This document shows, piece after piece, positions 1 through 64,000 of a DNA stretch of 64,000 bases. This stretch comes from a virus. The stretch lies in the IMG/VR virus record IMGVR_UViG_3300028558_000791, positions 372,001-436,000 of that record; one strand, 5' to 3'. Positions within the stretch are counted from its first letter, which is position 1. Every line of letters begins with the position of its first letter. The position numbers and the translations under genes were made by a program. The notes under the pieces are model-generated. The model ran no database searches. It worked only from the letters and a program-made list of their open reading frames with translations, and had not been told where the DNA came from.

Positions 1-1058
1 GTATAGCTAACTAACTGTTTACCATTATCAGTTGAAACCCAAATGTTTCCGGCAGTAGGAAATCCCGTAGTAGAAGCTACTGTGATAGTACCGGCAGTCG
101 CTGTTGGCAATCTGGTCGCATTGGAGGCGGATGCAATTGTTGTTGTAGCAGTAGTTGTTGAAGCGACGTTAATAGTTGCTTGCGGCAAAGATTGACCGTT
201 AGATCCAGAAGCAATCGTAGTGGTAGTTGCAGAAACTATTGTAGAGAATCCAATGACACCTGTACCACCCGAACATCCTGTGAAAGTGGTAGCCGTTATT
301 CCGGTATAGCTAACTGTTTGCCTACCGGTACTAGTATAAACAAATAGAGTTCCGCTACTTGGAAATGGTGTAGTGGATGGGACCGTTAAGGTAGTTTGAG
401 GTAGAGTAGTTGCATTGTTAGCTACACCATTTCCAGTTCTCATAGCTCCAGTGCCACCCGTACAACCGGTGAAAGTAGTAGCCGTTTTTGCAGTATAGGT
501 TACAGTTTGCACGCCGTTATCAGTATACACTAAAATAGTTCCACTAGCGGGAAATACTGTTGTTGAGCTTACGTTAATAGTGCTTGTAGGAAGAGAAATG
601 GCATTAGAGCTAGATATGATTGTTGTATCTGGAGTAATTGATGTCCCACTTCTATAATCAATGACATAAGAATTAGTGCCAGTATCAAATCCGGTAATTA
701 GAAAACAACCTGAATTAGATTGTGGATTAGCCGTACTTCTTAGGACTAGTATTCTACCCTTATCGGTAGCAGAAACTGTTCTAGTCCCTGATGGAATAGA
801 AACGTTCAACTCGGTATTCAAACCTAGATTGATTCCGGCTCGTGAGCCGCCAGCAAAAGTTGGGGCACCAGTAGGAGTAGAGTCGGCGGTAGAGATTAGT
901 AACGTTCCAACAGAATTTATGTTGTAGTTCGTATCACCAACATAGGTATACAACAAAACTCTTCTTAAAAAGATCGTTGATAGATACGAGCCAATGAATG
1001 TAGAGGTTGTAGTATTGAAATTCTGTGTTACATAATCTCTGAGTAAATGCCTTACCAT
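1..1058 (-). CDS. Virion-surface/tail-fibre protein, N-terminal part (gene runs off the left edge)
   Basis: An open frame enters from the left edge and starts at the ATG whose first base is 1058 (M-V-R-H-L-L); about 350 codons are visible and the C-terminus is missing. The first ~125 residues match the N-terminus of the neighbour at 1559..3286 (RDY-x2-QN, YTYVGDTNY, VGTLLI, ILVLRSTAN), so the two are paralogues. Then follow modules of about 50 residues with SLPQxTINV, a YTG turn and TFTGCTGGTG, the same module that fills 3295..7077. This is typical of phage fibre or appendage proteins. The exact role is inferred from repeats and context; no enzymatic motif is visible. Confidence 0.75.
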   Translation of the reverse strand, partial: MVRHLLRDYVTQNFNTTTSTFIGSYLSTIFLRRVLLYTYVGDTNYNINSVGTLLISTADSTPTGAPTFAGGSRAGINLGLNTELNVSIPSGTRTVSATDKGRILVLRSTANPQSNSGCFLITGFDTGTNSYVIDYRSGTSITPDTTIISSSNAISLPTSTINVSSTTVFPASGTILVYTDNGVQTVTYTAKTATTFTGCTGGTGAMRTGNGVANNATTLPQTTLTVPSTTPFPSSGTLFVYTSTGRQTVSYTGITATTFTGCSGGTGVIGFSTIVSATTTTIASGSNGQSLPQATINVASTTTATTTIASASNATRLPTATAGTITVASTTGFPTAGNIWVSTDNGKQLVSY

Positions 1059-1067
1059 ATTTTACCT

Positions 1068-1562
1068 TTACTGGATCCATCTTGCTACTATTTTTATGTT
1101 GGAAAGAGTATTTCCAGAAGGAGGAGCGAAGAAAACATTCAAATCTACATTGGGTGGGTTTCTAGTTGGATCAAACACTTCAGGACGCGGCACGATTTCT
1201 TCTGAAATTATCCATGTTTCGTAGGAGCTAGTGTTCTGATTAAACCCAGATAGTTTGTAATATATCTGTTGGTCTTTAGGATGAGGATAAACTGTGTTAG
1301 TGTCTAGTTGAACTGTTTGAAAATTCAATTCTGGAATGGCACTATAGTTATCTATAAACCCATTATATCCTTGATCTCTGAATGAGCTTGATAGGTTTTG
1401 GACTGTATTGCCTCCGTAATTGCCATTATTACCTTCATACAACACATTGAATTCGCCTTGTGAACCTTTTGGTAGTACAGATCCGCCAAAATTTTGATCG
1501 AATCCTTGATAGGGAAGAGTGCTTCCGGCAGTGTTAATTCCTAAATCAGCGGAGTTACTCAT
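1068..1562 (-). CDS. Virion-associated hypothetical protein
   Basis: This 164-residue protein is placed at the ATG that overlaps the stop of 1559..3286 as ATGA (M-S-N-S-A-D-L-G), rather than the further upstream ATG that would give a 29-nt overlap. It is rich in Gly, Asn and Ser in the first half and has a beta-rich second half ending KIVARWIQ. I do not recognise a family. Its position inside a run of fibre genes and the coupled start suggest a small fibre or baseplate-decoration protein made together with its neighbour. Confidence 0.6.
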   Translation of the reverse strand: MSNSADLGINTAGSTLPYQGFDQNFGGSVLPKGSQGEFNVLYEGNNGNYGGNTVQNLSSSFRDQGYNGFIDNYSAIPELNFQTVQLDTNTVYPHPKDQQIYYKLSGFNQNTSSYETWIISEEIVPRPEVFDPTRNPPNVDLNVFFAPPSGNTLSNIKIVARWIQ

Positions 1563-3286
1563 GGTACGACCTGTGGACCATTCCAAGTTACATAAACACC
1601 ATTTCTCATATGCTGCCAGGAATGATTGGCATCGGTGGTTAGTGAATACTCACCAAAGTTAGATCGGCCCGCTCTTAGATGAGGAACAGTTCCAATAATT
1701 CTTGGTTCAAGAGGAAATAAGGTTTGTGAGACGCCGCTATAACCACTAAAAGTAGTTGCTGTTCCATTAACAATATCTACCGAGAATAGTTCTGTGGCAT
1801 TTAACCATACACCATCGGTTGCGCTACCATCGAATCCGGGGCTATTAAATTGACCTACCCCTGTAGTATAAGTCCAAAGAGACGGCACACTACTGCATGG
1901 TAGTCCGCCCTGTGATTGACTAACGCCTTGACCTAGATTGGAATCGGGTGTCGATCCGTTGCTGGCAAATACGTTTCCTGGAGACCAACCAACATTATTT
2001 GCGCTATTTCCATAGTCGTTGCTGTTATTGTTAGAAAGTCCAGAGCCATAACAAAATAATCTAGCCGCATTATTAGTTGGTAAAGGAAGAGGCTCATTTT
2101 CTGGCAAACCAAAAGCCAACATAAATGATTTTGGAGTGCTAGCATCAAATGCTCTTCGTGCAAACATTGCTACACCCTGTCCCGTATCATCACCAACAAT
2201 AGTTATTCTATATTGAAATGCAAAGAATGAAGAACCACCGATGGTAGTAGAAGCATCACCAAATCCAGGTGTATTGCCAGCGTATTGTGTAGTTGAATTT
2301 GCAATATATGTAAAATAGTATTGCGCAGTATGAAGATGTGGCCCGGCAATCGCATAATCTCCGGCAGAATTGCCGCCAAATCCAGGGATAGCCGTCATGA
2401 CTGGAACATTACCCTGAGTATTATTGTTGTTAGCATAATCAGAAAATGTCTCATGACATAATCTAACTTGCCAACCAAGTGAATGTGGACTTTGCATAAT
2501 AATACGTGGAGTTGTTGAATTGCCATTTCCGCCATAGTTAGCAGGCCAAGTAGTATTTGGATTACCAGAAACTGGGGCGAATGAATCTGCAGCATACAGA
2601 TACCAAATCATACTATCAAAAGATTCTTGAGGAGGTAATCCTGCAGCACCCATCGTCCTATAATCAATAATATAACTATTAGTAACTACCGCACCACCAC
2701 TAACATAAGCTCCATTACCAGTAGTATTGATTGTAAATTGTGTACCATTCAAAACTGTAATAGTCCAAGTTCCATTAGCTGCTGTATTTCCAACTACTCC
2801 AGAAATAGCGACTGTTTGGCCGGTAGTTAGTGTATTAGTGGCAGTTGTAGTTATTGTAATTGGTGATACGCCGTTACCTGTAGTTGTTTGAACGCTTAGA
2901 TTTAATGCTTCAAATCCGGTGATGTTGTATACTCCAGAATTGGAAGTTGAATTAGCTGTGCTTTTTAGAACCAATAGACGGCCAACATCAGATAATCCAA
3001 CTGTTCTAATAGAAGGGGGAACCCAAACATAGAATTCTCTTCCGGTACCCTGATTGATGCCAGCTTTAGTACCAGCAGCAAATGTTGGCGTAGCTGCTGT
3101 TGGAGTAGAATCAGGAGTAGCAATTAACAATGTTCCTACTGTATTAAGTGGGTAATTAGTATCTCCAATATAAGTGTATCCAAGAATTCTTCTCATAAAA
3201 ATTCCAAGAATATATCCAGCCGCCCACTGCTTACTAGAAGTGGAAACGTTTTGAACAAGATAATCTCGAACTGTATGTATGGCCAT
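1559..3286 (-). CDS. Virion-surface/tail-fibre protein
   Basis: 575 residues. The N-terminal ~125 residues are paralogous to the truncated gene at 1..1058 (RDYLVQN, YTYIGDTNY, RLLVLKSTAN). Residues ~130-200 carry one GNTAANG module (TLTTGQTVAISGVVGNTAANG, split by GTQFTINTTGNGAYVSGG), an Ig-like building block that recurs here and in the plus-strand fibre genes. The remaining ~370 residues are rich in Asn, Gly, Ser and aromatics, with no catalytic motif seen. The start is the ATG at 3286, 8 nt after the stop of 3295..7077. Probably an appendage or host-contact protein; the function is inferred. Confidence 0.7.
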   Translation of the reverse strand: MAIHTVRDYLVQNVSTSSKQWAAGYILGIFMRRILGYTYIGDTNYPLNTVGTLLIATPDSTPTAATPTFAAGTKAGINQGTGREFYVWVPPSIRTVGLSDVGRLLVLKSTANSTSNSGVYNITGFEALNLSVQTTTGNGVSPITITTTATNTLTTGQTVAISGVVGNTAANGTWTITVLNGTQFTINTTGNGAYVSGGAVVTNSYIIDYRTMGAAGLPPQESFDSMIWYLYAADSFAPVSGNPNTTWPANYGGNGNSTTPRIIMQSPHSLGWQVRLCHETFSDYANNNNTQGNVPVMTAIPGFGGNSAGDYAIAGPHLHTAQYYFTYIANSTTQYAGNTPGFGDASTTIGGSSFFAFQYRITIVGDDTGQGVAMFARRAFDASTPKSFMLAFGLPENEPLPLPTNNAARLFCYGSGLSNNNSNDYGNSANNVGWSPGNVFASNGSTPDSNLGQGVSQSQGGLPCSSVPSLWTYTTGVGQFNSPGFDGSATDGVWLNATELFSVDIVNGTATTFSGYSGVSQTLFPLEPRIIGTVPHLRAGRSNFGEYSLTTDANHSWQHMRNGVYVTWNGPQVVP

Positions 3287-3294
3287 TATATACC

Positions 3295-6200
3295 TTATAA
3301 GATGAAGAAGAGGTTTTGAGGAATAATCGTGTTATCCCAGATTATAGCAATTCCGTTTTGTACGTTAATGAATTGAGGTCCACCTGCAGTTCCAAATCTA
3401 TGAAAACCTGGTAGTGGTGTACTAGTAAATTTGATTGTTCTTAACTTAACTCTTCCAAGAGAATATTGATTAGTAACAGCAGGCAAACTTAATACACAAT
3501 CAGAAGCCAAGACGGTACCTCTAATAGTATTAAATGCTAATCTAACGTCTGTTAGCTGTGTACCAAAGTTAGGAGTTCCATCTCCAAACAAAGACTTAGA
3601 CAATGCATAGTGAGTTCTGACAGCCCCATCAGTTCCTTTCATTAAGAATCCACGTGATATGTTACCTCCAGCATTGCTGTTAGTGATAACATAAACTGAT
3701 CCGTTAAATACTCCGCCTCTATTTAACGCTACCATAGGATTAGTATCTGAAGCAGATGGATACAGTCTAGTTGGAATCTCGACATGTATATAAGAGGATC
3801 CATCGCCACTGTTTACATCTTTGAAATGCATCCAGAAGAAACCTGGATCAGCAGCCATAGTTACAGCCATGGTGGTTGCCGGAGATCCGTTGAACAAGTT
3901 GCCGCTTTGACTAGTGAATTGTCCAGTTGCATCTGTCTGTATATTGCCAGTAACTGGGAAGGCAACACCATTCCAATTTCCACCTGGTGACATATTCATT
4001 CCAATAGTGCCAGCAGAATCATTTCCAAATATCTGTACTTGACTATTAGCTTGACCAGGGTTTAAGCTAATAGAGGATGGATTGAATTGCATAACCATAT
4101 AGTTACCGTTACCAGAGCTAGCGTTTTGCGCCAAACCAACTTCAACTACTCTATAGTTAATGTTACTTCTCTGATTAAAAGATGGATGTAATGTAATAGG
4201 ATCTGGTGTGCCACCTGTGTTAATATTTATTCTTATTGTATTTGAGTTTACGACCGATGAGATGGTGTATATTCCATCTTCGCTGGTTCCTGAATTTGGC
4301 TGCCACATTACAAACAATTTGCCAACCATATTGATAGTGCTTACTGTTTGTGTTCCGCCGCTCGTCCAAGCTCCATTAGGAATAGAGTTAATGATAGTTA
4401 AGTTAGTTCTGTCATTAATAATTCCACCACTAGTATAGGTTCCGCTTGGTACCGTACTGTTAAGTGAGAAATTTCTATTATCAATTCTAGTTACTGTGAA
4501 GATACCGTTAGCTCCATTCAAACCACCAATACCAGATGTTACAGAAAATTGATTGGTTGTTAAAGTAGTGCCAGTAGTCGTTGTAACTTGAACTGGAGAA
4601 CTCATAATACTGCCGGTTGAAATGGTTCCAATACCGCCTGTACCACCTGTGAAAGTTGTTGGCGTTGTAGCTGTATAGGCTACTGTTTGGGTTCCTTGAG
4701 TAGATACTACGTTGAATGTTCCAGTGGGTGGATAACATATGACTACCGCATTACCAGTACTCATAGTTCCAGTACCGCCAGTGCATCCTGTAAATGTAGT
4801 ACCTGTAGTTCCAGTATATGTGACTACCTGGAATCCCGTGCTAGTGGTTACGTAAACATATCCGCTTGTAGGGAATCCTGTCGTGGAGGATACGTTAATA
4901 GTTGATTGTGGAAGAGACGCTCCGTTAGAACCTGCGGTAATAGAAGTATAGTTTGATGCTGGTGAAAAAGCTGTGAATACAGAGCCACCGGCCGATGTAT
5001 TGCCAGTGCCATTAGTGCATCCGGTAAGTGTAGTTGCTGTCGTACCGGTATATGAAACTGGTTGAGTTCCAGTAGTTGTTACTATGTAAACAGTACCGGT
5101 AGTTGGGAAATTAGTAAAGAATCCGTTGTTGTTGATAGTATTACCAGATTGCATTAAACCAACACCACCCAAACATCCTGTAAAGGTTGTAGATGTGACG
5201 CCGGTATAAGTAACAGTTTGCGCAACAGGTGAAGGTGGCGCTACGCTACTATTAGTTAGCATAGTTCCAGTACCACCTGTACATCCAGTAAATGAAACTC
5301 CAGTAATACCAGTATAAGCAACTGAAGTTGCAAGAGCAACAGCACCACCAGTGGACATAGTTCCAGTACCACCAGTACATCCTGTGAAAGTTGTTCCAGT
5401 AGTTCCAGTATAAGCTACAATTTGTGGTCCGTTGGCAGTTGTTACAAAGATATTTCCTGAGGTTGGGAATCCGGTTGTAGCAGCAACGTTAATCGTTCCT
5501 TGAGGTAGAGTCTGTCCGTTAGATCCAACAGCAATAGTTGTTGTAGTTGATGTTCCTACAAGCAAGTTACCAGTTGTAGGAAATCCGGCAGTAGAGCCTA
5601 CGTTAATGGTCGATTGTGGCAAAGTTAATAAGTTAGATGGAACAGTAACGCTAGTAAAAGGTGTTGCAAATACGCTGATAGTTCCCGTAGTTGGAAACCC
5701 TGTAGTTGATGTCGCGTTAACAGTAGTTTGTGGTAAAGTACTGCCGTTAGAAGCCGCGAGAATTGTAGTACTAGCTGTGGCGGTTGCAGTTACGTTGACT
5801 GTAGAAGTTGGAAGAGTCTGAATACCAGATGTCGTTGTGAATGGTGCCGCAGTGCTAGAGTTGATAGTAGTTTGTGGTAAAGATAATCCGTTAGATGGAA
5901 ATGCAATACTTGTGTTAAAAAAGTTTGCAGTGCTAACATTGTAGGTTGGTATACTAACAACTTGAGTTCCGCCTGTTGATACTCCATTAGCTGATGTATT
6001 TCCAAGAACACCATTAACCACTACTGACTGTAAATTATTATAGGAGTTAGATGAGTTCAAAGTTAGCTGTATTGTTGCGCTAACAGCTCCACCAGTCGAC
6101 ATAGTTCCAGTACCACCAGTACATCCTGTGAAAGTTGTGCCAGTGATACCAGTGTATGTGACTACTTGGTTGCCAGCGCCCGTGGTTACGTTAATAGTTC

Positions 6201-7077
6201 CGCTAGCCGGGAAAGAAATCGATACTGCTCCACCAGTAAACATGGTGCCTATACCAAAAGTACATCCAGTAAATGTTGTTGCAGTTGTTCCTGTATATAG
6301 AACTTGAACTGTTCCTTCAGTAGTAGCTATGTTAATATAGCCTGCAGATGGGAATCCTACAGTTGAAACAACGTTAATGGTGCCAGTTGGTAATGACACG
6401 TTATTTGATGAAGCGGTTATTGTAGTAGAAATTGGTGTGGTAGTAGCTACGTTAATAGTTGATTGTGGAAGGCTTTGACCGTTAGATCCTGAAGCTATTG
6501 TGGTCTGAAAGTTGGAAGCGTTCGTAACAGTAAAGCTAGTTGCGGTAGAGGTGAATGGATTGCTATTAAGTGCGGTAAATATAGCATCGCCAGTAAAAGT
6601 TGTGCTAATCTGTGCGGCTGTGTATCCATCATTTCCTACAGCTAGAACAGTGTTTCCTTCTGTGAAGTTAGTGCTCCAAGCAAATGGAGTGGTATTAACC
6701 GTACCTCCACCCGTGTAACCGCCGTTTCCAGTGGTGCTATTTAAGCTAAATGTAGAGCCTGTAATAACTGTAATTTGATAGATACCATTAGCCGCAGTAT
6801 TTCCAAGAACACCATTAATACTAACCTGTTGGCCAGTAAATAAAGCATTAGTTGTAGTTGTGGTAACTACAATTGGAGAGGTGCCAGCTCCAGTGGTATT
6901 AGAAATGGAGTAGTTGAGTGATGAGGTTGTGGACATTCCACCTGGAGTTTGAAGTGCAGAGGTACCATTGACTGCATATCCCCAAAATTCATAAAGCATT
7001 TTAAGGAACTCAGATGCGCGTCCATTTTGGTTGTAATTGTAGATCATTCCTCTACAAAATCTTAATGCTGTTGCCAT
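3295..7077 (-). CDS. Large modular repeat protein, probable tail fibre or appendage
   Basis: 1260 residues. The N-terminus (about 50 residues, containing FLKMLYEFWGYAVNG) looks like a unique anchoring region. Residues ~55-130 form a GNTAANG Ig-like module. The centre is a run of about eight modules, each with a form of SLPQxTINVxSTxGFPTSG, then V-x-YTG and TFTGCTGGTGTMSTGGAV. A second Ig-like stretch and a beta-rich C-terminal ~300 residues follow. The ATG has GGAGAA upstream. Low-complexity Thr/Gly/Ser composition and repeat structure are usual for long phage fibres. No peptidase or intramolecular-chaperone motif was recognised, so the functional label is inference. Confidence 0.72.
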   Translation of the reverse strand: MATALRFCRGMIYNYNQNGRASEFLKMLYEFWGYAVNGTSALQTPGGMSTTSSLNYSISNTTGAGTSPIVVTTTTTNALFTGQQVSINGVLGNTAANGIYQITVITGSTFSLNSTTGNGGYTGGGTVNTTPFAWSTNFTEGNTVLAVGNDGYTAAQISTTFTGDAIFTALNSNPFTSTATSFTVTNASNFQTTIASGSNGQSLPQSTINVATTTPISTTITASSNNVSLPTGTINVVSTVGFPSAGYINIATTEGTVQVLYTGTTATTFTGCTFGIGTMFTGGAVSISFPASGTINVTTGAGNQVVTYTGITGTTFTGCTGGTGTMSTGGAVSATIQLTLNSSNSYNNLQSVVVNGVLGNTSANGVSTGGTQVVSIPTYNVSTANFFNTSIAFPSNGLSLPQTTINSSTAAPFTTTSGIQTLPTSTVNVTATATASTTILAASNGSTLPQTTVNATSTTGFPTTGTISVFATPFTSVTVPSNLLTLPQSTINVGSTAGFPTTGNLLVGTSTTTTIAVGSNGQTLPQGTINVAATTGFPTSGNIFVTTANGPQIVAYTGTTGTTFTGCTGGTGTMSTGGAVALATSVAYTGITGVSFTGCTGGTGTMLTNSSVAPPSPVAQTVTYTGVTSTTFTGCLGGVGLMQSGNTINNNGFFTNFPTTGTVYIVTTTGTQPVSYTGTTATTLTGCTNGTGNTSAGGSVFTAFSPASNYTSITAGSNGASLPQSTINVSSTTGFPTSGYVYVTTSTGFQVVTYTGTTGTTFTGCTGGTGTMSTGNAVVICYPPTGTFNVVSTQGTQTVAYTATTPTTFTGGTGGIGTISTGSIMSSPVQVTTTTGTTLTTNQFSVTSGIGGLNGANGIFTVTRIDNRNFSLNSTVPSGTYTSGGIINDRTNLTIINSIPNGAWTSGGTQTVSTINMVGKLFVMWQPNSGTSEDGIYTISSVVNSNTIRININTGGTPDPITLHPSFNQRSNINYRVVEVGLAQNASSGNGNYMVMQFNPSSISLNPGQANSQVQIFGNDSAGTIGMNMSPGGNWNGVAFPVTGNIQTDATGQFTSQSGNLFNGSPATTMAVTMAADPGFFWMHFKDVNSGDGSSYIHVEIPTRLYPSASDTNPMVALNRGGVFNGSVYVITNSNAGGNISRGFLMKGTDGAVRTHYALSKSLFGDGTPNFGTQLTDVRLAFNTIRGTVLASDCVLSLPAVTNQYSLGRVKLRTIKFTSTPLPGFHRFGTAGGPQFINVQNGIAIIWDNTIIPQNLFFIL
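4600..6300 (-). repeat. Tandem coding modules (TFTGCTGGTG repeat)
   Basis: Within 3295..7077 the module ending TFTGCTGGTGTMSTGGAV occurs about eight times, with variants such as TFTGCTFGIGTM, SFTGCTGGTGTMLT, TFTGCLGGVGLM and TLTGCTNGTGNT. At DNA level the plus strand shows it as repeats of CAGTACCACCAGTACATCC followed by GTGAAAGTTGT. Two more copies lie in 1..1058. Related modules occur in the plus-strand genes near 14160-14360 and 17600-18050, so the module has moved between oppositely oriented genes. Such repeats are likely recombination sites. Confidence 0.75.
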
Positions 7078-7167
7078 TTATTCTCCATTTACCCAAAATG
7101 TCGTATTATTGAGTGTTATTCTCTACACTCTGCATTGGCAAATCTTCAAATCTTATCAAAGAGATGT

Positions 7168-8694
7168 TTATGTCGTCAAAGTAGGAATAGTTTGAATCCA
7201 GGATCCAATTACTTCAACTGTAGAATATGGTCCGCCACACGATGGTGCAGGGGCATTTGCCAAAGAAACTTGCGTATCTGTCCATACCACTGGGGTTGGA
7301 GTAGAACATCCTAAGTCAAAAGCTTGTAATTTATAAACAAATTGAACTGTCGGAGTGATTGTCTGAATGCCGTATTTATAAACATTTTGAAAATAGGAAA
7401 GCGGTCTAGCTACATTAGCTATTCTGATATCTTGAATCATATAATTAGCTTCTTCTTTGTTAGCAGATCCAGTAGCTGTAATAGCGCCAATCTTCCAAGG
7501 ACCACTTCCGTTGACTCCATCAGTATAGCTAATGGCGGCGCTAGAGGCTACTGAATTGAATTGAGTGGCGCCAGTATAGAAAATACACTGAGTTCCATTT
7601 AGGTAAGCTTTTAATGAAGTACCGTCGTAAGTCATTCCGATATGTGACCATGAAGAAAGTGGAATTGGATAGTCATCTATTTGAATAGAAATTTGAGTCG
7701 ATGTACTATTAGCGAACTGACATATCCAAGAAAGCCCGCTAGTAGTAGTTAACATAGATATATTGATAGCATAGAATGGTGCCGTCCAAGTTTGCGTGCT
7801 ATTAGTATCCCTATATTGTTTAGCTATGAGACTACCATTATTAGATGAGTTATACGATCTGACATAAACCCACGCTGAAACAGTCATTGGGAAAGCTGGC
7901 TGTATAGTATTAGCTCCCTGAGCATAATTTCTAATGGCAGAAGATCCGTTAGGAAAATTTCCAGTTCCAGGAATGAATGGACAAGAATCAAATATGCCAT
8001 TTCCATTTCTTAGAACGGTTGTTGTATTCAGTGAATAAGTTAATTTTGTTCCATTGGCTGGAATGTTAATACCATTACCAAATATAGTTGCAAAAGTTCC
8101 TGCAGAACTTTGAATGCCCGCACAACCTGTAAATCCAGAAGTGGCGGTAGAGTTTCCATAGATAACTTCAAAAGTCTGGCTATTCTCAAATAACCTTATT
8201 TCATAGTTAAGTGTACTAGTCTGGCCGAATGGCCTATTTCTAAATTCTATATTGAATATCCTGCTACCTGCTGAGCCTACAGTGGACGTAAAAATACCAA
8301 AGCCAGCAGTACTAGTATCTTCATCTCTAGTAAAACCAAAAATGGTAGCGCCAAAATCAGCACGGGGCATAGTAACGTTAAATGCTTGAGTCGCAAGTCC
8401 AAATTCTATAAATCCATTAGATGATACGTTAACAGAACTATATGTAGTGCCATAAAATGTAAAATTAAATGGCAAAGCTACTACAGTCATAGCTTCATCA
8501 GCATGATTACCAATATCAGTAGTTCCGGGATCAATAGACGCGCCAGAAGTTTGTGTTATCGAATAAGCTGTTGTAAGATTCAAATCAGTAGTAGTGCTAT
8601 TAGGAGATTGTGTGCCTGTATTTCTATAAGCTCCAGTCTGCTCATTCAATTTCCAAACTATGATGTCATTAGAATCTGGTAAAGTTCTGGCCAT
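7168..8694 (-). CDS. LamG/concanavalin-like lectin-domain virion protein
   Basis: 508 residues. It begins MARTLPDSNDIIVWKLNE, a start shared with the proteins at 8698..9618 and 9611..10327. The first ~230 residues contain an extra beta-rich domain (FNFTFYGTTYSSVNVSSNGF, a pattern seen in nidogen-like surface folds). The second half carries the LamG-like core found in the two neighbours: TVSAWVYVRS, WSHIGMTYDG, LKAYLNG, IQDIRIANVARPLSYFQN. The C-terminal ~60 residues (YKLQAFDLGCSTPTPVVW) are shared with 8698..9618. LamG-like folds usually bind carbohydrate or protein, so a receptor-binding or capsid-decoration role is likely but unproven. Confidence 0.75.
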   Translation of the reverse strand: MARTLPDSNDIIVWKLNEQTGAYRNTGTQSPNSTTTDLNLTTAYSITQTSGASIDPGTTDIGNHADEAMTVVALPFNFTFYGTTYSSVNVSSNGFIEFGLATQAFNVTMPRADFGATIFGFTRDEDTSTAGFGIFTSTVGSAGSRIFNIEFRNRPFGQTSTLNYEIRLFENSQTFEVIYGNSTATSGFTGCAGIQSSAGTFATIFGNGINIPANGTKLTYSLNTTTVLRNGNGIFDSCPFIPGTGNFPNGSSAIRNYAQGANTIQPAFPMTVSAWVYVRSYNSSNNGSLIAKQYRDTNSTQTWTAPFYAINISMLTTTSGLSWICQFANSTSTQISIQIDDYPIPLSSWSHIGMTYDGTSLKAYLNGTQCIFYTGATQFNSVASSAAISYTDGVNGSGPWKIGAITATGSANKEEANYMIQDIRIANVARPLSYFQNVYKYGIQTITPTVQFVYKLQAFDLGCSTPTPVVWTDTQVSLANAPAPSCGGPYSTVEVIGSWIQTIPTLTT

Positions 8695-8697
8695 AAT

Positions 8698-9618
8698 TTA
8701 TCCTATCACATTCCAGGTTTCAACTACTTCTACTGGTCCATAACTACCGCCACATGGCCCAGCAGGCGCAGCATTGATAGAAATCGAAGTAGAAACCCAA
8801 TAAACGGGCGTTGGCGTACTGCAAGATAGATCATAGGCACGAAGCTTATAATAAGTTGTGAGTCCAGAACCAGTAGAGGCAGGACTTATTCCGCTGTTGT
8901 ATACGTTTTGAAAATAAGAAAGTGGTCTTACTACATTGGCTATTCTAAAATCACATAATGACATAGAACTTTCTTCTGGGTTACCAGATCCGGAAGGAAT
9001 AGCACCAAAGAACCATGGACCATGACCACTATAGTTTATTGATCCCGTTGTAGATGCAGTGCCATATAAGGTTCCATCCATATATCCATTTACAGTTGCT
9101 CCATCATAAGTCAAACCTAAATGGAACCATCTTCCTTGTGGATATTGATTGGCTGATGGAATCGATATTGTAGTGGCTCCAAAATCCATATTCAACTGTA
9201 ATGGTAAGCTTGAAGATCCTTTAGTATGAAAACTAAAAATAGCGAATGTCGGGCTACTCCAAATTCCAGCAGTGTCTTGTTTGTTAGCCATGTGCTGATC
9301 AAATCCTGTTGGATTAGTAGCTCTAAGAAAAAACCAACCAGAGAATGTAACTGGGGCTTGTGGTTCAACAGTATTGGCGCCTGAAATATAATTGCGTGTA
9401 CCGCTATTATTTCCAGTAAAGCGAACACAACTATTCAATCCACTAGCAGAGAATAAACTAGGCTGTTGTATTAAAAAGGATCCTCCAACGGTGGTTAAAT
9501 TGGCCGCAGAACCAAGAGAATTAATTGACGTAGAAGAGTTAGCGAAAACAGTTGCTGTGCTGTCATCAAACTTCCATACTACAATATCATTATTATCTGG
9601 TGTTACTCTATTACCCAT
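8698..9618 (-). CDS. LamG-like lectin-domain virion protein
   Basis: 306 residues. Start region MGNRVTPDNNDIVVWKFDD parallels its two neighbours. LamG-like core: TFSGWFFLRA, RWFHLGLTYDG, VNGYMDG, DFRIANVVRPLSYFQN. The C-terminal region (YYKLRAYDLSCSTPTPVYW) matches the end of 7168..8694. It overlaps the 3' end of 9611..10327 by 8 nt. Three consecutive paralogues of different length suggest duplication followed by gain or loss of domains. No signal peptide was seen, as expected for a virion protein. Confidence 0.75.
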   Translation of the reverse strand: MGNRVTPDNNDIVVWKFDDSTATVFANSSTSINSLGSAANLTTVGGSFLIQQPSLFSASGLNSCVRFTGNNSGTRNYISGANTVEPQAPVTFSGWFFLRATNPTGFDQHMANKQDTAGIWSSPTFAIFSFHTKGSSSLPLQLNMDFGATTISIPSANQYPQGRWFHLGLTYDGATVNGYMDGTLYGTASTTGSINYSGHGPWFFGAIPSGSGNPEESSMSLCDFRIANVVRPLSYFQNVYNSGISPASTGSGLTTYYKLRAYDLSCSTPTPVYWVSTSISINAAPAGPCGGSYGPVEVVETWNVIG

Positions 9619-10327
9619 TTATATGAACCCCATTATAATAAATGTTAGCAAAATAACTTTGTGGGCGAGCAATGTTAGCTACCCTAATATCTTGGATAAG
9701 TGCCGGAGCACCTTGAACAGTTGCAGAACCCGGAATAGCTCCCGCATACCATTGTCCTCTATTACCTGCTGTACCATAGTCTATAGTTCCAGAGAAAGCC
9801 GAGCTAGCAACCACAGAGCCATTCATATAAGCTATAAGTGTAGCGCCATCCCAAGTACCTCCGATATGATACCATCGTCCTGGGGCTATAACATTATTTG
9901 AGCCTGAAGATACAGATTGTAATGTTCCATTAAGTGTAATGTAAAAATGCCATTGACCATCACTTGTATTATCCATTTGTATACCAAACGTTAAGAATGG
10001 TGATGACCATCCATTCAAAAAATATTGCTTATTGAATAACTCGGCAAAAAAGTTTGGACTTCTTCTAACAAATACCCATCCAGATAGAGTGAGTGTTGGA
10101 GTTACAATAACATCATTAGCTCCGCCGGCCCCATCATGATTAGGAGAAACAAAACTACCTGGTACATATAAAGCTCGTCCTACGATACCTTGTGTATTAG
10201 AAATTGGATTACCATAATCGGCCCAATTACCAACGCTGCCAAAAGTACCCGTATTAACATGTGTGCCAGGGCCATCGTCTAGGGCCCAAACAAAGACATC
10301 ATTTGAATCTGGTAAAGTTCTAGCCAT
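9611..10327 (-). CDS. LamG-like lectin-domain virion protein, short form
   Basis: 238 residues. It begins MARTLPDSNDVFVWALDDG, nearly identical to the start of 7168..8694. One LamG-like domain: TLSGWVFVRRS, RWYHIGGTWDG, LIAYMNGS, IQDIRVANIARPQSYFANIYYNG. It lacks the C-terminal CSTPTP domain of the other two. It is the first of three tandem lectin paralogues transcribed away from the divergent promoter region at 11723-11830. Confidence 0.75.
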   Translation of the reverse strand: MARTLPDSNDVFVWALDDGPGTHVNTGTFGSVGNWADYGNPISNTQGIVGRALYVPGSFVSPNHDGAGGANDVIVTPTLTLSGWVFVRRSPNFFAELFNKQYFLNGWSSPFLTFGIQMDNTSDGQWHFYITLNGTLQSVSSGSNNVIAPGRWYHIGGTWDGATLIAYMNGSVVASSAFSGTIDYGTAGNRGQWYAGAIPGSATVQGAPALIQDIRVANIARPQSYFANIYYNGVHING

Positions 10328-10339
10328 AATTAAACTCCG

Positions 10340-11722
10340 TCACTGATACACTATAGTTATTCGAGCGTTATTACATATTACTCTATCTGTAACTGCATTA
10401 CTTACTTTCCATAACTGAACCTCATACCTACTAGTTACATCGCTTCTAATATTTCCATTAGTAGTTCCAACTGTTAAAGGAATGGAATGCACTTCTGCGG
10501 CGACAGTATTAGTAAAATGGAATAATGTATTAGTTACAGCAACGTTATGAGTAGTATCGAATAATTGACAGTATCCATCAACTCCTGCTGCTGATACTTC
10601 GAGGTCGGCGAAAAATTGCATACTTCTGGTTCGGCCACTTCCGTCCGTCATCAAAGCTGGAAATTGTGTGACGTCGAAGAACCTACCGCCGATACCAGCG
10701 GGGGTGGGGAATCCATTCAATTCGGTTCCGGCTACAAAAGAAATGTCTGTAGGCATGGCCAGCGCCAGCAAAGTCGTAACGTTGACAGGCGGACTATAGG
10801 TAATGTAAATTCTTGCATTCCTACAAATGACCTGATCATTAGCTCCGCCATTTGTAATGAAGATTTGAACTTCATACATGGCAGTCATATCAGTTCTCAT
10901 TGTTCCGGCAAAGTTTCCTGAACTAATGGCTGCCGAAAGTTCTACAGACGTTAAGCTCTGTGTAGTAAGTACGCTATTAGTTATGATGACGTTATTTGTT
11001 ACATCCTTTAATTGTACTGTGGCGGTAGCAGCGGGATTGGTAACTTCCAAGTCCGCCCTAAAAGTCATAGTTCGTGATCTGCCGTCTAAAGTAGTTACCG
11101 GATACGAAGACATATCGACGGCACGCGCACCAACTCTCAATGGACTAGAGATATTAGAGTATCCGTCACCACTTAAGAAAACAACTTCAGTAGGTAAAAG
11201 AGTTACAGTCGGCAGAATATTAAGTGTAACTGTTTGCGTAACAGGCTTCCAAATGTATCCGTCCCAGGTCAGAACCTGATTGTTAGTTGGAACTTGTGTT
11301 GATACTGGAAGTCCTTGTAGACCAGTAACAAATGGTAGGGCGTATGTATTTCCTAAGTCCTGAGCAAGCTGAATGCTGTTGGTTGGTTGCCACACGATAC
11401 CATTCCATCCTAGAACTTGAGTTGGTAATGGTGCAGCACTAGAGATTGTTCTTCCTTGCATTCCAATGACTAGAGGATTTGATGGAGTTCCTCCCAAATC
11501 ACCAGCAATTGTAACGACCTGCTGAGTAATAAGGGTCTCGATATGGTCCATTCTAGCTCTAACGGTAGCAAAAGTTCCGCTAGGTTTGGCGCCCAATTCA
11601 TTTTCAATTGCAATAATAGCGTCTCTGAGTCGATTGACAGTTTCCCCACCAACTGGGGTCTGATTGTCAATGACACGAGGTAGAGAAGCATTATTGTCTA
11701 TCTGTGCTGGATAACTGGTCAT
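10340..11722 (-). CDS. Tail-fibre-type structural protein with conserved N-terminal attachment domain
   Basis: 460 residues. The first ~65 residues (MTSYPAQIDNNASLPRV, then LRDAIIAIENELG, KPSG and VRARMDHIE) match the N-terminus of the oppositely oriented gene at 11831..14815, so both probably attach to the same site on the virion. The middle has two copies of a short segment (VLGWNGIVWQP / VLTWDGYIWKP). The C-terminal half has two ~115-residue repeats, each with RSMxFxADLEV, a D-T/V-x-N-V segment and VICxNARIxIxY. It is the first gene of the minus-strand block; divergent promoters are expected in the next 108 bp. Confidence 0.75.
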   Translation of the reverse strand: MTSYPAQIDNNASLPRVIDNQTPVGGETVNRLRDAIIAIENELGAKPSGTFATVRARMDHIETLITQQVVTIAGDLGGTPSNPLVIGMQGRTISSAAPLPTQVLGWNGIVWQPTNSIQLAQDLGNTYALPFVTGLQGLPVSTQVPTNNQVLTWDGYIWKPVTQTVTLNILPTVTLLPTEVVFLSGDGYSNISSPLRVGARAVDMSSYPVTTLDGRSRTMTFRADLEVTNPAATATVQLKDVTNNVIITNSVLTTQSLTSVELSAAISSGNFAGTMRTDMTAMYEVQIFITNGGANDQVICRNARIYITYSPPVNVTTLLALAMPTDISFVAGTELNGFPTPAGIGGRFFDVTQFPALMTDGSGRTRSMQFFADLEVSAAGVDGYCQLFDTTHNVAVTNTLFHFTNTVAAEVHSIPLTVGTTNGNIRSDVTSRYEVQLWKVSNAVTDRVICNNARITIVYQ

Positions 11723-11830
11723 TTAGTAAGCCCTTGGATCTCTTGACGTTATTTTTTAGTCACATGTATGCTAAAAATTTAGTATAACTATACGGCAAGA
11801 ACCATTCACAAAATAGGCTAAACGTTAAAC
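11723..11830. promoter_or_regulatory. Divergent intergenic region between two fibre gene blocks
   Basis: These 108 bp separate head-to-head structural genes, so promoters for both blocks probably lie here or are shared. It is AT-rich and holds TATAACTATA-type symmetry near 11777-11790. No hexamer pair with proper spacing stands out, so individual promoters are not assigned. Confidence 0.4.
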
Positions 11831-14815
11831 ATGAGCAATTACCCTTACAGTTTAGATAACAACATCACATTACCTGGCGTTTCTGGAAGTACGCAGGAAG
11901 ATGTCGCTATTACAGCTTTGCGTAGCGCCGTTTTTGCCATTGAAACCGAGCTGGGCGTCACACCAAGTGGGATCTATCCAGACGTAAGAACTAGATTAGA
12001 TATTTTAGAAGCTAGAATCCAAAATGGTATTTCTCCAAATATTCCAAACGATGGATACGTAAAGAGTCCACTATATGTTTGGAACGTTCCGGCTAGTACA
12101 ATCCTAAGCATTAGCGATGGTTACGGCGCTCCGACTGAAAATAGATTAGATGGCTCTATCTACATGAGAGGTGGAGATGGTTACGCCAATAATCAACTTT
12201 ATGTCCGACTCAATGGGCACTGGTTCCCTGTTCAAACCGAACATTTCCAAGCGGCTAACGATTTAGCACCTTTGCTTTCAGTCTCTGGTAATAGTGACGG
12301 ACATTTATCTCAGACAGTTATTGGATTATACAACCATCCATTCAATCCAACTATGAATTCTGTGGGGGCTACTCAAGATGGTTACCATGTTACCTGGAAC
12401 AATAGCTTAGCAGAATGGGAAGCTCAAACTGGATTTATCCCAACTCACGACTTAGCGGCCTTCTCTGGACCTTATGGTAGAACGGGTCAAATAGTTACTG
12501 GTATTCAAGGTAGCCACGTGTCTCCAGTAGCACCACAAGATGGATACATGCTTGTTTGGAGTGCCGCCGATTCTGCTTGGGAGCCAAGGGTTAGGCCGTT
12601 TGTTTTCACTAACTCAGTTGTAGCAGGAGATGGTTACGTTGTAAGGACTAACATCTCTTCCAATAGAGGTTCCACACAATCTCCAAACATTTCCGCTGCC
12701 AGCAAAGTTGGTATGAATAATTTTGGAAGTCGTTCTTCAGGGGCTACTACCGGAGTCACTAATAGCTACGCTTCTATTTTGGGTGGCGATAGATTGTCAG
12801 TAAGCGGTTTGTACGGTGTTGGTGTAGGTGGAGATAGTAATATTGTCGCTGGACAGTATGCAGCCATTTTAGACGGTCTATCCAATACTGCATCAGGACA
12901 ATATAGCATTGTCCTAAATGGAACCCTTAACCTAGCCAGCAATACACAGTCTACTGTAATTAATGGTACATCTAACACTGCTTCAGGAGTAAACTCCACA
13001 GTTGAAAATGGTACTAATAATACTGCTGCTGCCAATTTCTCTACAATTCTAAATGGAGCAACTAACAGCATCTCCTCTGGATCCTTACACTCTGCAATAG
13101 GTTTTGGTTCAGGTCATCAGATTATCGGTGGTGGCTCTTCAATTTACTCTGTTTTGTTAGGCGGTGTTTCAAACACTATCTCCAGTGCACAAAATGTGTT
13201 GGTAGGTACACCAACTAGCTCAACTACAGCGGGTCATTACTCAGTTCTATTATCTGGTACTAATAATACCATCACTACATTATCTGACTTTGCAGTAATT
13301 TTATCAGGAGCCACAAACACAATCAACAACTCTTCTGAGTTTGGATTTATTGGTACCGGTCAGAACAATGCAGTTACTGGACACTTTGCAACCATTTTAA
13401 GCTCTGATCATTCAACAGCTAATGGACAGAGTGCCATGGTATTGAATGGATTTACCAACTCTGCAACTGGACAGTACTCTACTATCCTCAATGGCCAGAA
13501 TAACACTGTCAATAATAGTGGCTGGGGTCTAATTCTAGACGGTTATAGTAATTCTGTAACTGGCACTGGCTCGTTCATTGCTGACGGTTACAACAATAGT
13601 ATTTCTGGGTTCTTCTCTTCTATTATTAATGGTAATCTAAACACCATTGCCGGTAGAAACAGTACAATCCTAAACGGTTCCAATAATAGCGTGGACGTTA
13701 ATAGCCCTGAAAGTACCATTTTAGTTGGTAATAACAACGTTTATACAAACTCTAATAGCGGACTTGTAGTTGGTAACGGAAACATATTAACCAACGCTTC
13801 TCAACAATTCATACTTGGAATAAACAATAATACGCAATCAGCTCAGTCTTTCATCAATGGAGGATTTAATACATTAGCAAGCGGAGCTTCTTTTAATAGA
13901 ATTTTTGGCTCGAATAATAGTTTAGGATCTGGTGCTGCCACCAACTTTATCCATGGAAGTGGTAACAATCTTGGCCCAACTTTAACTACTGCTAATGCAA
14001 CAGTTCTTGGTTCTAGTAACATCATTGATGGTGTATCAAGTGGTTATATTAATGGATCACAAAATATCACTACATCTAGTTTAACTAATATTCATGGTCA
14101 ATTTGGTAGGGCTAGAATGTTTGGTCAAGAGGTAAGGGCCAACTCTAGATTTACTGCCACCACAATTGCTGTCGGATCTAATGGAATCTCTCTACCAACA
14201 GGAACCATTAACGTAGCTTCTACTACGGGATTCCCAACTAGTGGAACTATTGCCATCGTAACTAACGCTGGATTACAGACTGTTGCTTATACCAGCACTA
14301 ATGCTACACAGTTCTTAACTTGCACTGGTGGTACGGGCACTCTTGTTACAGGTGCAGCGGTTGGTAAGATTGGTGAAGCTCAATGGTCACGTCTTATCCT
14401 AACAGGATCTTCAACTGGTGGTTCAGCTATTCCGCTACAACTACAAGATACGGTAGCAACTAATCCAACATTTGTAGACGGATATTCCTACGATATGAGC
14501 ATCAAGCTACTCATCGTTAATACTTCTCCAATCTCACCTAATCCAGTTGTTCCAGCCAGACACTATATTGATGTTCTAGCTCATCAAGAGAGCGGCGTCT
14601 TAATTATCGACAACATCAACTTTACAGTATCTACGCCTAACACATCTGATAGCTCAACTAGAACTCCTTGGACAGTAACTGTTACGGCAGTTGGTAATCA
14701 ATTGGTATTGCAGGTAGACGTTGAAGCAATTACTTCTTACGTACAACCAAGCAACGGACCTTCTAACAGAAGAGCAATCGCCACAATCGATATGCGAGAA
14801 ATTTCGAGAATATAA
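11831..14815 (+). CDS. Large fibre protein with YadA-head-like repeat roll
   Basis: 994 residues. N-terminal domain (MSNYPYSLDNNITLPGV, then LRSAVFAIETELG, TPSG, VRTRLDILE) matches 10340..11722. Residues ~65-260 contain repeated DGY segments. Residues ~300-740 are a long series of ~14-residue turns such as NTASGQYS-x-VLNG and NTITT-x-S-x-FAVILSG. This is the pattern of trimeric-autotransporter head (left-handed beta-roll) repeats. A single TINVASTTGFPTSG / TCTGGTGTL module follows, then a C-terminal ~130-residue domain ending RAIATIDMREISRI. The stop overlaps the next start (TAATG). The repeat type implies a trimeric fibre; the receptor is unknown. Confidence 0.78.
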   Translation: MSNYPYSLDNNITLPGVSGSTQEDVAITALRSAVFAIETELGVTPSGIYPDVRTRLDILEARIQNGISPNIPNDGYVKSPLYVWNVPASTILSISDGYGAPTENRLDGSIYMRGGDGYANNQLYVRLNGHWFPVQTEHFQAANDLAPLLSVSGNSDGHLSQTVIGLYNHPFNPTMNSVGATQDGYHVTWNNSLAEWEAQTGFIPTHDLAAFSGPYGRTGQIVTGIQGSHVSPVAPQDGYMLVWSAADSAWEPRVRPFVFTNSVVAGDGYVVRTNISSNRGSTQSPNISAASKVGMNNFGSRSSGATTGVTNSYASILGGDRLSVSGLYGVGVGGDSNIVAGQYAAILDGLSNTASGQYSIVLNGTLNLASNTQSTVINGTSNTASGVNSTVENGTNNTAAANFSTILNGATNSISSGSLHSAIGFGSGHQIIGGGSSIYSVLLGGVSNTISSAQNVLVGTPTSSTTAGHYSVLLSGTNNTITTLSDFAVILSGATNTINNSSEFGFIGTGQNNAVTGHFATILSSDHSTANGQSAMVLNGFTNSATGQYSTILNGQNNTVNNSGWGLILDGYSNSVTGTGSFIADGYNNSISGFFSSIINGNLNTIAGRNSTILNGSNNSVDVNSPESTILVGNNNVYTNSNSGLVVGNGNILTNASQQFILGINNNTQSAQSFINGGFNTLASGASFNRIFGSNNSLGSGAATNFIHGSGNNLGPTLTTANATVLGSSNIIDGVSSGYINGSQNITTSSLTNIHGQFGRARMFGQEVRANSRFTATTIAVGSNGISLPTGTINVASTTGFPTSGTIAIVTNAGLQTVAYTSTNATQFLTCTGGTGTLVTGAAVGKIGEAQWSRLILTGSSTGGSAIPLQLQDTVATNPTFVDGYSYDMSIKLLIVNTSPISPNPVVPARHYIDVLAHQESGVLIIDNINFTVSTPNTSDSSTRTPWTVTVTAVGNQLVLQVDVEAITSYVQPSNGPSNRRAIATIDMREISRI
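12730..14050 (+). repeat. YadA-head-like ~14-residue coding repeats
   Basis: Within 11831..14815 about thirty degenerate units of roughly 42 nt encode N-T-A-S-G-x-x-S-x-I-L-N-G-type turns. Unit boundaries drift but Asn-rich turns recur at regular spacing. This pattern is known from trimeric autotransporter head domains. Confidence 0.65.
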
Positions 14816-15243
14816 TGGCAACAACAGTTAAAACAACTAGAACATTAGCGCTGCCCGATATGTCGGACAGATATACAGCGAACAATCCTCCTGACGGGTA
14901 TATTCTTACCTTCAGCCAGACTGACGGCTACTATCTTGCTAAACCATTATCTAGAATTCTAGCTATCAGTACTCCAACTACTCCTTATACTCCAATTGGT
15001 GAAGACGTAGTTTTAGTTCCATCTCATGCTGGAACTTTTACAATTAACTTACCATTAGGACAAACTCCAGGTAAAGTCTTCTTTGTTAAGGATTTTGGAG
15101 GAGTAGCAGCGGCCAACAACATTGTGGTTTCTGGAAATGGTAATAATATTGATGGTGCCCCTAACCAAACGATTAATACTAATTTCGGTGGTTTGGAAAT
15201 CATTTGGAGCGGCGCTTCTTGGGCTATCTTAGCGAGAGTCTGA
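14815..15243 (+). CDS. Small fibre-tip protein with the conserved C-terminal domain
   Basis: 142 residues, coupled to the upstream gene by TAATG. N-terminal third is MATTVKTTRTLALPDMSDRY followed by DGYILTFS. The C-terminal ~85 residues (IGEDVVLVPSHAGTFTINLP, KVFFVKDFGG, NNIVVSGNGNNIDG, GGLEIIWSGASWAIL) match the C-terminal domains of 15313..19653 and 19653..20777. That domain (D...ItLP...IKD..G.a..nNI.i.gnGnnIDG...W) is frequent at the ends of phage tail-fibre proteins. It may be an accessory fibre subunit or a detached C-terminal domain. Confidence 0.7.
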   Translation: MATTVKTTRTLALPDMSDRYTANNPPDGYILTFSQTDGYYLAKPLSRILAISTPTTPYTPIGEDVVLVPSHAGTFTINLPLGQTPGKVFFVKDFGGVAAANNIVVSGNGNNIDGAPNQTINTNFGGLEIIWSGASWAILARV

Positions 15244-15312
15244 TATCTTTTAGAATTCTACGCATTTAGAATACCGATAATCTAATAAAGAGACATTCTC
15301 TTAGGAGATTCA

Positions 15313-18300
15313 ATGGCAATACAGTACTATATGCGAGCATTTAATACGACCCTAGTCAGGTATGTTGACTGGGTTGTAAATGATACGCCCGACAGTACAG
15401 GAGTTTTTTCTGGTTTCCCAACCAATCAACTCATCAACATTACTGTAAACAGAATTGTACAGTCTAAAGTATCGAACTTTCTGAAGCCAAATCAGTCTTT
15501 AGGCGGCACAGATGGTGAGTTTTTCCATGTTAATAGTTATGACTGGAGAAATGCTGTCACACCTATTTCACCTCCAACCACTCTAACTGGATTTGCCGTT
15601 GAAAGAGGAGTTTCTGCTGTATCATCTATTACCAGTGCCTCTAATACTTCTCCAATCAACGTTATCTCTGCTACTAACCATGGTTTAGTAACTGGCCAAA
15701 TTGTAACTATTAATGGTGTCACTGGTAACGTAGCCGCCAATGGATCCTGGCCAATCAATGTAACTGGTCTAACCACATTCACCTTACTTGGTTCTTCTGG
15801 TAGTGGAACGTATGTTTCTGGTGGAAACATTTTCTTACCAAACGATTTTTCTACACTCACTTGGGATGAAACCAATGCAGTGTGGAGATTTATGCTTAAC
15901 ACGAATGGCGATGGTACCACAATTGGTAATAGCCAGTCTGTAAAGGTAAACAATTTCTTTATCGATGGTTACCTAGCTCTAGGAAGCCCTCCACTCCCAA
16001 CTCATGGCATTATCAGATTGCCAAATAACCAGTTTATCTTTGGAGAAAATGCTCAAGGAACTGGTGACATTCAACTTATTGGATCTGATGCTCTCAATAG
16101 AATTAGACTTGGTTCTTTAACTACGGACATTGTTTATACGCCAGGAATCATTGATGTAGATGGATACATTCAACATGATGGTAATGGCTCTAATGTTGCT
16201 TCTACTGGATTTATTCGCGAACAAAACAACACAGCCATCGTTGGTTTCAAAAATGTAAACACAACTTTTGCCGATGTTACCGCCTTATCTTCTAACTCTT
16301 TTAACCAAGTAGTTATTGGAGATAGCGTTAATACTGGTACAGTTCATAATACATCAACTTCTACATTTAGTATTACGGCTGTTACGGCAACTAACCCAGT
16401 TCAAATAACTGTATCTGCTCCAACTACGTTTGTTACCGGACAGAACGTTAGCATTGCTGGTATTACTGGAACTATTGGAACCGATGCTACTAATGGTCTG
16501 AATGGTAAATCATTCGGAATCTCAGTTATTGATACGACTCACTTTACGTTAACCGGGTCTTTAGGTTCAGGATTGGTTTATACTAGTGGTGGTACAGTTA
16601 CAACTAATAATGTCCACGCTTTTCAAGAGGGCGGAGTTACACAAGTTGAAATTGGTACATCTGTCATTAGATTTCCAGCCGGTGTAAGTGCGCCTTTCCT
16701 AACACAAACTACAGCAACTGGTAGCAATAGCGGACAGAACTTAACTATTCAGTCTCAGAACTCTGGATTGGGAGGAACCAACGGTGGTAACCTAACCCTT
16801 ACCACTGGTACTGGTGCAACTAACGGTATATTGAATCTCGTAATTGGTGGTACTACTAGAGTAACGTTGAATGATACAACTGAAACGCACACTCATCCAA
16901 CTATCACGTTTGCTAATACAGTAGTCAGTCCAACTATTACGCAGAACACTACTTCTAGTGCGCCAACTAACCTTACTGTTTCTGCCCAACCAACTTCACA
17001 AGCAGCCACACTTGGAGGTTCCCTTAACCTAAGTTCTGGTACAGGAACTTCAGCGGCTGGTAACGTCAACGTTCAAACGGGTGGCACGAACCAAATTATC
17101 GTTTCTCCAAACTTCATTACTCCAGGAACTACTTCCTCAACGGGTGGTAGCGTAGTTATTAGAGGCAGCTTAGAAGTCGTTGGTACAACTACAACCGTAG
17201 ATAGCACCGTAGTTGATATCATTGGTAGAATCATCCATGCTAACTGGGCAGATCCAACTGGCTCCCCTAACGTAGCAGTTCCATCTCAGGTCGTTGGATA
17301 CAGCGTACACCGTGGAAACGCATCTGGTGTTCCTCGTGATGGTGGCGCTCTAATTTGGACTGAAGGCTCTCTAAACTCAGGTGCCGACGGATTCTGGAGA
17401 CATGTCACTTATCCTGGTGATGGTATCGGTACCGACAACTTCACTATTGCTAACTCTCTAAATGCTGTTGGCTCAATGGCTAGCAACTTCTCTTCTAGCA
17501 CGGATCCAAACCCAATCTCTGGATACTTGGCAGCCAGTGGTAGTTTAAGGACTGCTAACAACGTCTCAACTGTTGTTTCCAGAAACTTAACTCTAACTAC
17601 AACCGTTTCGGCAACATCTAACTTACAGACACTCCCACAAGGAACTATCAACGTAGCATCCACCGCCGGATTCACAGCGGCTGGAACCTTACTCATTCTA
17701 TCTAGCACTGGTGTACAGACTGTCACCTATACAGGTACAACTGGCACGACCTTCACTGGCGCCGTTGGTGGTACTGGTACAATAATTACAGGAAGCATTG
17801 TTGGTCAGACTAATCAATCAACTACGATTGCAGCCGGCTCTAACAACATAGCACTTCCAACAGGTACTATCAACGTTGCTTCTACAGTTGGATTCCCGGC
17901 TTCCGGAACTCTACGCCTTGTCAGTCGTACTAGCGCATCAGCCACGGCACCTCCAAGCATTCAAGTAATTACATATACTGGAACTGGTGCAACTACCTTT
18001 ACCGGTTGTACAGGTGGCACAGGAACTATGTTTACTGGAGATGCCGTTACAAGCCCTCCAAGCCCAGGAACTCAAGACTTAGTTCTATTGGGAACTGACT
18101 TTGGTAACCGTATCCTACATGGTGCTCCAGCCAACAACACTGGCCACATCTTCAATACAACTACTGGTAGCATCTATGACTTCCAGATCAACAGCGTATC
18201 TCAGGTTCAGCTAAGAGGTGATGCAGATACTGATACGTTTACTAAAACTATCACTATTGCTCCAACTGTTTCTACTCCTAAGTTGTATCAAGTAGTTCGT

Positions 18301-19653
18301 CCAGACACCGGAGCTAACAATGGATTCAATCTTGGAGTATTTGCTCAGGCTGGTCAGCAGCAAACTGGTGGCAACAATAATAACAATGGCGGAAACGTCG
18401 TCATCGGTTCTGGTGCTGCTGGTACTGGTGGTGGTGGTACAGCAGGTATCAACGGAAGCGTTGATCTCCAAACTGGAGCAACGCTCAAAGTAAGAATCTT
18501 CCCAACTACAGCAGTATCTGCTACTGATAATAACAGCATTATCTACTTTGAGAATTTGTTCAGAGTTGATACTGCACAGACTGCACCACTCTTTAGACAA
18601 GACAGCAATGTTACTAACGGAGCAACAGCCCAGAACTATACTGTCCAGGCACAGAATGCAACTGGTACAACCAGCACAGGTGGAGATATCATCAACACCT
18701 CTGGTACTGGTACAACAACTGCCGGTAACAACAGACTACAAACAGGTGGCGTAGATAAGATTATCGTTCATCCATCCTTTACTGAGTTTAGAGATACAGC
18801 AGAAGCTTATCGTATTACTCCAGTATCTGCCGGTACAACTACTTTGCAAGCAGCTAGCACAGTTACAGCGCTTGTTTACAAGCAAGCTGACTTAACTACT
18901 AACGCTGGAACTGGTGCAACTACAACTCTACAAGCACAAAATGAGACTGGCACAACGTCTACAGGTGGTTTGCTAGTTCTTACTTCAGGAACTGGAACGA
19001 CCACTGCTGGTAACGTCACTCTACAAACTGGTGCGGTTGATAGGGTAATTGTTCACCCAACCTTTACTGAATTTAGAGATACCTCTGAAGCTTATCGTAT
19101 CACTCCGCTATCCGCTGGAGCCACGACCCTTCAGGCTATTTCTACCGCCACTTCTGTTACATACAAACAAGGCGATTTGGCCACTGCTTCCGGTACTGGC
19201 GCAACTACAACCGTTCAAGCACAGAACGAAACTGGTACCACTTCAACTGGCGGTGCGTTAAACCTAACTTCTGGTACGGGTACAACTACTAATGGAGCTT
19301 TGAACCTACAAGCTGGTGGCGTAACGACAGCGTCTGTGGTAACTAACAAGTTTGTATTTAATAAGGGTAGTCGCAGAAATGTTACGCAAGTAACAAATAC
19401 ATATGCAGTACTTACTACTGATGACTTTATCGCAGTAACTACTTTATCTGCTCCATTTACCATCACTCTTCCAACGGGAGCGGCAACTGGTGATAGCTAT
19501 ACTATCAAAGATGCAACTGGAAATGCCGTAACAAACACCCTTACAATTGATGGAAATGGTAACAACATTGATGGCTCTCCTACATTTATAATGACGCAAG
19601 CATATGCGGCAGCCACCTTTACTTTCCTTAATAGTCAATGGAGCGTAAGCTAA
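15313..19653 (+). CDS. Giant tail-fibre protein
   Basis: 1446 residues, with TAGGAG 7 nt before the ATG. Order: a distinct N-terminal ~85 residues (MAIQYYMRAFNTTLVRYVDW); an Ig-like GNVAANG module (~105-180); a second, diverged GNTAANG-type module (~345-430); GTNGGNLTLTTGTG-type segments; two TINVASTxGF / TFTGCTGGTG modules (~770-920); three ~94-residue repeats (~1093-1340); and the conserved C-terminal domain (ITLPTGAATGDSYTIKD, GNGNNIDG, WSVS). The gene lacks any enzymatic signature. It shares modules with genes on both strands, so recombination between them is likely. Confidence 0.78.
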   Translation: MAIQYYMRAFNTTLVRYVDWVVNDTPDSTGVFSGFPTNQLINITVNRIVQSKVSNFLKPNQSLGGTDGEFFHVNSYDWRNAVTPISPPTTLTGFAVERGVSAVSSITSASNTSPINVISATNHGLVTGQIVTINGVTGNVAANGSWPINVTGLTTFTLLGSSGSGTYVSGGNIFLPNDFSTLTWDETNAVWRFMLNTNGDGTTIGNSQSVKVNNFFIDGYLALGSPPLPTHGIIRLPNNQFIFGENAQGTGDIQLIGSDALNRIRLGSLTTDIVYTPGIIDVDGYIQHDGNGSNVASTGFIREQNNTAIVGFKNVNTTFADVTALSSNSFNQVVIGDSVNTGTVHNTSTSTFSITAVTATNPVQITVSAPTTFVTGQNVSIAGITGTIGTDATNGLNGKSFGISVIDTTHFTLTGSLGSGLVYTSGGTVTTNNVHAFQEGGVTQVEIGTSVIRFPAGVSAPFLTQTTATGSNSGQNLTIQSQNSGLGGTNGGNLTLTTGTGATNGILNLVIGGTTRVTLNDTTETHTHPTITFANTVVSPTITQNTTSSAPTNLTVSAQPTSQAATLGGSLNLSSGTGTSAAGNVNVQTGGTNQIIVSPNFITPGTTSSTGGSVVIRGSLEVVGTTTTVDSTVVDIIGRIIHANWADPTGSPNVAVPSQVVGYSVHRGNASGVPRDGGALIWTEGSLNSGADGFWRHVTYPGDGIGTDNFTIANSLNAVGSMASNFSSSTDPNPISGYLAASGSLRTANNVSTVVSRNLTLTTTVSATSNLQTLPQGTINVASTAGFTAAGTLLILSSTGVQTVTYTGTTGTTFTGAVGGTGTIITGSIVGQTNQSTTIAAGSNNIALPTGTINVASTVGFPASGTLRLVSRTSASATAPPSIQVITYTGTGATTFTGCTGGTGTMFTGDAVTSPPSPGTQDLVLLGTDFGNRILHGAPANNTGHIFNTTTGSIYDFQINSVSQVQLRGDADTDTFTKTITIAPTVSTPKLYQVVRPDTGANNGFNLGVFAQAGQQQTGGNNNNNGGNVVIGSGAAGTGGGGTAGINGSVDLQTGATLKVRIFPTTAVSATDNNSIIYFENLFRVDTAQTAPLFRQDSNVTNGATAQNYTVQAQNATGTTSTGGDIINTSGTGTTTAGNNRLQTGGVDKIIVHPSFTEFRDTAEAYRITPVSAGTTTLQAASTVTALVYKQADLTTNAGTGATTTLQAQNETGTTSTGGLLVLTSGTGTTTAGNVTLQTGAVDRVIVHPTFTEFRDTSEAYRITPLSAGATTLQAISTATSVTYKQGDLATASGTGATTTVQAQNETGTTSTGGALNLTSGTGTTTNGALNLQAGGVTTASVVTNKFVFNKGSRRNVTQVTNTYAVLTTDDFIAVTTLSAPFTITLPTGAATGDSYTIKDATGNAVTNTLTIDGNGNNIDGSPTFIMTQAYAAATFTFLNSQWSVS
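18595..19330 (+). repeat. Three tandem ~94-residue coding repeats
   Basis: Units begin near 18595, 18878 and 19161, a period of about 283 nt. Each carries VQAQNxTGTTSTGG, SGTGTTTAGN, LQTG and FTEFRDTxEAYRITPxSAG or a remnant. The third unit lacks the FTEFRD part and runs into the C-terminal domain. A fourth related unit opens the next gene (19653..20777: RAQNATGTTSTGGNLTLESG). Confidence 0.75.
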
Positions 19654-20777
19654 TGAGTTATCGTGTAGATGACGGATACGTCACAATAAATACAGCAGCA
19701 AGCGGAGTTGGAGCCACCTACAGCGTTAGAGCCCAAAATGCAACTGGCACAACTTCTACTGGCGGCAATTTAACACTTGAATCTGGTTCTGGTACCAGTA
19801 CGGCAGGTAATGTTATAGTAAAAACTGGCGGCATCACAAGGTTAACAATTTCTCCAGCTTCAACTACTTTTGCTGATACAGCCACAGCATTAACTATTGC
19901 ACCAGTTTCATCTGGCACAACCACACTTACATTTGCTAATACTGTTACGGCAGCTACGATTACTCAATCTGCGTCAACCACTGGCACTGGAACTCGCTTA
20001 TCAGTTATCGCTCAAAGCACTAGCAATCCTGGTTCCACTGGAGGTATAGCAAATATTAGAAGTGGTAGTGCAACAGGCGCTTCAGGAACTGGAGGTTCTT
20101 TGTTCTTAGATTCTGGTGGTGGTGTAACTGGTAACGGAGCTATTAGTTTTAGAACTGATACCAATCCAACTGGTGGTACAGCATTCACTACGTTTCTTAC
20201 ATTCTTAAACTCTGCAGGTTTAGGGCCTGAGCCGTCTGGATCAGTAGATATGAACTGGGTTAGCACTATTACGGCGCCTCGTATTGTTCATGCCACTAGT
20301 GCTGTTAACGGTGCAACTGGCGCTGACTTTGTAATTAGAGCCCAGAATATGGGTGGTACCACTACAACTGGTGGTAACGTAAAGCTTCAATCAGGAACCG
20401 GAACAACTATTGATGGTTATACGACTATTCTAACGGGCAACACTGAGAACACCAGGTTTATTCCAAACAAGATGGTTCATTTATCTGGGCAGAGACAGAA
20501 ATTAACTTCCGTCTCAACAACCCCATATGCGGTACTTGCATCTGATTTCAATATTATGGTAGATACAAGTACGCTTGCCATTACTGTCAACCTTCCAGCC
20601 ACACCAACTACTGGTGATGCTTACAGGATCAAAGACTCAACTGGAACTGCATCTACTCATAACATTACTGTTGCGGGTAATGGTAGCAATATAGAAGGTA
20701 CATCAACTAAGACTATCAACGTAAACTTTGATAAATTATCAGTCTTGTACAATGGTACGCAGTGGGTGCTAATATAA
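19653..20777 (+). CDS. Tail-fibre protein, companion of the giant fibre
   Basis: 374 residues from the ATG overlapping the previous stop (TAATG) with GGAG 9 nt upstream; an ATG 15 nt earlier lies inside the previous gene. It starts MSYRVDDGYVTINTAAS, continues with the RAQNATGTTSTGG repeat seen at the end of 15313..19653, a second RAQNMGGTTTTGG copy, and ends with the conserved fibre C-terminal domain (INVNLPA-type segment, YRIKDSTG, NITVAGNGSNIEG, WVLI). It meets the minus-strand DHFR gene end to end with no spacer, so any terminator must lie within coding sequence. Confidence 0.72.
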   Translation: MSYRVDDGYVTINTAASGVGATYSVRAQNATGTTSTGGNLTLESGSGTSTAGNVIVKTGGITRLTISPASTTFADTATALTIAPVSSGTTTLTFANTVTAATITQSASTTGTGTRLSVIAQSTSNPGSTGGIANIRSGSATGASGTGGSLFLDSGGGVTGNGAISFRTDTNPTGGTAFTTFLTFLNSAGLGPEPSGSVDMNWVSTITAPRIVHATSAVNGATGADFVIRAQNMGGTTTTGGNVKLQSGTGTTIDGYTTILTGNTENTRFIPNKMVHLSGQRQKLTSVSTTPYAVLASDFNIMVDTSTLAITVNLPATPTTGDAYRIKDSTGTASTHNITVAGNGSNIEGTSTKTINVNFDKLSVLYNGTQWVLI

Positions 20778-21308
20778 TCAGATACAACAGCTTCCTGGCT
20801 GGATTTTCTCATATATTGCAACCATAGCTTTAAGCTCTGGTTTCTCAGGAGCTAGTACGAGCATGCTTCTAAGTTCAAATTCTAATGGGTTAATCCATGG
20901 GAATCTAGCAGACTCTTGACCATAAACCACGTCTACCCACTGTGGAACAAGAGTAAGATGGATCTCATCTATAAACTCCATGCCGGCCTCATAGATTTTT
21001 TCACCACCTACGATCCAAGTATTTTTACCATTATCACAAGCATCAAGTGCTTCAGCAACACTTCCGAATACCTCAATACCTTCAGAGTTTAGAACTCCAA
21101 GACTATTAGCCAGTCGACTAATGATGATGTTTCGTCTACCAGGCAATGGCTTATTACCAATAGTCTCGAAGGTCTTCCTGCCCATGATAATATTGGAGTT
21201 CTTTGTTTTGTGAGTAAAGAGTCTCATATCTTCCGGTAGTTTCCATGGCAGTTTGTTATCCACGCCAATGTAACCGTTTTGAGAAACGGAGGCGATCATA
21301 TTAATCAT
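20778..21308 (-). CDS. folA: Dihydrofolate reductase
   Basis: 176 residues. Reduces dihydrofolate to tetrahydrofolate with NADPH. Visible motifs: MINMIASVSQNGYIG at the start, then LPWKLPEDMRLF with the acidic residue of the active site, IIMGRKTFETI, LPGRRNIIISR and WIVGGEKIYE, all in the usual DHFR order and at normal length. ThyX, the usual phage partner, lies 450 bp away. ThyX does not itself oxidise tetrahydrofolate, so DHFR here may mainly support other one-carbon reactions. An internal ATG four codons in could be the start instead. Confidence 0.93.
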   Translation of the reverse strand: MINMIASVSQNGYIGVDNKLPWKLPEDMRLFTHKTKNSNIIMGRKTFETIGNKPLPGRRNIIISRLANSLGVLNSEGIEVFGSVAEALDACDNGKNTWIVGGEKIYEAGMEFIDEIHLTLVPQWVDVVYGQESARFPWINPLEFELRSMLVLAPEKPELKAMVAIYEKIQPGSCCI

Positions 21309-21337
21309 TTGGTGCCTTTATAATTTGGTATATACAT

Positions 21338-21757
21338 ATGCCATTTATCAGAAAAAGAAGAAAGAGAATTAGATATAAGAACGAGCATTTAACAGGCGTT
21401 TACTTAGAGAAACTATTAGGATTTGCTCCGAAAAAACAGCTTTATATTAGAAAGCCAATCGTTGTTAACAATGAAACTATCAAGAAATACATCATCTGCG
21501 ATTTCTACTTTAAACTTCCTAACAACGTTCAATGTATTGTTGAGTACAATGGCGCCCAACACTATGTTGCCAAGAAGTATAAAACACGTTGGCGACAAAA
21601 AAGAGCAGATGAAAATTTCCGTAAACAAGTCATACGAGACAAATGGTTAGAAACTTATTGCTACGATAATGACATCATTCTAATATCTATTGATGGCAGG
21701 AAATATACTGGACCAAAGATACTGGCGTATCTAAAAGACTTAGTTACTTATTTATAA
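21338..21757 (+). CDS. Putative PD-(D/E)XK-type endonuclease
   Basis: 139 residues, the only plus-strand gene among the minus-strand metabolic genes, lying between DHFR and ThyX. The core IICDFYFKLPNNVQCIVEYNGAQHY gives the D...E-x-N/D-G-x-QH pattern of Vsr/DUF2726-like nucleases (written here as D at CDF and E at VEY). R-D-x-x-R and I-x-LISIDG follow. The basic N-terminus (RKRRKRIRYK) fits DNA binding. Its single-gene, opposite-strand insertion between folA and thyX is typical of a homing-type mobile nuclease gene. Substrate unknown. Confidence 0.65.
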   Translation: MPFIRKRRKRIRYKNEHLTGVYLEKLLGFAPKKQLYIRKPIVVNNETIKKYIICDFYFKLPNNVQCIVEYNGAQHYVAKKYKTRWRQKRADENFRKQVIRDKWLETYCYDNDIILISIDGRKYTGPKILAYLKDLVTYL

Positions 21758-22405
21758 TTATTCGTAAATCTTCTCTTTAGTCCAACCAAAAGCATCTAGT
21801 GATAGATTGAATTGATTGGTCTCGGATGTCAGTTTGAGCATAGTTTTAGCTAGATTCTGAACTTCAAGCTGTGCACCTTCTTCATTGCGCAATCCCTGAA
21901 AGTGCATGAAGGAGCGGAAGTTAAACATAACGTCAGCCGTGAGCTGATGATTGTATGGTAAGTAGAAGCGAGCGCTTTCCTTAGCACGTTTGCGCGTGAA
22001 TCCTTTAGCAACCAAACGCTCTAAAGTGTCGTGGTACTTTTTGAAGGATTCCTGATAGTGCGTGATTAGTTTTACCTGTTCATCTTCGGGCCAATCGATT
22101 GGTACATAAAGCTTCTCTTCCTGAAGTTTCTTGTAGCGAGCAGACTCTCCATTTACAGAAACTCCGACTCGATGTTTTAAAATGTGGATATGGGTGGCAA
22201 TATCTGTAGTCACTAAGAAATGTAGGGATGATTTTTCAAATGGGGTATGGTGTCCATTAGTTGCTAACATTGTAAGTAGCTTGCCCATACGGCCACGCTT
22301 CTCATCATTCAAATCTCTGGAAGTAGAAGTCCAGGCAGAAAGTGCATGCGTCTCATCAGAGCCGTAGAAACCTACTAGCTCAACCTTATTAGTATAATCT
22401 TCCAT
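21758..22405 (-). CDS. thyX: Flavin-dependent thymidylate synthase
   Basis: 215 residues. Converts dUMP to dTMP using FAD, NADPH and methylenetetrahydrofolate. The ThyX signature is KHRVGVSVNGESARY (the RHRxxSxNxxSxRY motif with a Lys at the first position). Also visible are NGHHTPFEKSSLHF near residue 50 and LPYNHQLTADVMFNFRSFMHF-like segments (about residues 145-170) with the conserved Arg/Asn/His. The stop abuts the stop of the nuclease gene at 21757. Together with dUTPase it gives the phage an independent dTTP supply. Confidence 0.95.
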   Translation of the reverse strand: MEDYTNKVELVGFYGSDETHALSAWTSTSRDLNDEKRGRMGKLLTMLATNGHHTPFEKSSLHFLVTTDIATHIHILKHRVGVSVNGESARYKKLQEEKLYVPIDWPEDEQVKLITHYQESFKKYHDTLERLVAKGFTRKRAKESARFYLPYNHQLTADVMFNFRSFMHFQGLRNEEGAQLEVQNLAKTMLKLTSETNQFNLSLDAFGWTKEKIYE

Positions 22406-22416
22406 AACTTATCCTC

Positions 22417-23064
22417 TTATTTAGCTACAGTCATTAAATCAGTAACCATCTTATCTAATGCTGGGTCAGAGGCAGACTCTGGTTTACCAGCTTTAATGTT
22501 AGCTGCCTCAGCAGCGAATTTAGCGTCCTCACCGAATGGCATCATCCAGTAGTATGCTGACGTTTTGAAGTTGTCTGTGTAATGTGGTGCAAGAGCAACT
22601 GGGTCCCAACCATATAGCGCATTACCAACTCTCATACTAACAAAGTATGCCCTTCTCTCAAAGTAAGCTCTGAATGGAGCTGGCCAAGGAAGGAGACATA
22701 ATAAGAATAAAGGTAGGACAATCTTCCAGGTTAGTACAAAGAGAAGAAGTAACATCGGAAGGGCAAGGAGCTGCGGAAATAGATAGCCTAACTTGAACTT
22801 TAGAGAGCCTAATCTCTTTTCATCATATATGTGAGTACACTCATGGATGAAAATTTCAGAGACGGCGTTAGGGTTGTTCTTTACATAATCTTCATTTGGC
22901 CAATAGATAGTATCACCAATAGTAGTAATGAATGACGTTTTGAAACCCGGATTGAAAAACAACAGAGTGCCCAAAACTTTCATAAGAGTGTCTTGGTCTT
23001 TATACTTAATCTGTAGCGTTGGGAAGTATGTCTGTGCTTTTGTTACGAGTTCGTTGAATGCCAT
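22417..23064 (-). CDS. Membrane-associated putative zinc metallopeptidase
   Basis: 215 residues. An HExxH motif is present as IHECTHIYDEKR (about residue 72), followed by two hydrophobic stretches (LPMLLLLFVLTWKIVLPLF and neighbours) and a later acidic site (FERRAYFVSM) that could supply the third zinc ligand. It lies 12 bp downstream of thyX's start, in the same orientation. I recognise the arrangement from phage hypothetical proteins but not a characterised member. The role could be host-envelope modification; this is inference. Confidence 0.6.
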   Translation of the reverse strand: MAFNELVTKAQTYFPTLQIKYKDQDTLMKVLGTLLFFNPGFKTSFITTIGDTIYWPNEDYVKNNPNAVSEIFIHECTHIYDEKRLGSLKFKLGYLFPQLLALPMLLLLFVLTWKIVLPLFLLCLLPWPAPFRAYFERRAYFVSMRVGNALYGWDPVALAPHYTDNFKTSAYYWMMPFGEDAKFAAEAANIKAGKPESASDPALDKMVTDLMTVAK

Positions 23065-23065
23065 A

Positions 23066-23359
23066 TTAACCTATTTCTTTAACTGTTATTCCCTCTGGTA
23101 GGAAACCGAAGGTAGCTGGTTTGAATGGTATGTCTTGAAATCCACCAGCCGTGGGATTGATAATGAGCCTATCGCCCATTAGATAGTTATGGCACACATC
23201 GTATCGGTAATCATCCGTGATGAAGACTATACCATAGTAATCCTTACACGAATAGGTCTCAACTTTTATGTTGAGAGGATAGATAATCCAATACTTATCC
23301 AAGACAAATATACTGTATTCTTTAAGAAACTCGGCAAGTGCTTTTTTTACATCTTCCAT
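23066..23359 (-). CDS. Hypothetical protein
   Basis: 97 residues from the ATG at 23359 (M-E-D-V-K); a GTG four codons upstream is an alternative start. Aromatic-rich, with DDYRYDVCHNYLMGDR and a C-terminal KPATFGFLPEG. No motif recognised. It lies between the membrane metallopeptidase and a small membrane protein and overlaps the latter by 38 nt in another frame. Confidence 0.5.
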   Translation of the reverse strand: MEDVKKALAEFLKEYSIFVLDKYWIIYPLNIKVETYSCKDYYGIVFITDDYRYDVCHNYLMGDRLIINPTAGGFQDIPFKPATFGFLPEGITVKEIG

Positions 23360-23501
23360 AGGCGAGCCCACCTACAAAACCAACAGCACAAGCAACTAGT
23401 CCAGACCAGCAATGATACTGAACCCCGCTATATATTGATTCTGCGATTACAAGCCCGAAAAACATCCAGGCTAAAGATTTTCCAACTTTGCAGTTTATCA
23501 T
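23322..23501 (-). CDS. Small membrane protein
   Basis: 59 residues, M-I-N-C-K-V-G-K start. Two hydrophobic stretches (SLAWMFFGLVIAESIY and GLVACAVGFVGGLAYG), then a basic Cys-containing tail (RCKKSTCRVS). Its start overlaps the end of 23498..23704 by four bases (ATGA) and its tail overlaps the next gene. The coupled start and clean transmembrane pattern support it, but it is short. Function unknown; holin-like size only. Confidence 0.5.
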   Translation of the reverse strand: MINCKVGKSLAWMFFGLVIAESIYSGVQYHCWSGLVACAVGFVGGLAYGRCKKSTCRVS

Positions 23502-23704
23502 TTTTTACCAAAAAAGTATCGATAATCTGCGTATGAGAAGTATCCAAATCCAGCAAGCAATGCGCCAAAGGTGACTGACAAGATTGCTGGTTTACCGGTT
23601 GCGATTGACCAGACTATACCACCAATTAGTGCTATGTTAGTAAGCGCGGTGGCAGATGCAGTAACAACCTTAATAGTTTTAGCGACATCCATATTAAACC
23701 TCAT
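23498..23704 (-). CDS. Small two-helix membrane protein
   Basis: 68 residues. The start ATG overlaps the stop of the IMPDH-like gene (ATGA). Two predicted membrane segments (TALTNIALIGGIVWSIA and SVTFGALLAGFGYF), then a basic/aromatic tail (YRYFFGKK). Two-helix proteins of this size are often holins or antiholins, but no lysis gene is nearby, so I leave it as a membrane protein. Confidence 0.6.
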   Translation of the reverse strand: MRFNMDVAKTIKVVTASATALTNIALIGGIVWSIATGKPAILSVTFGALLAGFGYFSYADYRYFFGKK

Positions 23705-24744
23705 TTAATGATTACATCATGCGGATGAGATTCCTTCAGACCCGCATTAGTGATTCTAATAAATACCGGATTATCCTTAAGTTCTTCTAGATTATGGGCT
23801 CCTTGATAGGAACATCCAGAAGTCAAGCCCTCTAAAAGCTTAGTTAATACGGACATATAGCTCCCTTTGGTTGGAACTAGGGCGGCCACACCCTCGATAT
23901 GGTTAGTCTTATGAGTTGAACTGCCTACATATTCTTTGTAGACGACCTTATCAATCTCAACTCTTCTGCCCGGAGTTTCCTCGCAGCCAGCAAAGAGATT
24001 ACCTGCCATTACCATATCTGCAAAGCATAGCGCTTTGATAACATCTCCGCTATTCTTAACACCGCCATCTGCAATGAAGGGAAATTTCCTTCTCTTTTCA
24101 ATGGGGTATGTTCGAGTGCGTTCTAATTCGTTCAATTGTCTTTGGACTTCAGCTACATCCATTAGGGCGGTTAGCTGAGGAACTCCATTACCAGTTTCAA
24201 TTCTAGTAGTACAGAGGCTACCTGGTCCGACACCTACCTTAACAACATCAGTCCCGGCTGTCCATAATCTACGAGCACCTTCTCCAGTAGCTACGTTGCC
24301 AGCAATGACAAACATGTCTGGATACTTACTTTTGATCCAAGCAATCATATCGGTGCACATGTTAGAGTCGCCATGAGCTACATCTATACAGATGTTACGG
24401 ATTCCGGCATCTCGGAATCTACTAACCATCTCTCTATCTGATGGTTTGACACCAACAGACATAGCTAGATGTTCATTACCATGATCATCAAAAAGCTTGT
24501 TAGCTGTTAAGAGCTGCTCTTTTTCATCCATGAAACGATGAAGAATGGCTAGTCCACCACTCTTAATGATCTTGACGGCCATCTCTTCACCAGTAACAGT
24601 TTTCATGTTAGCTGGGATAATGGGGTGAGCGAAGTGGAGCCCTCCCCATCTTACAGAAATGTCTACGTCTTTGGATCGACTTGTGATATCAGAATGTTGG
24701 GGAACTAGAAGCACATCATCAAAAGTTAAGCCTTCACGAATCAT
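23701..24744 (-). CDS. IMP dehydrogenase / GMP reductase family enzyme
   Basis: 347 residues. The N-terminus [10 protein letters not shown] is the classical IMPDH/GMPR opening. The catalytic loop is [21 protein letters not shown] with the nucleophilic Cys, and [17 protein letters not shown] is the phosphate-binding segment. IDVAHGDS and VIAGNVATG are also family-typical. There is no CBS insert: GMP reductases and some phage or truncated IMPDHs lack it. Either way the enzyme acts at the IMP/XMP/GMP branch and would shift guanine nucleotide pools. Which reaction it runs cannot be settled from motifs alone. Confidence 0.9.
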
Positions 24745-24800
24745 TGATTACCTCCACGGCAGGCGCCATCACCGATATAACCTACGCTATATTGTGAAAC

Positions 24801-25034
24801 TTACGCGCCTTTAATTCTGTATACGATTCTTCCTTTGCTTGGATCGTATTCAGAAACTTCAATTTTCACTCTATCACCTAGCAGAATACGAACCGAATTG
24901 ATTCTAATTTTCCCGCTTAGTGAGCAGAGAACTGTATAGGTATCAGTTACTTGAACTTTGAACTGGCCCTTATTGGCATCAATTACTTCGCCTTCAAACT
25001 CTAGTCTATCTCTATCTCTATCTCTATCACTCAA
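24801..25034 (-). CDS. infA: Translation initiation factor IF-1
   Basis: 77 residues, against about 72 for bacterial IF-1. S1-like OB fold: LEFEGEVIDANKGQFKVQV, LSGKIRINSVRILLGDRVK, VSEYDPSKGRIVYR. These match IF-1 positions (G-x-V...HISGKMRxxxIRILpGDxV, SPYDLtrGRIxYR). The N-terminus has a DR repeat (SDRDRDRDR) encoded by a hexanucleotide repeat near 25005-25030. IF-1 binds the 30S A site and tunes start-codon selection. Phage copies are rare. Here it coexists with a phage RF2 and a large array of coupled AUGA genes. Confidence 0.9.
   Translation of the reverse strand: MSDRDRDRDRLEFEGEVIDANKGQFKVQVTDTYTVLCSLSGKIRINSVRILLGDRVKIEVSEYDPSKGRIVYRIKGA
25003..25031. repeat. Short tandem repeat (TATCTC units)
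   Basis: About four copies of CTATCT-type hexamers in a row, coding the Asp-Arg repeat at the N-terminus of IF-1 on the minus strand. Likely prone to slippage, which would change the number of DR pairs without a frameshift. Confidence 0.7.
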
Positions 25035-25046
25035 TGTAGTATCCCT

Positions 25047-25697
25047 TTACTGTTTCAAAATGGAGGCCAGCATCTCCGATTGTTTATTCAAATCGGATAT
25101 GAAAGCTGAACTCGCTGGCAGATATGATAGCCATGCCGCGCCCGTGGCGCAAGGAATGGCCGAATTTTCTTTGTTTCCCAACTGGTGGTAATGCTTGACA
25201 TCTATATGATTTGCAATAGTTTTCAAACTTCTCATGCCCATTACTAGGGGAGAAACCTGTTGCCATTCACCATACCAATATAGGTATGAGCGCAGATGGT
25301 CATCGATACCTAAAAACGTTAGAATGGCGCAGTCTTCATATACATCTTCATCCTTACCGGATACCAGATGTACTAGCTTACTCATCTTAGCTACTTGCTC
25401 TAGGGCCAATCCATAATACAAATCGGTGCTAACGATTCTCTTCCTATCTAATCGCAAATCATTATGGATGAGTTCAACCTTCTTACTCTTCTCCATTGAG
25501 AGAGAGTTGCCGAACTCATCGAACCACCATTTGTATAGAATAATCCTCTCACTTCGCTCATCAAACACATAGTCATATGGTTTGAGACGACAAACCTTAA
25601 TGATAAACTCTAACTCAGGAATATCGCTATACGAAGCTGCTAGTCTAATTTGTTTATCAAGTTTAGCGTGGAGTAATTCTATACTGGGGCTTCTCAT
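25047..25697 (-). CDS. Hypothetical protein
   Basis: 216 residues, start overlapping the stop of the exonuclease gene (ATGA), so co-translated with it. Composition is ordinary soluble. Aromatic segments such as YKWWFDEFGNSLSMEKSKK and YLYWYGEWQQVSPLVMG stand out, but I see no catalytic motif. Position beside a DEDDh exonuclease suggests a DNA-metabolism partner; this is inference only. Confidence 0.6.
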   Translation of the reverse strand: MRSPSIELLHAKLDKQIRLAASYSDIPELEFIIKVCRLKPYDYVFDERSERIILYKWWFDEFGNSLSMEKSKKVELIHNDLRLDRKRIVSTDLYYGLALEQVAKMSKLVHLVSGKDEDVYEDCAILTFLGIDDHLRSYLYWYGEWQQVSPLVMGMRSLKTIANHIDVKHYHQLGNKENSAIPCATGAAWLSYLPASSAFISDLNKQSEMLASILKQ

Positions 25698-26359
25698 AAA
25701 TCTAATAGGGCAGGATCTAATCCTTCATCATCTGCCGGTGGGGCAACTGAATGAATATCAGTCTTGATGTGTGGAAGGTAGTCTACTTGCTTGTCGTCAA
25801 TGAGGCTACGATACAATAGATAAGTGTTTCTACTATCTACCTTAGCGTTGTGAGCCTCGGAAATCTTCTTGATGCCAACCATATCGCAGCAGGCATGGAG
25901 CTGGGTGCTAGTTCTACCAGTGGCAGTCTTGACAATGGTTAGCTTGGACTCATCAGCGGTTTTTAGAAATTCTTTGGTGAGGGAGATGGTGTCTAGCCAT
26001 AGGTGAGCTGGAAACTCTTTACCTGAGGCTTCCCACATAGCCTGGAGAAATCTCCTATCGAATGGAGCATTGTGAGCTATGATGCAACGGTGAGCTGGAG
26101 TTAATCCATCTTCAGCAAAGAACTTCTCGCACTCTGCTATCACAGCTTCACGATCATAGCCGCGTTCAAGATCAGCTAAGGTCTTCTTGGTAATAGCTAA
26201 AGCATCAAAGCTTGCACGCTCAGGATAGATACACTTAATCTGTCTCCAGAGCTGTACCCTATCGGTAACACGAATGATACCAATTTCGGTCATTTCGTGA
26301 TGGCCGCTCTTCAAACCAGTTGTTTCTGTGTCGATTACGTAATATTGAATTCCGGACAT
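25694..26359 (-). CDS. DEDDh 3'-5' exonuclease (DnaQ-like)
   Basis: 221 residues. Exo I: VIDTETTGL (D-x-E near residue 10). Exo II: AHNAPFDRRFL. Exo III: SEAHNAKVDSRNTYLLYR with the His and Asp of the DEDDh class. This is the proofreading-exonuclease fold of DNA polymerase III epsilon and RNase T. The acidic C-terminus (DDEGLDPALLDL) resembles short peptide ligands for sliding clamps, which is inference. Likely acts in replication, repair or turnover of host nucleic acid. Confidence 0.9.
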   Translation of the reverse strand: MSGIQYYVIDTETTGLKSGHHEMTEIGIIRVTDRVQLWRQIKCIYPERASFDALAITKKTLADLERGYDREAVIAECEKFFAEDGLTPAHRCIIAHNAPFDRRFLQAMWEASGKEFPAHLWLDTISLTKEFLKTADESKLTIVKTATGRTSTQLHACCDMVGIKKISEAHNAKVDSRNTYLLYRSLIDDKQVDYLPHIKTDIHSVAPPADDEGLDPALLDL

Positions 26360-26369
26360 TCTTCCTCAC

Positions 26370-26666
26370 TTACCAAAATGCTTTGTTTCTCATATAGCAT
26401 TCAAATTCTTGTTGTGTTTTGCAGAATAACTTATCGCCATTCAGCCACCATTCCATTGTACCATCAGATTTAACTGTAGCCGGACCATCTTCATTGTGAA
26501 GCATCCAACCTCTGAACATTGTATTGACTCCGGGCCTTTTATCTATATACACCATAGTGTATTCATTCCAATTTGGACCAAACCAACTTTCTAAAAGTCC
26601 CCTAAATAAGCTGCCCGGTGTAATATCCACACCACCATTGGACATTATATTTAGAGCTATAGTCAT
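26370..26666 (-). CDS. Hypothetical protein with MORN-like HNEDGPA repeat
   Basis: 98 residues. The segment LHNEDGPATVKSDGTMEWW-LNGDKL is the 'HxxDGPAxxxxdGxxxWWxNGxxH' motif common in phage and bacterial small proteins with MORN-like beta hairpins. One copy only. Its start overlaps the SET-protein stop (ATGA). Function of the family is unknown. Confidence 0.65.
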   Translation of the reverse strand: MTIALNIMSNGGVDITPGSLFRGLLESWFGPNWNEYTMVYIDKRPGVNTMFRGWMLHNEDGPATVKSDGTMEWWLNGDKLFCKTQQEFECYMRNKAFW

Positions 26667-27160
26667 CGCTTTTGAATCATTGTCGGTTCCAATATGTAAA
26701 GTGGAACTAACTGCTTCTTTTTGTACGTATCTTGTAATGTCGCGTCTAGGTACTGAAACCCACTTATTAGTTTTCTACATTTGAAAGAGCCACAATGACA
26801 CTCCATCTTCCAAGTATCATATGTATCAGTAGACGTAAGCGAATAGTCGAATGTAATCTCGGCACCTTCGGGGATAAGGTATAGAGAGTATATGATTGCC
26901 CTATTACCAACTACATGAATATAGCAGTTGGGATCACACGAATGGTTTAGATACTCGGGAACATTCTTGCCCGATGGACCAATAAATGTATTAGGCCCAA
27001 TCTGTAAGTAGATATCTATATTGTCGTGCGGCGGAACATCTCTGTCCAATAGAACTGGTCCGCGAATCTCTGCTACTGGCAGTCCGGCAGGGATGCTTAC
27101 TTTTGTAAAAGTTCCCTTACCGGTTTTGGAGTCTCTAACTTCTAATTGTTGTGAATACAT
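26663..27160 (-). CDS. SET-domain protein (putative lysine methyltransferase)
   Basis: 165 residues from the ATG that overlaps the upstream stop as TAATG; an earlier in-frame ATG at 27187 lies inside the previous gene. SET motifs in order: G-x-G near the start (SKTGKGTFTKVSIPAG), YLNHSCDPNC (NHSxxPN), AEITFDYS, and a post-SET cysteine cluster CHCGSFKC that with the NHSC Cys can bind zinc. SET enzymes use S-adenosylmethionine to methylate lysines. The target is unknown: host ribosomal or chromatin-like proteins or a phage protein are options. Uncommon in phages. Confidence 0.82.
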   Translation of the reverse strand: MYSQQLEVRDSKTGKGTFTKVSIPAGLPVAEIRGPVLLDRDVPPHDNIDIYLQIGPNTFIGPSGKNVPEYLNHSCDPNCYIHVVGNRAIIYSLYLIPEGAEITFDYSLTSTDTYDTWKMECHCGSFKCRKLISGFQYLDATLQDTYKKKQLVPLYILEPTMIQKR

Positions 27161-27504
27161 TATCCGACCAATAGGTTCTTCATCCATCTCAGCATGGTGC
27201 TTCCAGCATCATACACACTAAGTTTGATGTCTTTTCTTCCAACTAATCTATGTTTGATTGTGGAAGGATTCATTCCTCTAATCAATCCGGCTGCTTGTTC
27301 GGGGTCCTCAGCCAATACACGAAAAGTAAGGGTAGCGGGTAACATACACTCTACCTTCACATCGTAGTAAAGTTTAGCTTTGATAGGAGGAGATTTCTCC
27401 TGCTTCTTCGCTTCCTTGGCAATAGGTGGTTTAGCTTGTCCTTGAGGGACAATTTGACTCATGATTTGATCTACTAATTGTGGTTCTTTTTTCTCTTCGC
27501 TCAT
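27160..27504 (-). CDS. Hypothetical protein
   Basis: 114 residues. Lys/Pro/Gln-rich, probably disordered first 45 residues, then a compact beta-alpha region (AKLYYDVKVECMLPATLTFRV, DPEQAAGLIRGMNPSTIK). Stop coupled to the SET gene start (TAATG). No family recognised. Confidence 0.6.
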   Translation of the reverse strand: MSEEKKEPQLVDQIMSQIVPQGQAKPPIAKEAKKQEKSPPIKAKLYYDVKVECMLPATLTFRVLAEDPEQAAGLIRGMNPSTIKHRLVGRKDIKLSVYDAGSTMLRWMKNLLVG

Positions 27505-27517
27505 ATTTGTATCTATA

Positions 27518-28384
27518 TCAGAGGGAGTCTTTATACTTTAGATAATGCTCATAATGAGAAGAATCAGCCCCAATAAGTTCAAAGAATCTCTGCATGAACA
27601 TATCTTTAGCTTTATCCGGACTCCAAGATTCAATGGTGAAGGGAAGTGCCGTAATAGGCTGAACCCAGTCTGGGTGCAATGGGTGCATCAAATCTCTAGC
27701 TTCTGTGGCCAATAGCTTGGTATCAGCTTTCTTTACTGAGTGAGGCTCTTTAATTGGTAACCCAAAGCGCTTGCAAACGGCTTCTTGCATTACCCTCTCG
27801 AACTCGATATAACCTTCAATCTTACCAGACCTTTTCAAAGGACGAGGTACGTCTACTAAATAAGCTTCAGAAGCATCATGTAGTAATCCCCATAAAGCAT
27901 CCTCCTCATTACAGATATGGCTTACATAAACACTGTGCTGCGCAACGGAGTAGAACTTCTTGCAGTGCCCACTAAATCGACATTGCATAGATAATGCATG
28001 AGCAATATCCTGAATAACAATGGCATCTGGGTTAGGATTAGTCGGATTGAATCTACGACCAGAGTAAGTTTGAATCCAAGGTTCGCCTGGTTTGAAACCT
28101 GCAGTAACACCAGCTCCATTATAGTATATGTTGATCTTATTGGTCAGCATGATAGTATGATGGGCAGCATTAGCAGCCTCAAGCTGTTCTAGTGTAGCCA
28201 GGGGCGGGAACTGAGCACCTTTCAATGAAGAAGGGTCTAGCACATAATTAGGCACACCACTTCCTAATAGAGTATTATCAAATGGATCGAGAGGCACGGT
28301 CGTTCCAGTAGTTTGATCTACAAACTCTGTAGCGCCTCTTTTCATAGAAGAAGTGTGTGGACCGTCTCCGTAATCAGGAAACAT
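27518..28384 (-). CDS. HD-domain phosphohydrolase (YfbR-like)
   Basis: 288 residues from the ATG at 28384, two bases after the dUTPase stop. The longer frame to 28459 would cover the dUTPase C-terminal motif and is less likely. HD motifs: FYSVAQHSVYVSH (first His) and LLHDASEAYLVDVPRPLK (HD pair), then a later acidic ligand. The preceding WIQTYSGRRFNP and DIAHALSMQCRFSGH are typical of this phage/plasmid family. Probable nucleotidase activity on (d)NMPs, fitting the dUTPase-ThyX cluster. Confidence 0.85.
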   Translation of the reverse strand: MFPDYGDGPHTSSMKRGATEFVDQTTGTTVPLDPFDNTLLGSGVPNYVLDPSSLKGAQFPPLATLEQLEAANAAHHTIMLTNKINIYYNGAGVTAGFKPGEPWIQTYSGRRFNPTNPNPDAIVIQDIAHALSMQCRFSGHCKKFYSVAQHSVYVSHICNEEDALWGLLHDASEAYLVDVPRPLKRSGKIEGYIEFERVMQEAVCKRFGLPIKEPHSVKKADTKLLATEARDLMHPLHPDWVQPITALPFTIESWSPDKAKDMFMQRFFELIGADSSHYEHYLKYKDSL

Positions 28385-28385
28385 A

Positions 28386-28928
28386 TCATCCAGTTGATCC
28401 GAATCCACCGTTACCTCGCGAGGCACTTCGTTCTTTACAGAGCTTTTCGTATTCTTCATTTGTTACTCTTTCTACTATCATTTCTTCTCGACGAACTGGT
28501 ATGATTTGACCAATAGCTTCGCCCTCTTGAATGGTGAGGTCTTCAGCAACGTATTCAGTAATTACGCCGTTAATTTTGTATCCAGAACCGTAAGGTTCAT
28601 CTAAACCTGCTTCAATTCTAATAGGAGGAAGATACTGGCATGCAAAGATACACTGACCTTCGTAGTCTTCGTCTATAACACCATACAGTGCATGCAGGTT
28701 TTTCTTGGCAAAAGAAGAGGAACGTGGCCTCAATTCCATCCACCAACCAGTTGGGCAGAACATACGAAAACCTAATGAAATCTTAGCGTACTCTCCTGGC
28801 TTAATGATTAGCTTCTCAGTAGACCTAACATCCCAGCCAGTAGCTCTATCAGTACCCCTTGTAGGCAAATAGATATCCGATAACCCTTCATTTATCGCAA
28901 ATTTGAATGTCGCAACATTGTTTTCCAT
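28386..28928 (-). CDS. dut: dUTP diphosphatase
   Basis: 180 residues from the ATG with GAGG 7 nt upstream; a possible ATG four codons earlier has no such site. Trimeric dUTPase motifs in order: RATGWDVRS (motif 1), LRPRSSSFAKKN (2), GVIDEDYEGQ (3), IGQIIPVRR (4) and RGNGGFGSTG (5, the Phe-bearing C-terminal arm). Makes dUMP for ThyX and keeps uracil out of DNA. First gene of the minus-strand cluster. Confidence 0.93.
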   Translation of the reverse strand: MENNVATFKFAINEGLSDIYLPTRGTDRATGWDVRSTEKLIIKPGEYAKISLGFRMFCPTGWWMELRPRSSSFAKKNLHALYGVIDEDYEGQCIFACQYLPPIRIEAGLDEPYGSGYKINGVITEYVAEDLTIQEGEAIGQIIPVRREEMIVERVTNEEYEKLCKERSASRGNGGFGSTG

Positions 28929-29000
28929 GATACCTCGCATAGTTCAAACCATCTTAAATGCGCCATTATTTTTGTCAAGCGCATAAAATCTCATACATTT
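28929..29000. promoter_or_regulatory. Divergent intergenic region (dut / Cys-rich gene)
   Basis: 72 bp between head-to-head genes. On the plus strand TTGTCA (about 28974) precedes an AT-rich stretch before the ATG at 29001; no -10 with good spacing is clear. Promoters for both sides are expected from layout alone. Confidence 0.35.
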
Positions 29001-29678
29001 ATGTCGTCTTTGCCGCCAGCAATCTTTTTTATTAATGGGGATATAAACTATCCGCCAAACCCACCATATTTCCCTGGTACAGATCCAAAAGCGCCAACGA
29101 ATACTCTTACAATTCTACAAAGACAGTTGTTCATTGATGACACAATGACCAAGGCAGAATTCGATGCTAGAGTTGCGGTTGACCCAAACTATCCAACTAT
29201 TGTTCATTTACAGGGATTTAGAATACTGGTAATTGTTCCAGAGTATAGCGACGGTTACGGCCACTATCCTCCTCACTTCCACCCGCACATAAATATACCC
29301 AACGTACGGTACGCTGACGTTGTTATGTTTTTACACCAGGGCCTCGCAGATATAGAAAAAAATCGTTTCGGACCGCCGTGCCAAAACTATGAAATTCAGA
29401 GAATAAACATGTACGCCTTGCTAAGGGCAGTAGGCTCTCCTAACGTAGTTATTCTGCCATTTTATACCATGCCACATTGCAATAGTTGTAACTATCCATT
29501 CTATTGTGATTGCTGTCATACTTTCTCCGGAATTAGGACTTGTGGAGGTTGTGGCGGTAGCTGTAAATGTGGTTGTAATTGTGGACTAATCGATAACCAG
29601 GGCATTAAACAGAGTAATATCCACGCTCCAAATTGCGATAACGAATATCATAATCCGGATTTTATCCACCGTAAATAA
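29001..29678 (+). CDS. Hypothetical protein with Cys-rich C-terminus
   Basis: 225 residues. A Pro/Tyr/His-rich first half (NYPPNPPYFPG, YGHYPPHFHPHINIP) is followed by a middle alpha/beta part and a dense cysteine cluster around residues 155-195 (HCNSCNYPFYCDCCHTF, CGGCGGSCKCGCNCG). That could bind several metal ions. No family recognised and no signal peptide. First gene of the plus-strand run. Confidence 0.6.
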   Translation: MSSLPPAIFFINGDINYPPNPPYFPGTDPKAPTNTLTILQRQLFIDDTMTKAEFDARVAVDPNYPTIVHLQGFRILVIVPEYSDGYGHYPPHFHPHINIPNVRYADVVMFLHQGLADIEKNRFGPPCQNYEIQRINMYALLRAVGSPNVVILPFYTMPHCNSCNYPFYCDCCHTFSGIRTCGGCGGSCKCGCNCGLIDNQGIKQSNIHAPNCDNEYHNPDFIHRK

Positions 29679-29733
29679 CATTTCTGGTCATAATGGTGTA
29701 TAATCAATAGTATTTGCTGAAAAGGAACCCAGA

Positions 29734-30567
29734 ATGTCTAAAGCTGATAAATTACTAAAGAGAGTAGAATTCTACGAGAAAATGGCGTCCTCTAGGAAGC
29801 CAGAGAACGATGATTTACTCAAACGAGCATCTCTTTTTGAAAGACTAGCTTTGTATTCAGATCGTAAATCTTTTTTGAGTGCTTTAGCACAACAATTACC
29901 AAGCAGTGGTAGTGATGTAAAAGGCGCCGTTGATGCATTAGCACAAGCACTAGCTGCATGGTTAAATACTAGTGCTGAAAAGCGTGAAGACTTAGGCGGA
30001 ATCAGAGGCTTTCCAGCTTCAGTAGCCCCATACGCATCCAATGTTACAGTGTTGTCTAAATATCCAGAATCAGCTTTTAACCTAGATGTATTGAATCAAG
30101 TAAAAACTAATGCATCTCAGTTAGCATATGTCAATAAAAACTTGCGTGATGCAAGTGATGATGTTAGAAGGACTTGGATTAATACAGTTTTGCCTGCCGC
30201 AACCAATGTTATCACATTAGCAGACAAACAAATTGCAGCACTAAATGAATGGAAACAAAGCATTCCAACAGAGGAATCACCAGATGTCGGTAGTGGTAAA
30301 GTAACTATCCCAGAAGTGAACATTCAAGGTAGACCAGGACTACCATCGATTAACCCAGCCGATCAAGAAGCAGTATTCAACTTCGCAATTCAAGAAGCCG
30401 GACTTGTACCTAACCCAGCGGCACAGAAACCTGATGGACAACTCGGAAGAGAAACTAGAAAAGCATTAGAGGCTGTTAAGAATTACTTCGCTAAGAAGTT
30501 CCCACAGAACGCCCGCATGACTGATCAAGAAGCTATTCGCGCAGCAAAATTACCACCAAGACAATAA
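29734..30567 (+). CDS. Hypothetical protein with peptidoglycan-binding-like C-terminus
   Basis: 277 residues. An N-terminal coiled/charged region (MSKADKLLKRVEFYEKM) is followed by an alpha-helical middle. The C-terminal ~75 residues (AVFNFAIQEAGLVPNPAAQ, DGQLGRETRKALEAVKNYF) resemble the three-helix PG_binding_1 fold with its D-G-x-x-G-x-x-T-R/K-x-A signature. The MSKADKLLKR start recalls virion proteins that begin with a cleaved propeptide, but no cleavage site is evident. A clear terminator follows. Confidence 0.6.
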   Translation: MSKADKLLKRVEFYEKMASSRKPENDDLLKRASLFERLALYSDRKSFLSALAQQLPSSGSDVKGAVDALAQALAAWLNTSAEKREDLGGIRGFPASVAPYASNVTVLSKYPESAFNLDVLNQVKTNASQLAYVNKNLRDASDDVRRTWINTVLPAATNVITLADKQIAALNEWKQSIPTEESPDVGSGKVTIPEVNIQGRPGLPSINPADQEAVFNFAIQEAGLVPNPAAQKPDGQLGRETRKALEAVKNYFAKKFPQNARMTDQEAIRAAKLPPRQ

Positions 30568-30643
30568 CTTAATAGTATTGGACAGTACGGTAAGCGTCCC
30601 TGTCAGGTCAGTTAGTTCGACAGACATACACACTTAGACTTAG

Positions 30644-30677
30644 ATGGCGATGACTAAAAATCATCGCCATTTTTATT
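30644..30677 (+). terminator. Strong intrinsic terminator
   Basis: Perfect 10-bp stem ATGGCGATGA / TCATCGCCAT with a 7-nt loop, followed by TTTTATTT. Ends the 29001-30567 unit. Confidence 0.88.
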
Positions 30678-30839
30678 TGCGATCATAACAAACTAGATCT
30701 CGACAAACGCATGGGGGATCTATGGGGGAAGTAGTATAAGTTGATCAGATCGATCCGCGGTATAATCGATCAATTAGTTGTTGCGGCCCGTACGACTGTG
30801 GTTATACTATTGATAGTGGTGTGAGCGTAGGGGTGTAGC
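30678..30839 (+). promoter_or_regulatory. Leader region of the SUMF1-type gene
   Basis: 162 bp without a gene, rich in GATC and CGATC repeats. TATAAT occurs at 30761-30766 with TTGATC 14 bp upstream, a short spacing, so a promoter is possible but not convincing. GTAGGGGTG lies near the ATG at 30840. Confidence 0.35.
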
Positions 30840-31721
30840 ATGAAATCGTACAAGATGGTATTTTCTTGGATTTTAATTGTAGCGTTTACGGGTGTTTCTA
30901 CAGATGATAAGGCGGACGGTCTCAAAATTGAGACAAATAAAACAGGTGCTCCGCCAGAAAAAGCGGAAATTTCATGGCGGCGGAACGAAGATCGATCGCA
31001 CGCGTGTCCCAGTGATATGATAGAGGTACAAGGCGATTACTGTACCAATCTAAAGACAGAGTGTTTGTACAATATAGACATGGATGGTACTCGTCATTAC
31101 CCAGGAGATATTAATCTGGCCTGTGGGGAGTATAAAAACCCTAGCACATGTCTATCAGATAAGCTAGTACATTTACATTTCTGTATAGATAAATACGAAT
31201 GGCCCAATAAACCAGGTACAGTCCCTCAAGATTGGATGACTTATTTCGATGCAGAGAAGGCTGTAAACTCTGTAGGTAAGCGCCTGTGTACCCATAAAGA
31301 ATGGACGCTGGCGGCAGAAGGCCCCAACACACATCCACTACCGTATGGAGATGGTTTCCATCGTGATAGTAAGATTTGTAACTTCGATAACCATAATCCA
31401 AACATTGACGTATTCCAATCCAAAAATCCTAACGATGAGACTTCAGCTAAGCTTCGTGCCCTATTAGTTCCTTCTGGATCTATGGCGAGTTGTGTGAGCG
31501 ATTATGGTGTACATGATATGTCAGGTAACATCGATGAATGGGTTGTCAATGAAAGTAGTCAAGATATGTGTATTAGTAAAACTACTGGTAACTGTAAGAG
31601 TGGTCTAATGGGCGGTCATATCTGGCATGTACGTAATGCTAGTCGCCCCATGACTACTGCTCATGGTGCAGGATTCAGTTGGTATGAAACGGGCGCTAGA
31701 GCCTGTAAGGATGTTCAATGA
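30840..31721 (+). CDS. Exported SUMF1/formylglycine-generating-enzyme-like protein
   Basis: 293 residues. A hydrophobic N-terminus (MKSYKMVFSWILIVAFTGVS) suggests export. The SUMF1/FGE fold is shown by FCIDKYEWPN, GKRLCTHKEWTLAAEG, LPYGDGFHRDSKICN, CVSDYGVHDMSGNIDEWV and RNASRPMTTAHGAG, ending GARAC. Many cysteines suggest disulphides. Most phage and bacterial members of this fold are not sulfatase activators but ligand-binding or surface proteins. Its stop overlaps the next start (ATGA). Confidence 0.82.
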   Translation: MKSYKMVFSWILIVAFTGVSTDDKADGLKIETNKTGAPPEKAEISWRRNEDRSHACPSDMIEVQGDYCTNLKTECLYNIDMDGTRHYPGDINLACGEYKNPSTCLSDKLVHLHFCIDKYEWPNKPGTVPQDWMTYFDAEKAVNSVGKRLCTHKEWTLAAEGPNTHPLPYGDGFHRDSKICNFDNHNPNIDVFQSKNPNDETSAKLRALLVPSGSMASCVSDYGVHDMSGNIDEWVVNESSQDMCISKTTGNCKSGLMGGHIWHVRNASRPMTTAHGAGFSWYETGARACKDVQ

Positions 31722-32374
31722 ATCTTCGAGAGTTCATTGACCAACGTACCAACTGCCCTATTTGTGATACTGCACTAGTAACACAGTTCATTTCTAATCG
31801 CAAGCAAAAAGTAAAGCTAATAGATAATAGATTTGTGGCAATTTTTGTAATGAAGGCATTGCGAGTTAATCAGCCAGACTATGAGATAGGCTACTCGTTT
31901 GATATGGATAGCAACCATTTCATGGTTGAGTTCTATTCAGAGTGGGATCACTACGAGCAAGTACCCATGCACCTAATAGATAAGTTCAAAGAGTTCCATA
32001 AGAACATGGGAGGATGTAAGTTCTATAGACGATGTACTTTCTGTAATAGGTATAGTAAAAGCTCTACGCCTTTCAGCCTTAATTTCAAGACCCAGAAGAT
32101 GGATACTGAATTGTGGGATGGTATAGAGGTAGCCTATGAATCGTTTGGCTTATCTTTGCCTACCGATGGAGGCTTCAAGATAATGCACCTGAGTAACTTT
32201 CATATACTGGAGCCCAAATCGAACCTGATCTGGTACCGCGCTGACTCAGAGATGTATGCCCGTTTAGACTATACACTACCTAATGCCCGTTCTGAAAAGA
32301 CATTGTCCTTCATTCCATTTGTTTCCAAAGAAGAAACAACAAAGAGGCTGAATAACCTAATAACTTTTGCTTAA
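31718..32374 (+). CDS. Long zinc-ribbon array family protein (member L1)
   Basis: 218 residues. N-terminal helix (MNLREFIDQRTN), then CPIC at about 13-16, a second cysteine pair CTFC in the middle, and C-terminal KRLNNLITFA. This is the same layout as the 33594, 34192, 35909 and 36490 genes and, in shorter form, the array 37594-45156. Translationally coupled to the SUMF1-type gene by ATGA. Its 3' end overlaps that of the minus-strand gene 32371..32892 by four bases. Confidence 0.72.
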   Translation: MNLREFIDQRTNCPICDTALVTQFISNRKQKVKLIDNRFVAIFVMKALRVNQPDYEIGYSFDMDSNHFMVEFYSEWDHYEQVPMHLIDKFKEFHKNMGGCKFYRRCTFCNRYSKSSTPFSLNFKTQKMDTELWDGIEVAYESFGLSLPTDGGFKIMHLSNFHILEPKSNLIWYRADSEMYARLDYTLPNARSEKTLSFIPFVSKEETTKRLNNLITFA

Positions 32375-32892
32375 AGGAATGCAGATAGTTTCTTAACAGC
32401 CTGCATCCAACGCACAATCTCTACTGCAGTATCGATTGGTATGTTGGTGCCAAAGTTTCCTTGGTCAAAGTACTTCAACCAAGGTCTATTAATAAACCTA
32501 TTATCCTTCACAAAGATCATAGGATAATCAATCTTACAAGGCATTCCAGACGGTGTCTTGGTGCGTTCCTCCCAGACTTCCATGTCTACCGTCATCTGCA
32601 TGCCTTGCTGGCTCGGAACGCCGTTATAGCGCTTGATTCTAATCTTGAATGACCCAACCCTTAGGTTAGTGCATTTGAGAATTTCTTCTTTTATCTTACT
32701 GGATTTGACGGTTGTAAGGTCAATCATGCCGGCCGAGCTAGCTTGATGAATCTTTTGTTTAATTTCAGGTTCAGAAGGTGCCCACTCCATCTTGGTAATA
32801 TCATAATCATCAATAGCCTCATCATATTGTGAGTCTACTAACTTTTGAATGAGTTCCAGGTAATCCTGGTCTGTAAGTGATTTCATGGACAT
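32371..32892 (-). CDS. Hypothetical protein, tail-to-tail partner type A
   Basis: 173 residues from the ATG at 32892; a GTG at 32937 is an alternative. The central segment (RVGSFKIRIKRYNGVPSQQG) and C-terminus (VRWMQAVKKLSAFL) resemble the other minus-strand gene at 37126..37566 (VGMYSIKIQLPYDLVG, CKRLDRLKAFL). Both lie tail-to-tail against a long zinc-ribbon gene, so the pair seems to have been duplicated. The K-L-x-AFL ending echoes the zinc-ribbon family's ending. Function unknown. Confidence 0.65.
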   Translation of the reverse strand: MSMKSLTDQDYLELIQKLVDSQYDEAIDDYDITKMEWAPSEPEIKQKIHQASSAGMIDLTTVKSSKIKEEILKCTNLRVGSFKIRIKRYNGVPSQQGMQMTVDMEVWEERTKTPSGMPCKIDYPMIFVKDNRFINRPWLKYFDQGNFGTNIPIDTAVEIVRWMQAVKKLSAFL

Positions 32893-32937
32893 ATATTCTT
32901 TAATATATCGCAATATTAATAACTTTGCATTTATCAC

Positions 32938-33597
32938 ATGAACCCGAACAAGCTACTTAGATTTGCCAATATGTTCTATTCCCTAGCTGTGGGTGAAGAG
33001 CTGCCATCTGATTCAGATGATTTGAAGGTAGTATTATCGAACATCGAGGGTTTGGAAACTTACAATGCCCGCAAGAATTATGCGGAGCGTAATCTTAAAC
33101 ATTTATCCTCGGGCTCATCGCGCATCGTCTACTTGACACCGAGCAAAACCATCATTAAACTGGCTAAGAATGACAAAGGCATCGCTCAGAATAAGGCGGA
33201 AGCTAATCCTGAGATGAAGTCCAAGTATCTAAACCAAATCATCAGTTCATCCAAAAATGATGCTTGGTTAGAAACCCATTACCTAGATAAGATAACCGAG
33301 AAGGAATTCGAGCAGATGACCGGCCTCAAATTTGAGGATTTCGGAGACTCTCTGCGTTATGGCCTTAAGGACGTATCCGGTAACAAAGATATTGAAAAAC
33401 CTAAAGAGTTTGAGAAGGTATCGAAGACGGACATATATAAGGAGCTACGAGATATCGGTGAACGATTCAAGCTCCTACCTGGTGACATTGCCAGGATTTC
33501 TTCTTGGGGAACCAAAGATGGCCGCCCCATCCTAATTGATGCTGGATTGACACGAGATATCTTCGATGAATTCTACGAAGACTCTGCATCCTCATGA
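32938..33597 (+). CDS. Protein-kinase-like fold protein
   Basis: 219 residues. HLSSGSSRIVYLTPSKTIIKLAKNDKGIAQNKAE (residues ~57-90) resembles a kinase N-lobe: Gly-rich loop, Val, Lys, and a Glu on helix C. GDIARISSWGTKDGRPILIDAGLT (~185-210) resembles the DFG region with D-A-G. Phage proteins with a GSSRxVY...iKlAkN-x-x-G-x-x-QN-x-x-E pattern are common in large phages. The catalytic HRD motif is not evident, so it may be a pseudokinase or aminoglycoside-kinase-like. Coupled to the next gene by ATGA. Confidence 0.55.
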   Translation: MNPNKLLRFANMFYSLAVGEELPSDSDDLKVVLSNIEGLETYNARKNYAERNLKHLSSGSSRIVYLTPSKTIIKLAKNDKGIAQNKAEANPEMKSKYLNQIISSSKNDAWLETHYLDKITEKEFEQMTGLKFEDFGDSLRYGLKDVSGNKDIEKPKEFEKVSKTDIYKELRDIGERFKLLPGDIARISSWGTKDGRPILIDAGLTRDIFDEFYEDSASS

Positions 33598-34187
33598 AAC
33601 AATTTAAGAACCTATTCGAAGTACTTCAATACCATTCTAAGTGTCCTTTCTGCTCCGGCAAGATGTCGACAGGATGGGATATGGCTTATGATGAGAATTC
33701 GATTAAAGCTTATCTCAAGTTTGGATTAACAACTCTAACTGTTGATTGCTATAACAATAACATTATAGAATGCCGTCAAACATCTAGCTATAATTACCTA
33801 CCCGCTATTGGAGGTATGGTAAGTCAATACGTAGGCTCATCTTTATCTGATCTTTCGTCTAAAGGTATTGATATCCGCCGTCTGAACATATCTTGTGATG
33901 TTTGCAGTAAGTATTCTTATTTGATTCAAGTACATATTTCACTTGAGCACGGCAAACTTATAGCGTTAGTTCTTAATTCAGAGTCCGCTTCAATTGAAGA
34001 GGGCACTAAATTGTATGAGATTAAGAACATCTATACAACCGAAAAGACAGAAATGTCCACGTTTCATACTCACCTCTCCAGTGCGAGAGGCGCACTAGAC
34101 AAGGTAGAGCTTCCGCTCGTTCCTCTGGACCTTCAGAATCCACTGAAGACTGTAGGGCGTATCAAGAATCTCCTCGTATTTTTGTGA
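33594..34187 (+). CDS. Long zinc-ribbon array family protein (L2)
   Basis: 197 residues. N-terminal amphipathic segment (MKQFKNLFEVLQYHSK), CPFC at 18-21, a second pair CDVC near residue 101, C-terminus VGRIKNLLVFL. Coupled to the kinase-like gene. It has the two CxxC pairs ~80 residues apart seen in the other long members. Confidence 0.7.
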   Translation: MKQFKNLFEVLQYHSKCPFCSGKMSTGWDMAYDENSIKAYLKFGLTTLTVDCYNNNIIECRQTSSYNYLPAIGGMVSQYVGSSLSDLSSKGIDIRRLNISCDVCSKYSYLIQVHISLEHGKLIALVLNSESASIEEGTKLYEIKNIYTTEKTEMSTFHTHLSSARGALDKVELPLVPLDLQNPLKTVGRIKNLLVFL

Positions 34188-34191
34188 AGAC

Positions 34192-34812
34192 ATGACAGAT
34201 AAATTTGAGTCCATCCTTGAGTTTACCAAACTCAAGGAGGAATGTGTATTTTGTAAAACACCATTACGTGCCCACTTAACTAATTTCGTTGGCCTTAATG
34301 AAGTTGGTTTAGCAATCATTAATGCTCCCCTAAAAGATAGTAGGATTGATTTCAAGATAGAACATACTACACCATCCTTTAAAATCAATGCTGATGTTTT
34401 TATCGATGCTACTAAAAATGTCCTTATATTTGATAACTACACTAATGGCGAATTGCCAGCCATAGATGATCATGTAATCAAGCAAACCTTTGAGGATTAT
34501 AGGCCCTATATGGAGCTTTATTGTCCTAGCAAGAAATGTGGTTTGAACTATCACCTATGTGGGCATTATATAAAGCTGAAGAAAGTTCATCCTGTCCAAG
34601 GTATGTGGTCAGTTCAGCCATTTAAACTTCTTCTAGAAGGTGTAAGAGTTAAGAATTATGTTATCCATAATGATTGGCATGGTCAGAAGACACGCATCTA
34701 TTCTAGGAACAATTCAGATGCGAAACCTATTGAGATAGCCTTAGTAGACTTCACTACTATGGATAAACAAAAATTAATAACACGAATACAAACGATAGTA
34801 ACATTCTCATGA
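34192..34812 (+). CDS. Long zinc-ribbon array family protein (L3)
   Basis: 206 residues. Helix ([17 protein letters not shown]), CVFC at about 18-21, a second site [16 protein letters not shown] near residue 108, C-terminus [12 protein letters not shown]. Stop TGA overlaps the RF2 start (ATGA), so RF2 synthesis is coupled to this gene. Confidence 0.7.
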
Positions 34813-35903
34813 ATACCATACAACTAATATACGCCTGCCAAGAAAAGATCAAAGCTCTGGGCACAATGATTCCAGAGGCACAGCACCGTAGGCGCTTGGA
34901 AGAAATAGATGAGATAGTCAGTACCAATCCTAACCTATGGAATGATACTCGCAAAGCTGCTGCCCTAATGAAGGAGCGCACTAAGCTTGCAGACCTTTTA
35001 AGCAAACTAAAGTCTTTCCAAGAACAGGCCGCTTTCAATGCGGAGTTTGCGCAGTTAGCAGGTAATGAAATTGATACTATGTTTGATGATGTCCAACGCC
35101 TCCTTCAAGAGATGACGGATATGGAATTCAAACAGATGATGCAGGACCCTGTAGACGATACTCCTGCCATCATCTCTATTAATGCTGGTGCTGGCGGTCT
35201 AGAGGCAGCTAACTGGGTTACAATGCTATTGCGTATGTATATGCGATATGCCGATAGCCAAGATTTCAAAGTAGAGTTGCTTGACGAGAAGCCATCTGAA
35301 GAACACAGCTCTATTTGTACTGACTCTGTTTCTATTAGAGTAGATGGCCCATATGCTTATGGTTTCTTCAAGTCTGAGTCGGGAGTTCATCGTCTTATTC
35401 GTAATTCTCCATTCAATGCTGCCGATGCAAGACAGACATCATTTGCTGGTGTTCAAGTCTCGCCCGATATTGAAGATACAATTGACATTGTTATCAATGA
35501 TAAGGATATTGAGATTACAGCACAGACAGCAGGTGGCCCAGGAGGACAGAACGTTAATAAGGTGGCCAGTGCTATCAGATTGAAACACATACCAACTGGT
35601 ATTAATATTCTAGTTAGAACGGAACGAGATCAATTATCTAATAAGAAAACAGCTTTGAAGATGCTTAAGGCTCGCTTGTATGATATCGAAATGAAAAAGA
35701 AGCAAGCCGAGATGGATAAGCATATAGCATCTATTTCCGAGGTTTCATTTGGCAATCAAATTAGGACTTATACATTGACCCCTTATCAATTAGTAAAGGA
35801 TGAGCGTACTGGGTTTAAAACTAATGATGCTGATAGTATGTTAGATGGTGACATTCAAGGATTTATGATTGCCTACCTACAGGAATATGATAAAATCGCA
35901 TAA
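34809..35903 (+). CDS. prfB: Peptide chain release factor 2
   Basis: 364 residues, normal RF2 length. Codon-recognition motif SPF is present ([14 protein letters not shown]), the RF2 type that reads UGA and UAA. The catalytic motif is [10 protein letters not shown] (GGQ). C-terminal [19 protein letters not shown] and LDGDIQGFM are family-typical. No internal TGA autoregulatory frameshift site: the frame is continuous. It is embedded among TGA-terminated, ATGA-coupled zinc-ribbon genes, which suggests it supports termination at those junctions. Phage-encoded RF2 is rare. Confidence 0.93.
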
Positions 35904-35908
35904 GGAGT

Positions 35909-36493
35909 ATGAGGAAGTTCACCATCAAGGACTTCATAACGTACAATAATCCTTGTTTCAGTTGTGGTAATCAAATCAATTTTCGTATTGGGTTTCTGGA
36001 TTTAGAGACCAAGGCGGACATCTCATACTTGCGCCCCGTGGTTACCCCTACCTATACAGAGGTAGATTTAATCATCAAATACGCCAATACTGACGCTCTA
36101 AAGCTCTACATCTTCCATAAAACTAATAAAATACTAACTAATAGTCAGCAGGGGTTGACAAAGTATCTAGCCAGCCGTAAGTTGTTCTTATCAACTACAT
36201 GTGATAGGTGCTATACGCAGATAGAAAGCCAGTATTTAGATTTCAATATCGATAAGGGTTATGTAGCGGCCGTTGGCATTAGCACTGAGAGGCTAATGGT
36301 ACATGATGGGGATAGCGTATACCAGATTACTTCACATTTTATGGCAGAGAAAAGTAATCTGATTGTTGATAGACTTGACAAAATCAGACCACTTTCACCA
36401 TTTCAATTAGAATTGCCATTGATACCAAAATACAGATTTAAGGATAAGGCGCACTTCATCCAGAAAATGAAGACGTATATAACATTTTCATGA
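35909..36493 (+). CDS. Long zinc-ribbon array family protein (L4)
   Basis: 194 residues. MRKFTIKDFITYNNP, then CFSC at about 16-19, second pair CDRC near residue 97, C-terminus HFIQKMKTYITFS. Preceded by AAGGAG 5 nt upstream, so it has its own ribosome-binding site, and coupled onwards by ATGA. Confidence 0.7.
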   Translation: MRKFTIKDFITYNNPCFSCGNQINFRIGFLDLETKADISYLRPVVTPTYTEVDLIIKYANTDALKLYIFHKTNKILTNSQQGLTKYLASRKLFLSTTCDRCYTQIESQYLDFNIDKGYVAAVGISTERLMVHDGDSVYQITSHFMAEKSNLIVDRLDKIRPLSPFQLELPLIPKYRFKDKAHFIQKMKTYITFS

Positions 36494-37131
36494 ATTTACA
36501 AGAGATATTGAGCTACCGAGACAGTTGCCTGATATGTGACCGTCCGCTGGTCATGCGAATCAAGGAATATCCTAAACTCTCTATAACTCAGAATGATGAA
36601 GGACTCCAGATACGCTCAGGACATAAAGATGGCGTTCGTCTAAGCTTTGGTTTTGATGGTAAGTATGAGCGTAACAAGCGTGACTACAAGATTCATGCTG
36701 GTCCGGTCTTTATTCAGAAGCGCTGTCAATACCATCCATTGCGCGGCATGCACGTCACTGCCCCAGGTAATGGTAAAATTATCCTCAAGTCACGTAGCGT
36801 CGGGTTAACCACCATGACTAACTTTGGTACCACCTTAGATAGTCTAAAGGACCAGACCTGTCAGTATGGCTTTACCCTATTTGGAGATATCCAGGGTAAC
36901 TATGATGTTAATCTGACAACGGACTTTGTCTATTGGCATGATGACAAAGAGTTCTGGCATGTAAATACTTACTTCACATCGTCATATACTCAGGTTTATC
37001 ACTCAACATTTGAGAATACGATAGACGATGTAATACGAACAAGACTGCAAATTCCAGCAGTTAACCTAAAGAACGTAACCGGCGTACCTCAGTTACTAGA
37101 GAAACTTAAGCTGTATACACTCTTCTCATAA
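36490..37131 (+). CDS. Long zinc-ribbon array family protein (L5)
   Basis: 213 residues. MNLQEILSYRDS, CLIC at 13-16, a later RCQYHPLRG stretch in place of the second CxxC, C-terminus LLEKLKLYTLFS. Stop is TAA. Ends tail-to-tail (6-nt overlap) with 37126..37566, the same arrangement as 31718/32371. Confidence 0.7.
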   Translation: MNLQEILSYRDSCLICDRPLVMRIKEYPKLSITQNDEGLQIRSGHKDGVRLSFGFDGKYERNKRDYKIHAGPVFIQKRCQYHPLRGMHVTAPGNGKIILKSRSVGLTTMTNFGTTLDSLKDQTCQYGFTLFGDIQGNYDVNLTTDFVYWHDDKEFWHVNTYFTSSYTQVYHSTFENTIDDVIRTRLQIPAVNLKNVTGVPQLLEKLKLYTLFS

Positions 37132-37566
37132 GAATGCTTTGAGTCGGTCTAGCCTCTTACAGTAACAGACGGCATCCAATAGATGCTTCATCTTAAGGTT
37201 ACCGAAAGAGTTATGTAAAACCCACTCCTGCCCTTTGAATCTAGAATCTCTCTTAAGGTCAATGCGCTTAGCCTTGGGTTCTAAACTATCATAAATAGCA
37301 ATCTCGAAATCTTTGAATTCTTTTAGCTTGCGAGGGCCGACTAAATCATATGGTAATTGAATCTTGATACTGTACATACCAACTTTAATGGTGTTACGAT
37401 AGAGAGTAATCTCGTTCTCTTTAGCTTCTTCCAAGCTTGCTAAACTACAATGGTCTAACTCGCGCTTTATCTTGTTTTTCGAACTCTTACCGTGACTGAA
37501 ATCGAGTACGATACGAGGTTCTTCATGTGATCGAATGGCTGTCATACTTCCTTGATAGTATGCCAT
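37126..37566 (-). CDS. Hypothetical protein, tail-to-tail partner type A (second copy)
   Basis: 146 residues. Resembles 32371..32892 in the central beta segment (KVGMYSIKIQLPYDLVG) and the C-terminus (LDAVCYCKRLDRLKAFL). Lys/Glu-rich, soluble. Second occurrence of the [long zinc ribbon]-[partner] convergent pair. Confidence 0.62.
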   Translation of the reverse strand: MAYYQGSMTAIRSHEEPRIVLDFSHGKSSKNKIKRELDHCSLASLEEAKENEITLYRNTIKVGMYSIKIQLPYDLVGPRKLKEFKDFEIAIYDSLEPKAKRIDLKRDSRFKGQEWVLHNSFGNLKMKHLLDAVCYCKRLDRLKAFL

Positions 37567-37593
37567 ATACTTGCCATGTTATAGGTGTCCATC

Positions 37594-37911
37594 ATGGAAA
37601 AATTTGATTGTCTGGTATGTAATAAAGAGATGGAGATGCATCATAAAATCATGTACATTGACTACTCATGTAATCGATCAGATGATCATCACTTCTCTTG
37701 GCGTATTAAAGACAATAGACTAGTTAAGCTTCGCATTCGGTTTCAAGATAATAGCGAGCGGCTATGTTTGAAAATTCATTATGATGAACAATACTCTGAG
37801 GTATGGTCTAAGTCTGCTAATAGGATACGTATCAATCAAGTGGTCATTCCTAACTTCCAAAATATAGAAGTGCTGAAAAACAAGATTAGAACTATGCTGG
37901 TGTTTGGATGA
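37594..37911 (+). CDS. Short zinc-ribbon array protein 1
   Basis: 105 residues from the ATG with AGGTG about 7 nt upstream (a GTG 9 nt earlier is possible). First short member: CLVC at 6-9, a lone later Cys (YSCNRSDDHH), a beta-rich middle and C-terminal KIRTMLVFG. ATGA overlap with the next gene. No known function. Confidence 0.7.
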   Translation: MEKFDCLVCNKEMEMHHKIMYIDYSCNRSDDHHFSWRIKDNRLVKLRIRFQDNSERLCLKIHYDEQYSEVWSKSANRIRINQVVIPNFQNIEVLKNKIRTMLVFG

Positions 37912-38237
37912 AACCGCCCATCAATTGCCCCGTATGTGGCGACCCATTACTTAATACTTTTCCACCCGCTGAAGACCTCAACACACGAGTTACCAAAACA
38001 TGCACTCGTCGAATTAACCACAATATAGTAATACTAGTTGAAGATGATGAGGTAACTCAATTAGCTATTGATATTGGTAATGGGCTTCAAGCTGTATGGC
38101 TATTCCTATTAGGAGCCGTATGGATTCAAGGTATGAAAAAGGATAAGGAAGTGATGGTGCTTCCATTTTTCGAACCCGATCTATCCAACTATAAAAAGCT
38201 GGTTGAGAAAGTAAAAACTTATCTGGTCTTCTCATAA
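37908..38237 (+). CDS. Short zinc-ribbon array protein 2
   Basis: 109 residues. CPVC at 7-10, single later Cys (KTCTRRINH), C-terminus LVEKVKTYLVFS. Stop TAA, one of the few members without a coupled downstream start; a 32-nt gap with AAAGGAG follows. Confidence 0.7.
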   Translation: MKPPINCPVCGDPLLNTFPPAEDLNTRVTKTCTRRINHNIVILVEDDEVTQLAIDIGNGLQAVWLFLLGAVWIQGMKKDKEVMVLPFFEPDLSNYKKLVEKVKTYLVFS

Positions 38238-38269
38238 AGGAGTGGTATGGGCGCAGTTATATACTTTGT

Positions 38270-38635
38270 ATGGATGACGTCCTGAACTGCCCGATTTGTG
38301 GTAATAAATTAAGAACAAGCCACCATACAAATAAACACATTTACTTCATCGATCAGACTGGTGATTATACTGAGCGTATCTGCTCAAAAGGTCACAATCA
38401 TATCGTTGACATGTGGGTTAATAAGGCCACGAAACAAGTAGATTTCCTTAGGTTGTCCCTCAACTCAAAGTATTCTCGTTTTTTGGAGATTGATTACGTA
38501 AACCAAAAGTGTCGCATCTCCTGCGTCAAAGATGGTGAGTACGAGTATATCAACGTTCCTAAGATGATTGAACCAGACTTCCCTGATTTAGAAAAACTAA
38601 AAGAACGTGTAAGCCTCTACGTAGTATTCTCATGA
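38270..38635 (+). CDS. Short zinc-ribbon array protein 3
   Basis: 121 residues. CPIC at 7-10, then ICSKGHNHIVD where C and H could complete a zinc site. Middle rich in basic/aromatic strands; C-terminus KLKERVSLYVVFS. ATGA overlap onward. Confidence 0.7.
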   Translation: MDDVLNCPICGNKLRTSHHTNKHIYFIDQTGDYTERICSKGHNHIVDMWVNKATKQVDFLRLSLNSKYSRFLEIDYVNQKCRISCVKDGEYEYINVPKMIEPDFPDLEKLKERVSLYVVFS

Positions 38636-38964
38636 ATTGTCTATTCTGTAAACAAGATATGAATGTTGGTGAAAGAACCAAACTTGATTTCTTCTATCGG
38701 TATACCTGTTACTCAATTGAGTGTATGGTTAATAATGATTTCCCTAGATACATTTGCGGAACTGATAAAGAAGGTAGTGTATGTTGGCAAGAGTATGCTT
38801 TAGGCAGCTTCTATGTCAAAGTTAGTGACAATGGCTGTCTTATCTATAGATTAGAGAGCTGTATGCTAACTAATGAGATTAAGATAGCTAGACCTTTATG
38901 GCTCAATCCTACAAATTTCGACCACACGCTTGACAAGCTAAAGCTGATGGTTACATTCTCCTGA
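38632..38964 (+). CDS. Short zinc-ribbon array protein 4
   Basis: 110 residues. CLFC at 3-6, second cluster YTCYSIEC, C-terminus DKLKLMVTFS. The following 18-nt gap contains GATAGGGA, a weak ribosome-binding site for the next gene. Confidence 0.7.
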   Translation: MNCLFCKQDMNVGERTKLDFFYRYTCYSIECMVNNDFPRYICGTDKEGSVCWQEYALGSFYVKVSDNGCLIYRLESCMLTNEIKIARPLWLNPTNFDHTLDKLKLMVTFS

Positions 38965-38982
38965 AGATAGGGAATAAACTAA

Positions 38983-39327
38983 ATGCGATTCGCGACCCAT
39001 GAATGTCCTCTGTGCAATAATGTTCTCCAAATAAAACTAATGTCCGGAGTAACTACCTACTTCTGTCCAACTAAGATTACAGATGGTAATAACAATATTT
39101 CGCACTATGAAGTAGAGACAGATGGCAAACAAACCATTCAGCATCTCTATGTCTTCCCATATGCTATTGATAACTTTGCCAACGCAGGTAAGTCACGGGT
39201 TTATCTATGGGGAGAAACTAAGTGGCAGTTCCTAATGGAACTTCCTTTTGTCACAGCTCAACCACAAGAAAGTTTGCTGGACCACCTTTACAATGTGGCC
39301 CCTCCATCCTATGACATTGCTATGTAA
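38983..39327 (+). CDS. Short zinc-ribbon array protein 5, atypical C-terminus
   Basis: 114 residues. CPLC at 8-11 and YFCPTKI, as in proteins 12 and 16 of the array. The usual K-[IL]-x-x-YLxFS ending is absent: the frame ends NVAPPSYDIAM, overlapping the next start by 17 nt. This looks like a junction created by deletion or frameshift that removed the normal end. Confidence 0.6.
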   Translation: MRFATHECPLCNNVLQIKLMSGVTTYFCPTKITDGNNNISHYEVETDGKQTIQHLYVFPYAIDNFANAGKSRVYLWGETKWQFLMELPFVTAQPQESLLDHLYNVAPPSYDIAM

Positions 39328-39679
39328 GTTTTGCCAAGAAGAAGCTGCCTACGTTCCGCTCATCATTAAGGGCGGTAATGGAGATAATAATTTTCATACA
39401 TTCGATGTTCACTATTGCTATAATTGCGCAGCAGAATACGTCAAATGGTCAAGCTCCAATAGCATTCATCTATATACTATCATCAATACTAGAACGTATA
39501 GATGGACATTGAATGAAGGTGGAGCTACTGCTTATCTGTGGTATGTAGGAGAGCCAGGAGAACCAGGAGTGCGCCCCAATAGGAAGATGAAGCTGGTCAA
39601 GACATTCAGTGAACACTTCCCGCCAATCACTCCAGAAAACATAGAACGTAAACTCCGCTTCATGCTATTATTTTTATGA
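39311..39679 (+). CDS. Short zinc-ribbon array protein 6
   Basis: 122 residues from ATG 39311 (M-T-L-L-C-K-F-C), which places CxxC at the N-terminus like its paralogues; an upstream in-frame ATG at 39248 would add residues from inside the previous gene. CKFC at 5-8, CYNC near 41, C-terminus NIERKLRFMLLFL. ATGA overlap onward. Confidence 0.65.
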   Translation: MTLLCKFCQEEAAYVPLIIKGGNGDNNFHTFDVHYCYNCAAEYVKWSSSNSIHLYTIINTRTYRWTLNEGGATAYLWYVGEPGEPGVRPNRKMKLVKTFSEHFPPITPENIERKLRFMLLFL

Positions 39680-40200
39680 GAAAAATCGAAATACTACAGT
39701 ACTCTTGCCCTCAATGCAATGCTGACCTGATAGTTAAAGCCGTTGACTTTTTATATAATCAAATGGATGGAGAAAAGACTAAAACATCATACCAGTGTAT
39801 AGGATGCCGAGAAGAGTTCTACTCATTGGAACAAGCGCATGTATCTAATACTAGCCTGACGCCTGAATACAAATGTCCCTACTGCCACCAGCAATGCTCC
39901 TATCTATCCCTTAAGGACGATTGGACTGATTACTGGAAGTGCTTACCATGTAAGGTAGCGTTTCAACAAACTTATAGTGCTAACTTTGCTGGTATCGATA
40001 CTATCAACATGTACACTACCATCAAAGGCAAGCTATTTGTATTGAGACAGTTCCTCAGAGAGAATCGGTCCAGAATAGATATGTTACCAGAAGACCCAGA
40101 GGATACGATTGTAATCGCTAAGGATTTCAATTTCCTGTTCCCTAATCTGCTGCCATCTAACATCCAAGAGAAACTCCTAACCTATCTTGTATTCTCATGA
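39676..40200 (+). CDS. Zinc-ribbon array protein 7, double-ribbon form
   Basis: 174 residues, the longest of the array. Two complete ribbons: CPQC ... CIGC (residues ~11-40) and CPYC ... CLPC (~67-95), then the normal tail NIQEKLLTYLVFS. Looks like a fusion of one extra ribbon onto a standard member. ATGA overlap on both sides. Confidence 0.7.
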   Translation: MRKIEILQYSCPQCNADLIVKAVDFLYNQMDGEKTKTSYQCIGCREEFYSLEQAHVSNTSLTPEYKCPYCHQQCSYLSLKDDWTDYWKCLPCKVAFQQTYSANFAGIDTINMYTTIKGKLFVLRQFLRENRSRIDMLPEDPEDTIVIAKDFNFLFPNLLPSNIQEKLLTYLVFS

Positions 40201-40535
40201 ACTGTGAATTCTGTAAGAAGCCATTGCGCTTCTCTCATAACGAAAATGATAAAGATATTGAGGTATATGATTGCAATCATTGCCCCGTCCTAACTTCATT
40301 TCACTACCTTCACAAAGATGGTAGCCCAGTCAAGACCACGTTCATGATAGATAAGAATGAGAAGTGTTATCTGTGGACCAACAACTACATCCAGAATATC
40401 TCCTACATTCATGACTTGGGAACATCTATAGCTAGGGAAGGAAAAGACCCAATGATTCTCAAGTTCCCTAAAATTATGAATGTCAATCCAACTAACATTC
40501 ATGAGAAGTTCGCTTTCTATATGGTATTCCTATGA
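40197..40535 (+). CDS. Short zinc-ribbon array protein 8
   Basis: 112 residues. Complete ribbon CEFC (3-6) ... CNHC (~26), beta-rich middle, C-terminus NIHEKFAFYMVFL. Coupled by ATGA at both ends. Confidence 0.7.
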   Translation: MNCEFCKKPLRFSHNENDKDIEVYDCNHCPVLTSFHYLHKDGSPVKTTFMIDKNEKCYLWTNNYIQNISYIHDLGTSIAREGKDPMILKFPKIMNVNPTNIHEKFAFYMVFL

Positions 40536-40945
40536 AGCCATTGCAGAACTGTCCATATTGCGGATGTTATCTATCTCGCATCAAACAGAACGAGAGCTGG
40601 CATGAGACCTATTGTTCTGACCGATGCTCCATGAAGTACCATCAGTATTTTGAAGGAGATTTCGATAGCGATAAGCTAAGGTATATCACGTTTGATACGC
40701 CCCGATTCAACGTCTACGTCTATTTTGAGACAGGGTTCTATCCTAATATCGTACACTTCTACTCTCATAAAGAGATGGCCGCTAAGGGAACAGCTATGCC
40801 AATAGTGGATAACTTGCCGTCAAGCAGGATTCCAACCCATGAACTAGAAGAGATGGCTAACTCTCGATATGAGACGGCCACCCAAGCACGGGAATGGTTG
40901 GACAAGGTAGATGAGAAGCTTCATACTCTAGCGTTATTCGCATGA
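40532..40945 (+). CDS. Short zinc-ribbon array protein 9
   Basis: 137 residues. CPYC-GC at 7-12 and YCSDRCSMKYH form a ribbon; longer loop before the C-terminus DEKLHTLALFA. Coupled by ATGA at both ends. Confidence 0.7.
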   Translation: MKPLQNCPYCGCYLSRIKQNESWHETYCSDRCSMKYHQYFEGDFDSDKLRYITFDTPRFNVYVYFETGFYPNIVHFYSHKEMAAKGTAMPIVDNLPSSRIPTHELEEMANSRYETATQAREWLDKVDEKLHTLALFA

Positions 40946-41274
40946 TCTGTCCATCTTGTGCTAAAGAAATCGGCCGCCCCAAAATGCACACGGCCACGTT
41001 TACTTGCAGTTACTATTGTATGTCATGTAAAGAAGAACATATCGTTTGGGAATCTATTACTCCAGGAGACTATGTAGTCGAGTGGGATAGGTATCGCATT
41101 TACTGCAACACTAAAGATAACACCGCCAAACTTCAAAAGATTTACATGGATATTGAATCAGATACCTCAATTATGTATCGATGGTACACCGTCCTAGAAC
41201 TACCCAATATCCCAGAGAATCTGACGCAAGATACCGCAGAAGAAAAGATTAAACTGTATTTGTTATTCTCATGA
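40942..41274 (+). CDS. Short zinc-ribbon array protein 10
   Basis: 110 residues. CPSC (3-6) ... CMSC (~27-30) ribbon, then WESITPGDYVVEW and C-terminus EEKIKLYLLFS. Coupled by ATGA. The 20 nt before the next ATG contain no Shine-Dalgarno-like purine run. Confidence 0.72.
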   Translation: MICPSCAKEIGRPKMHTATFTCSYYCMSCKEEHIVWESITPGDYVVEWDRYRIYCNTKDNTAKLQKIYMDIESDTSIMYRWYTVLELPNIPENLTQDTAEEKIKLYLLFS

Positions 41275-41663
41275 AATGCTATTACTGCCAAAATGAAGTA
41301 GAACAAGACCCAGATAATAGCCCTGGTCCATTCAAAAGCCTGCGGTCCAAATCCTGTGATCACTGTACCAAAACTCATGATATCTATCATGTCTCGTTCA
41401 TCTATGAAACTGATGGTAGTTATCGGTACGCTCATATCTATTTGGATGAGGTAACATATACTACACTCCCAAAGACAGGATTCTCTAATCGCGGTCTAGT
41501 AATAGCTGACAACGAAACCTATCATATTAGATTGAATATGAAGGCAGGAAATACCAGCGTCATGCTATATGGAACGACGGAAGAGATTCTATGCCTACCA
41601 ACTCTTAACATCACTCCCGCCAATGTGCGCGAGAAGATTAAACTCTACCTATTATTCTCATGA
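41271..41663 (+). CDS. Short zinc-ribbon array protein 11
   Basis: 130 residues. CYYC (3-6) ... CDHC (~29-32) ribbon, C-terminus ITPANVREKIKLYLLFS, the clearest form of the family tail. Coupled by ATGA. Confidence 0.72.
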   Translation: MKCYYCQNEVEQDPDNSPGPFKSLRSKSCDHCTKTHDIYHVSFIYETDGSYRYAHIYLDEVTYTTLPKTGFSNRGLVIADNETYHIRLNMKAGNTSVMLYGTTEEILCLPTLNITPANVREKIKLYLLFS

Positions 41664-42001
41664 AATGTCCTATCTGTGAAGAACATGAACTAGTCACGCA
41701 ATCTCTAGAAGATTGCTATGGCCGGGCTCCAGATGTCTTCTGCCCCAAAGTCATTAGGTTGCCAGATGGTAAGATTGTCAATCATTACCGAGAGTATCCT
41801 GTGGTGGGCGATAAAACAAGAATCTTTGTTTGGCCCTTTAGAGTCATCACCTGGAAAGGCGAGTCTCAGGTTTCAGTAGATTCTCAATATAAGAGATCTA
41901 AAAAGCACTACTTTAAAACAGTTATGAGGATCCCAGCTTTGCATACAGATAAAGAAGATAAACTAAGGGATCGTATCAAGCTATTGATTCTATTATCATG
42001 A
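41660..42001 (+). CDS. Short zinc-ribbon array protein 12
   Basis: 113 residues. CPIC (3-6), then VFCPKVIRLPDGKIVNHY, a variant second site shared with proteins 5 and 16 (FCP plus a downstream HY). C-terminus RDRIKLLILLS. Coupled by ATGA. Confidence 0.7.
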   Translation: MKCPICEEHELVTQSLEDCYGRAPDVFCPKVIRLPDGKIVNHYREYPVVGDKTRIFVWPFRVITWKGESQVSVDSQYKRSKKHYFKTVMRIPALHTDKEDKLRDRIKLLILLS

Positions 42002-42372
42002 TGAACTGTAGATTTTGCCAGGCTCCAATGCTTCCCAATGAAGATGTTATACCTGACTCAGATACTCAATATTCACACTGCACTTGGGAATGTCATAACT
42101 GTCCAGCTACCGTTAGGCAAAAGAATGAACAACAAGATTGGTTTGCTATTCTGGCCTTTTATAATGGTTATTGGTTTGAAGTCATGCAGATGTATACAGA
42201 AAAGGGAAGCAAAGATCCACCGTTACTATCCATCTATAAACTAACCCCTTACATTAATGATGTTTATGAAGATGCTGTTAAATCAGAGTTTGTCATGGAG
42301 TTGAATGTTAATGGTAACATCACTCCCCAAAACATTAAAGATAAACTGGCCGTCATCCTAACCTTCTCATGA
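41998..42372 (+). CDS. Short zinc-ribbon array protein 13
   Basis: 124 residues, start ATGATG (second ATG also possible). CRFC (4-7) ... CHNC (~31-34) ribbon, C-terminus NIKDKLAVILTFS. Coupled by ATGA at both ends. Confidence 0.7.
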   Translation: MMNCRFCQAPMLPNEDVIPDSDTQYSHCTWECHNCPATVRQKNEQQDWFAILAFYNGYWFEVMQMYTEKGSKDPPLLSIYKLTPYINDVYEDAVKSEFVMELNVNGNITPQNIKDKLAVILTFS

Positions 42373-42701
42373 TTAACTGTCCATTTTGTAACGCCCAACT
42401 CCGAATCCAAATGTATCAATCCGATTGCAAGGATTGCCAGGTTAACTTCATATCCAGACAAACTGGCCACACATTAGATTCCCCTTGGCATACTTACTAC
42501 TACACCTTTAAGTTTAGAGATGATACCTATCATGCTCTCAATATAGATTTTGAAAAGCAAATCACCACAGTTTGGTTGGTCAATCCCAATTCACCATTAC
42601 ACCAAACTCCATTGCATATTCCTAGAGTCTTCCCAGATACTAATCCTAATAACGCATTAACATTAGCTAGAAAACTACACCACCTAATTGCCTTCACCTA
42701 A
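42369..42701 (+). CDS. Short zinc-ribbon array protein 14
   Basis: 110 residues. CPFC (4-7) ... CKDC (~20-23) with a short inter-knuckle loop, C-terminus ARKLHHLIAFT. Stop is TAA; the chain of coupled genes is interrupted by a 58-nt C-rich spacer. Confidence 0.7.
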   Translation: MINCPFCNAQLRIQMYQSDCKDCQVNFISRQTGHTLDSPWHTYYYTFKFRDDTYHALNIDFEKQITTVWLVNPNSPLHQTPLHIPRVFPDTNPNNALTLARKLHHLIAFT

Positions 42702-42759
42702 GCGGCAACACACTCCATTCCGATCTAACCGCCCCAATTCGCGCATGAATCCCTATCTC

Positions 42760-43044
42760 ATGAACTGTCATTACTGTAACCAAATCTGTGAATGCAATGT
42801 CTCCAGTTGGATTTGTCGTAAATGTGGCGCCGAATTTTTCGATGGACATATTAATCTGTATACCGTCATCAATGAAAAACATTATACTTTCCAAATGAGA
42901 TTCGAACATACAGAATTCCCCGCCCGTATCCTGGGAGGACCAATAAGTCAACTGAAACGAATTATCAACCTCCCCAAAATACCTGATAACATCACTCCGT
43001 CCAACGTCAATGAAAAGGTCAGACTATATCTGCTGTTCTCATGA
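42760..43044 (+). CDS. Short zinc-ribbon array protein 15
   Basis: 94 residues from the ATG in the context CTCATGAACTGT, the same start context as its paralogues; ATG 42745 and the longer frame to 42688 overlap the previous gene. CHYC (3-6) ... CRKC (~18-21), C-terminus NVNEKVRLYLLFS. Coupled onward by ATGA. Confidence 0.68.
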   Translation: MNCHYCNQICECNVSSWICRKCGAEFFDGHINLYTVINEKHYTFQMRFEHTEFPARILGGPISQLKRIINLPKIPDNITPSNVNEKVRLYLLFS

Positions 43045-43412
43045 TTACCTGCCCCTTCTGCGATAAGCCAGTCCACCTATCCAAGGACGAACGAGACTCC
43101 AATTCTCTGTTGGCTGATACAGATACCGATGACTTCTACTGCCCAACCTATGTAGACACCGCCCCAGGTAGACGCCAGTGCCACTACCAACGCACGACTA
43201 GACAAGGCTGGTATCCAGATTACCACGCCATCATCCCGCCCTTTAGAATCCACTACGTAGAGGGTGAAAGCATTACCGTCTTTACCATAGAGCCCGGCGA
43301 AAACTCCGATATAACCACCTTCAACCTTATCTACGAAGACAAAGTCAACCCAACCTTTGAAGCCTTTGTCAAAATGTATCACCGATTCAAAACCCTCCGA
43401 GCCTTCATATGA
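43041..43412 (+). CDS. Short zinc-ribbon array protein 16
   Basis: 123 residues. CPFC (4-7) and FYCPTYVD ... CHYQR, subfamily with proteins 5 and 12. C-terminus MYHRFKTLRAFI. Notably C-rich coding strand. Coupled by ATGA. Confidence 0.7.
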   Translation: MITCPFCDKPVHLSKDERDSNSLLADTDTDDFYCPTYVDTAPGRRQCHYQRTTRQGWYPDYHAIIPPFRIHYVEGESITVFTIEPGENSDITTFNLIYEDKVNPTFEAFVKMYHRFKTLRAFI

Positions 43413-43798
43413 TTACCACTCTGAAATGCCATCAGTGCAATAAAGAACTAACTCAGATTGACTGGGATGTCCCAGATGTCGGCCCAATCCCCAATCCAAA
43501 GACCACCATGACCCTGGAATGCCCTGACGTCCATTGCCGTGTTGTCTATGATAAAGAACTCCAGAACATCACCGAGTATACCATCTTCTTCGAAGACGCT
43601 ATCCAACGTAGATATAAAGTCAATGGCTTCCGCCATAACAAATCAACCCACTTCATGGTCAAAAACGGACCCAAACCCTGGAACTACCAAACCGCCCTGC
43701 AAATCAAACGCTTCCTGGCATTCAAACCAAATAAAGAAGGCCAACTGCAAGGCGAAGCTATCTTCCGGAAACTTAAAACCCTACTAACATTCTCATGA
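43409..43798 (+). CDS. Short zinc-ribbon array protein 17
   Basis: 129 residues. CHQC (7-10) ... CPDVHC (~37-42), C-terminus FRKLKTLLTFS. Very C-rich and G-poor coding strand. Coupled by ATGA at both ends. Confidence 0.7.
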   Translation: MITTLKCHQCNKELTQIDWDVPDVGPIPNPKTTMTLECPDVHCRVVYDKELQNITEYTIFFEDAIQRRYKVNGFRHNKSTHFMVKNGPKPWNYQTALQIKRFLAFKPNKEGQLQGEAIFRKLKTLLTFS

Positions 43799-44154
43799 GC
43801 GATCCAACTTGCCGTTTCTGCCATCGTCGTATGACCTGGAGCTGTACCCATATCCCAACTCATATCTCAACTGGTCCCTACAAAGACGAGCAGGTGGATA
43901 GCTACTCTTGTGGTTACTGTGCCTCAGAACAAGACTTCCTAGAAACAGGACAGCCAGCAAGCTATTACTTTATGGTCGGTGCCTATAAACTATGCTTCTA
44001 TCCCCATAACCAAACCTTCCAAGTTAGACACTATCCACAAGGTAGATTAAGTGAGCACATCACCATCGTCATGACTCTCAACTACCTGCCCCATAATCTA
44101 ACCCCATCAACTGTGACTGTGGATAGACTAAAGACACTAATCGTATTCTCATGA
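43795..44154 (+). CDS. Short zinc-ribbon array protein 18
   Basis: 119 residues. CRFC (6-9), an extra Cys at WSC, then CGYC (~40-43), C-terminus VDRLKTLIVFS. Coupled by ATGA at both ends. Confidence 0.7.
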   Translation: MSDPTCRFCHRRMTWSCTHIPTHISTGPYKDEQVDSYSCGYCASEQDFLETGQPASYYFMVGAYKLCFYPHNQTFQVRHYPQGRLSEHITIVMTLNYLPHNLTPSTVTVDRLKTLIVFS

Positions 44155-44513
44155 ACCCTAAATGTCGATTCTGTAATGGCAAGCAAGAAAACAGCGGTTT
44201 TAAAAGAGAAAACAATATGACTATGTACCGGTACAGATGTAATACCTGTCTGATAGAACAAACTTACCATCCCGATGGCTCTTTGCTAGAAGCTACTTTG
44301 CGTATCCCCATAGATAGAAACACCAAATTTAATCATGGCATGTTCCATTACGTAATAGACTTCAATCCAACTACTATGAACCTAAAGGTAAGAAGTTACG
44401 GCGAAGAATGCGGCTGGAAAGAACACTTCAACGTTAAAGTCACCAACCAGCCCGATTGGTTTAATCCATCTCTTTCAGAAGAAAAACTCAAACTGTATAT
44501 ACTATTCTCATGA
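44151..44513 (+). CDS. Short zinc-ribbon array protein 19
   Basis: 120 residues. CRFC (5-8) ... CNTC (~31-34) ribbon, C-terminus SEEKLKLYILFS. Coupled by ATGA at both ends. Confidence 0.7.
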   Translation: MNPKCRFCNGKQENSGFKRENNMTMYRYRCNTCLIEQTYHPDGSLLEATLRIPIDRNTKFNHGMFHYVIDFNPTTMNLKVRSYGEECGWKEHFNVKVTNQPDWFNPSLSEEKLKLYILFS

Positions 44514-44833
44514 ACTGTCTCTTCTGCCAAAAACCTTGCTCCAACAATAGAATCGAATCCCAGCACTATTGCCTGCCTTGCTATGCCACCTTCTTCTACG
44601 AAAATGATATCCTTAACTTCATCGAACTCTGGGTCCAAATTAAAGATCGTAAATACATCGTCAGGCTATGGCAAGAATCCAAAACAACTGAACTAAAACA
44701 AACTAATCCCGTCGATCCCAATAACCTACAAGCAGGTTATTTTCATGAAGTTGTGCTAACTCTAGATTACTTAGCAAATGTCTCCCCAAGTAATATCGAA
44801 TCTAAAGTACAAACTATGTTGACTTTCCTATGA
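44510..44833 (+). CDS. Short zinc-ribbon array protein 20
   Basis: 107 residues. CLFC (3-6) ... CLPC (~23-26) ribbon, C-terminus NIESKVQTMLTFL. Coupled by ATGA at both ends. Confidence 0.7.
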   Translation: MNCLFCQKPCSNNRIESQHYCLPCYATFFYENDILNFIELWVQIKDRKYIVRLWQESKTTELKQTNPVDPNNLQAGYFHEVVLTLDYLANVSPSNIESKVQTMLTFL

Positions 44834-45156
44834 TTTGTCGTTATTGCAATCAACCATGTCGCCTAATCACAAAAGGCTCTTTGCCCGATGGACTGGCAGA
44901 AAACAGAATCGCCCACTGCGACCCATGCAATGTCAAATACTTCGATAGATTCCATGTCCTGGTCTGCAATATCAAAGATACCGAATACTCCGTCTCCTAT
45001 ATGGATGACCACCCAAACCACTGGACTTCTATCTACCAATACAACAAAAAGGAAAGGCCCAGGGTGCATGATATCGCCCTGAGCTTCCAATTCCATGTTA
45101 GGTTCACCCCAGCTAACTTCAAAGAAAAGCTAAAGATATACCTGCTGTTCAGTTAG
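44830..45156 (+). CDS. Short zinc-ribbon array protein 21 (last)
   Basis: 108 residues. CRYC (3-6) ... CDPC (~35-38) ribbon, C-terminus FTPANFKEKLKIYLLFS. Stop is TAG, not TGA. It ends tail-to-tail with the metzincin gene, sharing four bases. Marks the end of the array. Confidence 0.7.
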   Translation: MICRYCNQPCRLITKGSLPDGLAENRIAHCDPCNVKYFDRFHVLVCNIKDTEYSVSYMDDHPNHWTSIYQYNKKERPRVHDIALSFQFHVRFTPANFKEKLKIYLLFS

Positions 45157-45851
45157 TTAGGACAGTTAGTCAACACAGGTCCACCATCAGGTACCTGACT
45201 GCTATTAACTGGCTCCCCATCCACACAATAGTTCAAGTTCCTAAGCTCCAAATCAAAGAAAGCAGATACCTTAACCATGGTATCATAATCAATGCACTGA
45301 AACCTGGCTCGACTATAATGCGGATACATCAACCTCTGACCCACATGACCCGATCCCATCAAATGACCAATCTCATGTAATGTCACACCATAAACATCAT
45401 CATTCCCAAGTCTATCACGTACTAAGTACATGTGATGTCCACCAACTTGCTCGCAAAAACCAATGGTCCAATAACCCTTGTCGTTAATCGGTACCATCTT
45501 GTTCTTACTGTCAACCTTCAAGAATAACCACCCGCCACTATTCACCTGAGTAACTATCTTATCAATCTCCATATCAAACTTAGTATCAACTACCTTCAAT
45601 TTAACATAGCCATTCATAGCAAAGTTCCAAGCGTTAATAGCATCGTCAATAGCTAACTTGTCAGCTTCCCCAAAATTAATATCAATCCATATCGGTATCT
45701 CCCTAATAGGAGCCTCCTCAAAGACCGGTACATGTGTGTAATGATACAAACCTAGCTTAGGATTACTAGGATTTAATGTAACACCAGCGCAACCAACTAT
45801 AATAGCCGCAATAATAACAACTATTAATAAGACAATAGCAGTCATCTTCAT
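45153..45851 (-). CDS. Metzincin-type metalloprotease lipoprotein
   Basis: 232 residues. A single N-terminal hydrophobic segment ends in a lipobox (IIVGC-AG, Cys ~21). The zinc site is LHEIGHLMGSGH (HExxHxxGxxH-type) followed by a Met-turn LMYPHY, the matrixin/astacin-like metzincin pattern. W-I-D-I and W-N-F-A segments fit the matrixin N-terminal strand region. As a lipoprotein it would be anchored in the cell envelope of the infected host. Target unknown. Confidence 0.85.
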   Translation of the reverse strand: MKMTAIVLLIVVIIAAIIVGCAGVTLNPSNPKLGLYHYTHVPVFEEAPIREIPIWIDINFGEADKLAIDDAINAWNFAMNGYVKLKVVDTKFDMEIDKIVTQVNSGGWLFLKVDSKNKMVPINDKGYWTIGFCEQVGGHHMYLVRDRLGNDDVYGVTLHEIGHLMGSGHVGQRLMYPHYSRARFQCIDYDTMVKVSAFFDLELRNLNYCVDGEPVNSSQVPDGGPVLTNCPN

Positions 45852-45874
45852 GATAACACCTAAAATAAGGTTAC

Positions 45875-46777
45875 TTACTTCTTGACCGATTTGTTGTTGT
45901 TGCTGTCCAAAAAACTTGCAATCGTGTCACGGTGTACAAAGAATCCAACCTCTGGAGCACGAGTAATACGAACCGCAATGCCAATTAACTCGCCATAATC
46001 ATTGAAACATCCACCACCAGAGTTACCATAGAAAATTGGTGACTGTACCTGCATGTATGGTCCCCTAGCATCATCCTTGCCAGCACTCAAACGCTTGTAA
46101 TGATCAGCATCACGGTAAGCAGCAACCTGACCACCCATGTACGTCCAGTATAATCCAGTCTGATGACCAACTACATTAACATGCTCGCCAAGTGCCGGTG
46201 TCTCACTAGCAATACGAGCTACCTTGTGTGCCGGTACTAAATCTCCCTGCGCCTCAAGTAACGCTAAATCATGCGCTTCATCAAATGCAACCGCCTTGCT
46301 CAAATGCCAGCCAGATGGCTCGGCCGCAACTCCCATAACTTCCTTCTCTACAATGTAGTGAATCTTAAGACCCTTCTTCTCTACCTTGTCAGCCTCTTGT
46401 GGTCCTCCACTGCCACCACCAAATAGCTTCTGAAGCATCTCTTGAAGACTCTTAGGCTCATCATTGCTGCCTTCCTTGCGCTTGTCAAGCCTCTCCTGCT
46501 GCCATTCAAGCTCTCCCTCAATACAATGATTAGCTGTGAGAATGTGAGTCTCATCAACCCAAACTCCAGTACAAAATGGACGATAACCAGTAGTAATAGT
46601 GGTCTCCTTATCGTCGTGGTATCCCATCAATGCAACAGTGGCTCCACCTTCCTGTATGATTAAATCGTGTGCGCTCAGCTTCGACTTAGGTATTACCCCA
46701 GAGTCTTTTAAACTAGCACAGCCGCCTAAAGTAACACTCAAAATAACTAATAGTAGCAAACTGAAATAACGTTTCAT
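45875..46777 (-). CDS. Trypsin-like (S1) serine protease lipoprotein
   Basis: 300 residues. Signal peptide with lipobox (VTLGGC-AS, Cys ~20). Catalytic triad motifs: LTANHC (His), DEAHDLALLE (Asp), YGNSGGGCF (Ser). An insert between His and Asp (~residues 95-150) is Lys/Glu/Gly-rich. Lies 23 nt upstream of the metzincin gene; both make envelope-anchored peptidases, possibly for superinfection exclusion or host-surface remodelling (inference). Confidence 0.88.
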   Translation of the reverse strand: MKRYFSLLLLVILSVTLGGCASLKDSGVIPKSKLSAHDLIIQEGGATVALMGYHDDKETTITTGYRPFCTGVWVDETHILTANHCIEGELEWQQERLDKRKEGSNDEPKSLQEMLQKLFGGGSGGPQEADKVEKKGLKIHYIVEKEVMGVAAEPSGWHLSKAVAFDEAHDLALLEAQGDLVPAHKVARIASETPALGEHVNVVGHQTGLYWTYMGGQVAAYRDADHYKRLSAGKDDARGPYMQVQSPIFYGNSGGGCFNDYGELIGIAVRITRAPEVGFFVHRDTIASFLDSNNNKSVKK

Positions 46778-46885
46778 GAAACCCCGACGAGGTTCAGTAG
46801 GCTACCGTACTTGGCAACCCAAGATTACAAAGATACAAGAATACATACCAAACCGTTACTCAAATGTTTCTTATACATTGTATAA

Positions 46886-47455
46886 TCAGTAATTTATATT
46901 ACTATCTTTATAACCTATTGCGTCAATTAACAATGGCTGAGTTGCATCAATTACCTTCTCACCTCTTAAGAGTATAGCCGTATGATACTCCCTACTACAA
47001 CCATCATCCGACCAGTCATGCCAGCGAGCCTCAAATTGGCTGCTAGAGAGACGTGCATACCGCCCAGCCACGCTGGGGTCCATTAGGTCCACAAAACCAT
47101 TTATAAGGTTAACCAGGACCACGTAATGACCGTCTTCCCAGACCTCCGAGAAGTCCGTATCAGGCCCGTAATTACCCCAAGCTTGAATATTAAGAATACA
47201 TGTGTATCCAGAATCTAAATACTCTTTAAGATCAGTTATCTTTAGGTTATTACGATACAACACTTCTAACCCATAAGATACTGCTAGTTCTATAATGCTA
47301 TAGCCAGAAGTACCATCGCAGTTTGTTCCAAGTAATGGGTATAACTCTGGTTCGCGCCCTGACCAAACTCCCCAATAGTATAAACAACTAGCTAAAGATG
47401 CTGCCCCACAACTGTAATCATAGGCTTGTCTAACTAGAGGAACATAGGTTGGCAT
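46886..47455 (-). CDS. C39-like cysteine peptidase family protein
   Basis: 189 residues from the ATG with AGGAGA 8 nt upstream; the longer frame adds an unlikely low-complexity leader. The opening VRQAYDYSCGAASLASCLYYWG carries the catalytic Cys motif of peptidase family C39 (QxxxxxCGxAxLxxxLxYxG). GHYVVLVN supplies the His and LMDPSVAG the Asp. No membrane segments or signal peptide seen, so a cytoplasmic or virion role is possible. Confidence 0.75.
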   Translation of the reverse strand: MPTYVPLVRQAYDYSCGAASLASCLYYWGVWSGREPELYPLLGTNCDGTSGYSIIELAVSYGLEVLYRNNLKITDLKEYLDSGYTCILNIQAWGNYGPDTDFSEVWEDGHYVVLVNLINGFVDLMDPSVAGRYARLSSSQFEARWHDWSDDGCSREYHTAILLRGEKVIDATQPLLIDAIGYKDSNINY

Positions 47456-47809
47456 GTTGAATCTCCTGCTATTGAGAAAGTGAGAGAGTAAAAGAGAGAG
47501 AGAGGGTACAATCTGCCTGTATGCCATTATAGCCCAAGCGTATGCCTAACTGCAAAAACATATGTTTATAATGCGATAAGATGCTTTGAGAAATACCTAA
47601 TTTATATTTGCTAGTTTTGTCGTACCTATATCCTGAATAGACGCTAATAGGACACCCATATCGTCCATATGGGATACCAGAGCACACTCTAACTGCCCCA
47701 GATAGTCACTTGATGGTCACTTGATAGCTGTTAGACCCCTATTTGGGAGGCGAACTGCCACCGCGCACGACAATGGCCCACACTTTTCCAGTAGGGGTAT
47801 AATGGGGCT

Positions 47810-47844
47810 TTGGCATAGCCTTTGCAATATGCAATCTATGCCAA
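47810..47844. repeat. 35-bp dyad element D1
   Basis: TTGGCATAG and CTATGCCAA arms around TTGCA-ATA-TGCAA. Forward half TGGCATA-N4-TTGCA fits the sigma-54 GG-N10-GC rule. Confidence 0.7.
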
Positions 47845-47917
47845 CTACATGTAGTATGATCTCTTTCCTTTCGATCACATCACATTATGTGTAGTATATT
47901 TCAATACATAGCAGAGA

Positions 47918-47952
47918 TGGCATGAGTATTGCAAAAAGCAATCAATATGCCA
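47918..47952. repeat. 35-bp dyad element D2
   Basis: TGGCAT ... ATTGC-A5-GCAAT ... ATGCCA. Lies 27 nt before the first CTCCCATTCAC copy and upstream of the gene at 48022. Confidence 0.7.
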
Positions 47953-48021
47953 GGTGGGATAAGGTGAGAGGTCTTTGGCTCCCATTCACTGTCTGATCTT
48001 ACCCAAGATCGAGGTGATTCG

Positions 48022-48396
48022 ATGAACAAGAGCCAGGTTTCCGCCATCCTCGCAAGCAATCCTCGTGCCGTCACCAAGGCCGTTGTCCTACTCTTCGGCT
48101 TGCAGACCCACCAGGAGCGTGGGACACATCGCACCATCGACGACAACGGGGTCGGGTTCAGCGCGGCCGACGCTGACTTCGGCACCTACTGCGCGATGTG
48201 GGTGCTCAACATCCACAAGACCACTCCGCCTCACATCGTGGCCGACCGACTGGCCCACTACTTGCAGGGCGACAACCACCGCAGGTATCGCACCCTGTCG
48301 GGGAAGTTCCTCCAACGTGCGCTGGAGATGACACCGCGCTACTGGCGGCAGCTCTCACATGCTGCGAAGGTGAAGGCGGAGTCGGTTCCCTTCTGA
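48022..48396 (+). CDS. Hypothetical protein
   Basis: 124 residues. First gene of the GC-rich region; GAGGTG upstream of the ATG. Helical, basic C-terminus (RALEMTPRYWRQLSHAAKVK). Contains HIVADRLAHYLQGDNHRRYR. No family recognised. Preceded by dyad D2 and the repeat, followed by a strong terminator, so it forms its own transcription unit. Confidence 0.65.
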   Translation: MNKSQVSAILASNPRAVTKAVVLLFGLQTHQERGTHRTIDDNGVGFSAADADFGTYCAMWVLNIHKTTPPHIVADRLAHYLQGDNHRRYRTLSGKFLQRALEMTPRYWRQLSHAAKVKAESVPF

Positions 48397-48413
48397 CATC
48401 AGGCGACTCGTCG

Positions 48414-48448
48414 GGAGAGGTAGGACATCCTACCTCTCCTTTCTTTTG
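48414..48448 (+). terminator. Intrinsic terminator
   Basis: Perfect 11-bp stem GGAGAGGTAGG / CCTACCTCTCC with loop ACAT, then TTTCTTTTG. Confidence 0.9.
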
Positions 48449-48461
48449 TCTACAGTGTGGT

Positions 48462-48497
48462 TGGTATAGTCGTTGCAATATGCAAGGTGCCATGCCA
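48462..48497. repeat. Dyad element D3
   Basis: TGGTAT ... TTGCA-ATA-TGCAA ... ATGCCA, one base longer in the right half. Between a terminator and a repeat copy, in promoter position for 48599..49294. Confidence 0.65.
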
Positions 48498-48598
48498 GGT
48501 AAGTGCGAGCCAGGTAAAAGGGCGCGGCTCCCATTCACTGACTACCCAGGCCGGAAGGTGCGACGCCAACCCAAACCGAACGAAAGAGAGATACCGCC

Positions 48599-49294
48599 AT
48601 GTCCGACCTTTCCCTCTCGCCCGACAACATCATCGCTCTCCTCCTCTCGCAGCACACGTCGCACCAGGTCGCACACGAGGCGACCAAGGTGACCACCACC
48701 ATCATCCGCAACGCGGAGCCCAGCAAGAAGCAGGCCAAGCAGGCCGAGGCCCGCAAGGGCGAGGTGAAGGCTCCCATTCACAACGGCCCCAAGGTGTTCG
48801 GTGTGGCGATGCCCGACCGCAACACGCTGGATGCCAAAGGCTTCCTGATGGCTTGCCGCGATGCCGGCAAGCGCTCCTTCCAGACGGTCAACGAAGTGAC
48901 CGGCGAAGTTACCTCGGTCGTCAAGCGTGACGAGCGAGAGGTGCGCAACGATCTCATCAAGGCGATTCACGCCTACTGCGGTTACGACAACGGCCGTGAC
49001 TTCGGCTCGCAAGACACGGCGGCCAGGGCGAAGGCCAGTCGCGAGCTGAGCGGCAAGCCCATCGTCCTCGGTCCCTCGCGAGAGGAGCAGAAGGCGGCCG
49101 AGCGGTCAATGACCGGCTACGTTCACGGCATGCCGAACTACATGGCGTCCAAGGTGGCCGAGCTGACGGCACGTGAGACGGCCACGGCAGAGGAGCTGAT
49201 CGATGCCCGCAAGGAGGGCAACGAGGTGGAGGTGGCACGCTTGACCGCACTGCTCTCCAACGTGCGAGGCGAGCTGAGCCGCCTCGGTCTCTGA
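48599..49294 (+). CDS. Hypothetical protein
   Basis: 231 residues. Leader has AACGAACGAAAGAGAGA before the ATG, a sequence style shared with the gene at 49945. Helical throughout with Ala/Lys-rich segments; a repeat copy lies in frame encoding APIHNG. A C-terminal heptad-like stretch (LTARETATAEELIDARKEG) may be a coiled coil. I do not recognise it; size and abundance-type leader suggest a well-expressed early protein. Confidence 0.65.
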   Translation: MSDLSLSPDNIIALLLSQHTSHQVAHEATKVTTTIIRNAEPSKKQAKQAEARKGEVKAPIHNGPKVFGVAMPDRNTLDAKGFLMACRDAGKRSFQTVNEVTGEVTSVVKRDEREVRNDLIKAIHAYCGYDNGRDFGSQDTAARAKASRELSGKPIVLGPSREEQKAAERSMTGYVHGMPNYMASKVAELTARETATAEELIDARKEGNEVEVARLTALLSNVRGELSRLGL

Positions 49295-49318
49295 CACACA
49301 CACGGACTTACATCAGAG

Positions 49319-49355
49319 AGGGCTGCACCTGGCGGGGTGTGGCCCTTTCGTTTTT
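49319..49355 (+). terminator. Intrinsic terminator
   Basis: 11-bp stem AGGGCTGCACC / GGTGTGGCCCT (one GU) followed by TTTCGTTTTT. Confidence 0.88.
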
Positions 49356-49367
49356 CCGCAATCGGCT

Positions 49368-49402
49368 TGGCACGGACGTTGCAGAGTGCAAACGATGTGC
49401 CA
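49368..49402. repeat. 35-bp dyad element D4
   Basis: TGGCACGGACGTTGCA forward half is a perfect sigma-54 -24/-12 consensus. Arms TGGCAC/GTGCCA and TTGCA/TGCAA are perfect. Follows a terminator and precedes a repeat copy at 49440. Confidence 0.75.
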
Positions 49403-49648
49403 CGGAGATCCGCCTCTCCACACAAGAAAGAGAGTGCCGCTCCCATTCACTGACAGTCGAGAGCGAGAAGCGCAGCAACGAACGGACGGCAGCAAGCGCA
49501 AGCAAGCGCAGCGCATGTAGGATGCGTGACTAGGAGACCCCGAAGACGTGCCCGAATGTGAGGGCATGTAAGTCACCCTACCCGATGACCATAGCGCAAG
49601 TCGTCCAGCCGAGCTGCTCCCATTCACCGCTCGCTGAAAGGAGTGAGC
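49403..49648 (+). other. Non-coding leader with two repeat copies
   Basis: Contains repeat copies at 49440 and 49617. 64 nt after the first copy an ATG is followed at once by TAG (49515-49520), in a GCGCATGTAGG context. No longer ORF with a ribosome-binding site is seen. Likely a transcribed leader or small RNA. Confidence 0.5.
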
Positions 49649-49888
49649 ATGAGACGCCGCAACGAAGTCGATACCAACGCACTTCCGGATCTGATGCCAC
49701 GTGTGGCACGCATGTTGGAAGTGACGGGCGTGAGCATCGAAGACGTGGTGGCAGAATTGCGCACTACGGATCTGACGGAGTACAACATCTTCCTCACCAT
49801 CAAAGGTGCGGCCATGTGTTACCCTCACGTCAAGCAAGCGCTCGCTGATGCCTGCCCCGACACTCTGCCCTCTCCCATTCACGACTGA
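49649..49888 (+). CDS. Hypothetical protein
   Basis: 79 residues. The ATG 21 nt after a repeat copy is chosen over a GTG 6 nt earlier, with AAAGGAG just upstream. Helical (LMPRVARMLEVTGVSIEDVVA). The C-terminus SPIHD is encoded by the next repeat copy, so that copy overlaps the stop region. Confidence 0.65.
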   Translation: MRRRNEVDTNALPDLMPRVARMLEVTGVSIEDVVAELRTTDLTEYNIFLTIKGAAMCYPHVKQALADACPDTLPSPIHD

Positions 49889-49944
49889 CTCGAAACGATA
49901 AACGCCGCAAGGCAATCACCGCAACGAACGAAAGAGAGACCATC

Positions 49945-50133
49945 ATGGAAAACGTCAAGTTCACCCGCAACGGCGACAAGCTCACCATCGAAGTCGACCT
50001 CGCCTACCGTGGGCAGGTGTCCGCCACCGGCAAGACCCTTCGGGTCGCCAGCACCGAAGGCAACGTCCCCTGCGACGGTTCCCCCGAGATCAAGATCGGT
50101 CTCAACATCTTCGCCCCTGTTCCCAAGAAGTAA
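49945..50133 (+). CDS. Conserved small protein (TIEVDL...STEGN family)
   Basis: 62 residues, paralogue of 56324..56500. Pattern: MENVKF, LTIEVDL, TGKTLRVASTEGN, IKIGLNIF. Small proteins with this ASTxGN core are widespread in phages, plasmids and bacteria; function unknown to me. AAAGAGAGA precedes the start. Confidence 0.75.
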   Translation: MENVKFTRNGDKLTIEVDLAYRGQVSATGKTLRVASTEGNVPCDGSPEIKIGLNIFAPVPKK

Positions 50134-50149
50134 TTCGCCTACATCGGCG

Positions 50150-50197
50150 AGCCCCCTGCAATCCCGATACCAACAGGTACGCAAGGGACAGGGGGCT
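50150..50197 (+). other. 9-bp inverted repeat
   Basis: AGCCCCCTG (50150-50158) and CAGGGGGCT (50189-50197) with a 30-nt loop, directly before the tRNA-like RNA. May be a terminator-like or processing hairpin. Confidence 0.55.
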
Positions 50198-50203
50198 GAC
50201 TCT

Positions 50204-50288
50204 TCGCCAGTGCTACACGAAAAACGGGGCGGGACGCCTCGGCCTTCCAAGGTGGTGTAGCGTAAGGGTTCGATTCCCTGACTGGCGA
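50204..50288 (+). tRNA. tRNA-like RNA, possible Gly(TCC), non-canonical
   Basis: 8-bp acceptor-like stem TCGCCAGT / ACTGGCGA, T-arm AGGG-TTCGATT-CCCT, and an anticodon-loop-like CTTCCAA (Gly TCC) at 50244-50250. The anticodon stem is weak (one mismatch, two GU) and no normal D-arm is visible. Instead GCTACAC (50212) pairs perfectly with GTGTAGC (50255). It is either a strongly diverged tRNA or a tRNA-mimic RNA. CCA is not encoded (CC then CTGG). Confidence 0.45.
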
Positions 50289-50338
50289 CCCTGGCTCCCA
50301 TTCATGAGCCAGTAGATTCCAACATCGGAGGTTCCAAC

Positions 50339-50626
50339 ATGAAGTCACTCGACATGGCAGACAAGTATCCCCCGGCCGAAGACTTCGATGATGAGGACAC
50401 CACCGTCCGCATGCATGTGCCTACCTTCCTCCCCAAGGTCATCGTCGAGGATGAGGGTGAGGACGAGTACGACCTCTGGGGAGCTAGGGATACCATCCCC
50501 TGCCCACCTCCCTACCCTCATCCCCACATGAAGCGAGAAGTCAATTGGGGTGCAGTCGGCATCCTTGCCTTCACCATCGTCTTCTGGTGGACCGTCGGCT
50601 ACATGCTCTACTGCTGGATCTACTGA
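50339..50626 (+). CDS. Tail-anchored single-pass membrane protein
   Basis: 95 residues. Acidic N-terminal two thirds (AEDFDDEDTT, EDEGEDEYDLW), then Pro/His-rich PCPPPYPHPH, and a C-terminal membrane span (WGAVGILAFTIVFWWTVGYM). Good Shine-Dalgarno (TCGGAGG). The soluble part faces the cytoplasm by the positive-inside rule (KRE before the span). Function unknown. Confidence 0.7.
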   Translation: MKSLDMADKYPPAEDFDDEDTTVRMHVPTFLPKVIVEDEGEDEYDLWGARDTIPCPPPYPHPHMKREVNWGAVGILAFTIVFWWTVGYMLYCWIY

Positions 50627-50637
50627 CCAGCTCCCTG

Positions 50638-50670
50638 GCCCGACCTCCCATTCACTGGGAGGCGGGCTTT
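50638..50670 (+). terminator. Terminator-like hairpin containing a repeat copy
   Basis: GCCCG-(A)-CCTCCC pairs with GGGAGG-CGGGC around loop ATTCACT, then TTTAGG. The repeat copy at 50645 forms the 5' arm and loop. Confidence 0.6.
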
Positions 50671-50710
50671 AGGCATTATCAGGGGGCATGGGCAATGTCC
50701 CCATCTGTGT

Positions 50711-50860
50711 AGGAGGAATGCCGAGTAGTCGCTCAAGCCTGGAACATGGCGACACGAGCGTAAAAAGACTAGCAGGTGTCACACACCGTTTGGGCTAACT
50801 AGCTCCCGAGTGTGTGAAACTGTAATCTAGTGTAGCTACTCGTAACTCTCCTTGTGTTCT
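50711..50860 (+). ncRNA. Candidate structured RNA
   Basis: Outer stem CGAGTAG (50722) / CTACTCG (50836) encloses a strong inner hairpin TCACACAC (50779) / GTGTGTGA (50810). AGGAGGA-ATG at 50711-50720 opens a 26-codon frame (MPSSRSSLEHG...), but the spacing is too tight for a normal start. No other gene fits. Flanked by repeat copies at 50645 and 50861. Confidence 0.5.
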
Positions 50861-50892
50861 CTCCCATTCACAACTCACCCTGAGGTGCAGCC

Positions 50893-51141
50893 ATGGCGTA
50901 CGGTCTTTGGAATGTGAGCGGTAAGGTCATCATCCCCGGCACGCGCAAGAGCGCCAGCTTCGGTCCCGTTCGCATCGGCGATAAGGATCGTCAGACCGCC
51001 AGCAAGTGGCTGGCCTGCATGCTGAACGACAAGTTCAAGCGTGACCTGCGCGGAGGTGCGAAGTTCTCCGACCACTTCGCCCTCATGAACCTGAAGTGGG
51101 AAGATGTCGGCAAAGCTGCGCCGGCTCCCGCACAGACGTGA
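50893..51141 (+). CDS. Hypothetical protein
   Basis: 82 residues, ATG 21 nt after a repeat copy, TGAGGTG upstream. Begins MAYGLWNVSGKVIIPGTRKS, then KWLACMLNDKFKRDLRGG. Basic, compact. No family recognised. Confidence 0.68.
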   Translation: MAYGLWNVSGKVIIPGTRKSASFGPVRIGDKDRQTASKWLACMLNDKFKRDLRGGAKFSDHFALMNLKWEDVGKAAPAPAQT

Positions 51142-51188
51142 GGTGGATGGCTCCAGGGTAATACCTGGGGCCGTTCTTCAAAAGGCGG

Positions 51189-51223
51189 TGGCACGCCCGT
51201 TGCACTCTGCATCCCGCATGCCA
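51189..51223. repeat. 35-bp dyad element D5
   Basis: TGGCACGCCCGTTGCA is a perfect sigma-54-like half; right half TGCAT ... ATGCCA slightly diverged. 12 nt before the repeat copy at 51236. Confidence 0.72.
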
Positions 51224-51268
51224 TCGCCGCTTCGGCTCCCATTCACAACCCCCTGGAGAGCAACGAAC

Positions 51269-51415
51269 ATGGCAACGTCATTCGTCATCAAGCTCCCCAA
51301 GCAGAAAGCGCGTAACCCCCTGGGTCACATGCAAGAGCGGAAGCAGATCATGCGTGACCGTCGCAACCGGCGTCCCAAGGATGCCCGCAAGCAACGCGAA
51401 CCCTTCGAGTCCTGA
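51269..51415 (+). CDS. Small basic hypothetical protein
   Basis: 48 residues, 22 nt after a repeat copy with CTGGAGAG upstream. Very Arg/Lys-rich (RNRRPKDARKQR), probably nucleic-acid-binding or disordered. First gene of a three-gene unit. Confidence 0.6.
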   Translation: MATSFVIKLPKQKARNPLGHMQERKQIMRDRRNRRPKDARKQREPFES

Positions 51416-51450
51416 ACCCTCCCATTCACCGCCAACAAGTGGAGATGCAC

Positions 51451-51633
51451 ATGAGCAAGCAAACGTTCCGAGTGGTCGAGATGACGATTGTCCCTGGCCA
51501 GGAGCCGGCGACCAAACTCGTGCAGGGCAACCTCCCCAAGGGCAAGGCTCAGTCTCTCCAGGAGAAGCTGGAAGAGAAGCTCGGCGACTTCGACCCGCAG
51601 AAGGTGGTCTCCTACCTGGTCCAACCAGCATGA
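51451..51633 (+). CDS. Small hypothetical protein
   Basis: 60 residues. ATG 51451 is 21 nt after a repeat copy and 7 nt after GGAG; the GTG/ATG codons further up are not used in this reading. MSKQTFRVVEMTIVPGQ..., then a helix QSLQEKLEEKLGDF. Stop overlaps the next start (ATGA). Confidence 0.65.
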   Translation: MSKQTFRVVEMTIVPGQEPATKLVQGNLPKGKAQSLQEKLEEKLGDFDPQKVVSYLVQPA

Positions 51634-51881
51634 CTGTAGCACCGAACCTTGCCAGCATCCAAAGCGTAGGATGCTGGTACGAGGACCAGGAACGTACGCA
51701 ACCCATGCGGTACCAGGTGTGTGTACGCCAGTTCCGTAGAGGTGAGTGGGAAGTCATGATGGGTAGCATCGTAACCTACCTGTCACCCGAAGACTACTGC
51801 GACATGCATCAGCTACTACTGGTGGAGATGTATCGTGGCACGCGCCATGCACTCTCACACGAACGCACGGAGTTGATCTAA
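51630..51881 (+). CDS. Hypothetical protein
   Basis: 83 residues, start coupled to the previous stop (ATGA). Aromatic and Met-rich (SVGCWYEDQERTQPMRYQ, YLSPEDYCDMHQLLLVEMY). Not recognised. Confidence 0.62.
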   Translation: MTVAPNLASIQSVGCWYEDQERTQPMRYQVCVRQFRRGEWEVMMGSIVTYLSPEDYCDMHQLLLVEMYRGTRHALSHERTELI

Positions 51882-52036
51882 CGATCCTCCTACAAGTCAG
51901 CAGAGCTGGGGAGGATGTCATGTAACATCACACGGTTGATGACCGTTGTTTACTTGCGCCGACAACCAGAGAGATAGTAGCGACTCCCATTCATCGACAC
52001 CCTCAAACCAAAGGAATCGAGATGCTGGGTTTAGTC

Positions 52037-52057
52037 GGGCGGGAGTGAGTCCCGCCC
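52037..52057 (+). terminator. GC-rich hairpin overlapping a mini-ORF
   Basis: GGGCGGGA / TCCCGCCC with loop GTGAG; the TGA of the 8-codon ORF is in the loop region. No T-run, so pausing or attenuation rather than simple termination is possible. Confidence 0.55.
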
Positions 52058-52216
52058 ATCCTTGGCTACAGTGCTGCCCACGCGACTCTATGGGCTCTAG
52101 CTGCAAGGTAATTAGGTAACGTAGTCTGCAACGTTCTCACATAAGCGTTCCGGGTTTAGGAACCAGTGAGTCATATCCTTCTAGGATGTGGGGATACGTC
52201 AGCTACCTACCGTTGG

Positions 52217-52246
52217 ATTGGGGCCTGGCGAGGCCCCAATTTTAAT
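52217..52246 (+). terminator. Strong intrinsic terminator
   Basis: 10-bp stem ATTGGGGCCT / AGGCCCCAAT with loop GGCG, then TTTAAT. Also symmetrical enough to act on the minus strand. Confidence 0.85.
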
Positions 52247-52285
52247 ACGAACGCACCTACCCCGCACCACAGCACAGCACACACG

Positions 52286-52306
52286 GCGCCATCAGGGCGC
52301 TTTTTG
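52286..52306 (+). terminator. Intrinsic terminator
   Basis: GCGCC / GGCGC with loop ATCAG followed by TTTTTG. Second terminator within 70 bp. Confidence 0.7.
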
Positions 52307-52332
52307 TTAGCGTACATGTAGGGAAAGGTAGT

Positions 52333-52367
52333 TGGCATGGGCAGTGCATATTGCAAACGATATGCCA
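52333..52367. repeat. 35-bp dyad element D6
   Basis: TGGCAT / ATGCCA arms with core GTGCA-TAT-TGCAA. First of two dyads 50 bp apart. Confidence 0.7.
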
Positions 52368-52417
52368 GCAGGTTCCGCCCGCACAATCAAGCGACCGAAG
52401 GTGTGGGATAAGGTGGT

Positions 52418-52452
52418 TGGCATGGCCGTTGCATATTGCGAAGGCTATGCCG
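52418..52452. repeat. 35-bp dyad element D7
   Basis: TGGCATGGCCGTTGCA forward half; right half TGCGA ... ATGCCG decayed, so only the sigma-54-like half is intact. 29 nt before the repeat copy at 52482. Confidence 0.68.
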
Positions 52453-52556
52453 GGCTGGGCGCGAGGGTGCAAGGGAAGCGGCTCCCATTCACGGATAGCC
52501 GGCGACCGAAAGCGCCGCAACCAACCACGAACAAGCAAACGAGTCACACACTCACA

Positions 52557-52640
52557 ATGACTCACAAGGTACGGAACGGCAGCTCCCATTCACGGCGCAT
52601 CGAACGCCAAGGTCACGACGGAGGAAACGAACATGGGTAA
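52557..52640 (+). CDS. Possible 27-residue ORF (weak)
   Basis: M-T-H-K-V-R-N-G-S-S-H-S-R-R..., starting 64 nt after a repeat copy with no clear ribosome-binding site and containing the next repeat copy (reads SSHSR). It overlaps the start of 52633..52833. Could equally be part of a long leader. Confidence 0.25.
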   Translation: MTHKVRNGSSHSRRIERQGHDGGNEHG

Positions 52641-52833
52641 AGTCATCGTCATCATTCTGGCCACGTGTGCGGCACTGGGTATCCTGGTGCACTTCCTGGG
52701 CCATGCGACTATGGGGTCAACGGCCGTCACTGTCCCCAACACGGAACACACTCCCGCATTCGGACTTACATGGTTCGTGATCGGTGGTCTGTTCATCGGC
52801 GGTCTCTTCTACAAGCTCGTCAAGGGCAAGTAG
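52633..52833 (+). CDS. Small two-span membrane protein
   Basis: 66 residues, ACGGAGGAAACGAAC before the ATG. Membrane segments KVIVIILATCAALGILVHFL and FVIGGLFIGGLFYKLV separated by a ~20-residue loop. Function unknown. Confidence 0.7.
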   Translation: MGKVIVIILATCAALGILVHFLGHATMGSTAVTVPNTEHTPAFGLTWFVIGGLFIGGLFYKLVKGK

Positions 52834-52842
52834 GAGGGCCTG

Positions 52843-52950
52843 TAGGAATCTGGGTATACCCCCTACCCCTAAAAAAGTTTTACCTGTTTTCCCAAAAACG
52901 GTAATCGGGGTTCGGTATACGCATACCATTCCTGTAGGTTTTCATGGGTG
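52843..52950 (+). repeat. Intergenic element, copy 1 (CCCCTAAAAAAGTTTT)
   Basis: Contains CCCCTAAAAAAGTTTT and, about 20 nt on, CGGTAATCGGG, then a T-rich AGGTTTT. A second copy lies at 55512-55615. Conserved blocks with variable spacers suggest a structured RNA or regulatory element. Confidence 0.55.
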
Positions 52951-53040
52951 GGGTGTCAAGCCCCCAGCAAGTCTAGCTAGGAGCCTACCTTGGTTGCCAA
53001 CTAGCTAGCTCCCATTCACTGCACGTCGAGAGGTGAAAGC

Positions 53041-53295
53041 ATGGCACACTCAATCGGTCTCGGCGATATCGTCTCTCTCCAGTGGAGTGATGGGTACGAC
53101 AACGGTACTGTCTGTCAGGTCCACAAGGACGGAACGGTAGACGTCTTTCGTCCCTACGTCCACAATGCTGACTTCTCATGTGCAGGTAGTCACGAGGGTT
53201 CACTGTCGGTCATCTGCTACATTGGAGTCGAGACTAGCAAGGGTATCAATCCCGAGCGTCTCAAGGTACTCCGCAAGGGCGGCACGATTCGATAG
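53041..53295 (+). CDS. Hypothetical SH3/KOW-like small protein
   Basis: 84 residues, ATG exactly 21 nt after a repeat copy, GAGAGGTG upstream. GLGDIVSLQWSDGYDNGTVCQ, HKDGTVDVFRPYV and a final PERLKVL give a five-strand SH3-like barrel pattern (inference). Function unknown. Confidence 0.68.
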   Translation: MAHSIGLGDIVSLQWSDGYDNGTVCQVHKDGTVDVFRPYVHNADFSCAGSHEGSLSVICYIGVETSKGINPERLKVLRKGGTIR

Positions 53296-53336
53296 CCTCC
53301 CATTCACGGCGGCAGGAAAGCGACAATAGCAACGGC

Positions 53337-53528
53337 GGGCTAGACTCTGGGTACATGGCATACTTGGTCGCTACCCAAGTAGGTCCCAACTGAGACAGTA
53401 TCTTGTAGCGAGGGAATGTCTTGGGGGCCACAAGCTCCCCACATAGGGGTTCGACTCCCCACTACTATCCAAGTGGTAGGAGACCAGGTTGGCTGGGTGT
53501 GTGTTGGCATGAACCTAGAGTCTAGCCC
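53337..53528 (+). ncRNA. Structured RNA with T-arm and permuted acceptor-like hairpin
   Basis: A 16-bp closing stem (53337-53352 with 53513-53528; one mismatch or GU) encloses about 160 nt. Inside: hairpin TACTTGG / CCAAGTA (53371-53390), and a T-arm-like GGGG-TTCGACT-CCCC (53446-53460). Immediately after it, CTACTAT-CCAA-GTGGTAG (53462-53479) makes a 7-bp hairpin. T-arm followed by a 3' acceptor strand, CCA and then the 5' acceptor strand is the order of a circularly permuted tRNA. A normal D-arm and anticodon arm are not convincing. Preceded by a repeat copy at 53297. Confidence 0.45.
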
Positions 53529-53569
53529 ATCGTCGGGCTCCCATTCACGGCCCATCAGCGGAGGATGAC

Positions 53570-53800
53570 ATGAGCAACAACAACGCAACGGCGCAGCAAG
53601 TCACGGCAGGCATCAGAGCAGCGGCGGCCATTGGTGAGGTAATTCGAGACTTGGGCTCTGTCCCCTCGGGGCACCTGTATGCCCGACTCATGGGACGTAT
53701 GAGCCTGGACACCTACAACAGTCTCATCGGACTACTCAAGCAAGCCAATCTGGTGGAGGAGTCTAACCACCTTCTCACCTGGGTCGGCCCCAAAGAGTAA
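53570..53800 (+). CDS. Hypothetical protein, possibly winged-helix-like
   Basis: 76 residues, ATG 21 nt after a repeat copy, GCGGAGGA upstream. Helical: VTAGIRAAAAIGEVIRDLG, SGHLYARLMGRMSLDTYNSL, LKQANLVEESNHLLTWVG. The last parts resemble a winged-helix DNA-binding fold (inference). Confidence 0.65.
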   Translation: MSNNNATAQQVTAGIRAAAAIGEVIRDLGSVPSGHLYARLMGRMSLDTYNSLIGLLKQANLVEESNHLLTWVGPKE

Positions 53801-53809
53801 CCATCTCAC

Positions 53810-54067
53810 ATGAAAAAACATCTCATCATCCTACTCACGCTTACCCTGATGGTGGCGGCAGGTGTTCACTGCGGGGAGCGTGAGTTGGAGTCAGAGTGTG
53901 ACTCTTTCGGTCCCACATCCACACACTGTCAGTGGAAGATCGAAAACAGGTATGCGGGACTCTGCTGTCCTGGCACACATCCCTACTGCGGTAGAGAGGG
54001 TACTACCTGTCCAGTTGGTAGTTGCTGCGAGTCGGCACCTCTGTACACACATCTACACACCAACTAG
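53810..54067 (+). CDS. Cys-rich exported protein, probable lipoprotein
   Basis: 85 residues. Signal peptide MKKHLIILLTLTLMVAAGVHC with a lipobox-like AGVHC. The mature part has about ten Cys (LCCPGTHPYC, CPVGSCCES), likely disulphide-bonded. Lies 9 nt after the previous gene. No own repeat copy before it. Confidence 0.65.
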   Translation: MKKHLIILLTLTLMVAAGVHCGERELESECDSFGPTSTHCQWKIENRYAGLCCPGTHPYCGREGTTCPVGSCCESAPLYTHLHTN

Positions 54068-54099
54068 CTCCCATTCACGGCAGACCGGAGAGCAAGGTC

Positions 54100-54321
54100 A
54101 TGAAGACCGCAATCGAGGTTCCCAAGGCCATTGTCATCCAGGTGGCTACGTGGTACGATGGTGAGCTGGTACTGGAGACGGTGTGTCGAGACTACGACCA
54201 CTACACCACACTACCCAACGTGGTAGTCTACGAAGGGGTGGAGTGTGGTAAGACGGGTTGGAGTAGTGATAACCACTATGCCTGCTACAAGTCAGGAGCC
54301 AGTATCGCACATGGGCGCTGA
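54100..54321 (+). CDS. Hypothetical protein
   Basis: 73 residues, ATG 21 nt after a repeat copy; GGAGAGCAAGGTC upstream. Beta-rich (KAIVIQVATWYDGELVLETV, NVVVYEGVECGKTG). Overlaps the next start by 11 nt. Confidence 0.62.
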   Translation: MKTAIEVPKAIVIQVATWYDGELVLETVCRDYDHYTTLPNVVVYEGVECGKTGWSSDNHYACYKSGASIAHGR

Positions 54322-54460
54322 TTCCAAGAGCAAGCGTGAGCGTTGGGGCGAGGTAGTTAGCAAGACGGGGAAGTGTCCCTTCTGCCCACCTCACAACGGG
54401 GAGAACGCCAAGAGGCGTACTCGTACGGACAAGTACAAGAGCAAGCGCAAGGGCCGCTGA
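54311..54460 (+). CDS. Small zinc-binding basic protein
   Basis: 49 residues. CPFCPPHNGENAKRR is a known small phage/bacterial motif (C-x2-C-P-x-H/N-x-G-E-N), followed by a basic tail KYKSKRKGR. One short zinc-knuckle-like site; probably nucleic-acid-binding. Confidence 0.65.
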   Translation: MGADSKSKRERWGEVVSKTGKCPFCPPHNGENAKRRTRTDKYKSKRKGR

Positions 54461-54508
54461 GGGCTCCCATTCACGGTCGAACGAAACCCAAGGTCGGAGG
54501 CAACGAAC

Positions 54509-55138
54509 ATGGCTGACACGAAAGAGCGCAAGATGACCCCCAAGGGATTCTTGCACAAGACCACGACCAAGGCCGCAAACTCGGCCATCGCGTTTCTGAC
54601 TCAGTACCGGGAGTATCTGACCACGGGTGAGGTGAAGGAAGCCTGCGCCCCCATCATCGCCAAGGTGGACTCTGGTGAGCTTCTGCCCACCCCTGCCCTC
54701 AAGGAGATTCAGTATGCGGTGATGACGCACATCATCGTCTCTGACTCCACCAAGGCCGACAAGTCAGCGGTGGAGCCCAAGGTCAAGGGGCAGACACGCA
54801 AGGCATGGCGGTCAACCATCTACGATGCGGCTGGTGTAGTCCAGACTCGCACCAACGGCAAGGGTGAGGAGGAGGATCTCATTCAGGGGTTCGATCTCTC
54901 ACAACGTGCCAACGAGTGGGCAGACCGGCGCTTGTTCGAGGGGACGCATGGCTGGTATGCCATCGTGGAGCACACTGTCATCCCCAACATCTCCAGTCGA
55001 ATCGAGCGAGGGGATTCCATGGCACGAATCCTGAAGCAGCCCAAGGGGCCGGCCATTCAGCAGAAGGGCAAGAGCACCAAGACTCTCGGGTTCGGGGTCA
55101 AGGCCAAACAGACACGAGTGACTTTCTCGGGTAGCTGA
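54509..55138 (+). CDS. Hypothetical protein
   Basis: 209 residues. Leader GGTCGGAGGCAACGAAC shared in style with neighbours. Helical N-terminal half (NSAIAFLTQYREYLTTGEVKE), charged middle, basic C-terminus (KGKSTKTLGFGVKAKQTRVT). Size and leader resemble 48599..49294. No family recognised. Confidence 0.65.
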   Translation: MADTKERKMTPKGFLHKTTTKAANSAIAFLTQYREYLTTGEVKEACAPIIAKVDSGELLPTPALKEIQYAVMTHIIVSDSTKADKSAVEPKVKGQTRKAWRSTIYDAAGVVQTRTNGKGEEEDLIQGFDLSQRANEWADRRLFEGTHGWYAIVEHTVIPNISSRIERGDSMARILKQPKGPAIQQKGKSTKTLGFGVKAKQTRVTFSGS

Positions 55139-55143
55139 GACAA

Positions 55144-55186
55144 GGGAGGGGCAGGTAGGTTGTCGTGGGCCTGACCTGCCCCTCCC
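55144..55186 (+). terminator. 13-bp stem whose 3' arm is a repeat copy
   Basis: GGGAGGGGCAGGT and ACCTGCCCCTCCC pair perfectly across a 17-nt loop; the repeat copy at 55182 supplies CTCCC of the 3' arm. Followed by ATTCACGG rather than T's, so termination is uncertain. Confidence 0.6.
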
Positions 55187-55207
55187 ATTCACGGAAGGAC
55201 GAGTGAC

Positions 55208-55501
55208 ATGGCTATGACGTTGACCGAAGCAATGAAGGCACTGGGTACGACAACCGAGTCAGTCACGGCCAAGCTGAGGGAGAAAGGTATCAAAGGGTAC
55301 CGTCGTCTGGCACACTCGTGTCCCCTCGCCAAGTATCTCAAGCAAGAGTGTCAGGTCCAGGATGTGACTGTCGGCACCACGGCTAACATCTACCAGGGTG
55401 AGAGTCAGACACCGGATGAGAGTTACATGCTCCCCGATGGTGTCAAGGTGTGGGTGCAGAACTTCGATGATGGGATGTATCCGGAGTTCTGGTTGGACTG
55501 A
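55208..55501 (+). CDS. Hypothetical protein
   Basis: 97 residues. Two starts are possible: ATG 55208 (AAGGACGAG upstream) and ATG 55214, which is 21 nt after the repeat copy. MTLTEAMKALGTTTESVTAK, GIKGYRRLAHSCPLAKYLKQE and a C-terminal acidic/aromatic part. The 'SCPLAxYL' phrase occurs in other phage small proteins. Confidence 0.62.
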   Translation: MAMTLTEAMKALGTTTESVTAKLREKGIKGYRRLAHSCPLAKYLKQECQVQDVTVGTTANIYQGESQTPDESYMLPDGVKVWVQNFDDGMYPEFWLD

Positions 55502-55511
55502 AGGTCCCTTG

Positions 55512-55615
55512 CTGGAGTAGGTGTAGACCCCCCACCCCTAAAAAAGTTTTCGGTCAATTCTCAGAATCGGTAATCGGGCCTTGGAATCCACATAGTTTTT
55601 TCCAGGGTTTTTTGG
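55512..55615 (+). repeat. Intergenic element, copy 2 (CCCCTAAAAAAGTTTT)
   Basis: ACCCCTAAAAAAGTTTT, then CGGTAATCGGG 22 nt later and a T-run CAGGGTTTTTTGG, directly before the repeat copy at 55616. Matches copy 1 at 52843-52950. Confidence 0.55.
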
Positions 55616-55667
55616 CTCCCATTCACTGAGCGAATCTAGCGGCGGATCGGAAAGGGTGTATGTCGCC

Positions 55668-55733
55668 ATGAGAACCTGGGAAGAGTACGAGGAAGAGACC
55701 AGCAAGTTTCCCTGGTGGTACACGGGGGACTAG
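55668..55733 (+). CDS. Very small acidic protein
   Basis: 21 residues: MRTWEEYEEETSKFPWWYTGD. Start lacks a strong ribosome-binding site, but its TAG abuts the GTG of the next frame (TAGGTG), suggesting coupling. Short and uncertain. Confidence 0.4.
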   Translation: MRTWEEYEEETSKFPWWYTGD

Positions 55734-55994
55734 GTGGACACCGACGAATTCGAGATAACTGCAACACATCCACACATGGAGGCACGTGTGTGGACTAGGA
55801 GTCGCTACGAAGTAGCCAAGGCAATTGCTGATGGGGCGGTTACCAAGCTAGGGTATAGCAAGGTAGTAGTCATCAACACCTTCGGTGGCCATAGGAGCGA
55901 TACCTTGTACGAGGTAGTGTCGGGCTCCCATTCACGGGACTACGTGGAGGAGGAACGCAATGCAAGTCACCAAGCGTTCAATGCTCAGCGGTAA
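55734..55994 (+). CDS. Hypothetical protein (GTG start)
   Basis: 86 residues, starting at GTG directly after the previous stop. EFEITATHPHMEARVWTRSRYEVAKAIADG. The C-terminal 25 residues are encoded by a repeat copy (SHSRDY) and the leader of the next gene, so the tail may be a read-through consequence of repeat insertion. Confidence 0.5.
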   Translation: MDTDEFEITATHPHMEARVWTRSRYEVAKAIADGAVTKLGYSKVVVINTFGGHRSDTLYEVVSGSHSRDYVEEERNASHQAFNAQR

Positions 55995-56157
55995 AGAGCA
56001 CACTCTGGAGATTGACATCACCTGGGAACAGATGCATCGTTGGAAGATGGGTGGAGAGCTACTACAGAACGTGTGTCCCCACTTGTCGGTGGATGACCGA
56101 GAGTTTCTCATCAGTGGTTCCACCAAGGAAGAGTGGGATAACTTCTTCAAGCGATAA
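55960..56157 (+). CDS. Conserved phage/plasmid small protein (EQ-RW-x-G-LxQN family)
   Basis: 65 residues, GGAGGAA upstream, 24 nt after a repeat copy. Pattern: SGKEHTLEIDITWEQMHRW, GELLQNVCPHLSVDDREFL, GSTKEEWDNFF. This matches a widespread small family (leDIPmT-x-EQ...W..G-x-LIQ..fP.Ls.deREFL-x-tG.t.eeWd). Function not known to me. Confidence 0.78.
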   Translation: MQVTKRSMLSGKEHTLEIDITWEQMHRWKMGGELLQNVCPHLSVDDREFLISGSTKEEWDNFFKR

Positions 56158-56323
56158 GGGGCCTGCGAGTCTGGGTAGAACCAGTAAGGATCCCTTCACG
56201 TAAACCTGTAATAGTAACCTAAACCCTTGGCCCGTACCTATCGAAAGATGGGGCGGGCATAAGGCATTGAAACAACTTGGGAGATGCAATGCTCCCATTC
56301 ACCAACGCAACGGAGCAATGCAC

Positions 56324-56500
56324 ATGGAAAACGTCAAGATGTCGGTCAACGGAACGAAGCTCACCATCGAGGTGGATCTCGCCCATCGTGGTGCGAAGTC
56401 CAGCACGGGGAAGACGGTGCGAGTCGCTTCCACCGAGGGGAACATCGAGTGTCCCGAGAATCCGGCCATCAAGGTTGGCCTGAATATCTTTACGAAGTAA
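56324..56500 (+). CDS. Conserved small protein, paralogue of 49945..50133
   Basis: 58 residues, ATG exactly 21 nt after a repeat copy with CGGAG between. MENVKMSVNGTKLTIEVDL, TGKTVRVASTEGN, IKVGLNIF. About two thirds of positions match the 49945 protein, so a repeat-plus-gene unit was duplicated within the region. Confidence 0.75.
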   Translation: MENVKMSVNGTKLTIEVDLAHRGAKSSTGKTVRVASTEGNIECPENPAIKVGLNIFTK

Positions 56501-56561
56501 TTCGTAAGGGTAGGATCAACTCCCATTCACCAAACAACCAAACGAGAGACACAACATCAAC

Positions 56562-56759
56562 ATGTGCGGCAACAAGCGGGATGCAGTCGAGAACGTCCAG
56601 ATCAACCTCAACTACATGAAGGAGGACGTCAGCAGCGCACTCTCCTACGCCAGTGATGTGGGCGACCCGGAGCTGACCAAGCAGCTCACGGAGCTGAAGG
56701 ACAAGACCCAGGGCGTCAAGGACTACATCAAGTCCAAGGCCGACCCCAAGAAGGGCTGA
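56562..56759 (+). CDS. Small helical protein
   Basis: 65 residues. MCGNKRDAVENVQINLNYMKEDVSS then a long amphipathic helix (LTKQLTELKDKTQGVKDYIKS), likely a coiled coil. Leader ACCAAACGAGAGACACAAC. Confidence 0.62.
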   Translation: MCGNKRDAVENVQINLNYMKEDVSSALSYASDVGDPELTKQLTELKDKTQGVKDYIKSKADPKKG

Positions 56760-56955
56760 AGCACAAGACGGGCATTGGACCGATAGCTATCTAACCATAC
56801 CTCCCTCTGGCGGTAGCTATCCGAGGTCCGAAACAAGGTAAGTGAAAGTATATAGGTAGGGTCCCTGTCACACTAGCGGTGGTGATGTCAGCCGTCCCGA
56901 CCATGCGAGTAACTACCTTGTCCCCAGCGTAGGGCGCTGGGCTGATGAGCCAACC
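56760..56955 (+). ncRNA. Candidate structured RNA / non-coding stretch
   Basis: GGACC...GGTCC arms with GATAGCTATC / GGTAGCTATCC inside, ACAAGGTA (56833 region) pairing with TACCTTGT (~56914), and a GC hairpin CCCAGCG / CGCTGGG at 56932-56951. No ORF with a start and ribosome-binding site. Confidence 0.4.
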
Positions 56956-57123
56956 ATGAAGTATCTCCTCCCATTCATAGTAGTAGTGATGATAGGTTGC
57001 AGGACGGTACTACCCAAGGAAGACTACAGCATAGTCATTACCTCTCATGTCTGCGATGTAGACGGAGGTGCGTGTCACAAGGAGACGAAGGTTCTCCCAT
57101 TCACGGCGGAGGGTTCAAAGTGA
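56956..57123 (+). CDS. Small lipoprotein
   Basis: 55 residues. MKYLLPFIVVVMIGC is a signal peptide with lipobox IGC. A repeat copy encodes LLPF in the signal peptide and another encodes VLPF near the C-terminus. Two further Cys in VCDVDGGAC. TGATG overlap with the next gene. Confidence 0.6.
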   Translation: MKYLLPFIVVVMIGCRTVLPKEDYSIVITSHVCDVDGGACHKETKVLPFTAEGSK

Positions 57124-57371
57124 TGGCAATCGGTACAACGCTGACGGTTCAAGGAATCACTTGGGCATCCATGAAGTACAATGGCAAGCTAGCCCTGGGA
57201 TACAGGAAGCATGCCATCGCTTGGGATTGTGGTAGTGGCAAGTATCACATCTTGGAAGAGGGTCGCAGTATCTTCTCTGACTCAAGTGTGACTGCCTGCT
57301 TGGAGAACGCGGCAGCACTGGTGTGGGACTACTACGCCAGCAAGATCATTCCCTCTTGGGAAGTGGCATAG
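57123..57371 (+). CDS. Hypothetical protein
   Basis: 82 residues, start overlapping the previous stop (TGATG), 18 nt after a repeat copy, GGAGGG upstream. Beta then helix: TLTVQGITWASMKYNGKLAL, CGSGKYHILEEGRSIF, TACLENAAALVWDYYASK. Not recognised. Confidence 0.62.
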   Translation: MAIGTTLTVQGITWASMKYNGKLALGYRKHAIAWDCGSGKYHILEEGRSIFSDSSVTACLENAAALVWDYYASKIIPSWEVA

Positions 57372-57454
57372 GGACGAAGGCGCTCCCATTCACGGGACGC
57401 CGGCACGAACGAACAACCGAGCAATCACGCTCAACTGAAAAGGACGAATCAATC

Positions 57455-57907
57455 ATGGCTTGGGACAAGACCCCCTCTCAGAAGGAAGCCGTCAAGGCGT
57501 TTCTCGTGACCACGGATGGCAAGACGGATCTGGAGGCTTCGGTGGAGAAGTACCGCCAGGTGTGTCTCGGATACATCGCTGGTCAGACGGCAGAGCAGGA
57601 TCTCGTTGCATCCTGCATGACGGAGCTGTTCAACTTCCGCAAGGGAGCCACGCTCAACCTGGACTACATCAAGAGCCAGACGGTGGCTCTGATGGTCAAG
57701 CGTGAGCCCAGCCTCAGCGACCCCACGCTGTTCGCCATGCTGAGTGGTCGGGTGGAGGACTACCTCCATGCCAACTGCAACCAGCCGGCGCAGGAAGCCA
57801 AGGGCAAGCGTCCTGCCAAGGAAGCTGTCACTGGCCAGACCTACTCGGTCCGTCGTGGTCTGGGTGGCGGGTTCTACCGCGACACCGACCAGGCGCCTAC
57901 CAAGTGA
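57455..57907 (+). CDS. Hypothetical protein
   Basis: 150 residues from ATG 57455 with AAAAGGA upstream; the longer frame is excluded because it spans the repeat and leader. Helical domain (KEAVKAFLVTTDGKTDLEAS, YIKSQTVALMVKREPSLSD), then a flexible basic tail. Similar in size and leader to the abundant-looking proteins at 48599 and 54509. Confidence 0.65.
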   Translation: MAWDKTPSQKEAVKAFLVTTDGKTDLEASVEKYRQVCLGYIAGQTAEQDLVASCMTELFNFRKGATLNLDYIKSQTVALMVKREPSLSDPTLFAMLSGRVEDYLHANCNQPAQEAKGKRPAKEAVTGQTYSVRRGLGGGFYRDTDQAPTK

Positions 57908-57981
57908 GGTTCATTCGCCGACAGTGGGCCAAGGTGGTTCACTGGATCAACGACGGAACGCACGGTCCCTGCGACTGGTAG
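57904..57981 (+). CDS. Very small basic protein
   Basis: 25 residues from a GTG overlapping the previous stop (GTGA): VRFIRRQWAKVVHWINDG... The TAG is followed 2 nt later by the degenerate repeat copy at 57984. Plausible by coupling only. Confidence 0.4.
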   Translation: MRFIRRQWAKVVHWINDGTHGPCDW

Positions 57982-58005
57982 GGTTACCATTCACGGAGAG
58001 TCAGC

Positions 58006-58629
58006 ATGCGTAATTCAATTGCGGTGATGTTGTGCTGCTTGGTTTGCGCATGCGGCTCTTTTGCTTCAGAGGATGAGGCGAGTGATACTGTTGCTGCTAC
58101 CACTGATTATGGTAGTAGCAGCAACAGTGATAGTGGGAATGACAACATTGTTGTCATCATTCACAAGGGAGTTTTCACTTTCTACAACGACAGTGATTCT
58201 CAGGTGAGTGACTCTGGTGTCGAGACCAGTGTGGATGTGTCGGATGCTGGAGTGGATTCCAGTGACGATGATGCATCGGCTGGTGATGATGCCGGCCTGA
58301 GCGAACCGACTTGCGAGACAGGAACCTACGTTGTCGGGCATTGCCTATACAACATGGCTACTGTTTGTCAGGAATACTTTTCTGACCATGAAGCTGACTG
58401 CAAGAGTCTGACGGTTCATCCTATGGGAGGGTCTTGGTGGCCTGGACCATGTGGTGGTGAGCCTGGCACTGACCTTCACCGTTCATCTGGTGGCTGTATG
58501 AACGAGTGTGGGAGCATTACTTGGAGTTACCGCCTGGGTGGTGGTCCTCCTGACGAGGTATCGATTCAGGGCGAGAAGGATCTTTGCGAAGCCTTCCCTG
58601 GTTATACCTACATCATGACTGGATTCTGA
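58006..58629 (+). CDS. Acidic lipoprotein
   Basis: 207 residues. Signal peptide MRNSIAVMLCCLVCACGS with lipobox. A Ser/Asp/Val-rich low-complexity region (SDSGVETSVDVSDAGVDSSDDD) makes a stalk, then a Cys-containing C-terminal domain (~residue 105 on: CETGTYVVGHC, GPCGGEPGTD). Codon use is more T-ending than neighbours, suggesting separate acquisition. Only an 11-nt gap to the degenerate repeat copy. Confidence 0.7.
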   Translation: MRNSIAVMLCCLVCACGSFASEDEASDTVAATTDYGSSSNSDSGNDNIVVIIHKGVFTFYNDSDSQVSDSGVETSVDVSDAGVDSSDDDASAGDDAGLSEPTCETGTYVVGHCLYNMATVCQEYFSDHEADCKSLTVHPMGGSWWPGPCGGEPGTDLHRSSGGCMNECGSITWSYRLGGGPPDEVSIQGEKDLCEAFPGYTYIMTGF

Positions 58630-58828
58630 CACGAGGTTTCCTAGACAGAGTGACGGTTGCCTCCCTGAATAAGACAGAGGGTTACTATGCAATGGTCAAG
58701 CGCCAGTAACCGGGACGCAGCTTGATAGGACTGACCAACTAACAAGTCAGTGGGTTTCGACTCCCATTCACGGCAGAGAACGTCGTGAGCTATATGAGGC
58801 AGGCGTCACCCTGTTTAGGAGATACATC
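58630..58828 (+). other. Non-coding stretch with T-arm-like hairpin
   Basis: ACTGAC / GTCAGT hairpin (58731-58751), then TGGG-TTTCGACT-CCCA (58751-58766), a T-arm-like stem whose 3' arm is the repeat copy at 58761. No convincing gene before ATG 58829. Confidence 0.4.
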
Positions 58829-59188
58829 ATGTGCAATCCCGATGTGGATACTAAGGTCGAGTTGGCGAGACTGCCACAACTCCTACGGGAGAGGGGATGG
58901 TCAAGCTCAGAAGTCAAGAAGGACTATCCTGGTTCTTCTGGTCCTGGCGACTGGATCCAAGGTTCCTCGGGGCCAACCGAAACCCACCAGGGGATCACTT
59001 TCTTCTCTGGCACACCATTCCAGGTGATTGCCCGTGAGGATGACCTAAAGGTACGAGTAGGTTGGCCGGCACAAGGAACGACTACCTATACTTGCTTCTC
59101 AGCAGAGCAGGTGGAATGGTGGTTGGGTAAGATACTGGAGATGGCCGACAAGGACATTGCTGATAGACGACGGGCCTTACTAGTCTGA
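58829..59188 (+). CDS. Hypothetical protein
   Basis: 119 residues, TAGGAGATAC upstream of the ATG. LARLPQLLRERGW, SSGPGDWIQGSSGPTETHQG, FQVIAREDDLKVRVGWPAQG, then a helix VEWWLGKILEMADKDIADRRR. Not recognised. Confidence 0.62.
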   Translation: MCNPDVDTKVELARLPQLLRERGWSSSEVKKDYPGSSGPGDWIQGSSGPTETHQGITFFSGTPFQVIAREDDLKVRVGWPAQGTTTYTCFSAEQVEWWLGKILEMADKDIADRRRALLV

Positions 59189-59191
59189 GAT

Positions 59192-59271
59192 GTAGCTAAG
59201 AGAGCGTAGGTTCGCTCAAGGGTGTTGTAACCCTGGCCTGATCAACCGTGGTTCGAGTCCACCTAGCTACC
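59192..59271 (+). tRNA. tRNA-like gene, anticodon uncertain
   Basis: Acceptor stem GTAGCTA / TAGCTAC, D-arm GAGCG-TAGGTT-CGCTC, anticodon arm AGGGT-GTTGTA-ACCCT and T-arm GTGG-TTCGAGT-CCAC in correct order, variable region GGCCTGATCAAC. Anticodon loop is 6 nt (8 if the T-A pair opens), so the anticodon could be TGT (Thr), GTA (Tyr) or GTT (Asn). CCA not encoded. Probably a diverged phage tRNA. Confidence 0.6.
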
Positions 59272-59404
59272 CGAGCTGACTGTCACACCGAAGGATACGA
59301 CCCTCTCCAAAGAACCCCCAGGGAGGCTACGGAGGATCTTTTCGTCCCTCGATGGACTAGGTGGCACATCCCCGAAGGTGGTTGGGGAAGTGTGCAACGA
59401 CAGT

Positions 59405-59439
59405 CGGCTCTCTAATTGCACTCTGCAAAACAGGAGCCA
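59405..59439. repeat. 35-bp dyad element D8, diverged arms
   Basis: Core TTGCA-CTC-TGCAA conserved, outer arms changed to GGCTC / GAGCC but still complementary to each other. 6 nt before the repeat copy at 59446. Confidence 0.6.
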
Positions 59440-59481
59440 TCGGTGCTCCCATTCACGGCACGACGAAAGCCGAGGGAGTCG

Positions 59482-59670
59482 ATGTATCCTATCGTTTGCA
59501 AACATCACAAGGAACATTGCGAGGACTGCGCTATGTGTCGTAACTTCGACCAGGCTGTCCAACAGAGCTTAGTGAGTTTCAAGCCTCATCCTAGCCAACA
59601 CTCCACGGTCATGATGCCGAGAATCAAGGCTTGGATTGACTCAGTGTTTCCGGTTCCCATCAAGTCATAG
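59482..59670 (+). CDS. Small Cys/His zinc-binding protein
   Basis: 62 residues, GAGGGAG upstream, 25 nt after a repeat copy. MYPIVCKHHKEHCEDCAMC gives a Cys/His cluster, then a short helical tail (PRIKAWIDSVFPVP). Function unknown. Confidence 0.6.
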   Translation: MYPIVCKHHKEHCEDCAMCRNFDQAVQQSLVSFKPHPSQHSTVMMPRIKAWIDSVFPVPIKS

Positions 59671-59676
59671 GGCCAC

Positions 59677-60045
59677 ATGAAACTCCTACTCAACGCCATT
59701 CAATGTCTGTCATGTGATGAAGTGATTGTCTCTCGGGACCGTCATGACTTCAAGACATGCAAGTGTGGTAAGGTTAGCGTGGATGGTGGGTTGGACTACA
59801 AACGGCGTGCCTTCCAGGGAGTACATAGTTACTTGGAGCGTTGTGCCTGGACCTATTCCAAGAACACCAATCCCAGCGATGTGGTAGACAAGTTCATTGT
59901 CTGGAGTCCTGGCGGCAAGACCAATCCTGGAGTCATCTTCGACTATCAGGGCGATGCCGAAGCATCGGCCAAGGAACTATCGGCCAGGGTTCCAGAGAGT
60001 GATTGGTACGTGGCACAACTGTATCACGTGCCCACTAAGCCATGA
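59677..60045 (+). CDS. DUF7695-like zinc-ribbon protein
   Basis: 122 residues. NAIQCLSCDEVIVSRDRHDF, CKCGKVSVDGGLDYKRR: the C-x2-C ... HDF-x2-C-x-C-G-x-x-x-x-DGG-x-DY-x-RR family common in phages and mobile elements. A C-terminal ~60-residue extension (EASAKELSARVPESDWYVAQ) is extra. ATGA overlap with the next gene. Confidence 0.78.
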   Translation: MKLLLNAIQCLSCDEVIVSRDRHDFKTCKCGKVSVDGGLDYKRRAFQGVHSYLERCAWTYSKNTNPSDVVDKFIVWSPGGKTNPGVIFDYQGDAEASAKELSARVPESDWYVAQLYHVPTKP

Positions 60046-60749
60046 TTCGCTGGCTACTTGCCAAGCTCTGGGAGAAGGTCAATCTACCTGCTGTCTATCG
60101 AGAGATGAAAGCTCTTGGTAAGAAGCATGGTCGAAGATTCTTCTGGGCGGCTATCATCTGGGAAGCCATCGAAGACATCGTGCTCCCATTCATCGCCTGG
60201 TTGTGCGGAGTGCCAGAGTTGATTCCGGTCTTCCTGGTCCTGCACTTCGAGCCCATCGTTTACCCTGCCTTCTTCTGGGGATTCAAAACCTGGGACCGGC
60301 TACATGGTAGGGAACCTTGGGAGCCTAATCGAGAAGCTCAGTCTACACACTGGCGTTCTATCCTGAAAGGACTCACACTTCATCTGACTGTCTCTGGCTG
60401 GTTGTTACAGGTTGTTGCCTGGAAGCCACTAGCTATCCTGATGGTACTGATGAGTCTCTTTGGATTCATTCACGAGCGTATCTGGCATGATACTAACTAT
60501 GGTATCATTGGAGATGATGTAGTTCAGTATCGGCGAAGCCTCGCTAAAGCTGGCACCTACTTGCTCATCTCCAGCATGACACTGTATCCTCTCCTGAAGG
60601 TTACTGGCTCGGTGCATATTCTGCATTCGTTGCTACTGGCTCAAGGTATAACGGGTTTCTTGTACCTGTTGTTGGAGAGTGTGTGGGCCAAGTCTAAGTG
60701 GGGTGTGACTCCCATTCACCCGCCTGATGACCCCGAGGAACATCGATAA
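60042..60749 (+). CDS. Multi-spanning membrane protein
   Basis: 235 residues, start coupled by ATGA. About five or six hydrophobic spans (RFFWAAIIWEAIEDIVLPFI, LIPVFLVLHFEPIVYPAFFW, PLAILMVLMSLFGFI, YLLISSMTLYPLL, LLLAQGITGFLYLLL). Two repeat copies lie in frame (reading VLPFIAW and VTPIHPP). No transporter motif recognised. Confidence 0.72.
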   Translation: MIRWLLAKLWEKVNLPAVYREMKALGKKHGRRFFWAAIIWEAIEDIVLPFIAWLCGVPELIPVFLVLHFEPIVYPAFFWGFKTWDRLHGREPWEPNREAQSTHWRSILKGLTLHLTVSGWLLQVVAWKPLAILMVLMSLFGFIHERIWHDTNYGIIGDDVVQYRRSLAKAGTYLLISSMTLYPLLKVTGSVHILHSLLLAQGITGFLYLLLESVWAKSKWGVTPIHPPDDPEEHR

Positions 60750-60754
60750 AACAT

Positions 60755-60946
60755 ATGCTGACTCCCGAGGAAGCTGTTGCCTATCACTTCATCAAGGCTT
60801 GGTTGGCGTGGGAAGAGGCCCATGACATTCAAGAATGGATGGAGCGAGGTTTCAAGTTCAACGACGCTGATAGCCATCTCTATCAGGCCATTGGGCTTGC
60901 TGGATTGAAGTGGCCTTGGGAGTATCGCCTTCCCCGCAAGAGGTAG
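60755..60946 (+). CDS. Small hypothetical protein
   Basis: 63 residues. LTPEEAVAYHFIKAWLAWEEAHD..., helical, Trp-rich, basic tail LPRKR. Sits between the membrane protein and the PrimPol gene with 4-5 nt gaps. Confidence 0.6.
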   Translation: MLTPEEAVAYHFIKAWLAWEEAHDIQEWMERGFKFNDADSHLYQAIGLAGLKWPWEYRLPRKR

Positions 60947-60950
60947 CAAC

Positions 60951-61556
60951 GTGGCCTACACTGGACAACAACGGTTCCTACTCAGAGACGCTGACAAGTA
61001 TCTCGAATTGGGATATCGAGTTGGCCTAGCTAAGGACAAGAAGTTCCTCAAGGAATACAAGAACACAACGACCATGACCTTCTGGGGTCCAATGCAGACT
61101 ACTCCAGAAGTGAACGTTGACTTCAATGGCATCTCAATCATCCCCGATGAGATTGTCTGCGTGGACATTGACATACCAGACTTCAGTGTTGTGTACGAGG
61201 AACTACCTCCTACCTTCAAGGAGAAGACGCCACGTGGTTGGCATCTCTGGTATCGTCTACCACAAGTGATTGGCGCACCCTGGTCACCGCAGATCAAGTG
61301 GCGCCCGCATGTTGACTTACTGACAACAGAGAAGATTGTCACACTCAGTCTTGGTTCTCCCTTCAAACGGCGGTCTCGCTATGACACTGGGGATGACGAT
61401 GATGGGCAAGACGAACCGGCCATCGTCTCACACTGGGGTGAGCATGTGCTAAGCAGTGGAACTACAGGCTATCAACGAATGTGGCCTGATGAGACTCCTG
61501 CAAAAGCTGATCTTCCGATGGCGCCTCAATGGCTCCAAGACGCGCTGCTCAAGTAA
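60951..61556 (+). CDS. Stand-alone primase-polymerase (PrimPol/AEP) domain protein
   Basis: 201 residues, GTG start. Catalytic D-x-D as VCVDIDIP (~residue 72), a H-containing motif TPRGWHLWYRL (the S/TxGxH motif of archaeo-eukaryotic primases) and HVDLLTTEKIVTLSLGSP for the third acidic motif and the nucleotide-binding strand. Matches the bifunctional primase/polymerase N-terminal fold without a helicase domain. Probably makes primers for phage or element replication. Confidence 0.75.
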   Translation: MAYTGQQRFLLRDADKYLELGYRVGLAKDKKFLKEYKNTTTMTFWGPMQTTPEVNVDFNGISIIPDEIVCVDIDIPDFSVVYEELPPTFKEKTPRGWHLWYRLPQVIGAPWSPQIKWRPHVDLLTTEKIVTLSLGSPFKRRSRYDTGDDDDGQDEPAIVSHWGEHVLSSGTTGYQRMWPDETPAKADLPMAPQWLQDALLK

Positions 61557-61568
61557 GGGCTCCCATTC

Positions 61569-61880
61569 ATGGAACCGGCTAAGCTGACTCATGTGGCGGT
61601 TCGAGTAAGAGGAGTCCTCTACTCACTACCGTCTCCCAACAGACACCATCATATCCTCTGGATTCTTGCCAAGAGAAAAGGCGATGAGGGTGCGCCAGAG
61701 GTGGCTGACGAGCACCTGCTAACGGAGACCTTGAATGCTGGCGATAACAGTCAAGGTTTCTTGGATGCCGATGGTCAGTACCTAAACAGGGCTGACGGTC
61801 TAATCAGGGCGCAAGCTACTGGACAGATCAAGAACGGGAAGACTATCGGAAGTGTTCTCACTTCGGAGGACTTGTGGTAA
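61569..61880 (+). CDS. Conserved phage small protein (SEDLW family)
   Basis: 103 residues. The repeat copy at 61560 overlaps the start codon (ATTC-ATG). Pattern: VLYSLPSPNRHHHILW, GFLDADGQYLNRADGLIRA, A-x-GQI, LTSEDLW at the C-terminus, a phage family ending in SEDLW/Y. The stop overlaps the next ATG (TAATG). Confidence 0.75.
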   Translation: MEPAKLTHVAVRVRGVLYSLPSPNRHHHILWILAKRKGDEGAPEVADEHLLTETLNAGDNSQGFLDADGQYLNRADGLIRAQATGQIKNGKTIGSVLTSEDLW

Positions 61881-62059
61881 TGGCCAACGAACAATCGGTT
61901 GCGGTCAACATCGAGAAGCTGGGTGAGTTTCATACTCGCCAAGACAAGTGCCCGAGCTGCAAGAGCAAGGACATCAAACAGACTGACCCACCGGAGAACG
62001 GTACGCACTCCAAGGAGTGCAACATCTGTGACTATCACTGGATGGAAACGCTTTCGTAG
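61880..62059 (+). CDS. Small zinc-ribbon protein
   Basis: 59 residues, ATG overlapping the previous stop (TAATG). CPSCKSKDIKQTDPPEN then CNICDYHW: a complete C-x2-C ... C-x2-C ribbon. Confidence 0.7.
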   Translation: MANEQSVAVNIEKLGEFHTRQDKCPSCKSKDIKQTDPPENGTHSKECNICDYHWMETLS

Positions 62060-62094
62060 CGCCTCCCATTCACGGCACATCGGGGGCCGAAGCC

Positions 62095-62493
62095 ATGAGC
62101 AAGCAGAACGAAATCGTACTCAAGCTGTATGACGAAGAGGGAGACGAGGTGGAGCACACCTTCCCTTCCAAGAACGAAGTGTGTCCGACCTGTGAAGGAT
62201 TCGGTACTCACCTCAACCCCAGCATCGGCAACCATGCTTACACCATGGAAGAATTCAACGAGTCCTTCGATGAAGAAGGTAAGGAAGAATACTTCCGTCG
62301 GGGCGGCATCTACGATGTCACCTGCGAAGAGTGCAAGGGCAACAAGGTCATCCAGGTAGTGGATGAGGACCATCTTAGCGATGAGCAGAAGAAGCTTTAC
62401 GCAGAGTGGGAAGAGCAAGAGGAAGAACGAATCAGTGATGAGAGGGCTGATGCTCGCACTCGCTACTACGAATCTGGAGGCTACGATTACTGA
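62095..62493 (+). CDS. Conserved phage/plasmid protein with DnaJ-like cysteine pairs
   Basis: 132 residues, ATG exactly 21 nt after a repeat copy. CPTCEGFGTHLNPSI ... YDVTCEECKGNKVIQV resembles a DnaJ-type zinc centre; the 'CPTCxGxGxHxNPsid' phrase is common in phages and plasmids. Acidic C-terminal helix (EEQEEERISDERADAR). TGATG overlap with the next gene. Confidence 0.75.
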   Translation: MSKQNEIVLKLYDEEGDEVEHTFPSKNEVCPTCEGFGTHLNPSIGNHAYTMEEFNESFDEEGKEEYFRRGGIYDVTCEECKGNKVIQVVDEDHLSDEQKKLYAEWEEQEEERISDERADARTRYYESGGYDY

Positions 62494-62846
62494 TGCCATC
62501 TCCCATTCACAATCCGTCGTTCGTCCAACGTAATCCAGCCACCAAGGAAATTGATGTGCAAGCCAGCCTGCGTATCATTGCCAAGGACTTGATTACTCAG
62601 AGGGACGAAGAGAAGCGGGTTCGCTCCAGTCGTCGGTATCGCAATGCGGTCCGGGCTGTCCTTCTCGCCAATAACAACATCCCCATGACCAGGGCAGAGT
62701 TGGTCCGTGGTGCCATCACCAAGCTCAGAGTCAAGGATTCCGAACGGACCAAGACGCTGGATGACTTGTGGAACCATGTCACCGCCAACCGCGAATTCGG
62801 CTACCTGTATATGGCAGGCCGAGGAATGAATCTCAAGCAACCATGA
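62493..62846 (+). CDS. Hypothetical protein
   Basis: 117 residues. A repeat copy encodes SPIH at residues 3-6. Basic helical middle (RSSRRYRNAVRAVLLANNNIP, MTRAELVRGAITKLRVKD) looks like a winged-helix-type arrangement. ATGA overlap with the next gene. Confidence 0.65.
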   Translation: MPSPIHNPSFVQRNPATKEIDVQASLRIIAKDLITQRDEEKRVRSSRRYRNAVRAVLLANNNIPMTRAELVRGAITKLRVKDSERTKTLDDLWNHVTANREFGYLYMAGRGMNLKQP

Positions 62847-63172
62847 AGCTCCCATTCATCGCCTCACTCATCGCTCTCGTCAGTGTCGTGGGTTGTGCAG
62901 CAGCCCCGCCCCCTGCACCGTTGCCTCCAGTGGTGGTGACCATCAGGGACATCCCGACTCCTCCCGTCAGGGGTGAAGTTGTGGAGGACTCGGTTGTGGT
63001 GGTGGAGTCTGTCCAAGAGGAGACTCACGAGGCCATGAATCCCGAGGACTACCAGAGGTTGTCTGGTCTTATTCACCGTGAGACGGCCAGCATCAAGTGT
63101 GTCTGCACTGCGGGTGACCCGCACTGCTTCTGCCGACTGCCCAACGGCCCCAAGATTCTTCCCAAGGAGTGA
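62843..63172 (+). CDS. Proline-rich lipoprotein
   Basis: 109 residues. MKLPFIASLIALVSVVGC is a signal peptide with a lipobox; a repeat copy encodes LPFI in it. Mature part begins AAAPPPAPLPP, then VEDSVVVVESVQEETHEA and a C-terminal Cys cluster (CVCTAGDPHCFC). Spanin-like features (Pro-rich outer-membrane lipoprotein) are possible but no inner-membrane partner was identified. Confidence 0.7.
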   Translation: MKLPFIASLIALVSVVGCAAAPPPAPLPPVVVTIRDIPTPPVRGEVVEDSVVVVESVQEETHEAMNPEDYQRLSGLIHRETASIKCVCTAGDPHCFCRLPNGPKILPKE

Positions 63173-63175
63173 GTC

Positions 63176-63487
63176 ATGAGTGAGTATCTCAATAAGAACG
63201 GACTAGTGCAGGGTCTCATTCCTGCCAATACCGCTTGTCCGTTCTTGGAGAACTGCAAGCTCAAGGTTCACACCTGTCCTGGTGTGGATGGCAAGATGAA
63301 GCCAAACCACTTCTCTTGTGCCGCTGCCAGACTACACTCCGCAATCGCTCAAGCGGCTGATGCTCCCGCCTTTCAAGCTAAGGCTAGGAGTATCGTGGAG
63401 AAAGAGCCAACTCTCTTCGAGATTAGGCGCGGCAAAGCTTACATTACTTTTGGTAGTATGCCTGCCGTCAAGGATCCCAACAAGTGA
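63176..63487 (+). CDS. Hypothetical Cys-containing protein
   Basis: 103 residues. CPFLENCKLKVHTCPGVDG and FSCAAARLHS suggest a metal site; then a helical ending EKEPTLFEIRRGKAYITFG. The stop overlaps a GTG start for the next frame (GTGA). Confidence 0.65.
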   Translation: MSEYLNKNGLVQGLIPANTACPFLENCKLKVHTCPGVDGKMKPNHFSCAAARLHSAIAQAADAPAFQAKARSIVEKEPTLFEIRRGKAYITFGSMPAVKDPNK

Positions 63488-63615
63488 AACCGTCTCCCAT
63501 TCACTGCAAGGTCTGTCAACACAACATGGGACGGTCCAGGGTCAAGGGTGGCCGAGTGCGGTGTAATAACTGCAAGACGGTTTATATCGTTACCATAGTC
63601 CCCAAGAAAGACTGA
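63484..63615 (+). CDS. Very small zinc-ribbon protein (GTG start)
   Basis: 43 residues: VKPSPIHCKVCQHNMGRSR..., then CNNCKTVYIVTIV. Two CxxC pairs form a ribbon. A repeat copy encodes PSPIHC at the start. Supported by the GTGA coupling and the ribbon. Confidence 0.6.
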   Translation: MKPSPIHCKVCQHNMGRSRVKGGRVRCNNCKTVYIVTIVPKKD

Positions 63616-63616
63616 C

Positions 63617-63943
63617 ATGGCTACCTACAAAGTCGAGCTGGATGCTGATGGACGTACTCACTATGTGATGGACTTGAAGTCTGGTCACGGCAAGGAGAAG
63701 TATGCTCACACCATGCTCATCTACTACTACCCGGCAGGTGACATCGACACTCGTATGAAAGACGCTCATATGATGTATGGCGCCCTTTACGATCTCTTCC
63801 AGACTCACGATGACTTGAAGGAAGGCGACATCTTCGAGACTGAGTTTGGTCACTACCGATGTGAAGGGGTTCACGTTCTACCCAACTTCGAGTTGGGGCC
63901 GCAGCCCGAGTACATGACTCGTCAACACAACTTGGAGTGGTAA
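63617..63943 (+). CDS. Hypothetical protein
   Basis: 108 residues, one base after the previous stop. VELDADGRTHYVMDLKSGHG, HTMLIYYYPAGDIDTRMKDA, FETEFGHYRCEGVHVLPNF. Soluble alpha/beta; no family recognised. The next repeat copy follows 6 nt after the stop. Confidence 0.65.
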   Translation: MATYKVELDADGRTHYVMDLKSGHGKEKYAHTMLIYYYPAGDIDTRMKDAHMMYGALYDLFQTHDDLKEGDIFETEFGHYRCEGVHVLPNFELGPQPEYMTRQHNLEW

Positions 63944-63980
63944 ACCCGCTCCCATTCACGAACCGCAAACGAGGAAGACC

Positions 63981-64000
63981 ATGGACAACACCACACCGCC
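63981..64000 (+). CDS. Start of a further gene (runs off the right edge)
   Basis: ATG exactly 21 nt after the repeat copy at 63949 with GAGGAAGACC before it; reads M-D-N-T-T-P. Only six codons are in the window; the call rests on the conserved repeat-to-ATG spacing. Confidence 0.55.

Follow-up and report, generated by a model that had tools for sequence, protein, structure and literature searches.

SET-domain enzymes are best known from chromatin. PBCV-1 vSET is a small viral stand-alone SET protein, like the phage protein described here, and it acts on host histone H3 and is not known to have a post-SET zinc cluster. A different chemistry is carried out by BurB from Burkholderia thailandensis, a 172-aa SET-domain methionine S-methyltransferase which acts on free methionine and contacts it through the main chain, as described in the available part of PMC12542666. 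We analyzed a SET gene lying in a window of 64,000 nucleotides, by which we mean the whole stretch of DNA under study (positions 372001-436000 of a virus record of 480,838 bases), and compared its product, its gene neighborhood and its relatives with these systems.

Results

A complete SET and post-SET protein

The SET gene lies on the minus strand of the window, a strand which the earlier sequence-only reading had left unstated (Table 1). That reading had announced a complete-looking SET and post-SET protein, and the motifs NHSCDPNC, FDYS and CHCGSFKC are indeed all present. Pfam SET (PF00856) matches the protein with 45.7 bits for a curated cut-off of 22.4, and phmmer aligns it to MLL1 at E 2e-13; because of these two values the SET assignment, as read from the sequence, is not a product of chance. 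PHROGs and NCBIfam gave no match to the protein, and a PHROGs scan of 65 SET relatives matched only two families, neither with a name, one in 3 relatives and the other in 1. An alternative start at 27187 would extend the ORF to 174 codons (26663-27187), in which the start listed in Table 1 is M10. M10 is the likelier start: most phage relatives begin there too, and its codon overlaps the stop of ORF 27160-27504 just upstream, an arrangement as in a tight operon.

Structure prediction had been proposed as a check, the loss of SAM-binding residues being the outcome that would speak against the enzyme; AlphaFold2 returned a confident SET fold in which these residues are present. The model, obtained with 65 aligned relatives, is confident across the whole chain (scores in Table 1), and this alignment was used instead of a 2-row alignment which gave a pLDDT of 31. 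The closest solved fold is that of ASH1L (Z 15.5, rmsd 1.9, 131 residues aligned), with MLL1 (Z 15.1, rmsd 2.5, 131 residues) and BurB (Z 13.3, rmsd 3.6, 128 residues) behind it, and the best Foldseek matches are also ASH1L/MLL1 (4e-10). These structural alignments stop between residues 117 and 141, so that the C-terminal stretch is barely covered.

Residues H73, C75, Y106, C121, C123 and C128 are invariant in the 65 hand-chosen rows of the alignment of relatives (A4). The window protein has the complete NH-S-C and FDY set (N72, H73, S74, C75, F104, D105 and Y106) together with a post-SET signature made of CxCx4C and the motif cysteine C75, all four cysteines being found in 65/65 rows. Of the 20 phage rows, which leave out the non-syntenic L082 and L085, 18 have Phe and 2 have Tyr at residue 104; we take it to be the F/Y switch position of lysine methyltransferases. 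Furthermore, S92 (19/20) and Y94 (18/20) mark the phage group, the other 45 rows having mainly Ala and Arg/Lys at these positions. The substitution of N72 by Arg or Ser in 4/20 phage rows and the variation of S74 in 2/20 could point to a SET fold with little catalytic power, serving to sense SAM by binding it or to act as a protein scaffold. We regard this explanation as unlikely, as no NHSC/FDY residue is missing from the window copy and all 65 rows have Tyr106. Altogether, from sequence and model, the gene very likely encodes a real SET methyltransferase. Its predicted pocket is not strictly of the histone-enzyme type, since Tyr at Y51, which phmmer aligns with the CYMFRI segment of MLL1, occurs in only 4/20 phage rows and N72 is replaced in 4/20.

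The same record holds two SET genes, the one in the window and a 125-aa one at record position 100,713. The latter lies near a gene for a PTH2 peptidyl-tRNA hydrolase (L001, 378-899 and 1465-1842 for the pair), and no post-SET cysteines were seen in its product. Relatives of this second SET are found, among others, in LR756501 and LR756503, 735-kb records of uncultured phages.

Table 1. Features of the window around the SET gene (positions in the window)
Feature	Position	Strand	Basis
Dihydrofolate reductase	20778..21308	-	PF00186 2.1e-38
ThyX thymidylate synthase	21758..22405	-	PF02511 5.8e-33
IMP dehydrogenase / GMP reductase family	23701..24744	-	PF00478 3.2e-91
Translation initiation factor IF-1	24801..25034	-	TIGR00008 2.8e-21, above cut-off; PF01176
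Conserved protein, no assigned function	25047..25697	-	in 19/19 distinct SET-positive loci
DEDDh-type 3'-5' exonuclease	25694..26359	-	PF00929 3.7e-14; phrog_192
98-aa protein, small family, copy number varies among relatives	26370..26666	-	ORF list and comparison of loci
SET-domain protein, 165 aa	26663..27160	-	Pfam SET 9.8e-12; AlphaFold2 pLDDT 95.1, pTM 0.89; ASH1L/MLL1 fold matches
Post-SET CxCx4C (CHCGSFKC), residues 121-128	26777..26800	-	C121, C123 and C128 invariant in 65/65 rows
FDYS motif, residues 104-107	26840..26851	-	Tyr106 invariant in 65/65 rows
NHSCDPNC motif, residues 72-79	26924..26947	-	H73 and C75 invariant in 65/65 rows; N72 in 16/20 phage rows
Small upstream neighbor protein	27160..27504	-	next recognized gene upstream in 17/19 distinct SET-positive loci
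HD-type 5'-nucleotidase-like protein	27518..28459	-	phrog_318 E 1.7e-67; in 19/19 distinct SET-positive loci
dUTPase	28386..28940	-	PF00692 3.8e-13

A conserved place in a phage nucleotide-metabolism cassette

The sequence-only reading had placed the gene in a phage metabolic cluster, and the neighborhood bears this out: the genes are of phage type and several belong to nucleotide metabolism (dUTPase, HD nucleotidase-like protein, IMPDH/GMP reductase, ThyX and DHFR). The gene order in relatives is dUTPase, HD protein, small protein, SET, exonuclease, conserved protein without assigned function, IF-1 and IMPDH/GMPR. The exonuclease is the next recognized gene downstream of SET in 16/19 distinct SET-positive loci, "recognized" here and in Table 1 meaning among homologs of 21 window proteins, with intervening ORFs possible (upstream gaps of at most 518 bases). 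The small protein upstream of SET has no match in Pfam, PHROGs or NCBIfam. In locus L286 (2886-4466), the 98-aa family stands in four tandem copies adjoining SET. A phage IF-1 gene is found near SET in 17/19 distinct loci and also in the SET-less loci L302 and L308.

Elsewhere in the window, the product of 34809-35903 matches an RF-1 (peptide chain release factor) domain and that of 30840-31721 has an FGE-sulfatase (sulfatase-modifying factor) domain, and a PHROGs search with nine large window proteins gave few names, including a tail-fiber match and the release-factor domain. The 12-mer GCTCCCATTCAC occurs in 18 copies between 47978 and 63959, all on the plus strand, for 0.01 expected; many copies precede an ATG by a few tens of bases, and in this block the G+C content climbs from about 0.41 to 0.52-0.61. 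Beyond the window, the next three stretches to the record end hold 8, 2 and 1 copies and the first 20 kb of the record hold 2, with none in three other sampled 20-kb stretches of the record, a spread such as a circular or permuted record would give.

Conservation and absence among uncultured jumbo phages

Such enzymes had been expected to be less common in phages, with a homolog search restricted to phages as the means of checking. This search (tblastn, E 0.01) gave no match to the window SET in 50,697 phage records, yet SET proteins are annotated in other phages. IMG/VR records as long as 472,749 bases contain relatives. A separate scan of IMG/VR, made with the exonuclease in place of SET, returned 30 loci, reduced to 25 once the near-duplicates L287, L289, L295, L299 and L304 had been removed by hand; 19 of these are SET-positive and 6 SET-less. 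For five of these six, the entire record was scanned with two profiles, both of which do detect distant control SETs, and no SET was found at E 0.1 or better; the sixth, L315, was judged from its 10-kb locus only. In SET-less loci L308, L309 and L310 the small protein directly abuts the exonuclease. The SET gene is thus a conserved yet dispensable gene of the cassette in an uncultured jumbo-phage clade, with 19 loci that have it, 6 that do not and five records free of it throughout.

The HD protein accompanies SET in 19/19 SET-positive loci and gave no match in 5/5 SET-less records searched. This joint absence is suggestive only, because the tree of the loci (25 loci and the window, i.e. 26 rows, 20 of them SET-positive, with HD presence set by hand to follow that of SET) gives a single supported independent pair. 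The cassette is also carried by L164, a contig of 383 kb binned with a Chitinophagales MAG and one of the 80 best stretches of the genome-contig scan described below. By its gene content L164 looks like a phage contig of the SET clade, seemingly mis-binned, and its bin is at most a weak indication of the host.

Cellular relatives and a link with polyamine genes

Genome contigs were scanned twice with a profile. The first scan yielded no cellular SET relatives; the second one, with a profile of 13 phage rows, found 211 tblastn-confirmed stretches, and the 80 best were retained. Furthermore, a SET-family match at 1e-12 was obtained in 54/392 Spirochaetota genomes sampled and in 96/371 genomes from the phylum of Woesearchaeota bin L124. 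With these counts, the distribution first proposed, eukaryotes and some intracellular bacteria, proves too narrow.

In a quick tree of 85 rows, the phage SET group is nested within this wider prokaryotic family: 18 phage rows group with an SH-aLRT of 91, or 94 when L085, L020, L084 and the phage contig L164 are included. The tree carries SH-aLRT values and no bootstrap, with 35 of 82 inner branches below 80; 4 Sphingomonadales rows were kept of 32 listed for thinning, and, apart from 11 chosen outgroup rows, only rows of at least 75 bits were included. Identity of cellular relatives to the phage SET is about 28-40%, a range in keeping with a cellular gene that the phage took up recently and has no lasting use for. 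This origin is very improbable, being disfavored by the conserved position of the gene in 19 other distinct phage loci, by the clustering of the phage sequences (SH-aLRT 91-94) and by the retention of the active-site residues.

Some cellular relatives adjoin genes of polyamine metabolism, counted as ORFs within the fetched flanks (about 3 kb for the best 80 of the 211 stretches, about 1.5 kb for a set of 60 Spirochaetota and L124-phylum loci). Among the best 80 of 211, an agmatinase-type gene flanks SET at 7 loci, from Woesearchaeota, Spirochaetes and one Desulfobacteraceae bin; the three of these seven proteins examined with Pfam (L162, L124 and L196) all belong to the Arginase family, and the seven genomes contain one Arginase-family match apiece. 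The 60 loci contain nine agmatinase loci, six of them in genomes already counted among the seven, and hence bring 3 further genomes. Deoxyhypusine synthase-family neighbors are found at 4 loci (three Pfam-confirmed) and AdoMet decarboxylase-like neighbors at 3 loci (two Pfam-confirmed), again among the best 80 of 211.

Fusions are found as well. A Bdellovibrionales protein (L125) joins a PF04371 deiminase to SET, and in Spirochaetota L237 and 13/18 selected regions (L268-L280) SET is fused to an AdoMet decarboxylase-like domain, a number which is not a rate since the 18 regions were chosen mostly for long ORFs. Pfam supports this design in L237 and L268, and phmmer finds the L268 design in 12 more Spirochaetota ORFs. 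A separate decarboxylase-like ORF lies just upstream of each Spirochaetota fusion, cut by the region edge in L274, and L251, from a genome of the L124 phylum, has SET and the AdoMet decarboxylase-like domain in reverse order. In L285 (1152-2600), the SET domain is fused to a second domain which, by eye, we take to resemble an MnmA-type tRNA thiolase. A link between the SET domain and agmatinase, polyamine or S-adenosylmethionine decarboxylase was not found in the accessible parts of the open-licence literature, and the term "SET domain" does not occur in PMC9992855 or PMC10407285.

The adjoining and fused polyamine enzymes raise the possibility that the substrate of the phage SET is not a protein but a small amine, such as a polyamine, agmatine or a metabolite of that kind. 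The enzyme would then alter the free amine pool, which neutralizes packaged DNA and supports ribosomes. BurB, a SET enzyme on a free metabolite (PMC12542666), lends weight to this possibility, which we consider a serious rival, though less likely than protein lysine. Against it, most cellular loci have no polyamine neighbor, and the fused SETs are distant, with about 58-91 bits on the A3 profile vs about 172-280 for the syntenic phages. The phages of the syntenic clade gave no match to AdoMet decarboxylase (0/15 records) and, with the record of L082 included, none to the Arginase family (0/16), records which may be fragments. The sole AdoMet decarboxylase match among 16 records is that of L082, whose non-syntenic 435-kb record (L207) carries a family SET and this match about 25 kb apart. 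Moreover, spermidine synthase-family matches are present in 24/24 genomes tested, so that no missing pathway step needs SET; the idea of SET as a replacement aminopropyltransferase, which came from the AdoMet decarboxylase fusions, was discarded for the same reason. A broader proposal, that most members of the prokaryotic stand-alone SET family methylate amine metabolites of agmatine and spermidine metabolism instead of proteins and that jumbo phages methylate the polyamine pool of their host, seems doubtful to us.

Discussion

We put at about an even chance that the window SET is an active amine N-methyltransferase, most likely on protein lysine. The predicted enzyme would be a functional SAM-dependent SET N-methyltransferase working inside the nucleotide-metabolism cassette and maintained in a clade-specific manner. 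SAM would occupy the pocket that SET forms together with the NH-S-C loop, and a primary amine would enter through the SET channel beside Tyr106. This amine may be that of a lysine side chain, in a protein of the phage or of its host, which is altered during host take-over. Candidate targets could be a phage HU-like DNA-binding protein or a translation factor such as the IF-1 of the cassette. HU-like genes (PF00216) are found in 5/12 phage records (L202-L206, L205 being the record of the window), which are all those of at least 390 kb. No recognition domain was seen in the window protein beyond SET/post-SET.

We favor protein lysine as the substrate on two grounds: the enzymes with the closest folds act on protein lysine, and the switch position is occupied by Phe or Tyr. 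Precedents are the Go1-SET of Methanosarcina and PBCV-1 vSET. The NUE protein of Chlamydia, from the available part of PMC2904774, is another. Against protein lysine, the gene is dispensable, five related records being free of SET, and the fold score of BurB (Z 13.3) is close behind. The sequence-only reading had named the protein a lysine methyltransferase; its SET and post-SET parts are complete as this name requires, while lysine as the substrate goes further than fold and motifs, which do not settle the matter given that BurB uses methionine. Since the contacts of BurB with Met are made by the main chain, the sequence is uninformative on a BurB-type pocket in the phage SET. As to defense, PADLOC gave no match to SET, and an anti-defense role was set aside.

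The fixed position of SET across the jumbo-phage clade suggests that such phages gain by methylating something in the prokaryotic cell. The polyamine link in bacterial and archaeal relatives provides a concrete alternative class of substrates, which the annotation "lysine N-methyltransferase" hides.

Comparison with known systems

ASH1L and MLL1-4 (KMT2) are the best fold and the best sequence matches of the window SET, with which they share the fold, the NHSC and FDY/YDY motifs and the post-SET cysteine cluster. The phage SET differs from them as a stand-alone protein of 165 aa without chromatin-reading domains, in which the part linking the N-terminal strands to the NHSC motif is shorter than in MLL1 by the phmmer alignment and which, after about residue 135-141, falls outside the structural alignments with ASH1L and MLL1. 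Unlike the setting of these enzymes, no histone-fold gene (PF00808) is found in the phage records (0/12), a result which bears on phage-encoded histones and not on host or non-histone substrates. BurB is also stand-alone and of similar length, and matches the profile over positions 9-144 (E 1.8e-19); however, it methylates the sulfur of methionine, and its fold score lies below those of ASH1L and MLL1. Closer in biological context are the SET proteins of other tailed phages, namely the uncultured Caudovirales entries in BFVD, the named ones being at most 22% identical to the window SET, and ORF62 of Stenotrophomonas phage Ps15, known here by name alone from the available part of PMC9025141. 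Phage SET proteins are therefore already annotated elsewhere, and the main new fact is the conserved position of this one in the cassette.

Follow-up and report, generated by a model that had tools for sequence, protein, structure and literature searches.

The window analysed here, a 64,000-nt stretch of the 480,838-nt huge phage record IMGVR_UViG_3300028558_000791, passes at position 47,979 (record position 419,979) into a GC-rich arm that extends to the end of the record and contains small non-structural genes of no known function. Many of these genes are preceded by a short motif, CTCCCATTCA, whose dense zone and individual sites include the following (distances run from the end of the motif to the start codon; orthologue gaps are those of the related phage described below):

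47979..63959, plus strand: dense zone of 16 kb with 37 copies of the motif; from there to the right-hand end of the record copies are sparser
47979..47989, plus strand: first motif in the GC-rich arm; ATG 48022 at 32 nt; orthologue gap 33
48528..48538, plus strand: motif; ATG 48599 at 60 nt; terminator and palindrome upstream
49440..49450, plus strand: motif; upstream, terminator 49316-49349, then palindrome 49369; close downstream, no ORF of at least 35 aa
49617..49627, plus strand: motif; ATG 49649 at 21 nt; orthologue gap 21
50861..50871, plus strand: motif; ATG 50893 at 21 nt
51419..51429, plus strand: motif; ATG 51451 at 21 nt; orthologue gap 21
53009..53019, plus strand: motif; ATG 53041 at 21 nt; orthologue gap 21
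53538..53548, plus strand: motif; ATG 53570 at 21 nt; orthologue gap 33
54068..54078, plus strand: motif abutting the stop of the upstream gene; ATG 54100 at 21 nt
55182..55192, plus strand: motif; in-frame ATGs at 15 and 21 nt; orthologue likewise
56292..56302, plus strand: motif; ATG 56324 at 21 nt
62063..62073, plus strand: motif; ATG 62095 at 21 nt; orthologue gap 21
63949..63959, plus strand: motif; ATG 63981 at 21 nt; orthologue gap 21

Consistent with the original prediction, we recounted 37 exact copies of CTCCCATTCA between 47,979 and 63,949, all on the plus strand, where shuffles of the window lead one to expect 0.13, and none at earlier positions of the window. Nor did a scan of the whole record reveal an even spread or copies on both strands: 60 copies are forward and none reverse, with 52 of the 60 in the GC-rich arm. 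With few exceptions, CTCCCATTCA is followed immediately by C or T, and in 103 of 105 copies a purine occupies position +12, two bases past the resulting 11-mer; the context is G-CTCCCATTCAC-N-R. Degenerate copies are very few and the sequence requirement is near-absolute; the motif has no match in Rfam. The claim that it marks nearly every gene start was overstated, as it precedes 22 of the 34 conserved genes between 47.9 and 64 kb, about two thirds. Some motif sites have no clear gene downstream, and the copies at 48771, 61560 and 62500 are placed unlike the others. Furthermore, CTCCCATTCAT at 56968, 60183 and 62849 lies in frame within genes and reads L-P-F-I, in two of the three cases within a lipoprotein-like signal peptide; these copies look like coding coincidences.

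The distance to the start codon is the most distinctive property of the motif. The ATGs originally listed, nine with a 21-nt gap and one with a gap of 22 nt, all proved correct, and ATGs 55214 and 63526 can be added to the 21-nt set. When the arms of this phage and its relative were pooled, 25 of the 62 motif sites with an ATG supported by a ribosome-binding site had a gap of exactly 21 nt, compared with at most four sites at any single distance in 1000 random re-anchorings. While this peak held up, the remaining gaps, which had been described as clusters around 31–34 and 57–64 nt, instead form a one-sided tail to about 76 nt, with almost none shorter than 21 nt. Only four sites have a shorter gap, and three of these have another ATG at 21 nt; since the gap is clearly shorter at a single site only, 21 nt looks like a minimum. 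The Shine-Dalgarno (SD) sequence sits between the ATG and the motif, which ends at least 21 nt upstream, and the 21-nt leaders resemble one another only weakly, their spacers differing while the 11-mer is exact. We considered whether the motif might substitute for the SD, and rejected this because SDs are stronger at motif-bearing genes than at other genes (median -6.6 versus -4.9 kcal/mol, p = 0.001).

A second huge phage, IMG/VR 3300010938_000950, carries 53 copies of the motif and is about 72% identical at the DNA level in the arm; comparison of the two phages provided the map of conserved genes used above. Among 108 reciprocal-best orthologues, motif presence is strongly co-conserved (odds ratio 56, p = 4e-12), and, by a hand count, about 7 of 10 pairs of orthologues retain the 21-nt gap, against 1 of about 14 for other gaps. 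Orthologous proteins of the two phages have diverged to 35–78% identity, and the 11-mer is still exact. These genes occur in motif-bearing form in a single relative, which has kept the motif, as the original prediction required of related genomes. Neither the 38 related records examined nor pattern scans of IMG/VR nor GTDB genomes yielded a further carrier of a motif array; the probable other half of 3300010938_000950 has isolated copies. The absence of the motif from the closest relatives by terminase (G001 and G003) says little, as both are fragmentary and this arm may be missing from them.

To identify promoters, we examined the sequence upstream of 104 motif sites and found no information content, whereas the same method gave a clear signal in phage Mx1, a control with a separate promoter for each gene. 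TTGA was found at 69% of the Mx1 sites and TAnnnT at 81% (background 6%), while TAnnnT upstream of the motif occurs at 9% against a background of 11%. A sigma-70 promoter for each gene is therefore rejected. Moreover, the motif frequently starts 0–5 nt past the preceding stop codon, which leaves no intergenic space for a promoter. Conversely, the starts of transcription units carry separate palindromic, sigma-54-like elements, which follow a terminator and lie 46–71 nt 5' of a motif:

47812..47842, plus strand: palindromic sigma-54-like element GGCATAGCCTTTGCAATATGCAATCTATGCC, with a weaker second one at 47919-47951
48463..48496, plus strand: palindromic sigma-54-like element; terminator 48413-48440 upstream, motif 48528 downstream
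49369..49401, plus strand: palindromic element GGCACGGACGTTGCAGAGTGCAAACGATGTGCC, a perfect sigma-54 -24/-12 match with a symmetric change GGCAC/GTGCC
51190..51222, plus strand: palindromic element, motif 51236 at 46 nt
52334..52366, plus strand: palindromic element 3' of terminator 52285-52301
52419..52451, plus strand: palindromic element, motif 52482 at 63 nt

The order terminator, palindrome, motif recurs at three places in each of the two phages, and the promoter-like elements are therefore distinct from the motif. As the -35/-10 signal is absent, the 21-nt gap is both preferred and conserved, and the promoter-like elements lie elsewhere, a role in the mRNA leader is favored over that of a simple promoter. 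In this respect the earlier interpretation stands; its suggestion that transcripts may start within the motif is the weaker part.

We consider the best explanation, although the case for it is about evenly balanced, to be that CTCCCATTCAC acts in the mRNA leader, where it flags the sites of translation initiation across what is probably the early arm of this lineage of phages. The sigma-54-like palindromes behind terminators would start operons, and within the resulting long transcripts each tagged gene would have its own copy of the motif, then a strong SD, then the ATG. A putative factor acting in trans, of phage or host origin but in all likelihood a protein of the phage, would bind the tag in the RNA just 5' of the 30S footprint and would promote or time initiation at the tagged genes. 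At gaps below 21 nt such a factor might clash with the ribosome, and genome compaction may have pushed many leaders to the 21-nt minimum. Possible, but rather doubtful, is the more specific proposal that a phage factor reads an 11-nt mRNA tag at least 21 nt from the start and so diverts host ribosomes to dozens of early genes, a phage-specific translation-initiation code that would act within long polycistronic transcripts. If true, this would be a phage addressing system above the Shine-Dalgarno sequence, usable for selective translation; the geometry of the motif makes a leader-bound factor that touches the initiating ribosome directly testable.

Several candidates for such a factor or an RNA partner were sought. 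Ribosomal protein bS21 adjoins the SD/anti-SD helix, at the point where upstream mRNA exits the ribosome (PMC9723584). The phage encodes bS21, as in the known association of phage-encoded bS21 with leader-selective translation, yet so do relatives without the motif, and bS21 alone therefore cannot account for the tag. No S1 domain was found in the phage record. A search of the record for the NusG/RfaH family (PF02357), a phage member of which would be expected for an ops/RfaH-type element, also gave no match, while 10 controls matched; host RfaH could still act here. In the phage, exact complements of at least 10 nt are confined to the antisense strand of the motif itself, and allowing G-U pairs added one isolated match only, so that a complementary trans-acting phage RNA was rejected. 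Pairing with 16S rRNA was likewise rejected, the longest match being 7 nt, as in shuffles (for the E. coli 16S sequence, which may differ from that of the host). Covariation at fixed positions is absent, and a fixed leader hairpin was rejected; folding downstream of the motif is only slightly better than in shuffles (mean z -0.28 +/- 0.13), although a few leaders do fold into hairpins, and the folds show the motif neither unusually unpaired nor paired with the SD.

The motif could alternatively be an mRNA processing site, at which a phage or host endoribonuclease would cut so that every gene acquires a separate 5' end and a short leader; 21 nt would then be the lower limit of leader length for translation. 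The near-absolute sequence requirement with its very few degenerate copies, the position right after stop codons within long operons and the near-floor at 21 nt would all fit, but the first genes of units bear the motif as well, no candidate nuclease was found, and 11 nt of unstructured sequence is long for known sequence-specific endoribonucleases; we regard this as unlikely. Distinctly unlikely, in our view, is a promoter or transcript-start signal, one per gene, read by a phage RNA polymerase or sigma-type factor that has escaped recognition. Short promoters before single genes are known from phages that encode a polymerase, and the asymmetry, near-invariance and single orientation of the motif, together with the +12 purine, are what one would look for in such a signal. 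However, searches of the phage record gave no match to the beta-subunit polymerase domain (PF00562; 14 of 14 controls match) or to the T7-like domain (PF00940; a weak negative, as no control genome matched either), and a scan for RNA polymerase catalytic motifs was empty. The phage does encode a gp55-like sigma, but relatives without the motif share it; the promoter-like elements are located elsewhere, and a promoter alone leaves the peak at exactly 21 nt unaccounted for.

Were the motif bound in DNA by a repressor or silencer of the phage, it would resemble the stoperators of cluster A mycobacteriophages, which share with it a short, asymmetric sequence, dozens of copies in one orientation relative to transcription, and a concentration among the small non-structural genes of one arm (PMC6550527). 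Stoperators are DNA sites of the immunity repressor, however, with no reported fixed distance to a start codon, whereas the motif favors a gap of 21 nt and keeps it between orthologues; as there is also no evidence of a temperate phage, this reading is improbable. Finally, the motif might be a passive relic of leaders copied along with locally duplicated genes and not yet diverged. Paralogues do exist among the arm genes, and the 21-nt leaders resemble one another weakly, but the very strong co-conservation, and an 11-mer that is exact while spacers differ and orthologous proteins have diverged, leave this scarcely tenable; exact conservation in two phages largely refutes it.

Among known systems, the early promoters of phiKZ and AR9 likewise place a short, gene-oriented sequence before many single genes; these phages have multisubunit RNA polymerases, while no polymerase domain was detected here. 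The Myxococcus phage Mx1, which encodes a homologue of one arm protein at 36% identity, also has an arm of small genes with many C-rich leaders (ACCTCGAA) just 5' of the SD. However, the Mx1 leaders are mostly preceded by TTGAC and TAnnnT, and the motif leaders by neither.

The closest parallel is the start-associated sequence (SAS) of cluster K mycobacteriophages, which are unrelated to the phages described here. The SAS is a start-linked motif with a proposed role in translation, and at a subset of genes it is paired with an upstream inverted-repeat, putative-promoter element, the ESAS (PMC3203893, PMC11373665). Such phage sequences have been known since 2011, and their mechanism is still lacking; the motif is an independent instance, from a huge phage unrelated to cluster K. 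As in the SAS, the motif is short, asymmetric, present in many copies in essentially one orientation, tied to starts and located in a non-structural part of the genome. The original prediction aptly named the SAS as an analogue differing in sequence and position: its 13-bp consensus GGGATAGGAGCCC has no match in the window at up to two mismatches, and it lies 3–9 nt from the start and includes the SD core, whereas the motif ends at least 21 nt upstream with the SD in between. Also new relative to the SAS are the copy number (52–53 per genome, against 11–19), the nearly invariant 11-mer and the sharp minimum distance to the start. The analogy is nevertheless closer than had been recognised, because cluster K phages also pair the start-linked motif with an inverted-repeat element. 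In both phages described here, the palindromes at unit starts, which are predicted promoters, may correspond to the ESAS, although the ESAS has SigA-like hexamers and the palindromes are sigma-54-like. That two phage groups with no relationship to each other have this two-part layout, an inverted-repeat promoter element and a start tag, points to convergent evolution.

In the window, which covers positions 372,001–436,000 of its record, the 10–11-nt motif CTCCCATTCA occurs 37 times, exclusively on the plus strand and within positions 47,979–63,949, where 0.13 copies would be expected for the whole window; across the complete record (480,838 nt; IMG/VR) we counted 60 forward copies and no reverse ones, 52 of the 60 being located in the GC-rich arm. 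This arm begins at 47.9 kb, up to which G+C content is approximately 42%; it then jumps to approximately 60% and declines slowly to approximately 48% at the right end. Genes point leftward on the left side of the jump and nearly all clear genes point rightward on the right, where most are small and without known function. The record represents a tailed phage, with recognised genes for a terminase large subunit, a head maturation protease and a DNA helicase; in addition, 57 tRNA genes were predicted, together with a tmRNA. Three of the predicted tRNAs may be stop-codon suppressors: two have the anticodon CTA (called Pyl), the third TTA (stretches L009 12924–13255 and L003 10073–10149).

A second carrier was identified, IMGVR_UViG_3300010938_000950 (G031; 209,766 nt; hereafter the relative), which has 53 forward and 2 reverse copies; 3300010938_000951 (G004; 266,899 nt) is probably the other part of its genome. 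The relative's arm also shows the jump in G+C and is collinear with that of the window phage in large parts, at ~65–80% DNA identity. Across the 108 reciprocal-best orthologues of the arm, the motif was present in the relative for 20 of the 29 genes tagged in the window phage versus only 3 of the 79 untagged ones (odds ratio 56, p = 4e-12). The original statement that nearly every gene start is marked proved too broad: since 22 of 34 conserved genes in the dense zone carry the motif, we speak of about two thirds. Further arrays were sought in 36 other related records, by IMG/VR pattern scans and in a GTDB genome scan, which returned at most isolated matches. Two of the related records, G026 and G033, lack an array though they encode a homologue of one arm protein (~52% identity). 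The records nearest by terminase are fragments and may lack this arm. In G033 (37969–60005, L105), a AGATAAAG-type short tandem repeat was seen, with AGATAAAGA occurring 11 times in 22 kb.

Alignment of 51 sites from the window phage's arm, and again of 105 sites with the relative added, defined the conserved unit as G-CTCCCATTCA-(C/T)-N-R, with no conserved position upstream of −1 and a purine at position +12 in 103 of the 105 sites. The two arms together contain 92 exact CTCCCATTCAC matches; most copies with one mismatch differ by C-to-T at the final base, and on the reverse strands there is a single one-mismatch copy per arm. The core is thus nearly all-or-none. Three CTCCCATTCAT copies lying in frame within genes (56968, 60183 and 62849), where they read Leu-Pro-Phe-Ile, look like coincidences.

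Several copies have distinctive surroundings. One copy in the AT-rich part has a conserved counterpart in the relative; the setting is non-coding, and a tRNA-Leu gene lies ~145 nt downstream (L001 9040; L117 3303). Downstream of motif 74101 (window numbering) comes a conserved stretch that looks non-coding and is common to the relative (L020 10101–10200; L114 ~8733); it holds a GGGGC...GCCCC hairpin and CCATTGAATGACGG. After motif 51984 and its counterpart L113 1020, the stop of a mini-ORF of 8–9 codons falls within a GC-rich hairpin (GGGCGGGAGTGAGTCCCGCCC), an arrangement that resembles a leader-peptide attenuator (window 51984–52040; L113 ~1020–1100). The copy at L113 1954 is followed by a comparable GC-rich hairpin (~1954–2030). 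Motifs 53009 and 55616 are each closely preceded by one unit of an 81-nt direct repeat (52845–52925 and 55514–55594; 74% alike) beginning GGAATCTGGGTATACCCCCTACCCCTAAAAAAGTTTT, whose CCCCTAAAA core does not occur in the relative's arm.

To measure the distance to the start codon, we counted in both phages from the end of the 11-mer to the first ATG with a Shine-Dalgarno (SD) sequence and an ORF of at least 40 codons. The gap is exactly 21 nt at 25 of 62 sites, the runner-up gap being found at three; in 1000 random re-anchorings, no single gap ever exceeded four sites. The nine ATGs originally placed at 21 nt are all correct. Shorter gaps are nearly absent: there are four, and at three of these sites a further ATG stands at 21. 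The 21-nt gap thus seems to be a lower limit at which sites accumulate, and more than just the commonest value. Between orthologous leaders, by hand count, an exact 21-nt gap is retained in ~7 of 10 pairs, a gap of any other length in 1 of ~14.

A separate family of palindromes of ~33 bp, GGCAY-N5-TTGCA-N3-TGCAA-N5-RTGCC, and strong terminators are found at the following window positions.

47,812: palindrome
47,919: palindrome
48,413: strong terminator; palindrome, then motif downstream
48,463: palindrome
49,316: strong terminator; palindrome, then motif downstream
49,369: palindrome; perfect sigma-54 −24/−12 match
51,190: palindrome
52,285: strong terminator; palindrome, then motif downstream
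52,334: palindrome
52,419: palindrome

Behind the three terminators, the motif stands 46–71 nt after the nearest palindrome. The relative has the family at equivalent places (L112 ~15050–16700; L113 ~365–1575) and repeats the terminator, palindrome, motif order at three of its own. The left half of every palindrome is close to the sigma-54 −24/−12 pattern, the consensus being general knowledge; no sigma-54 activator is encoded in the record. The palindromes are probably promoters where transcription starts, but their symmetry would suit a repressor site or an RNA hairpin as well. Beyond 52.4 kb the window showed no additional palindrome and no strong plus-strand terminator, while the motif goes on gene after gene, the start often 0–5 nt past the preceding stop codon; read most simply, this stretch is a long operon in which every leader is tagged.

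The motif is probably not itself a promoter at each gene. Upstream of 104 sites, information content is at most 0.11 bits everywhere beyond −4, and TAnnnT lies within 20 nt of 9% of sites versus 11% farther upstream. Identical measures applied to Myxococcus phage Mx1 (OR576727.2 76493–117218, L155) gave 81% for TAnnnT and 69% for TTGA, so the method picks up per-gene promoters where present. In Mx1, many small genes have TTGAC...TAnnnT followed by a C-rich leader ACCTCGAA(CAC) that directly precedes the SD; this array pairs a promoter for each gene with a start-linked leader sequence of its own. No RNA polymerase was detectable in the record, the search for a T7-like type having had no positive control, and no NusG/RfaH-type protein was found there. 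The window phage encodes bS21 and a sigma-70-like factor of ~214 aa, both common to relatives without the motif.

Arm genes with the motif have stronger SDs than those without (median −6.6 vs −4.9 kcal/mol, p = 0.001); the motif therefore adds to the SD rather than standing in for it. Motif leaders showed no fixed hairpin and nothing unusual in accessibility, and we found no complementary phage RNA and no notable complementarity to 16S rRNA (that of E. coli only). The upstream edge of an initiating 30S subunit is expected at about −20. With its near-floor of 21 nt, the motif would end just beyond this edge, and a nearly invariant single-stranded 11-mer so placed could be the site for a protein docked beside the initiating ribosome. 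We give such a putative protein, bound to the leader and adjoining the ribosome, roughly an even chance. The two chief rivals, cleavage at the motif and an unrecognised promoter, would each set a minimum leader length as well; we consider cleavage unlikely and the promoter slightly more so.

Our literature search, which covered work outside subscription, found no prior description of the motif. The start-associated sequences (SAS) of cluster K mycobacteriophages are 13 bp long, asymmetric and in one orientation, at gene starts of the non-structural half, and a subset is preceded by inverted repeats (ESAS), later interpreted as holding SigA-like promoters (PMC3203893, PMC11373665, PMC12699233). 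Stoperators share copy number and orientation with the motif, but no fixed spacing from starts has been reported for them (PMC6550527). The motif is not an SAS, since the window contains no SAS sequence and the SAS lies 3–9 nt from the start and includes the SD core, whereas the motif is positioned differently. Nevertheless, the two-part layout of inverted repeat and start tag is strikingly alike in both systems; the motif may work like an SAS, and it appears to have originated independently.
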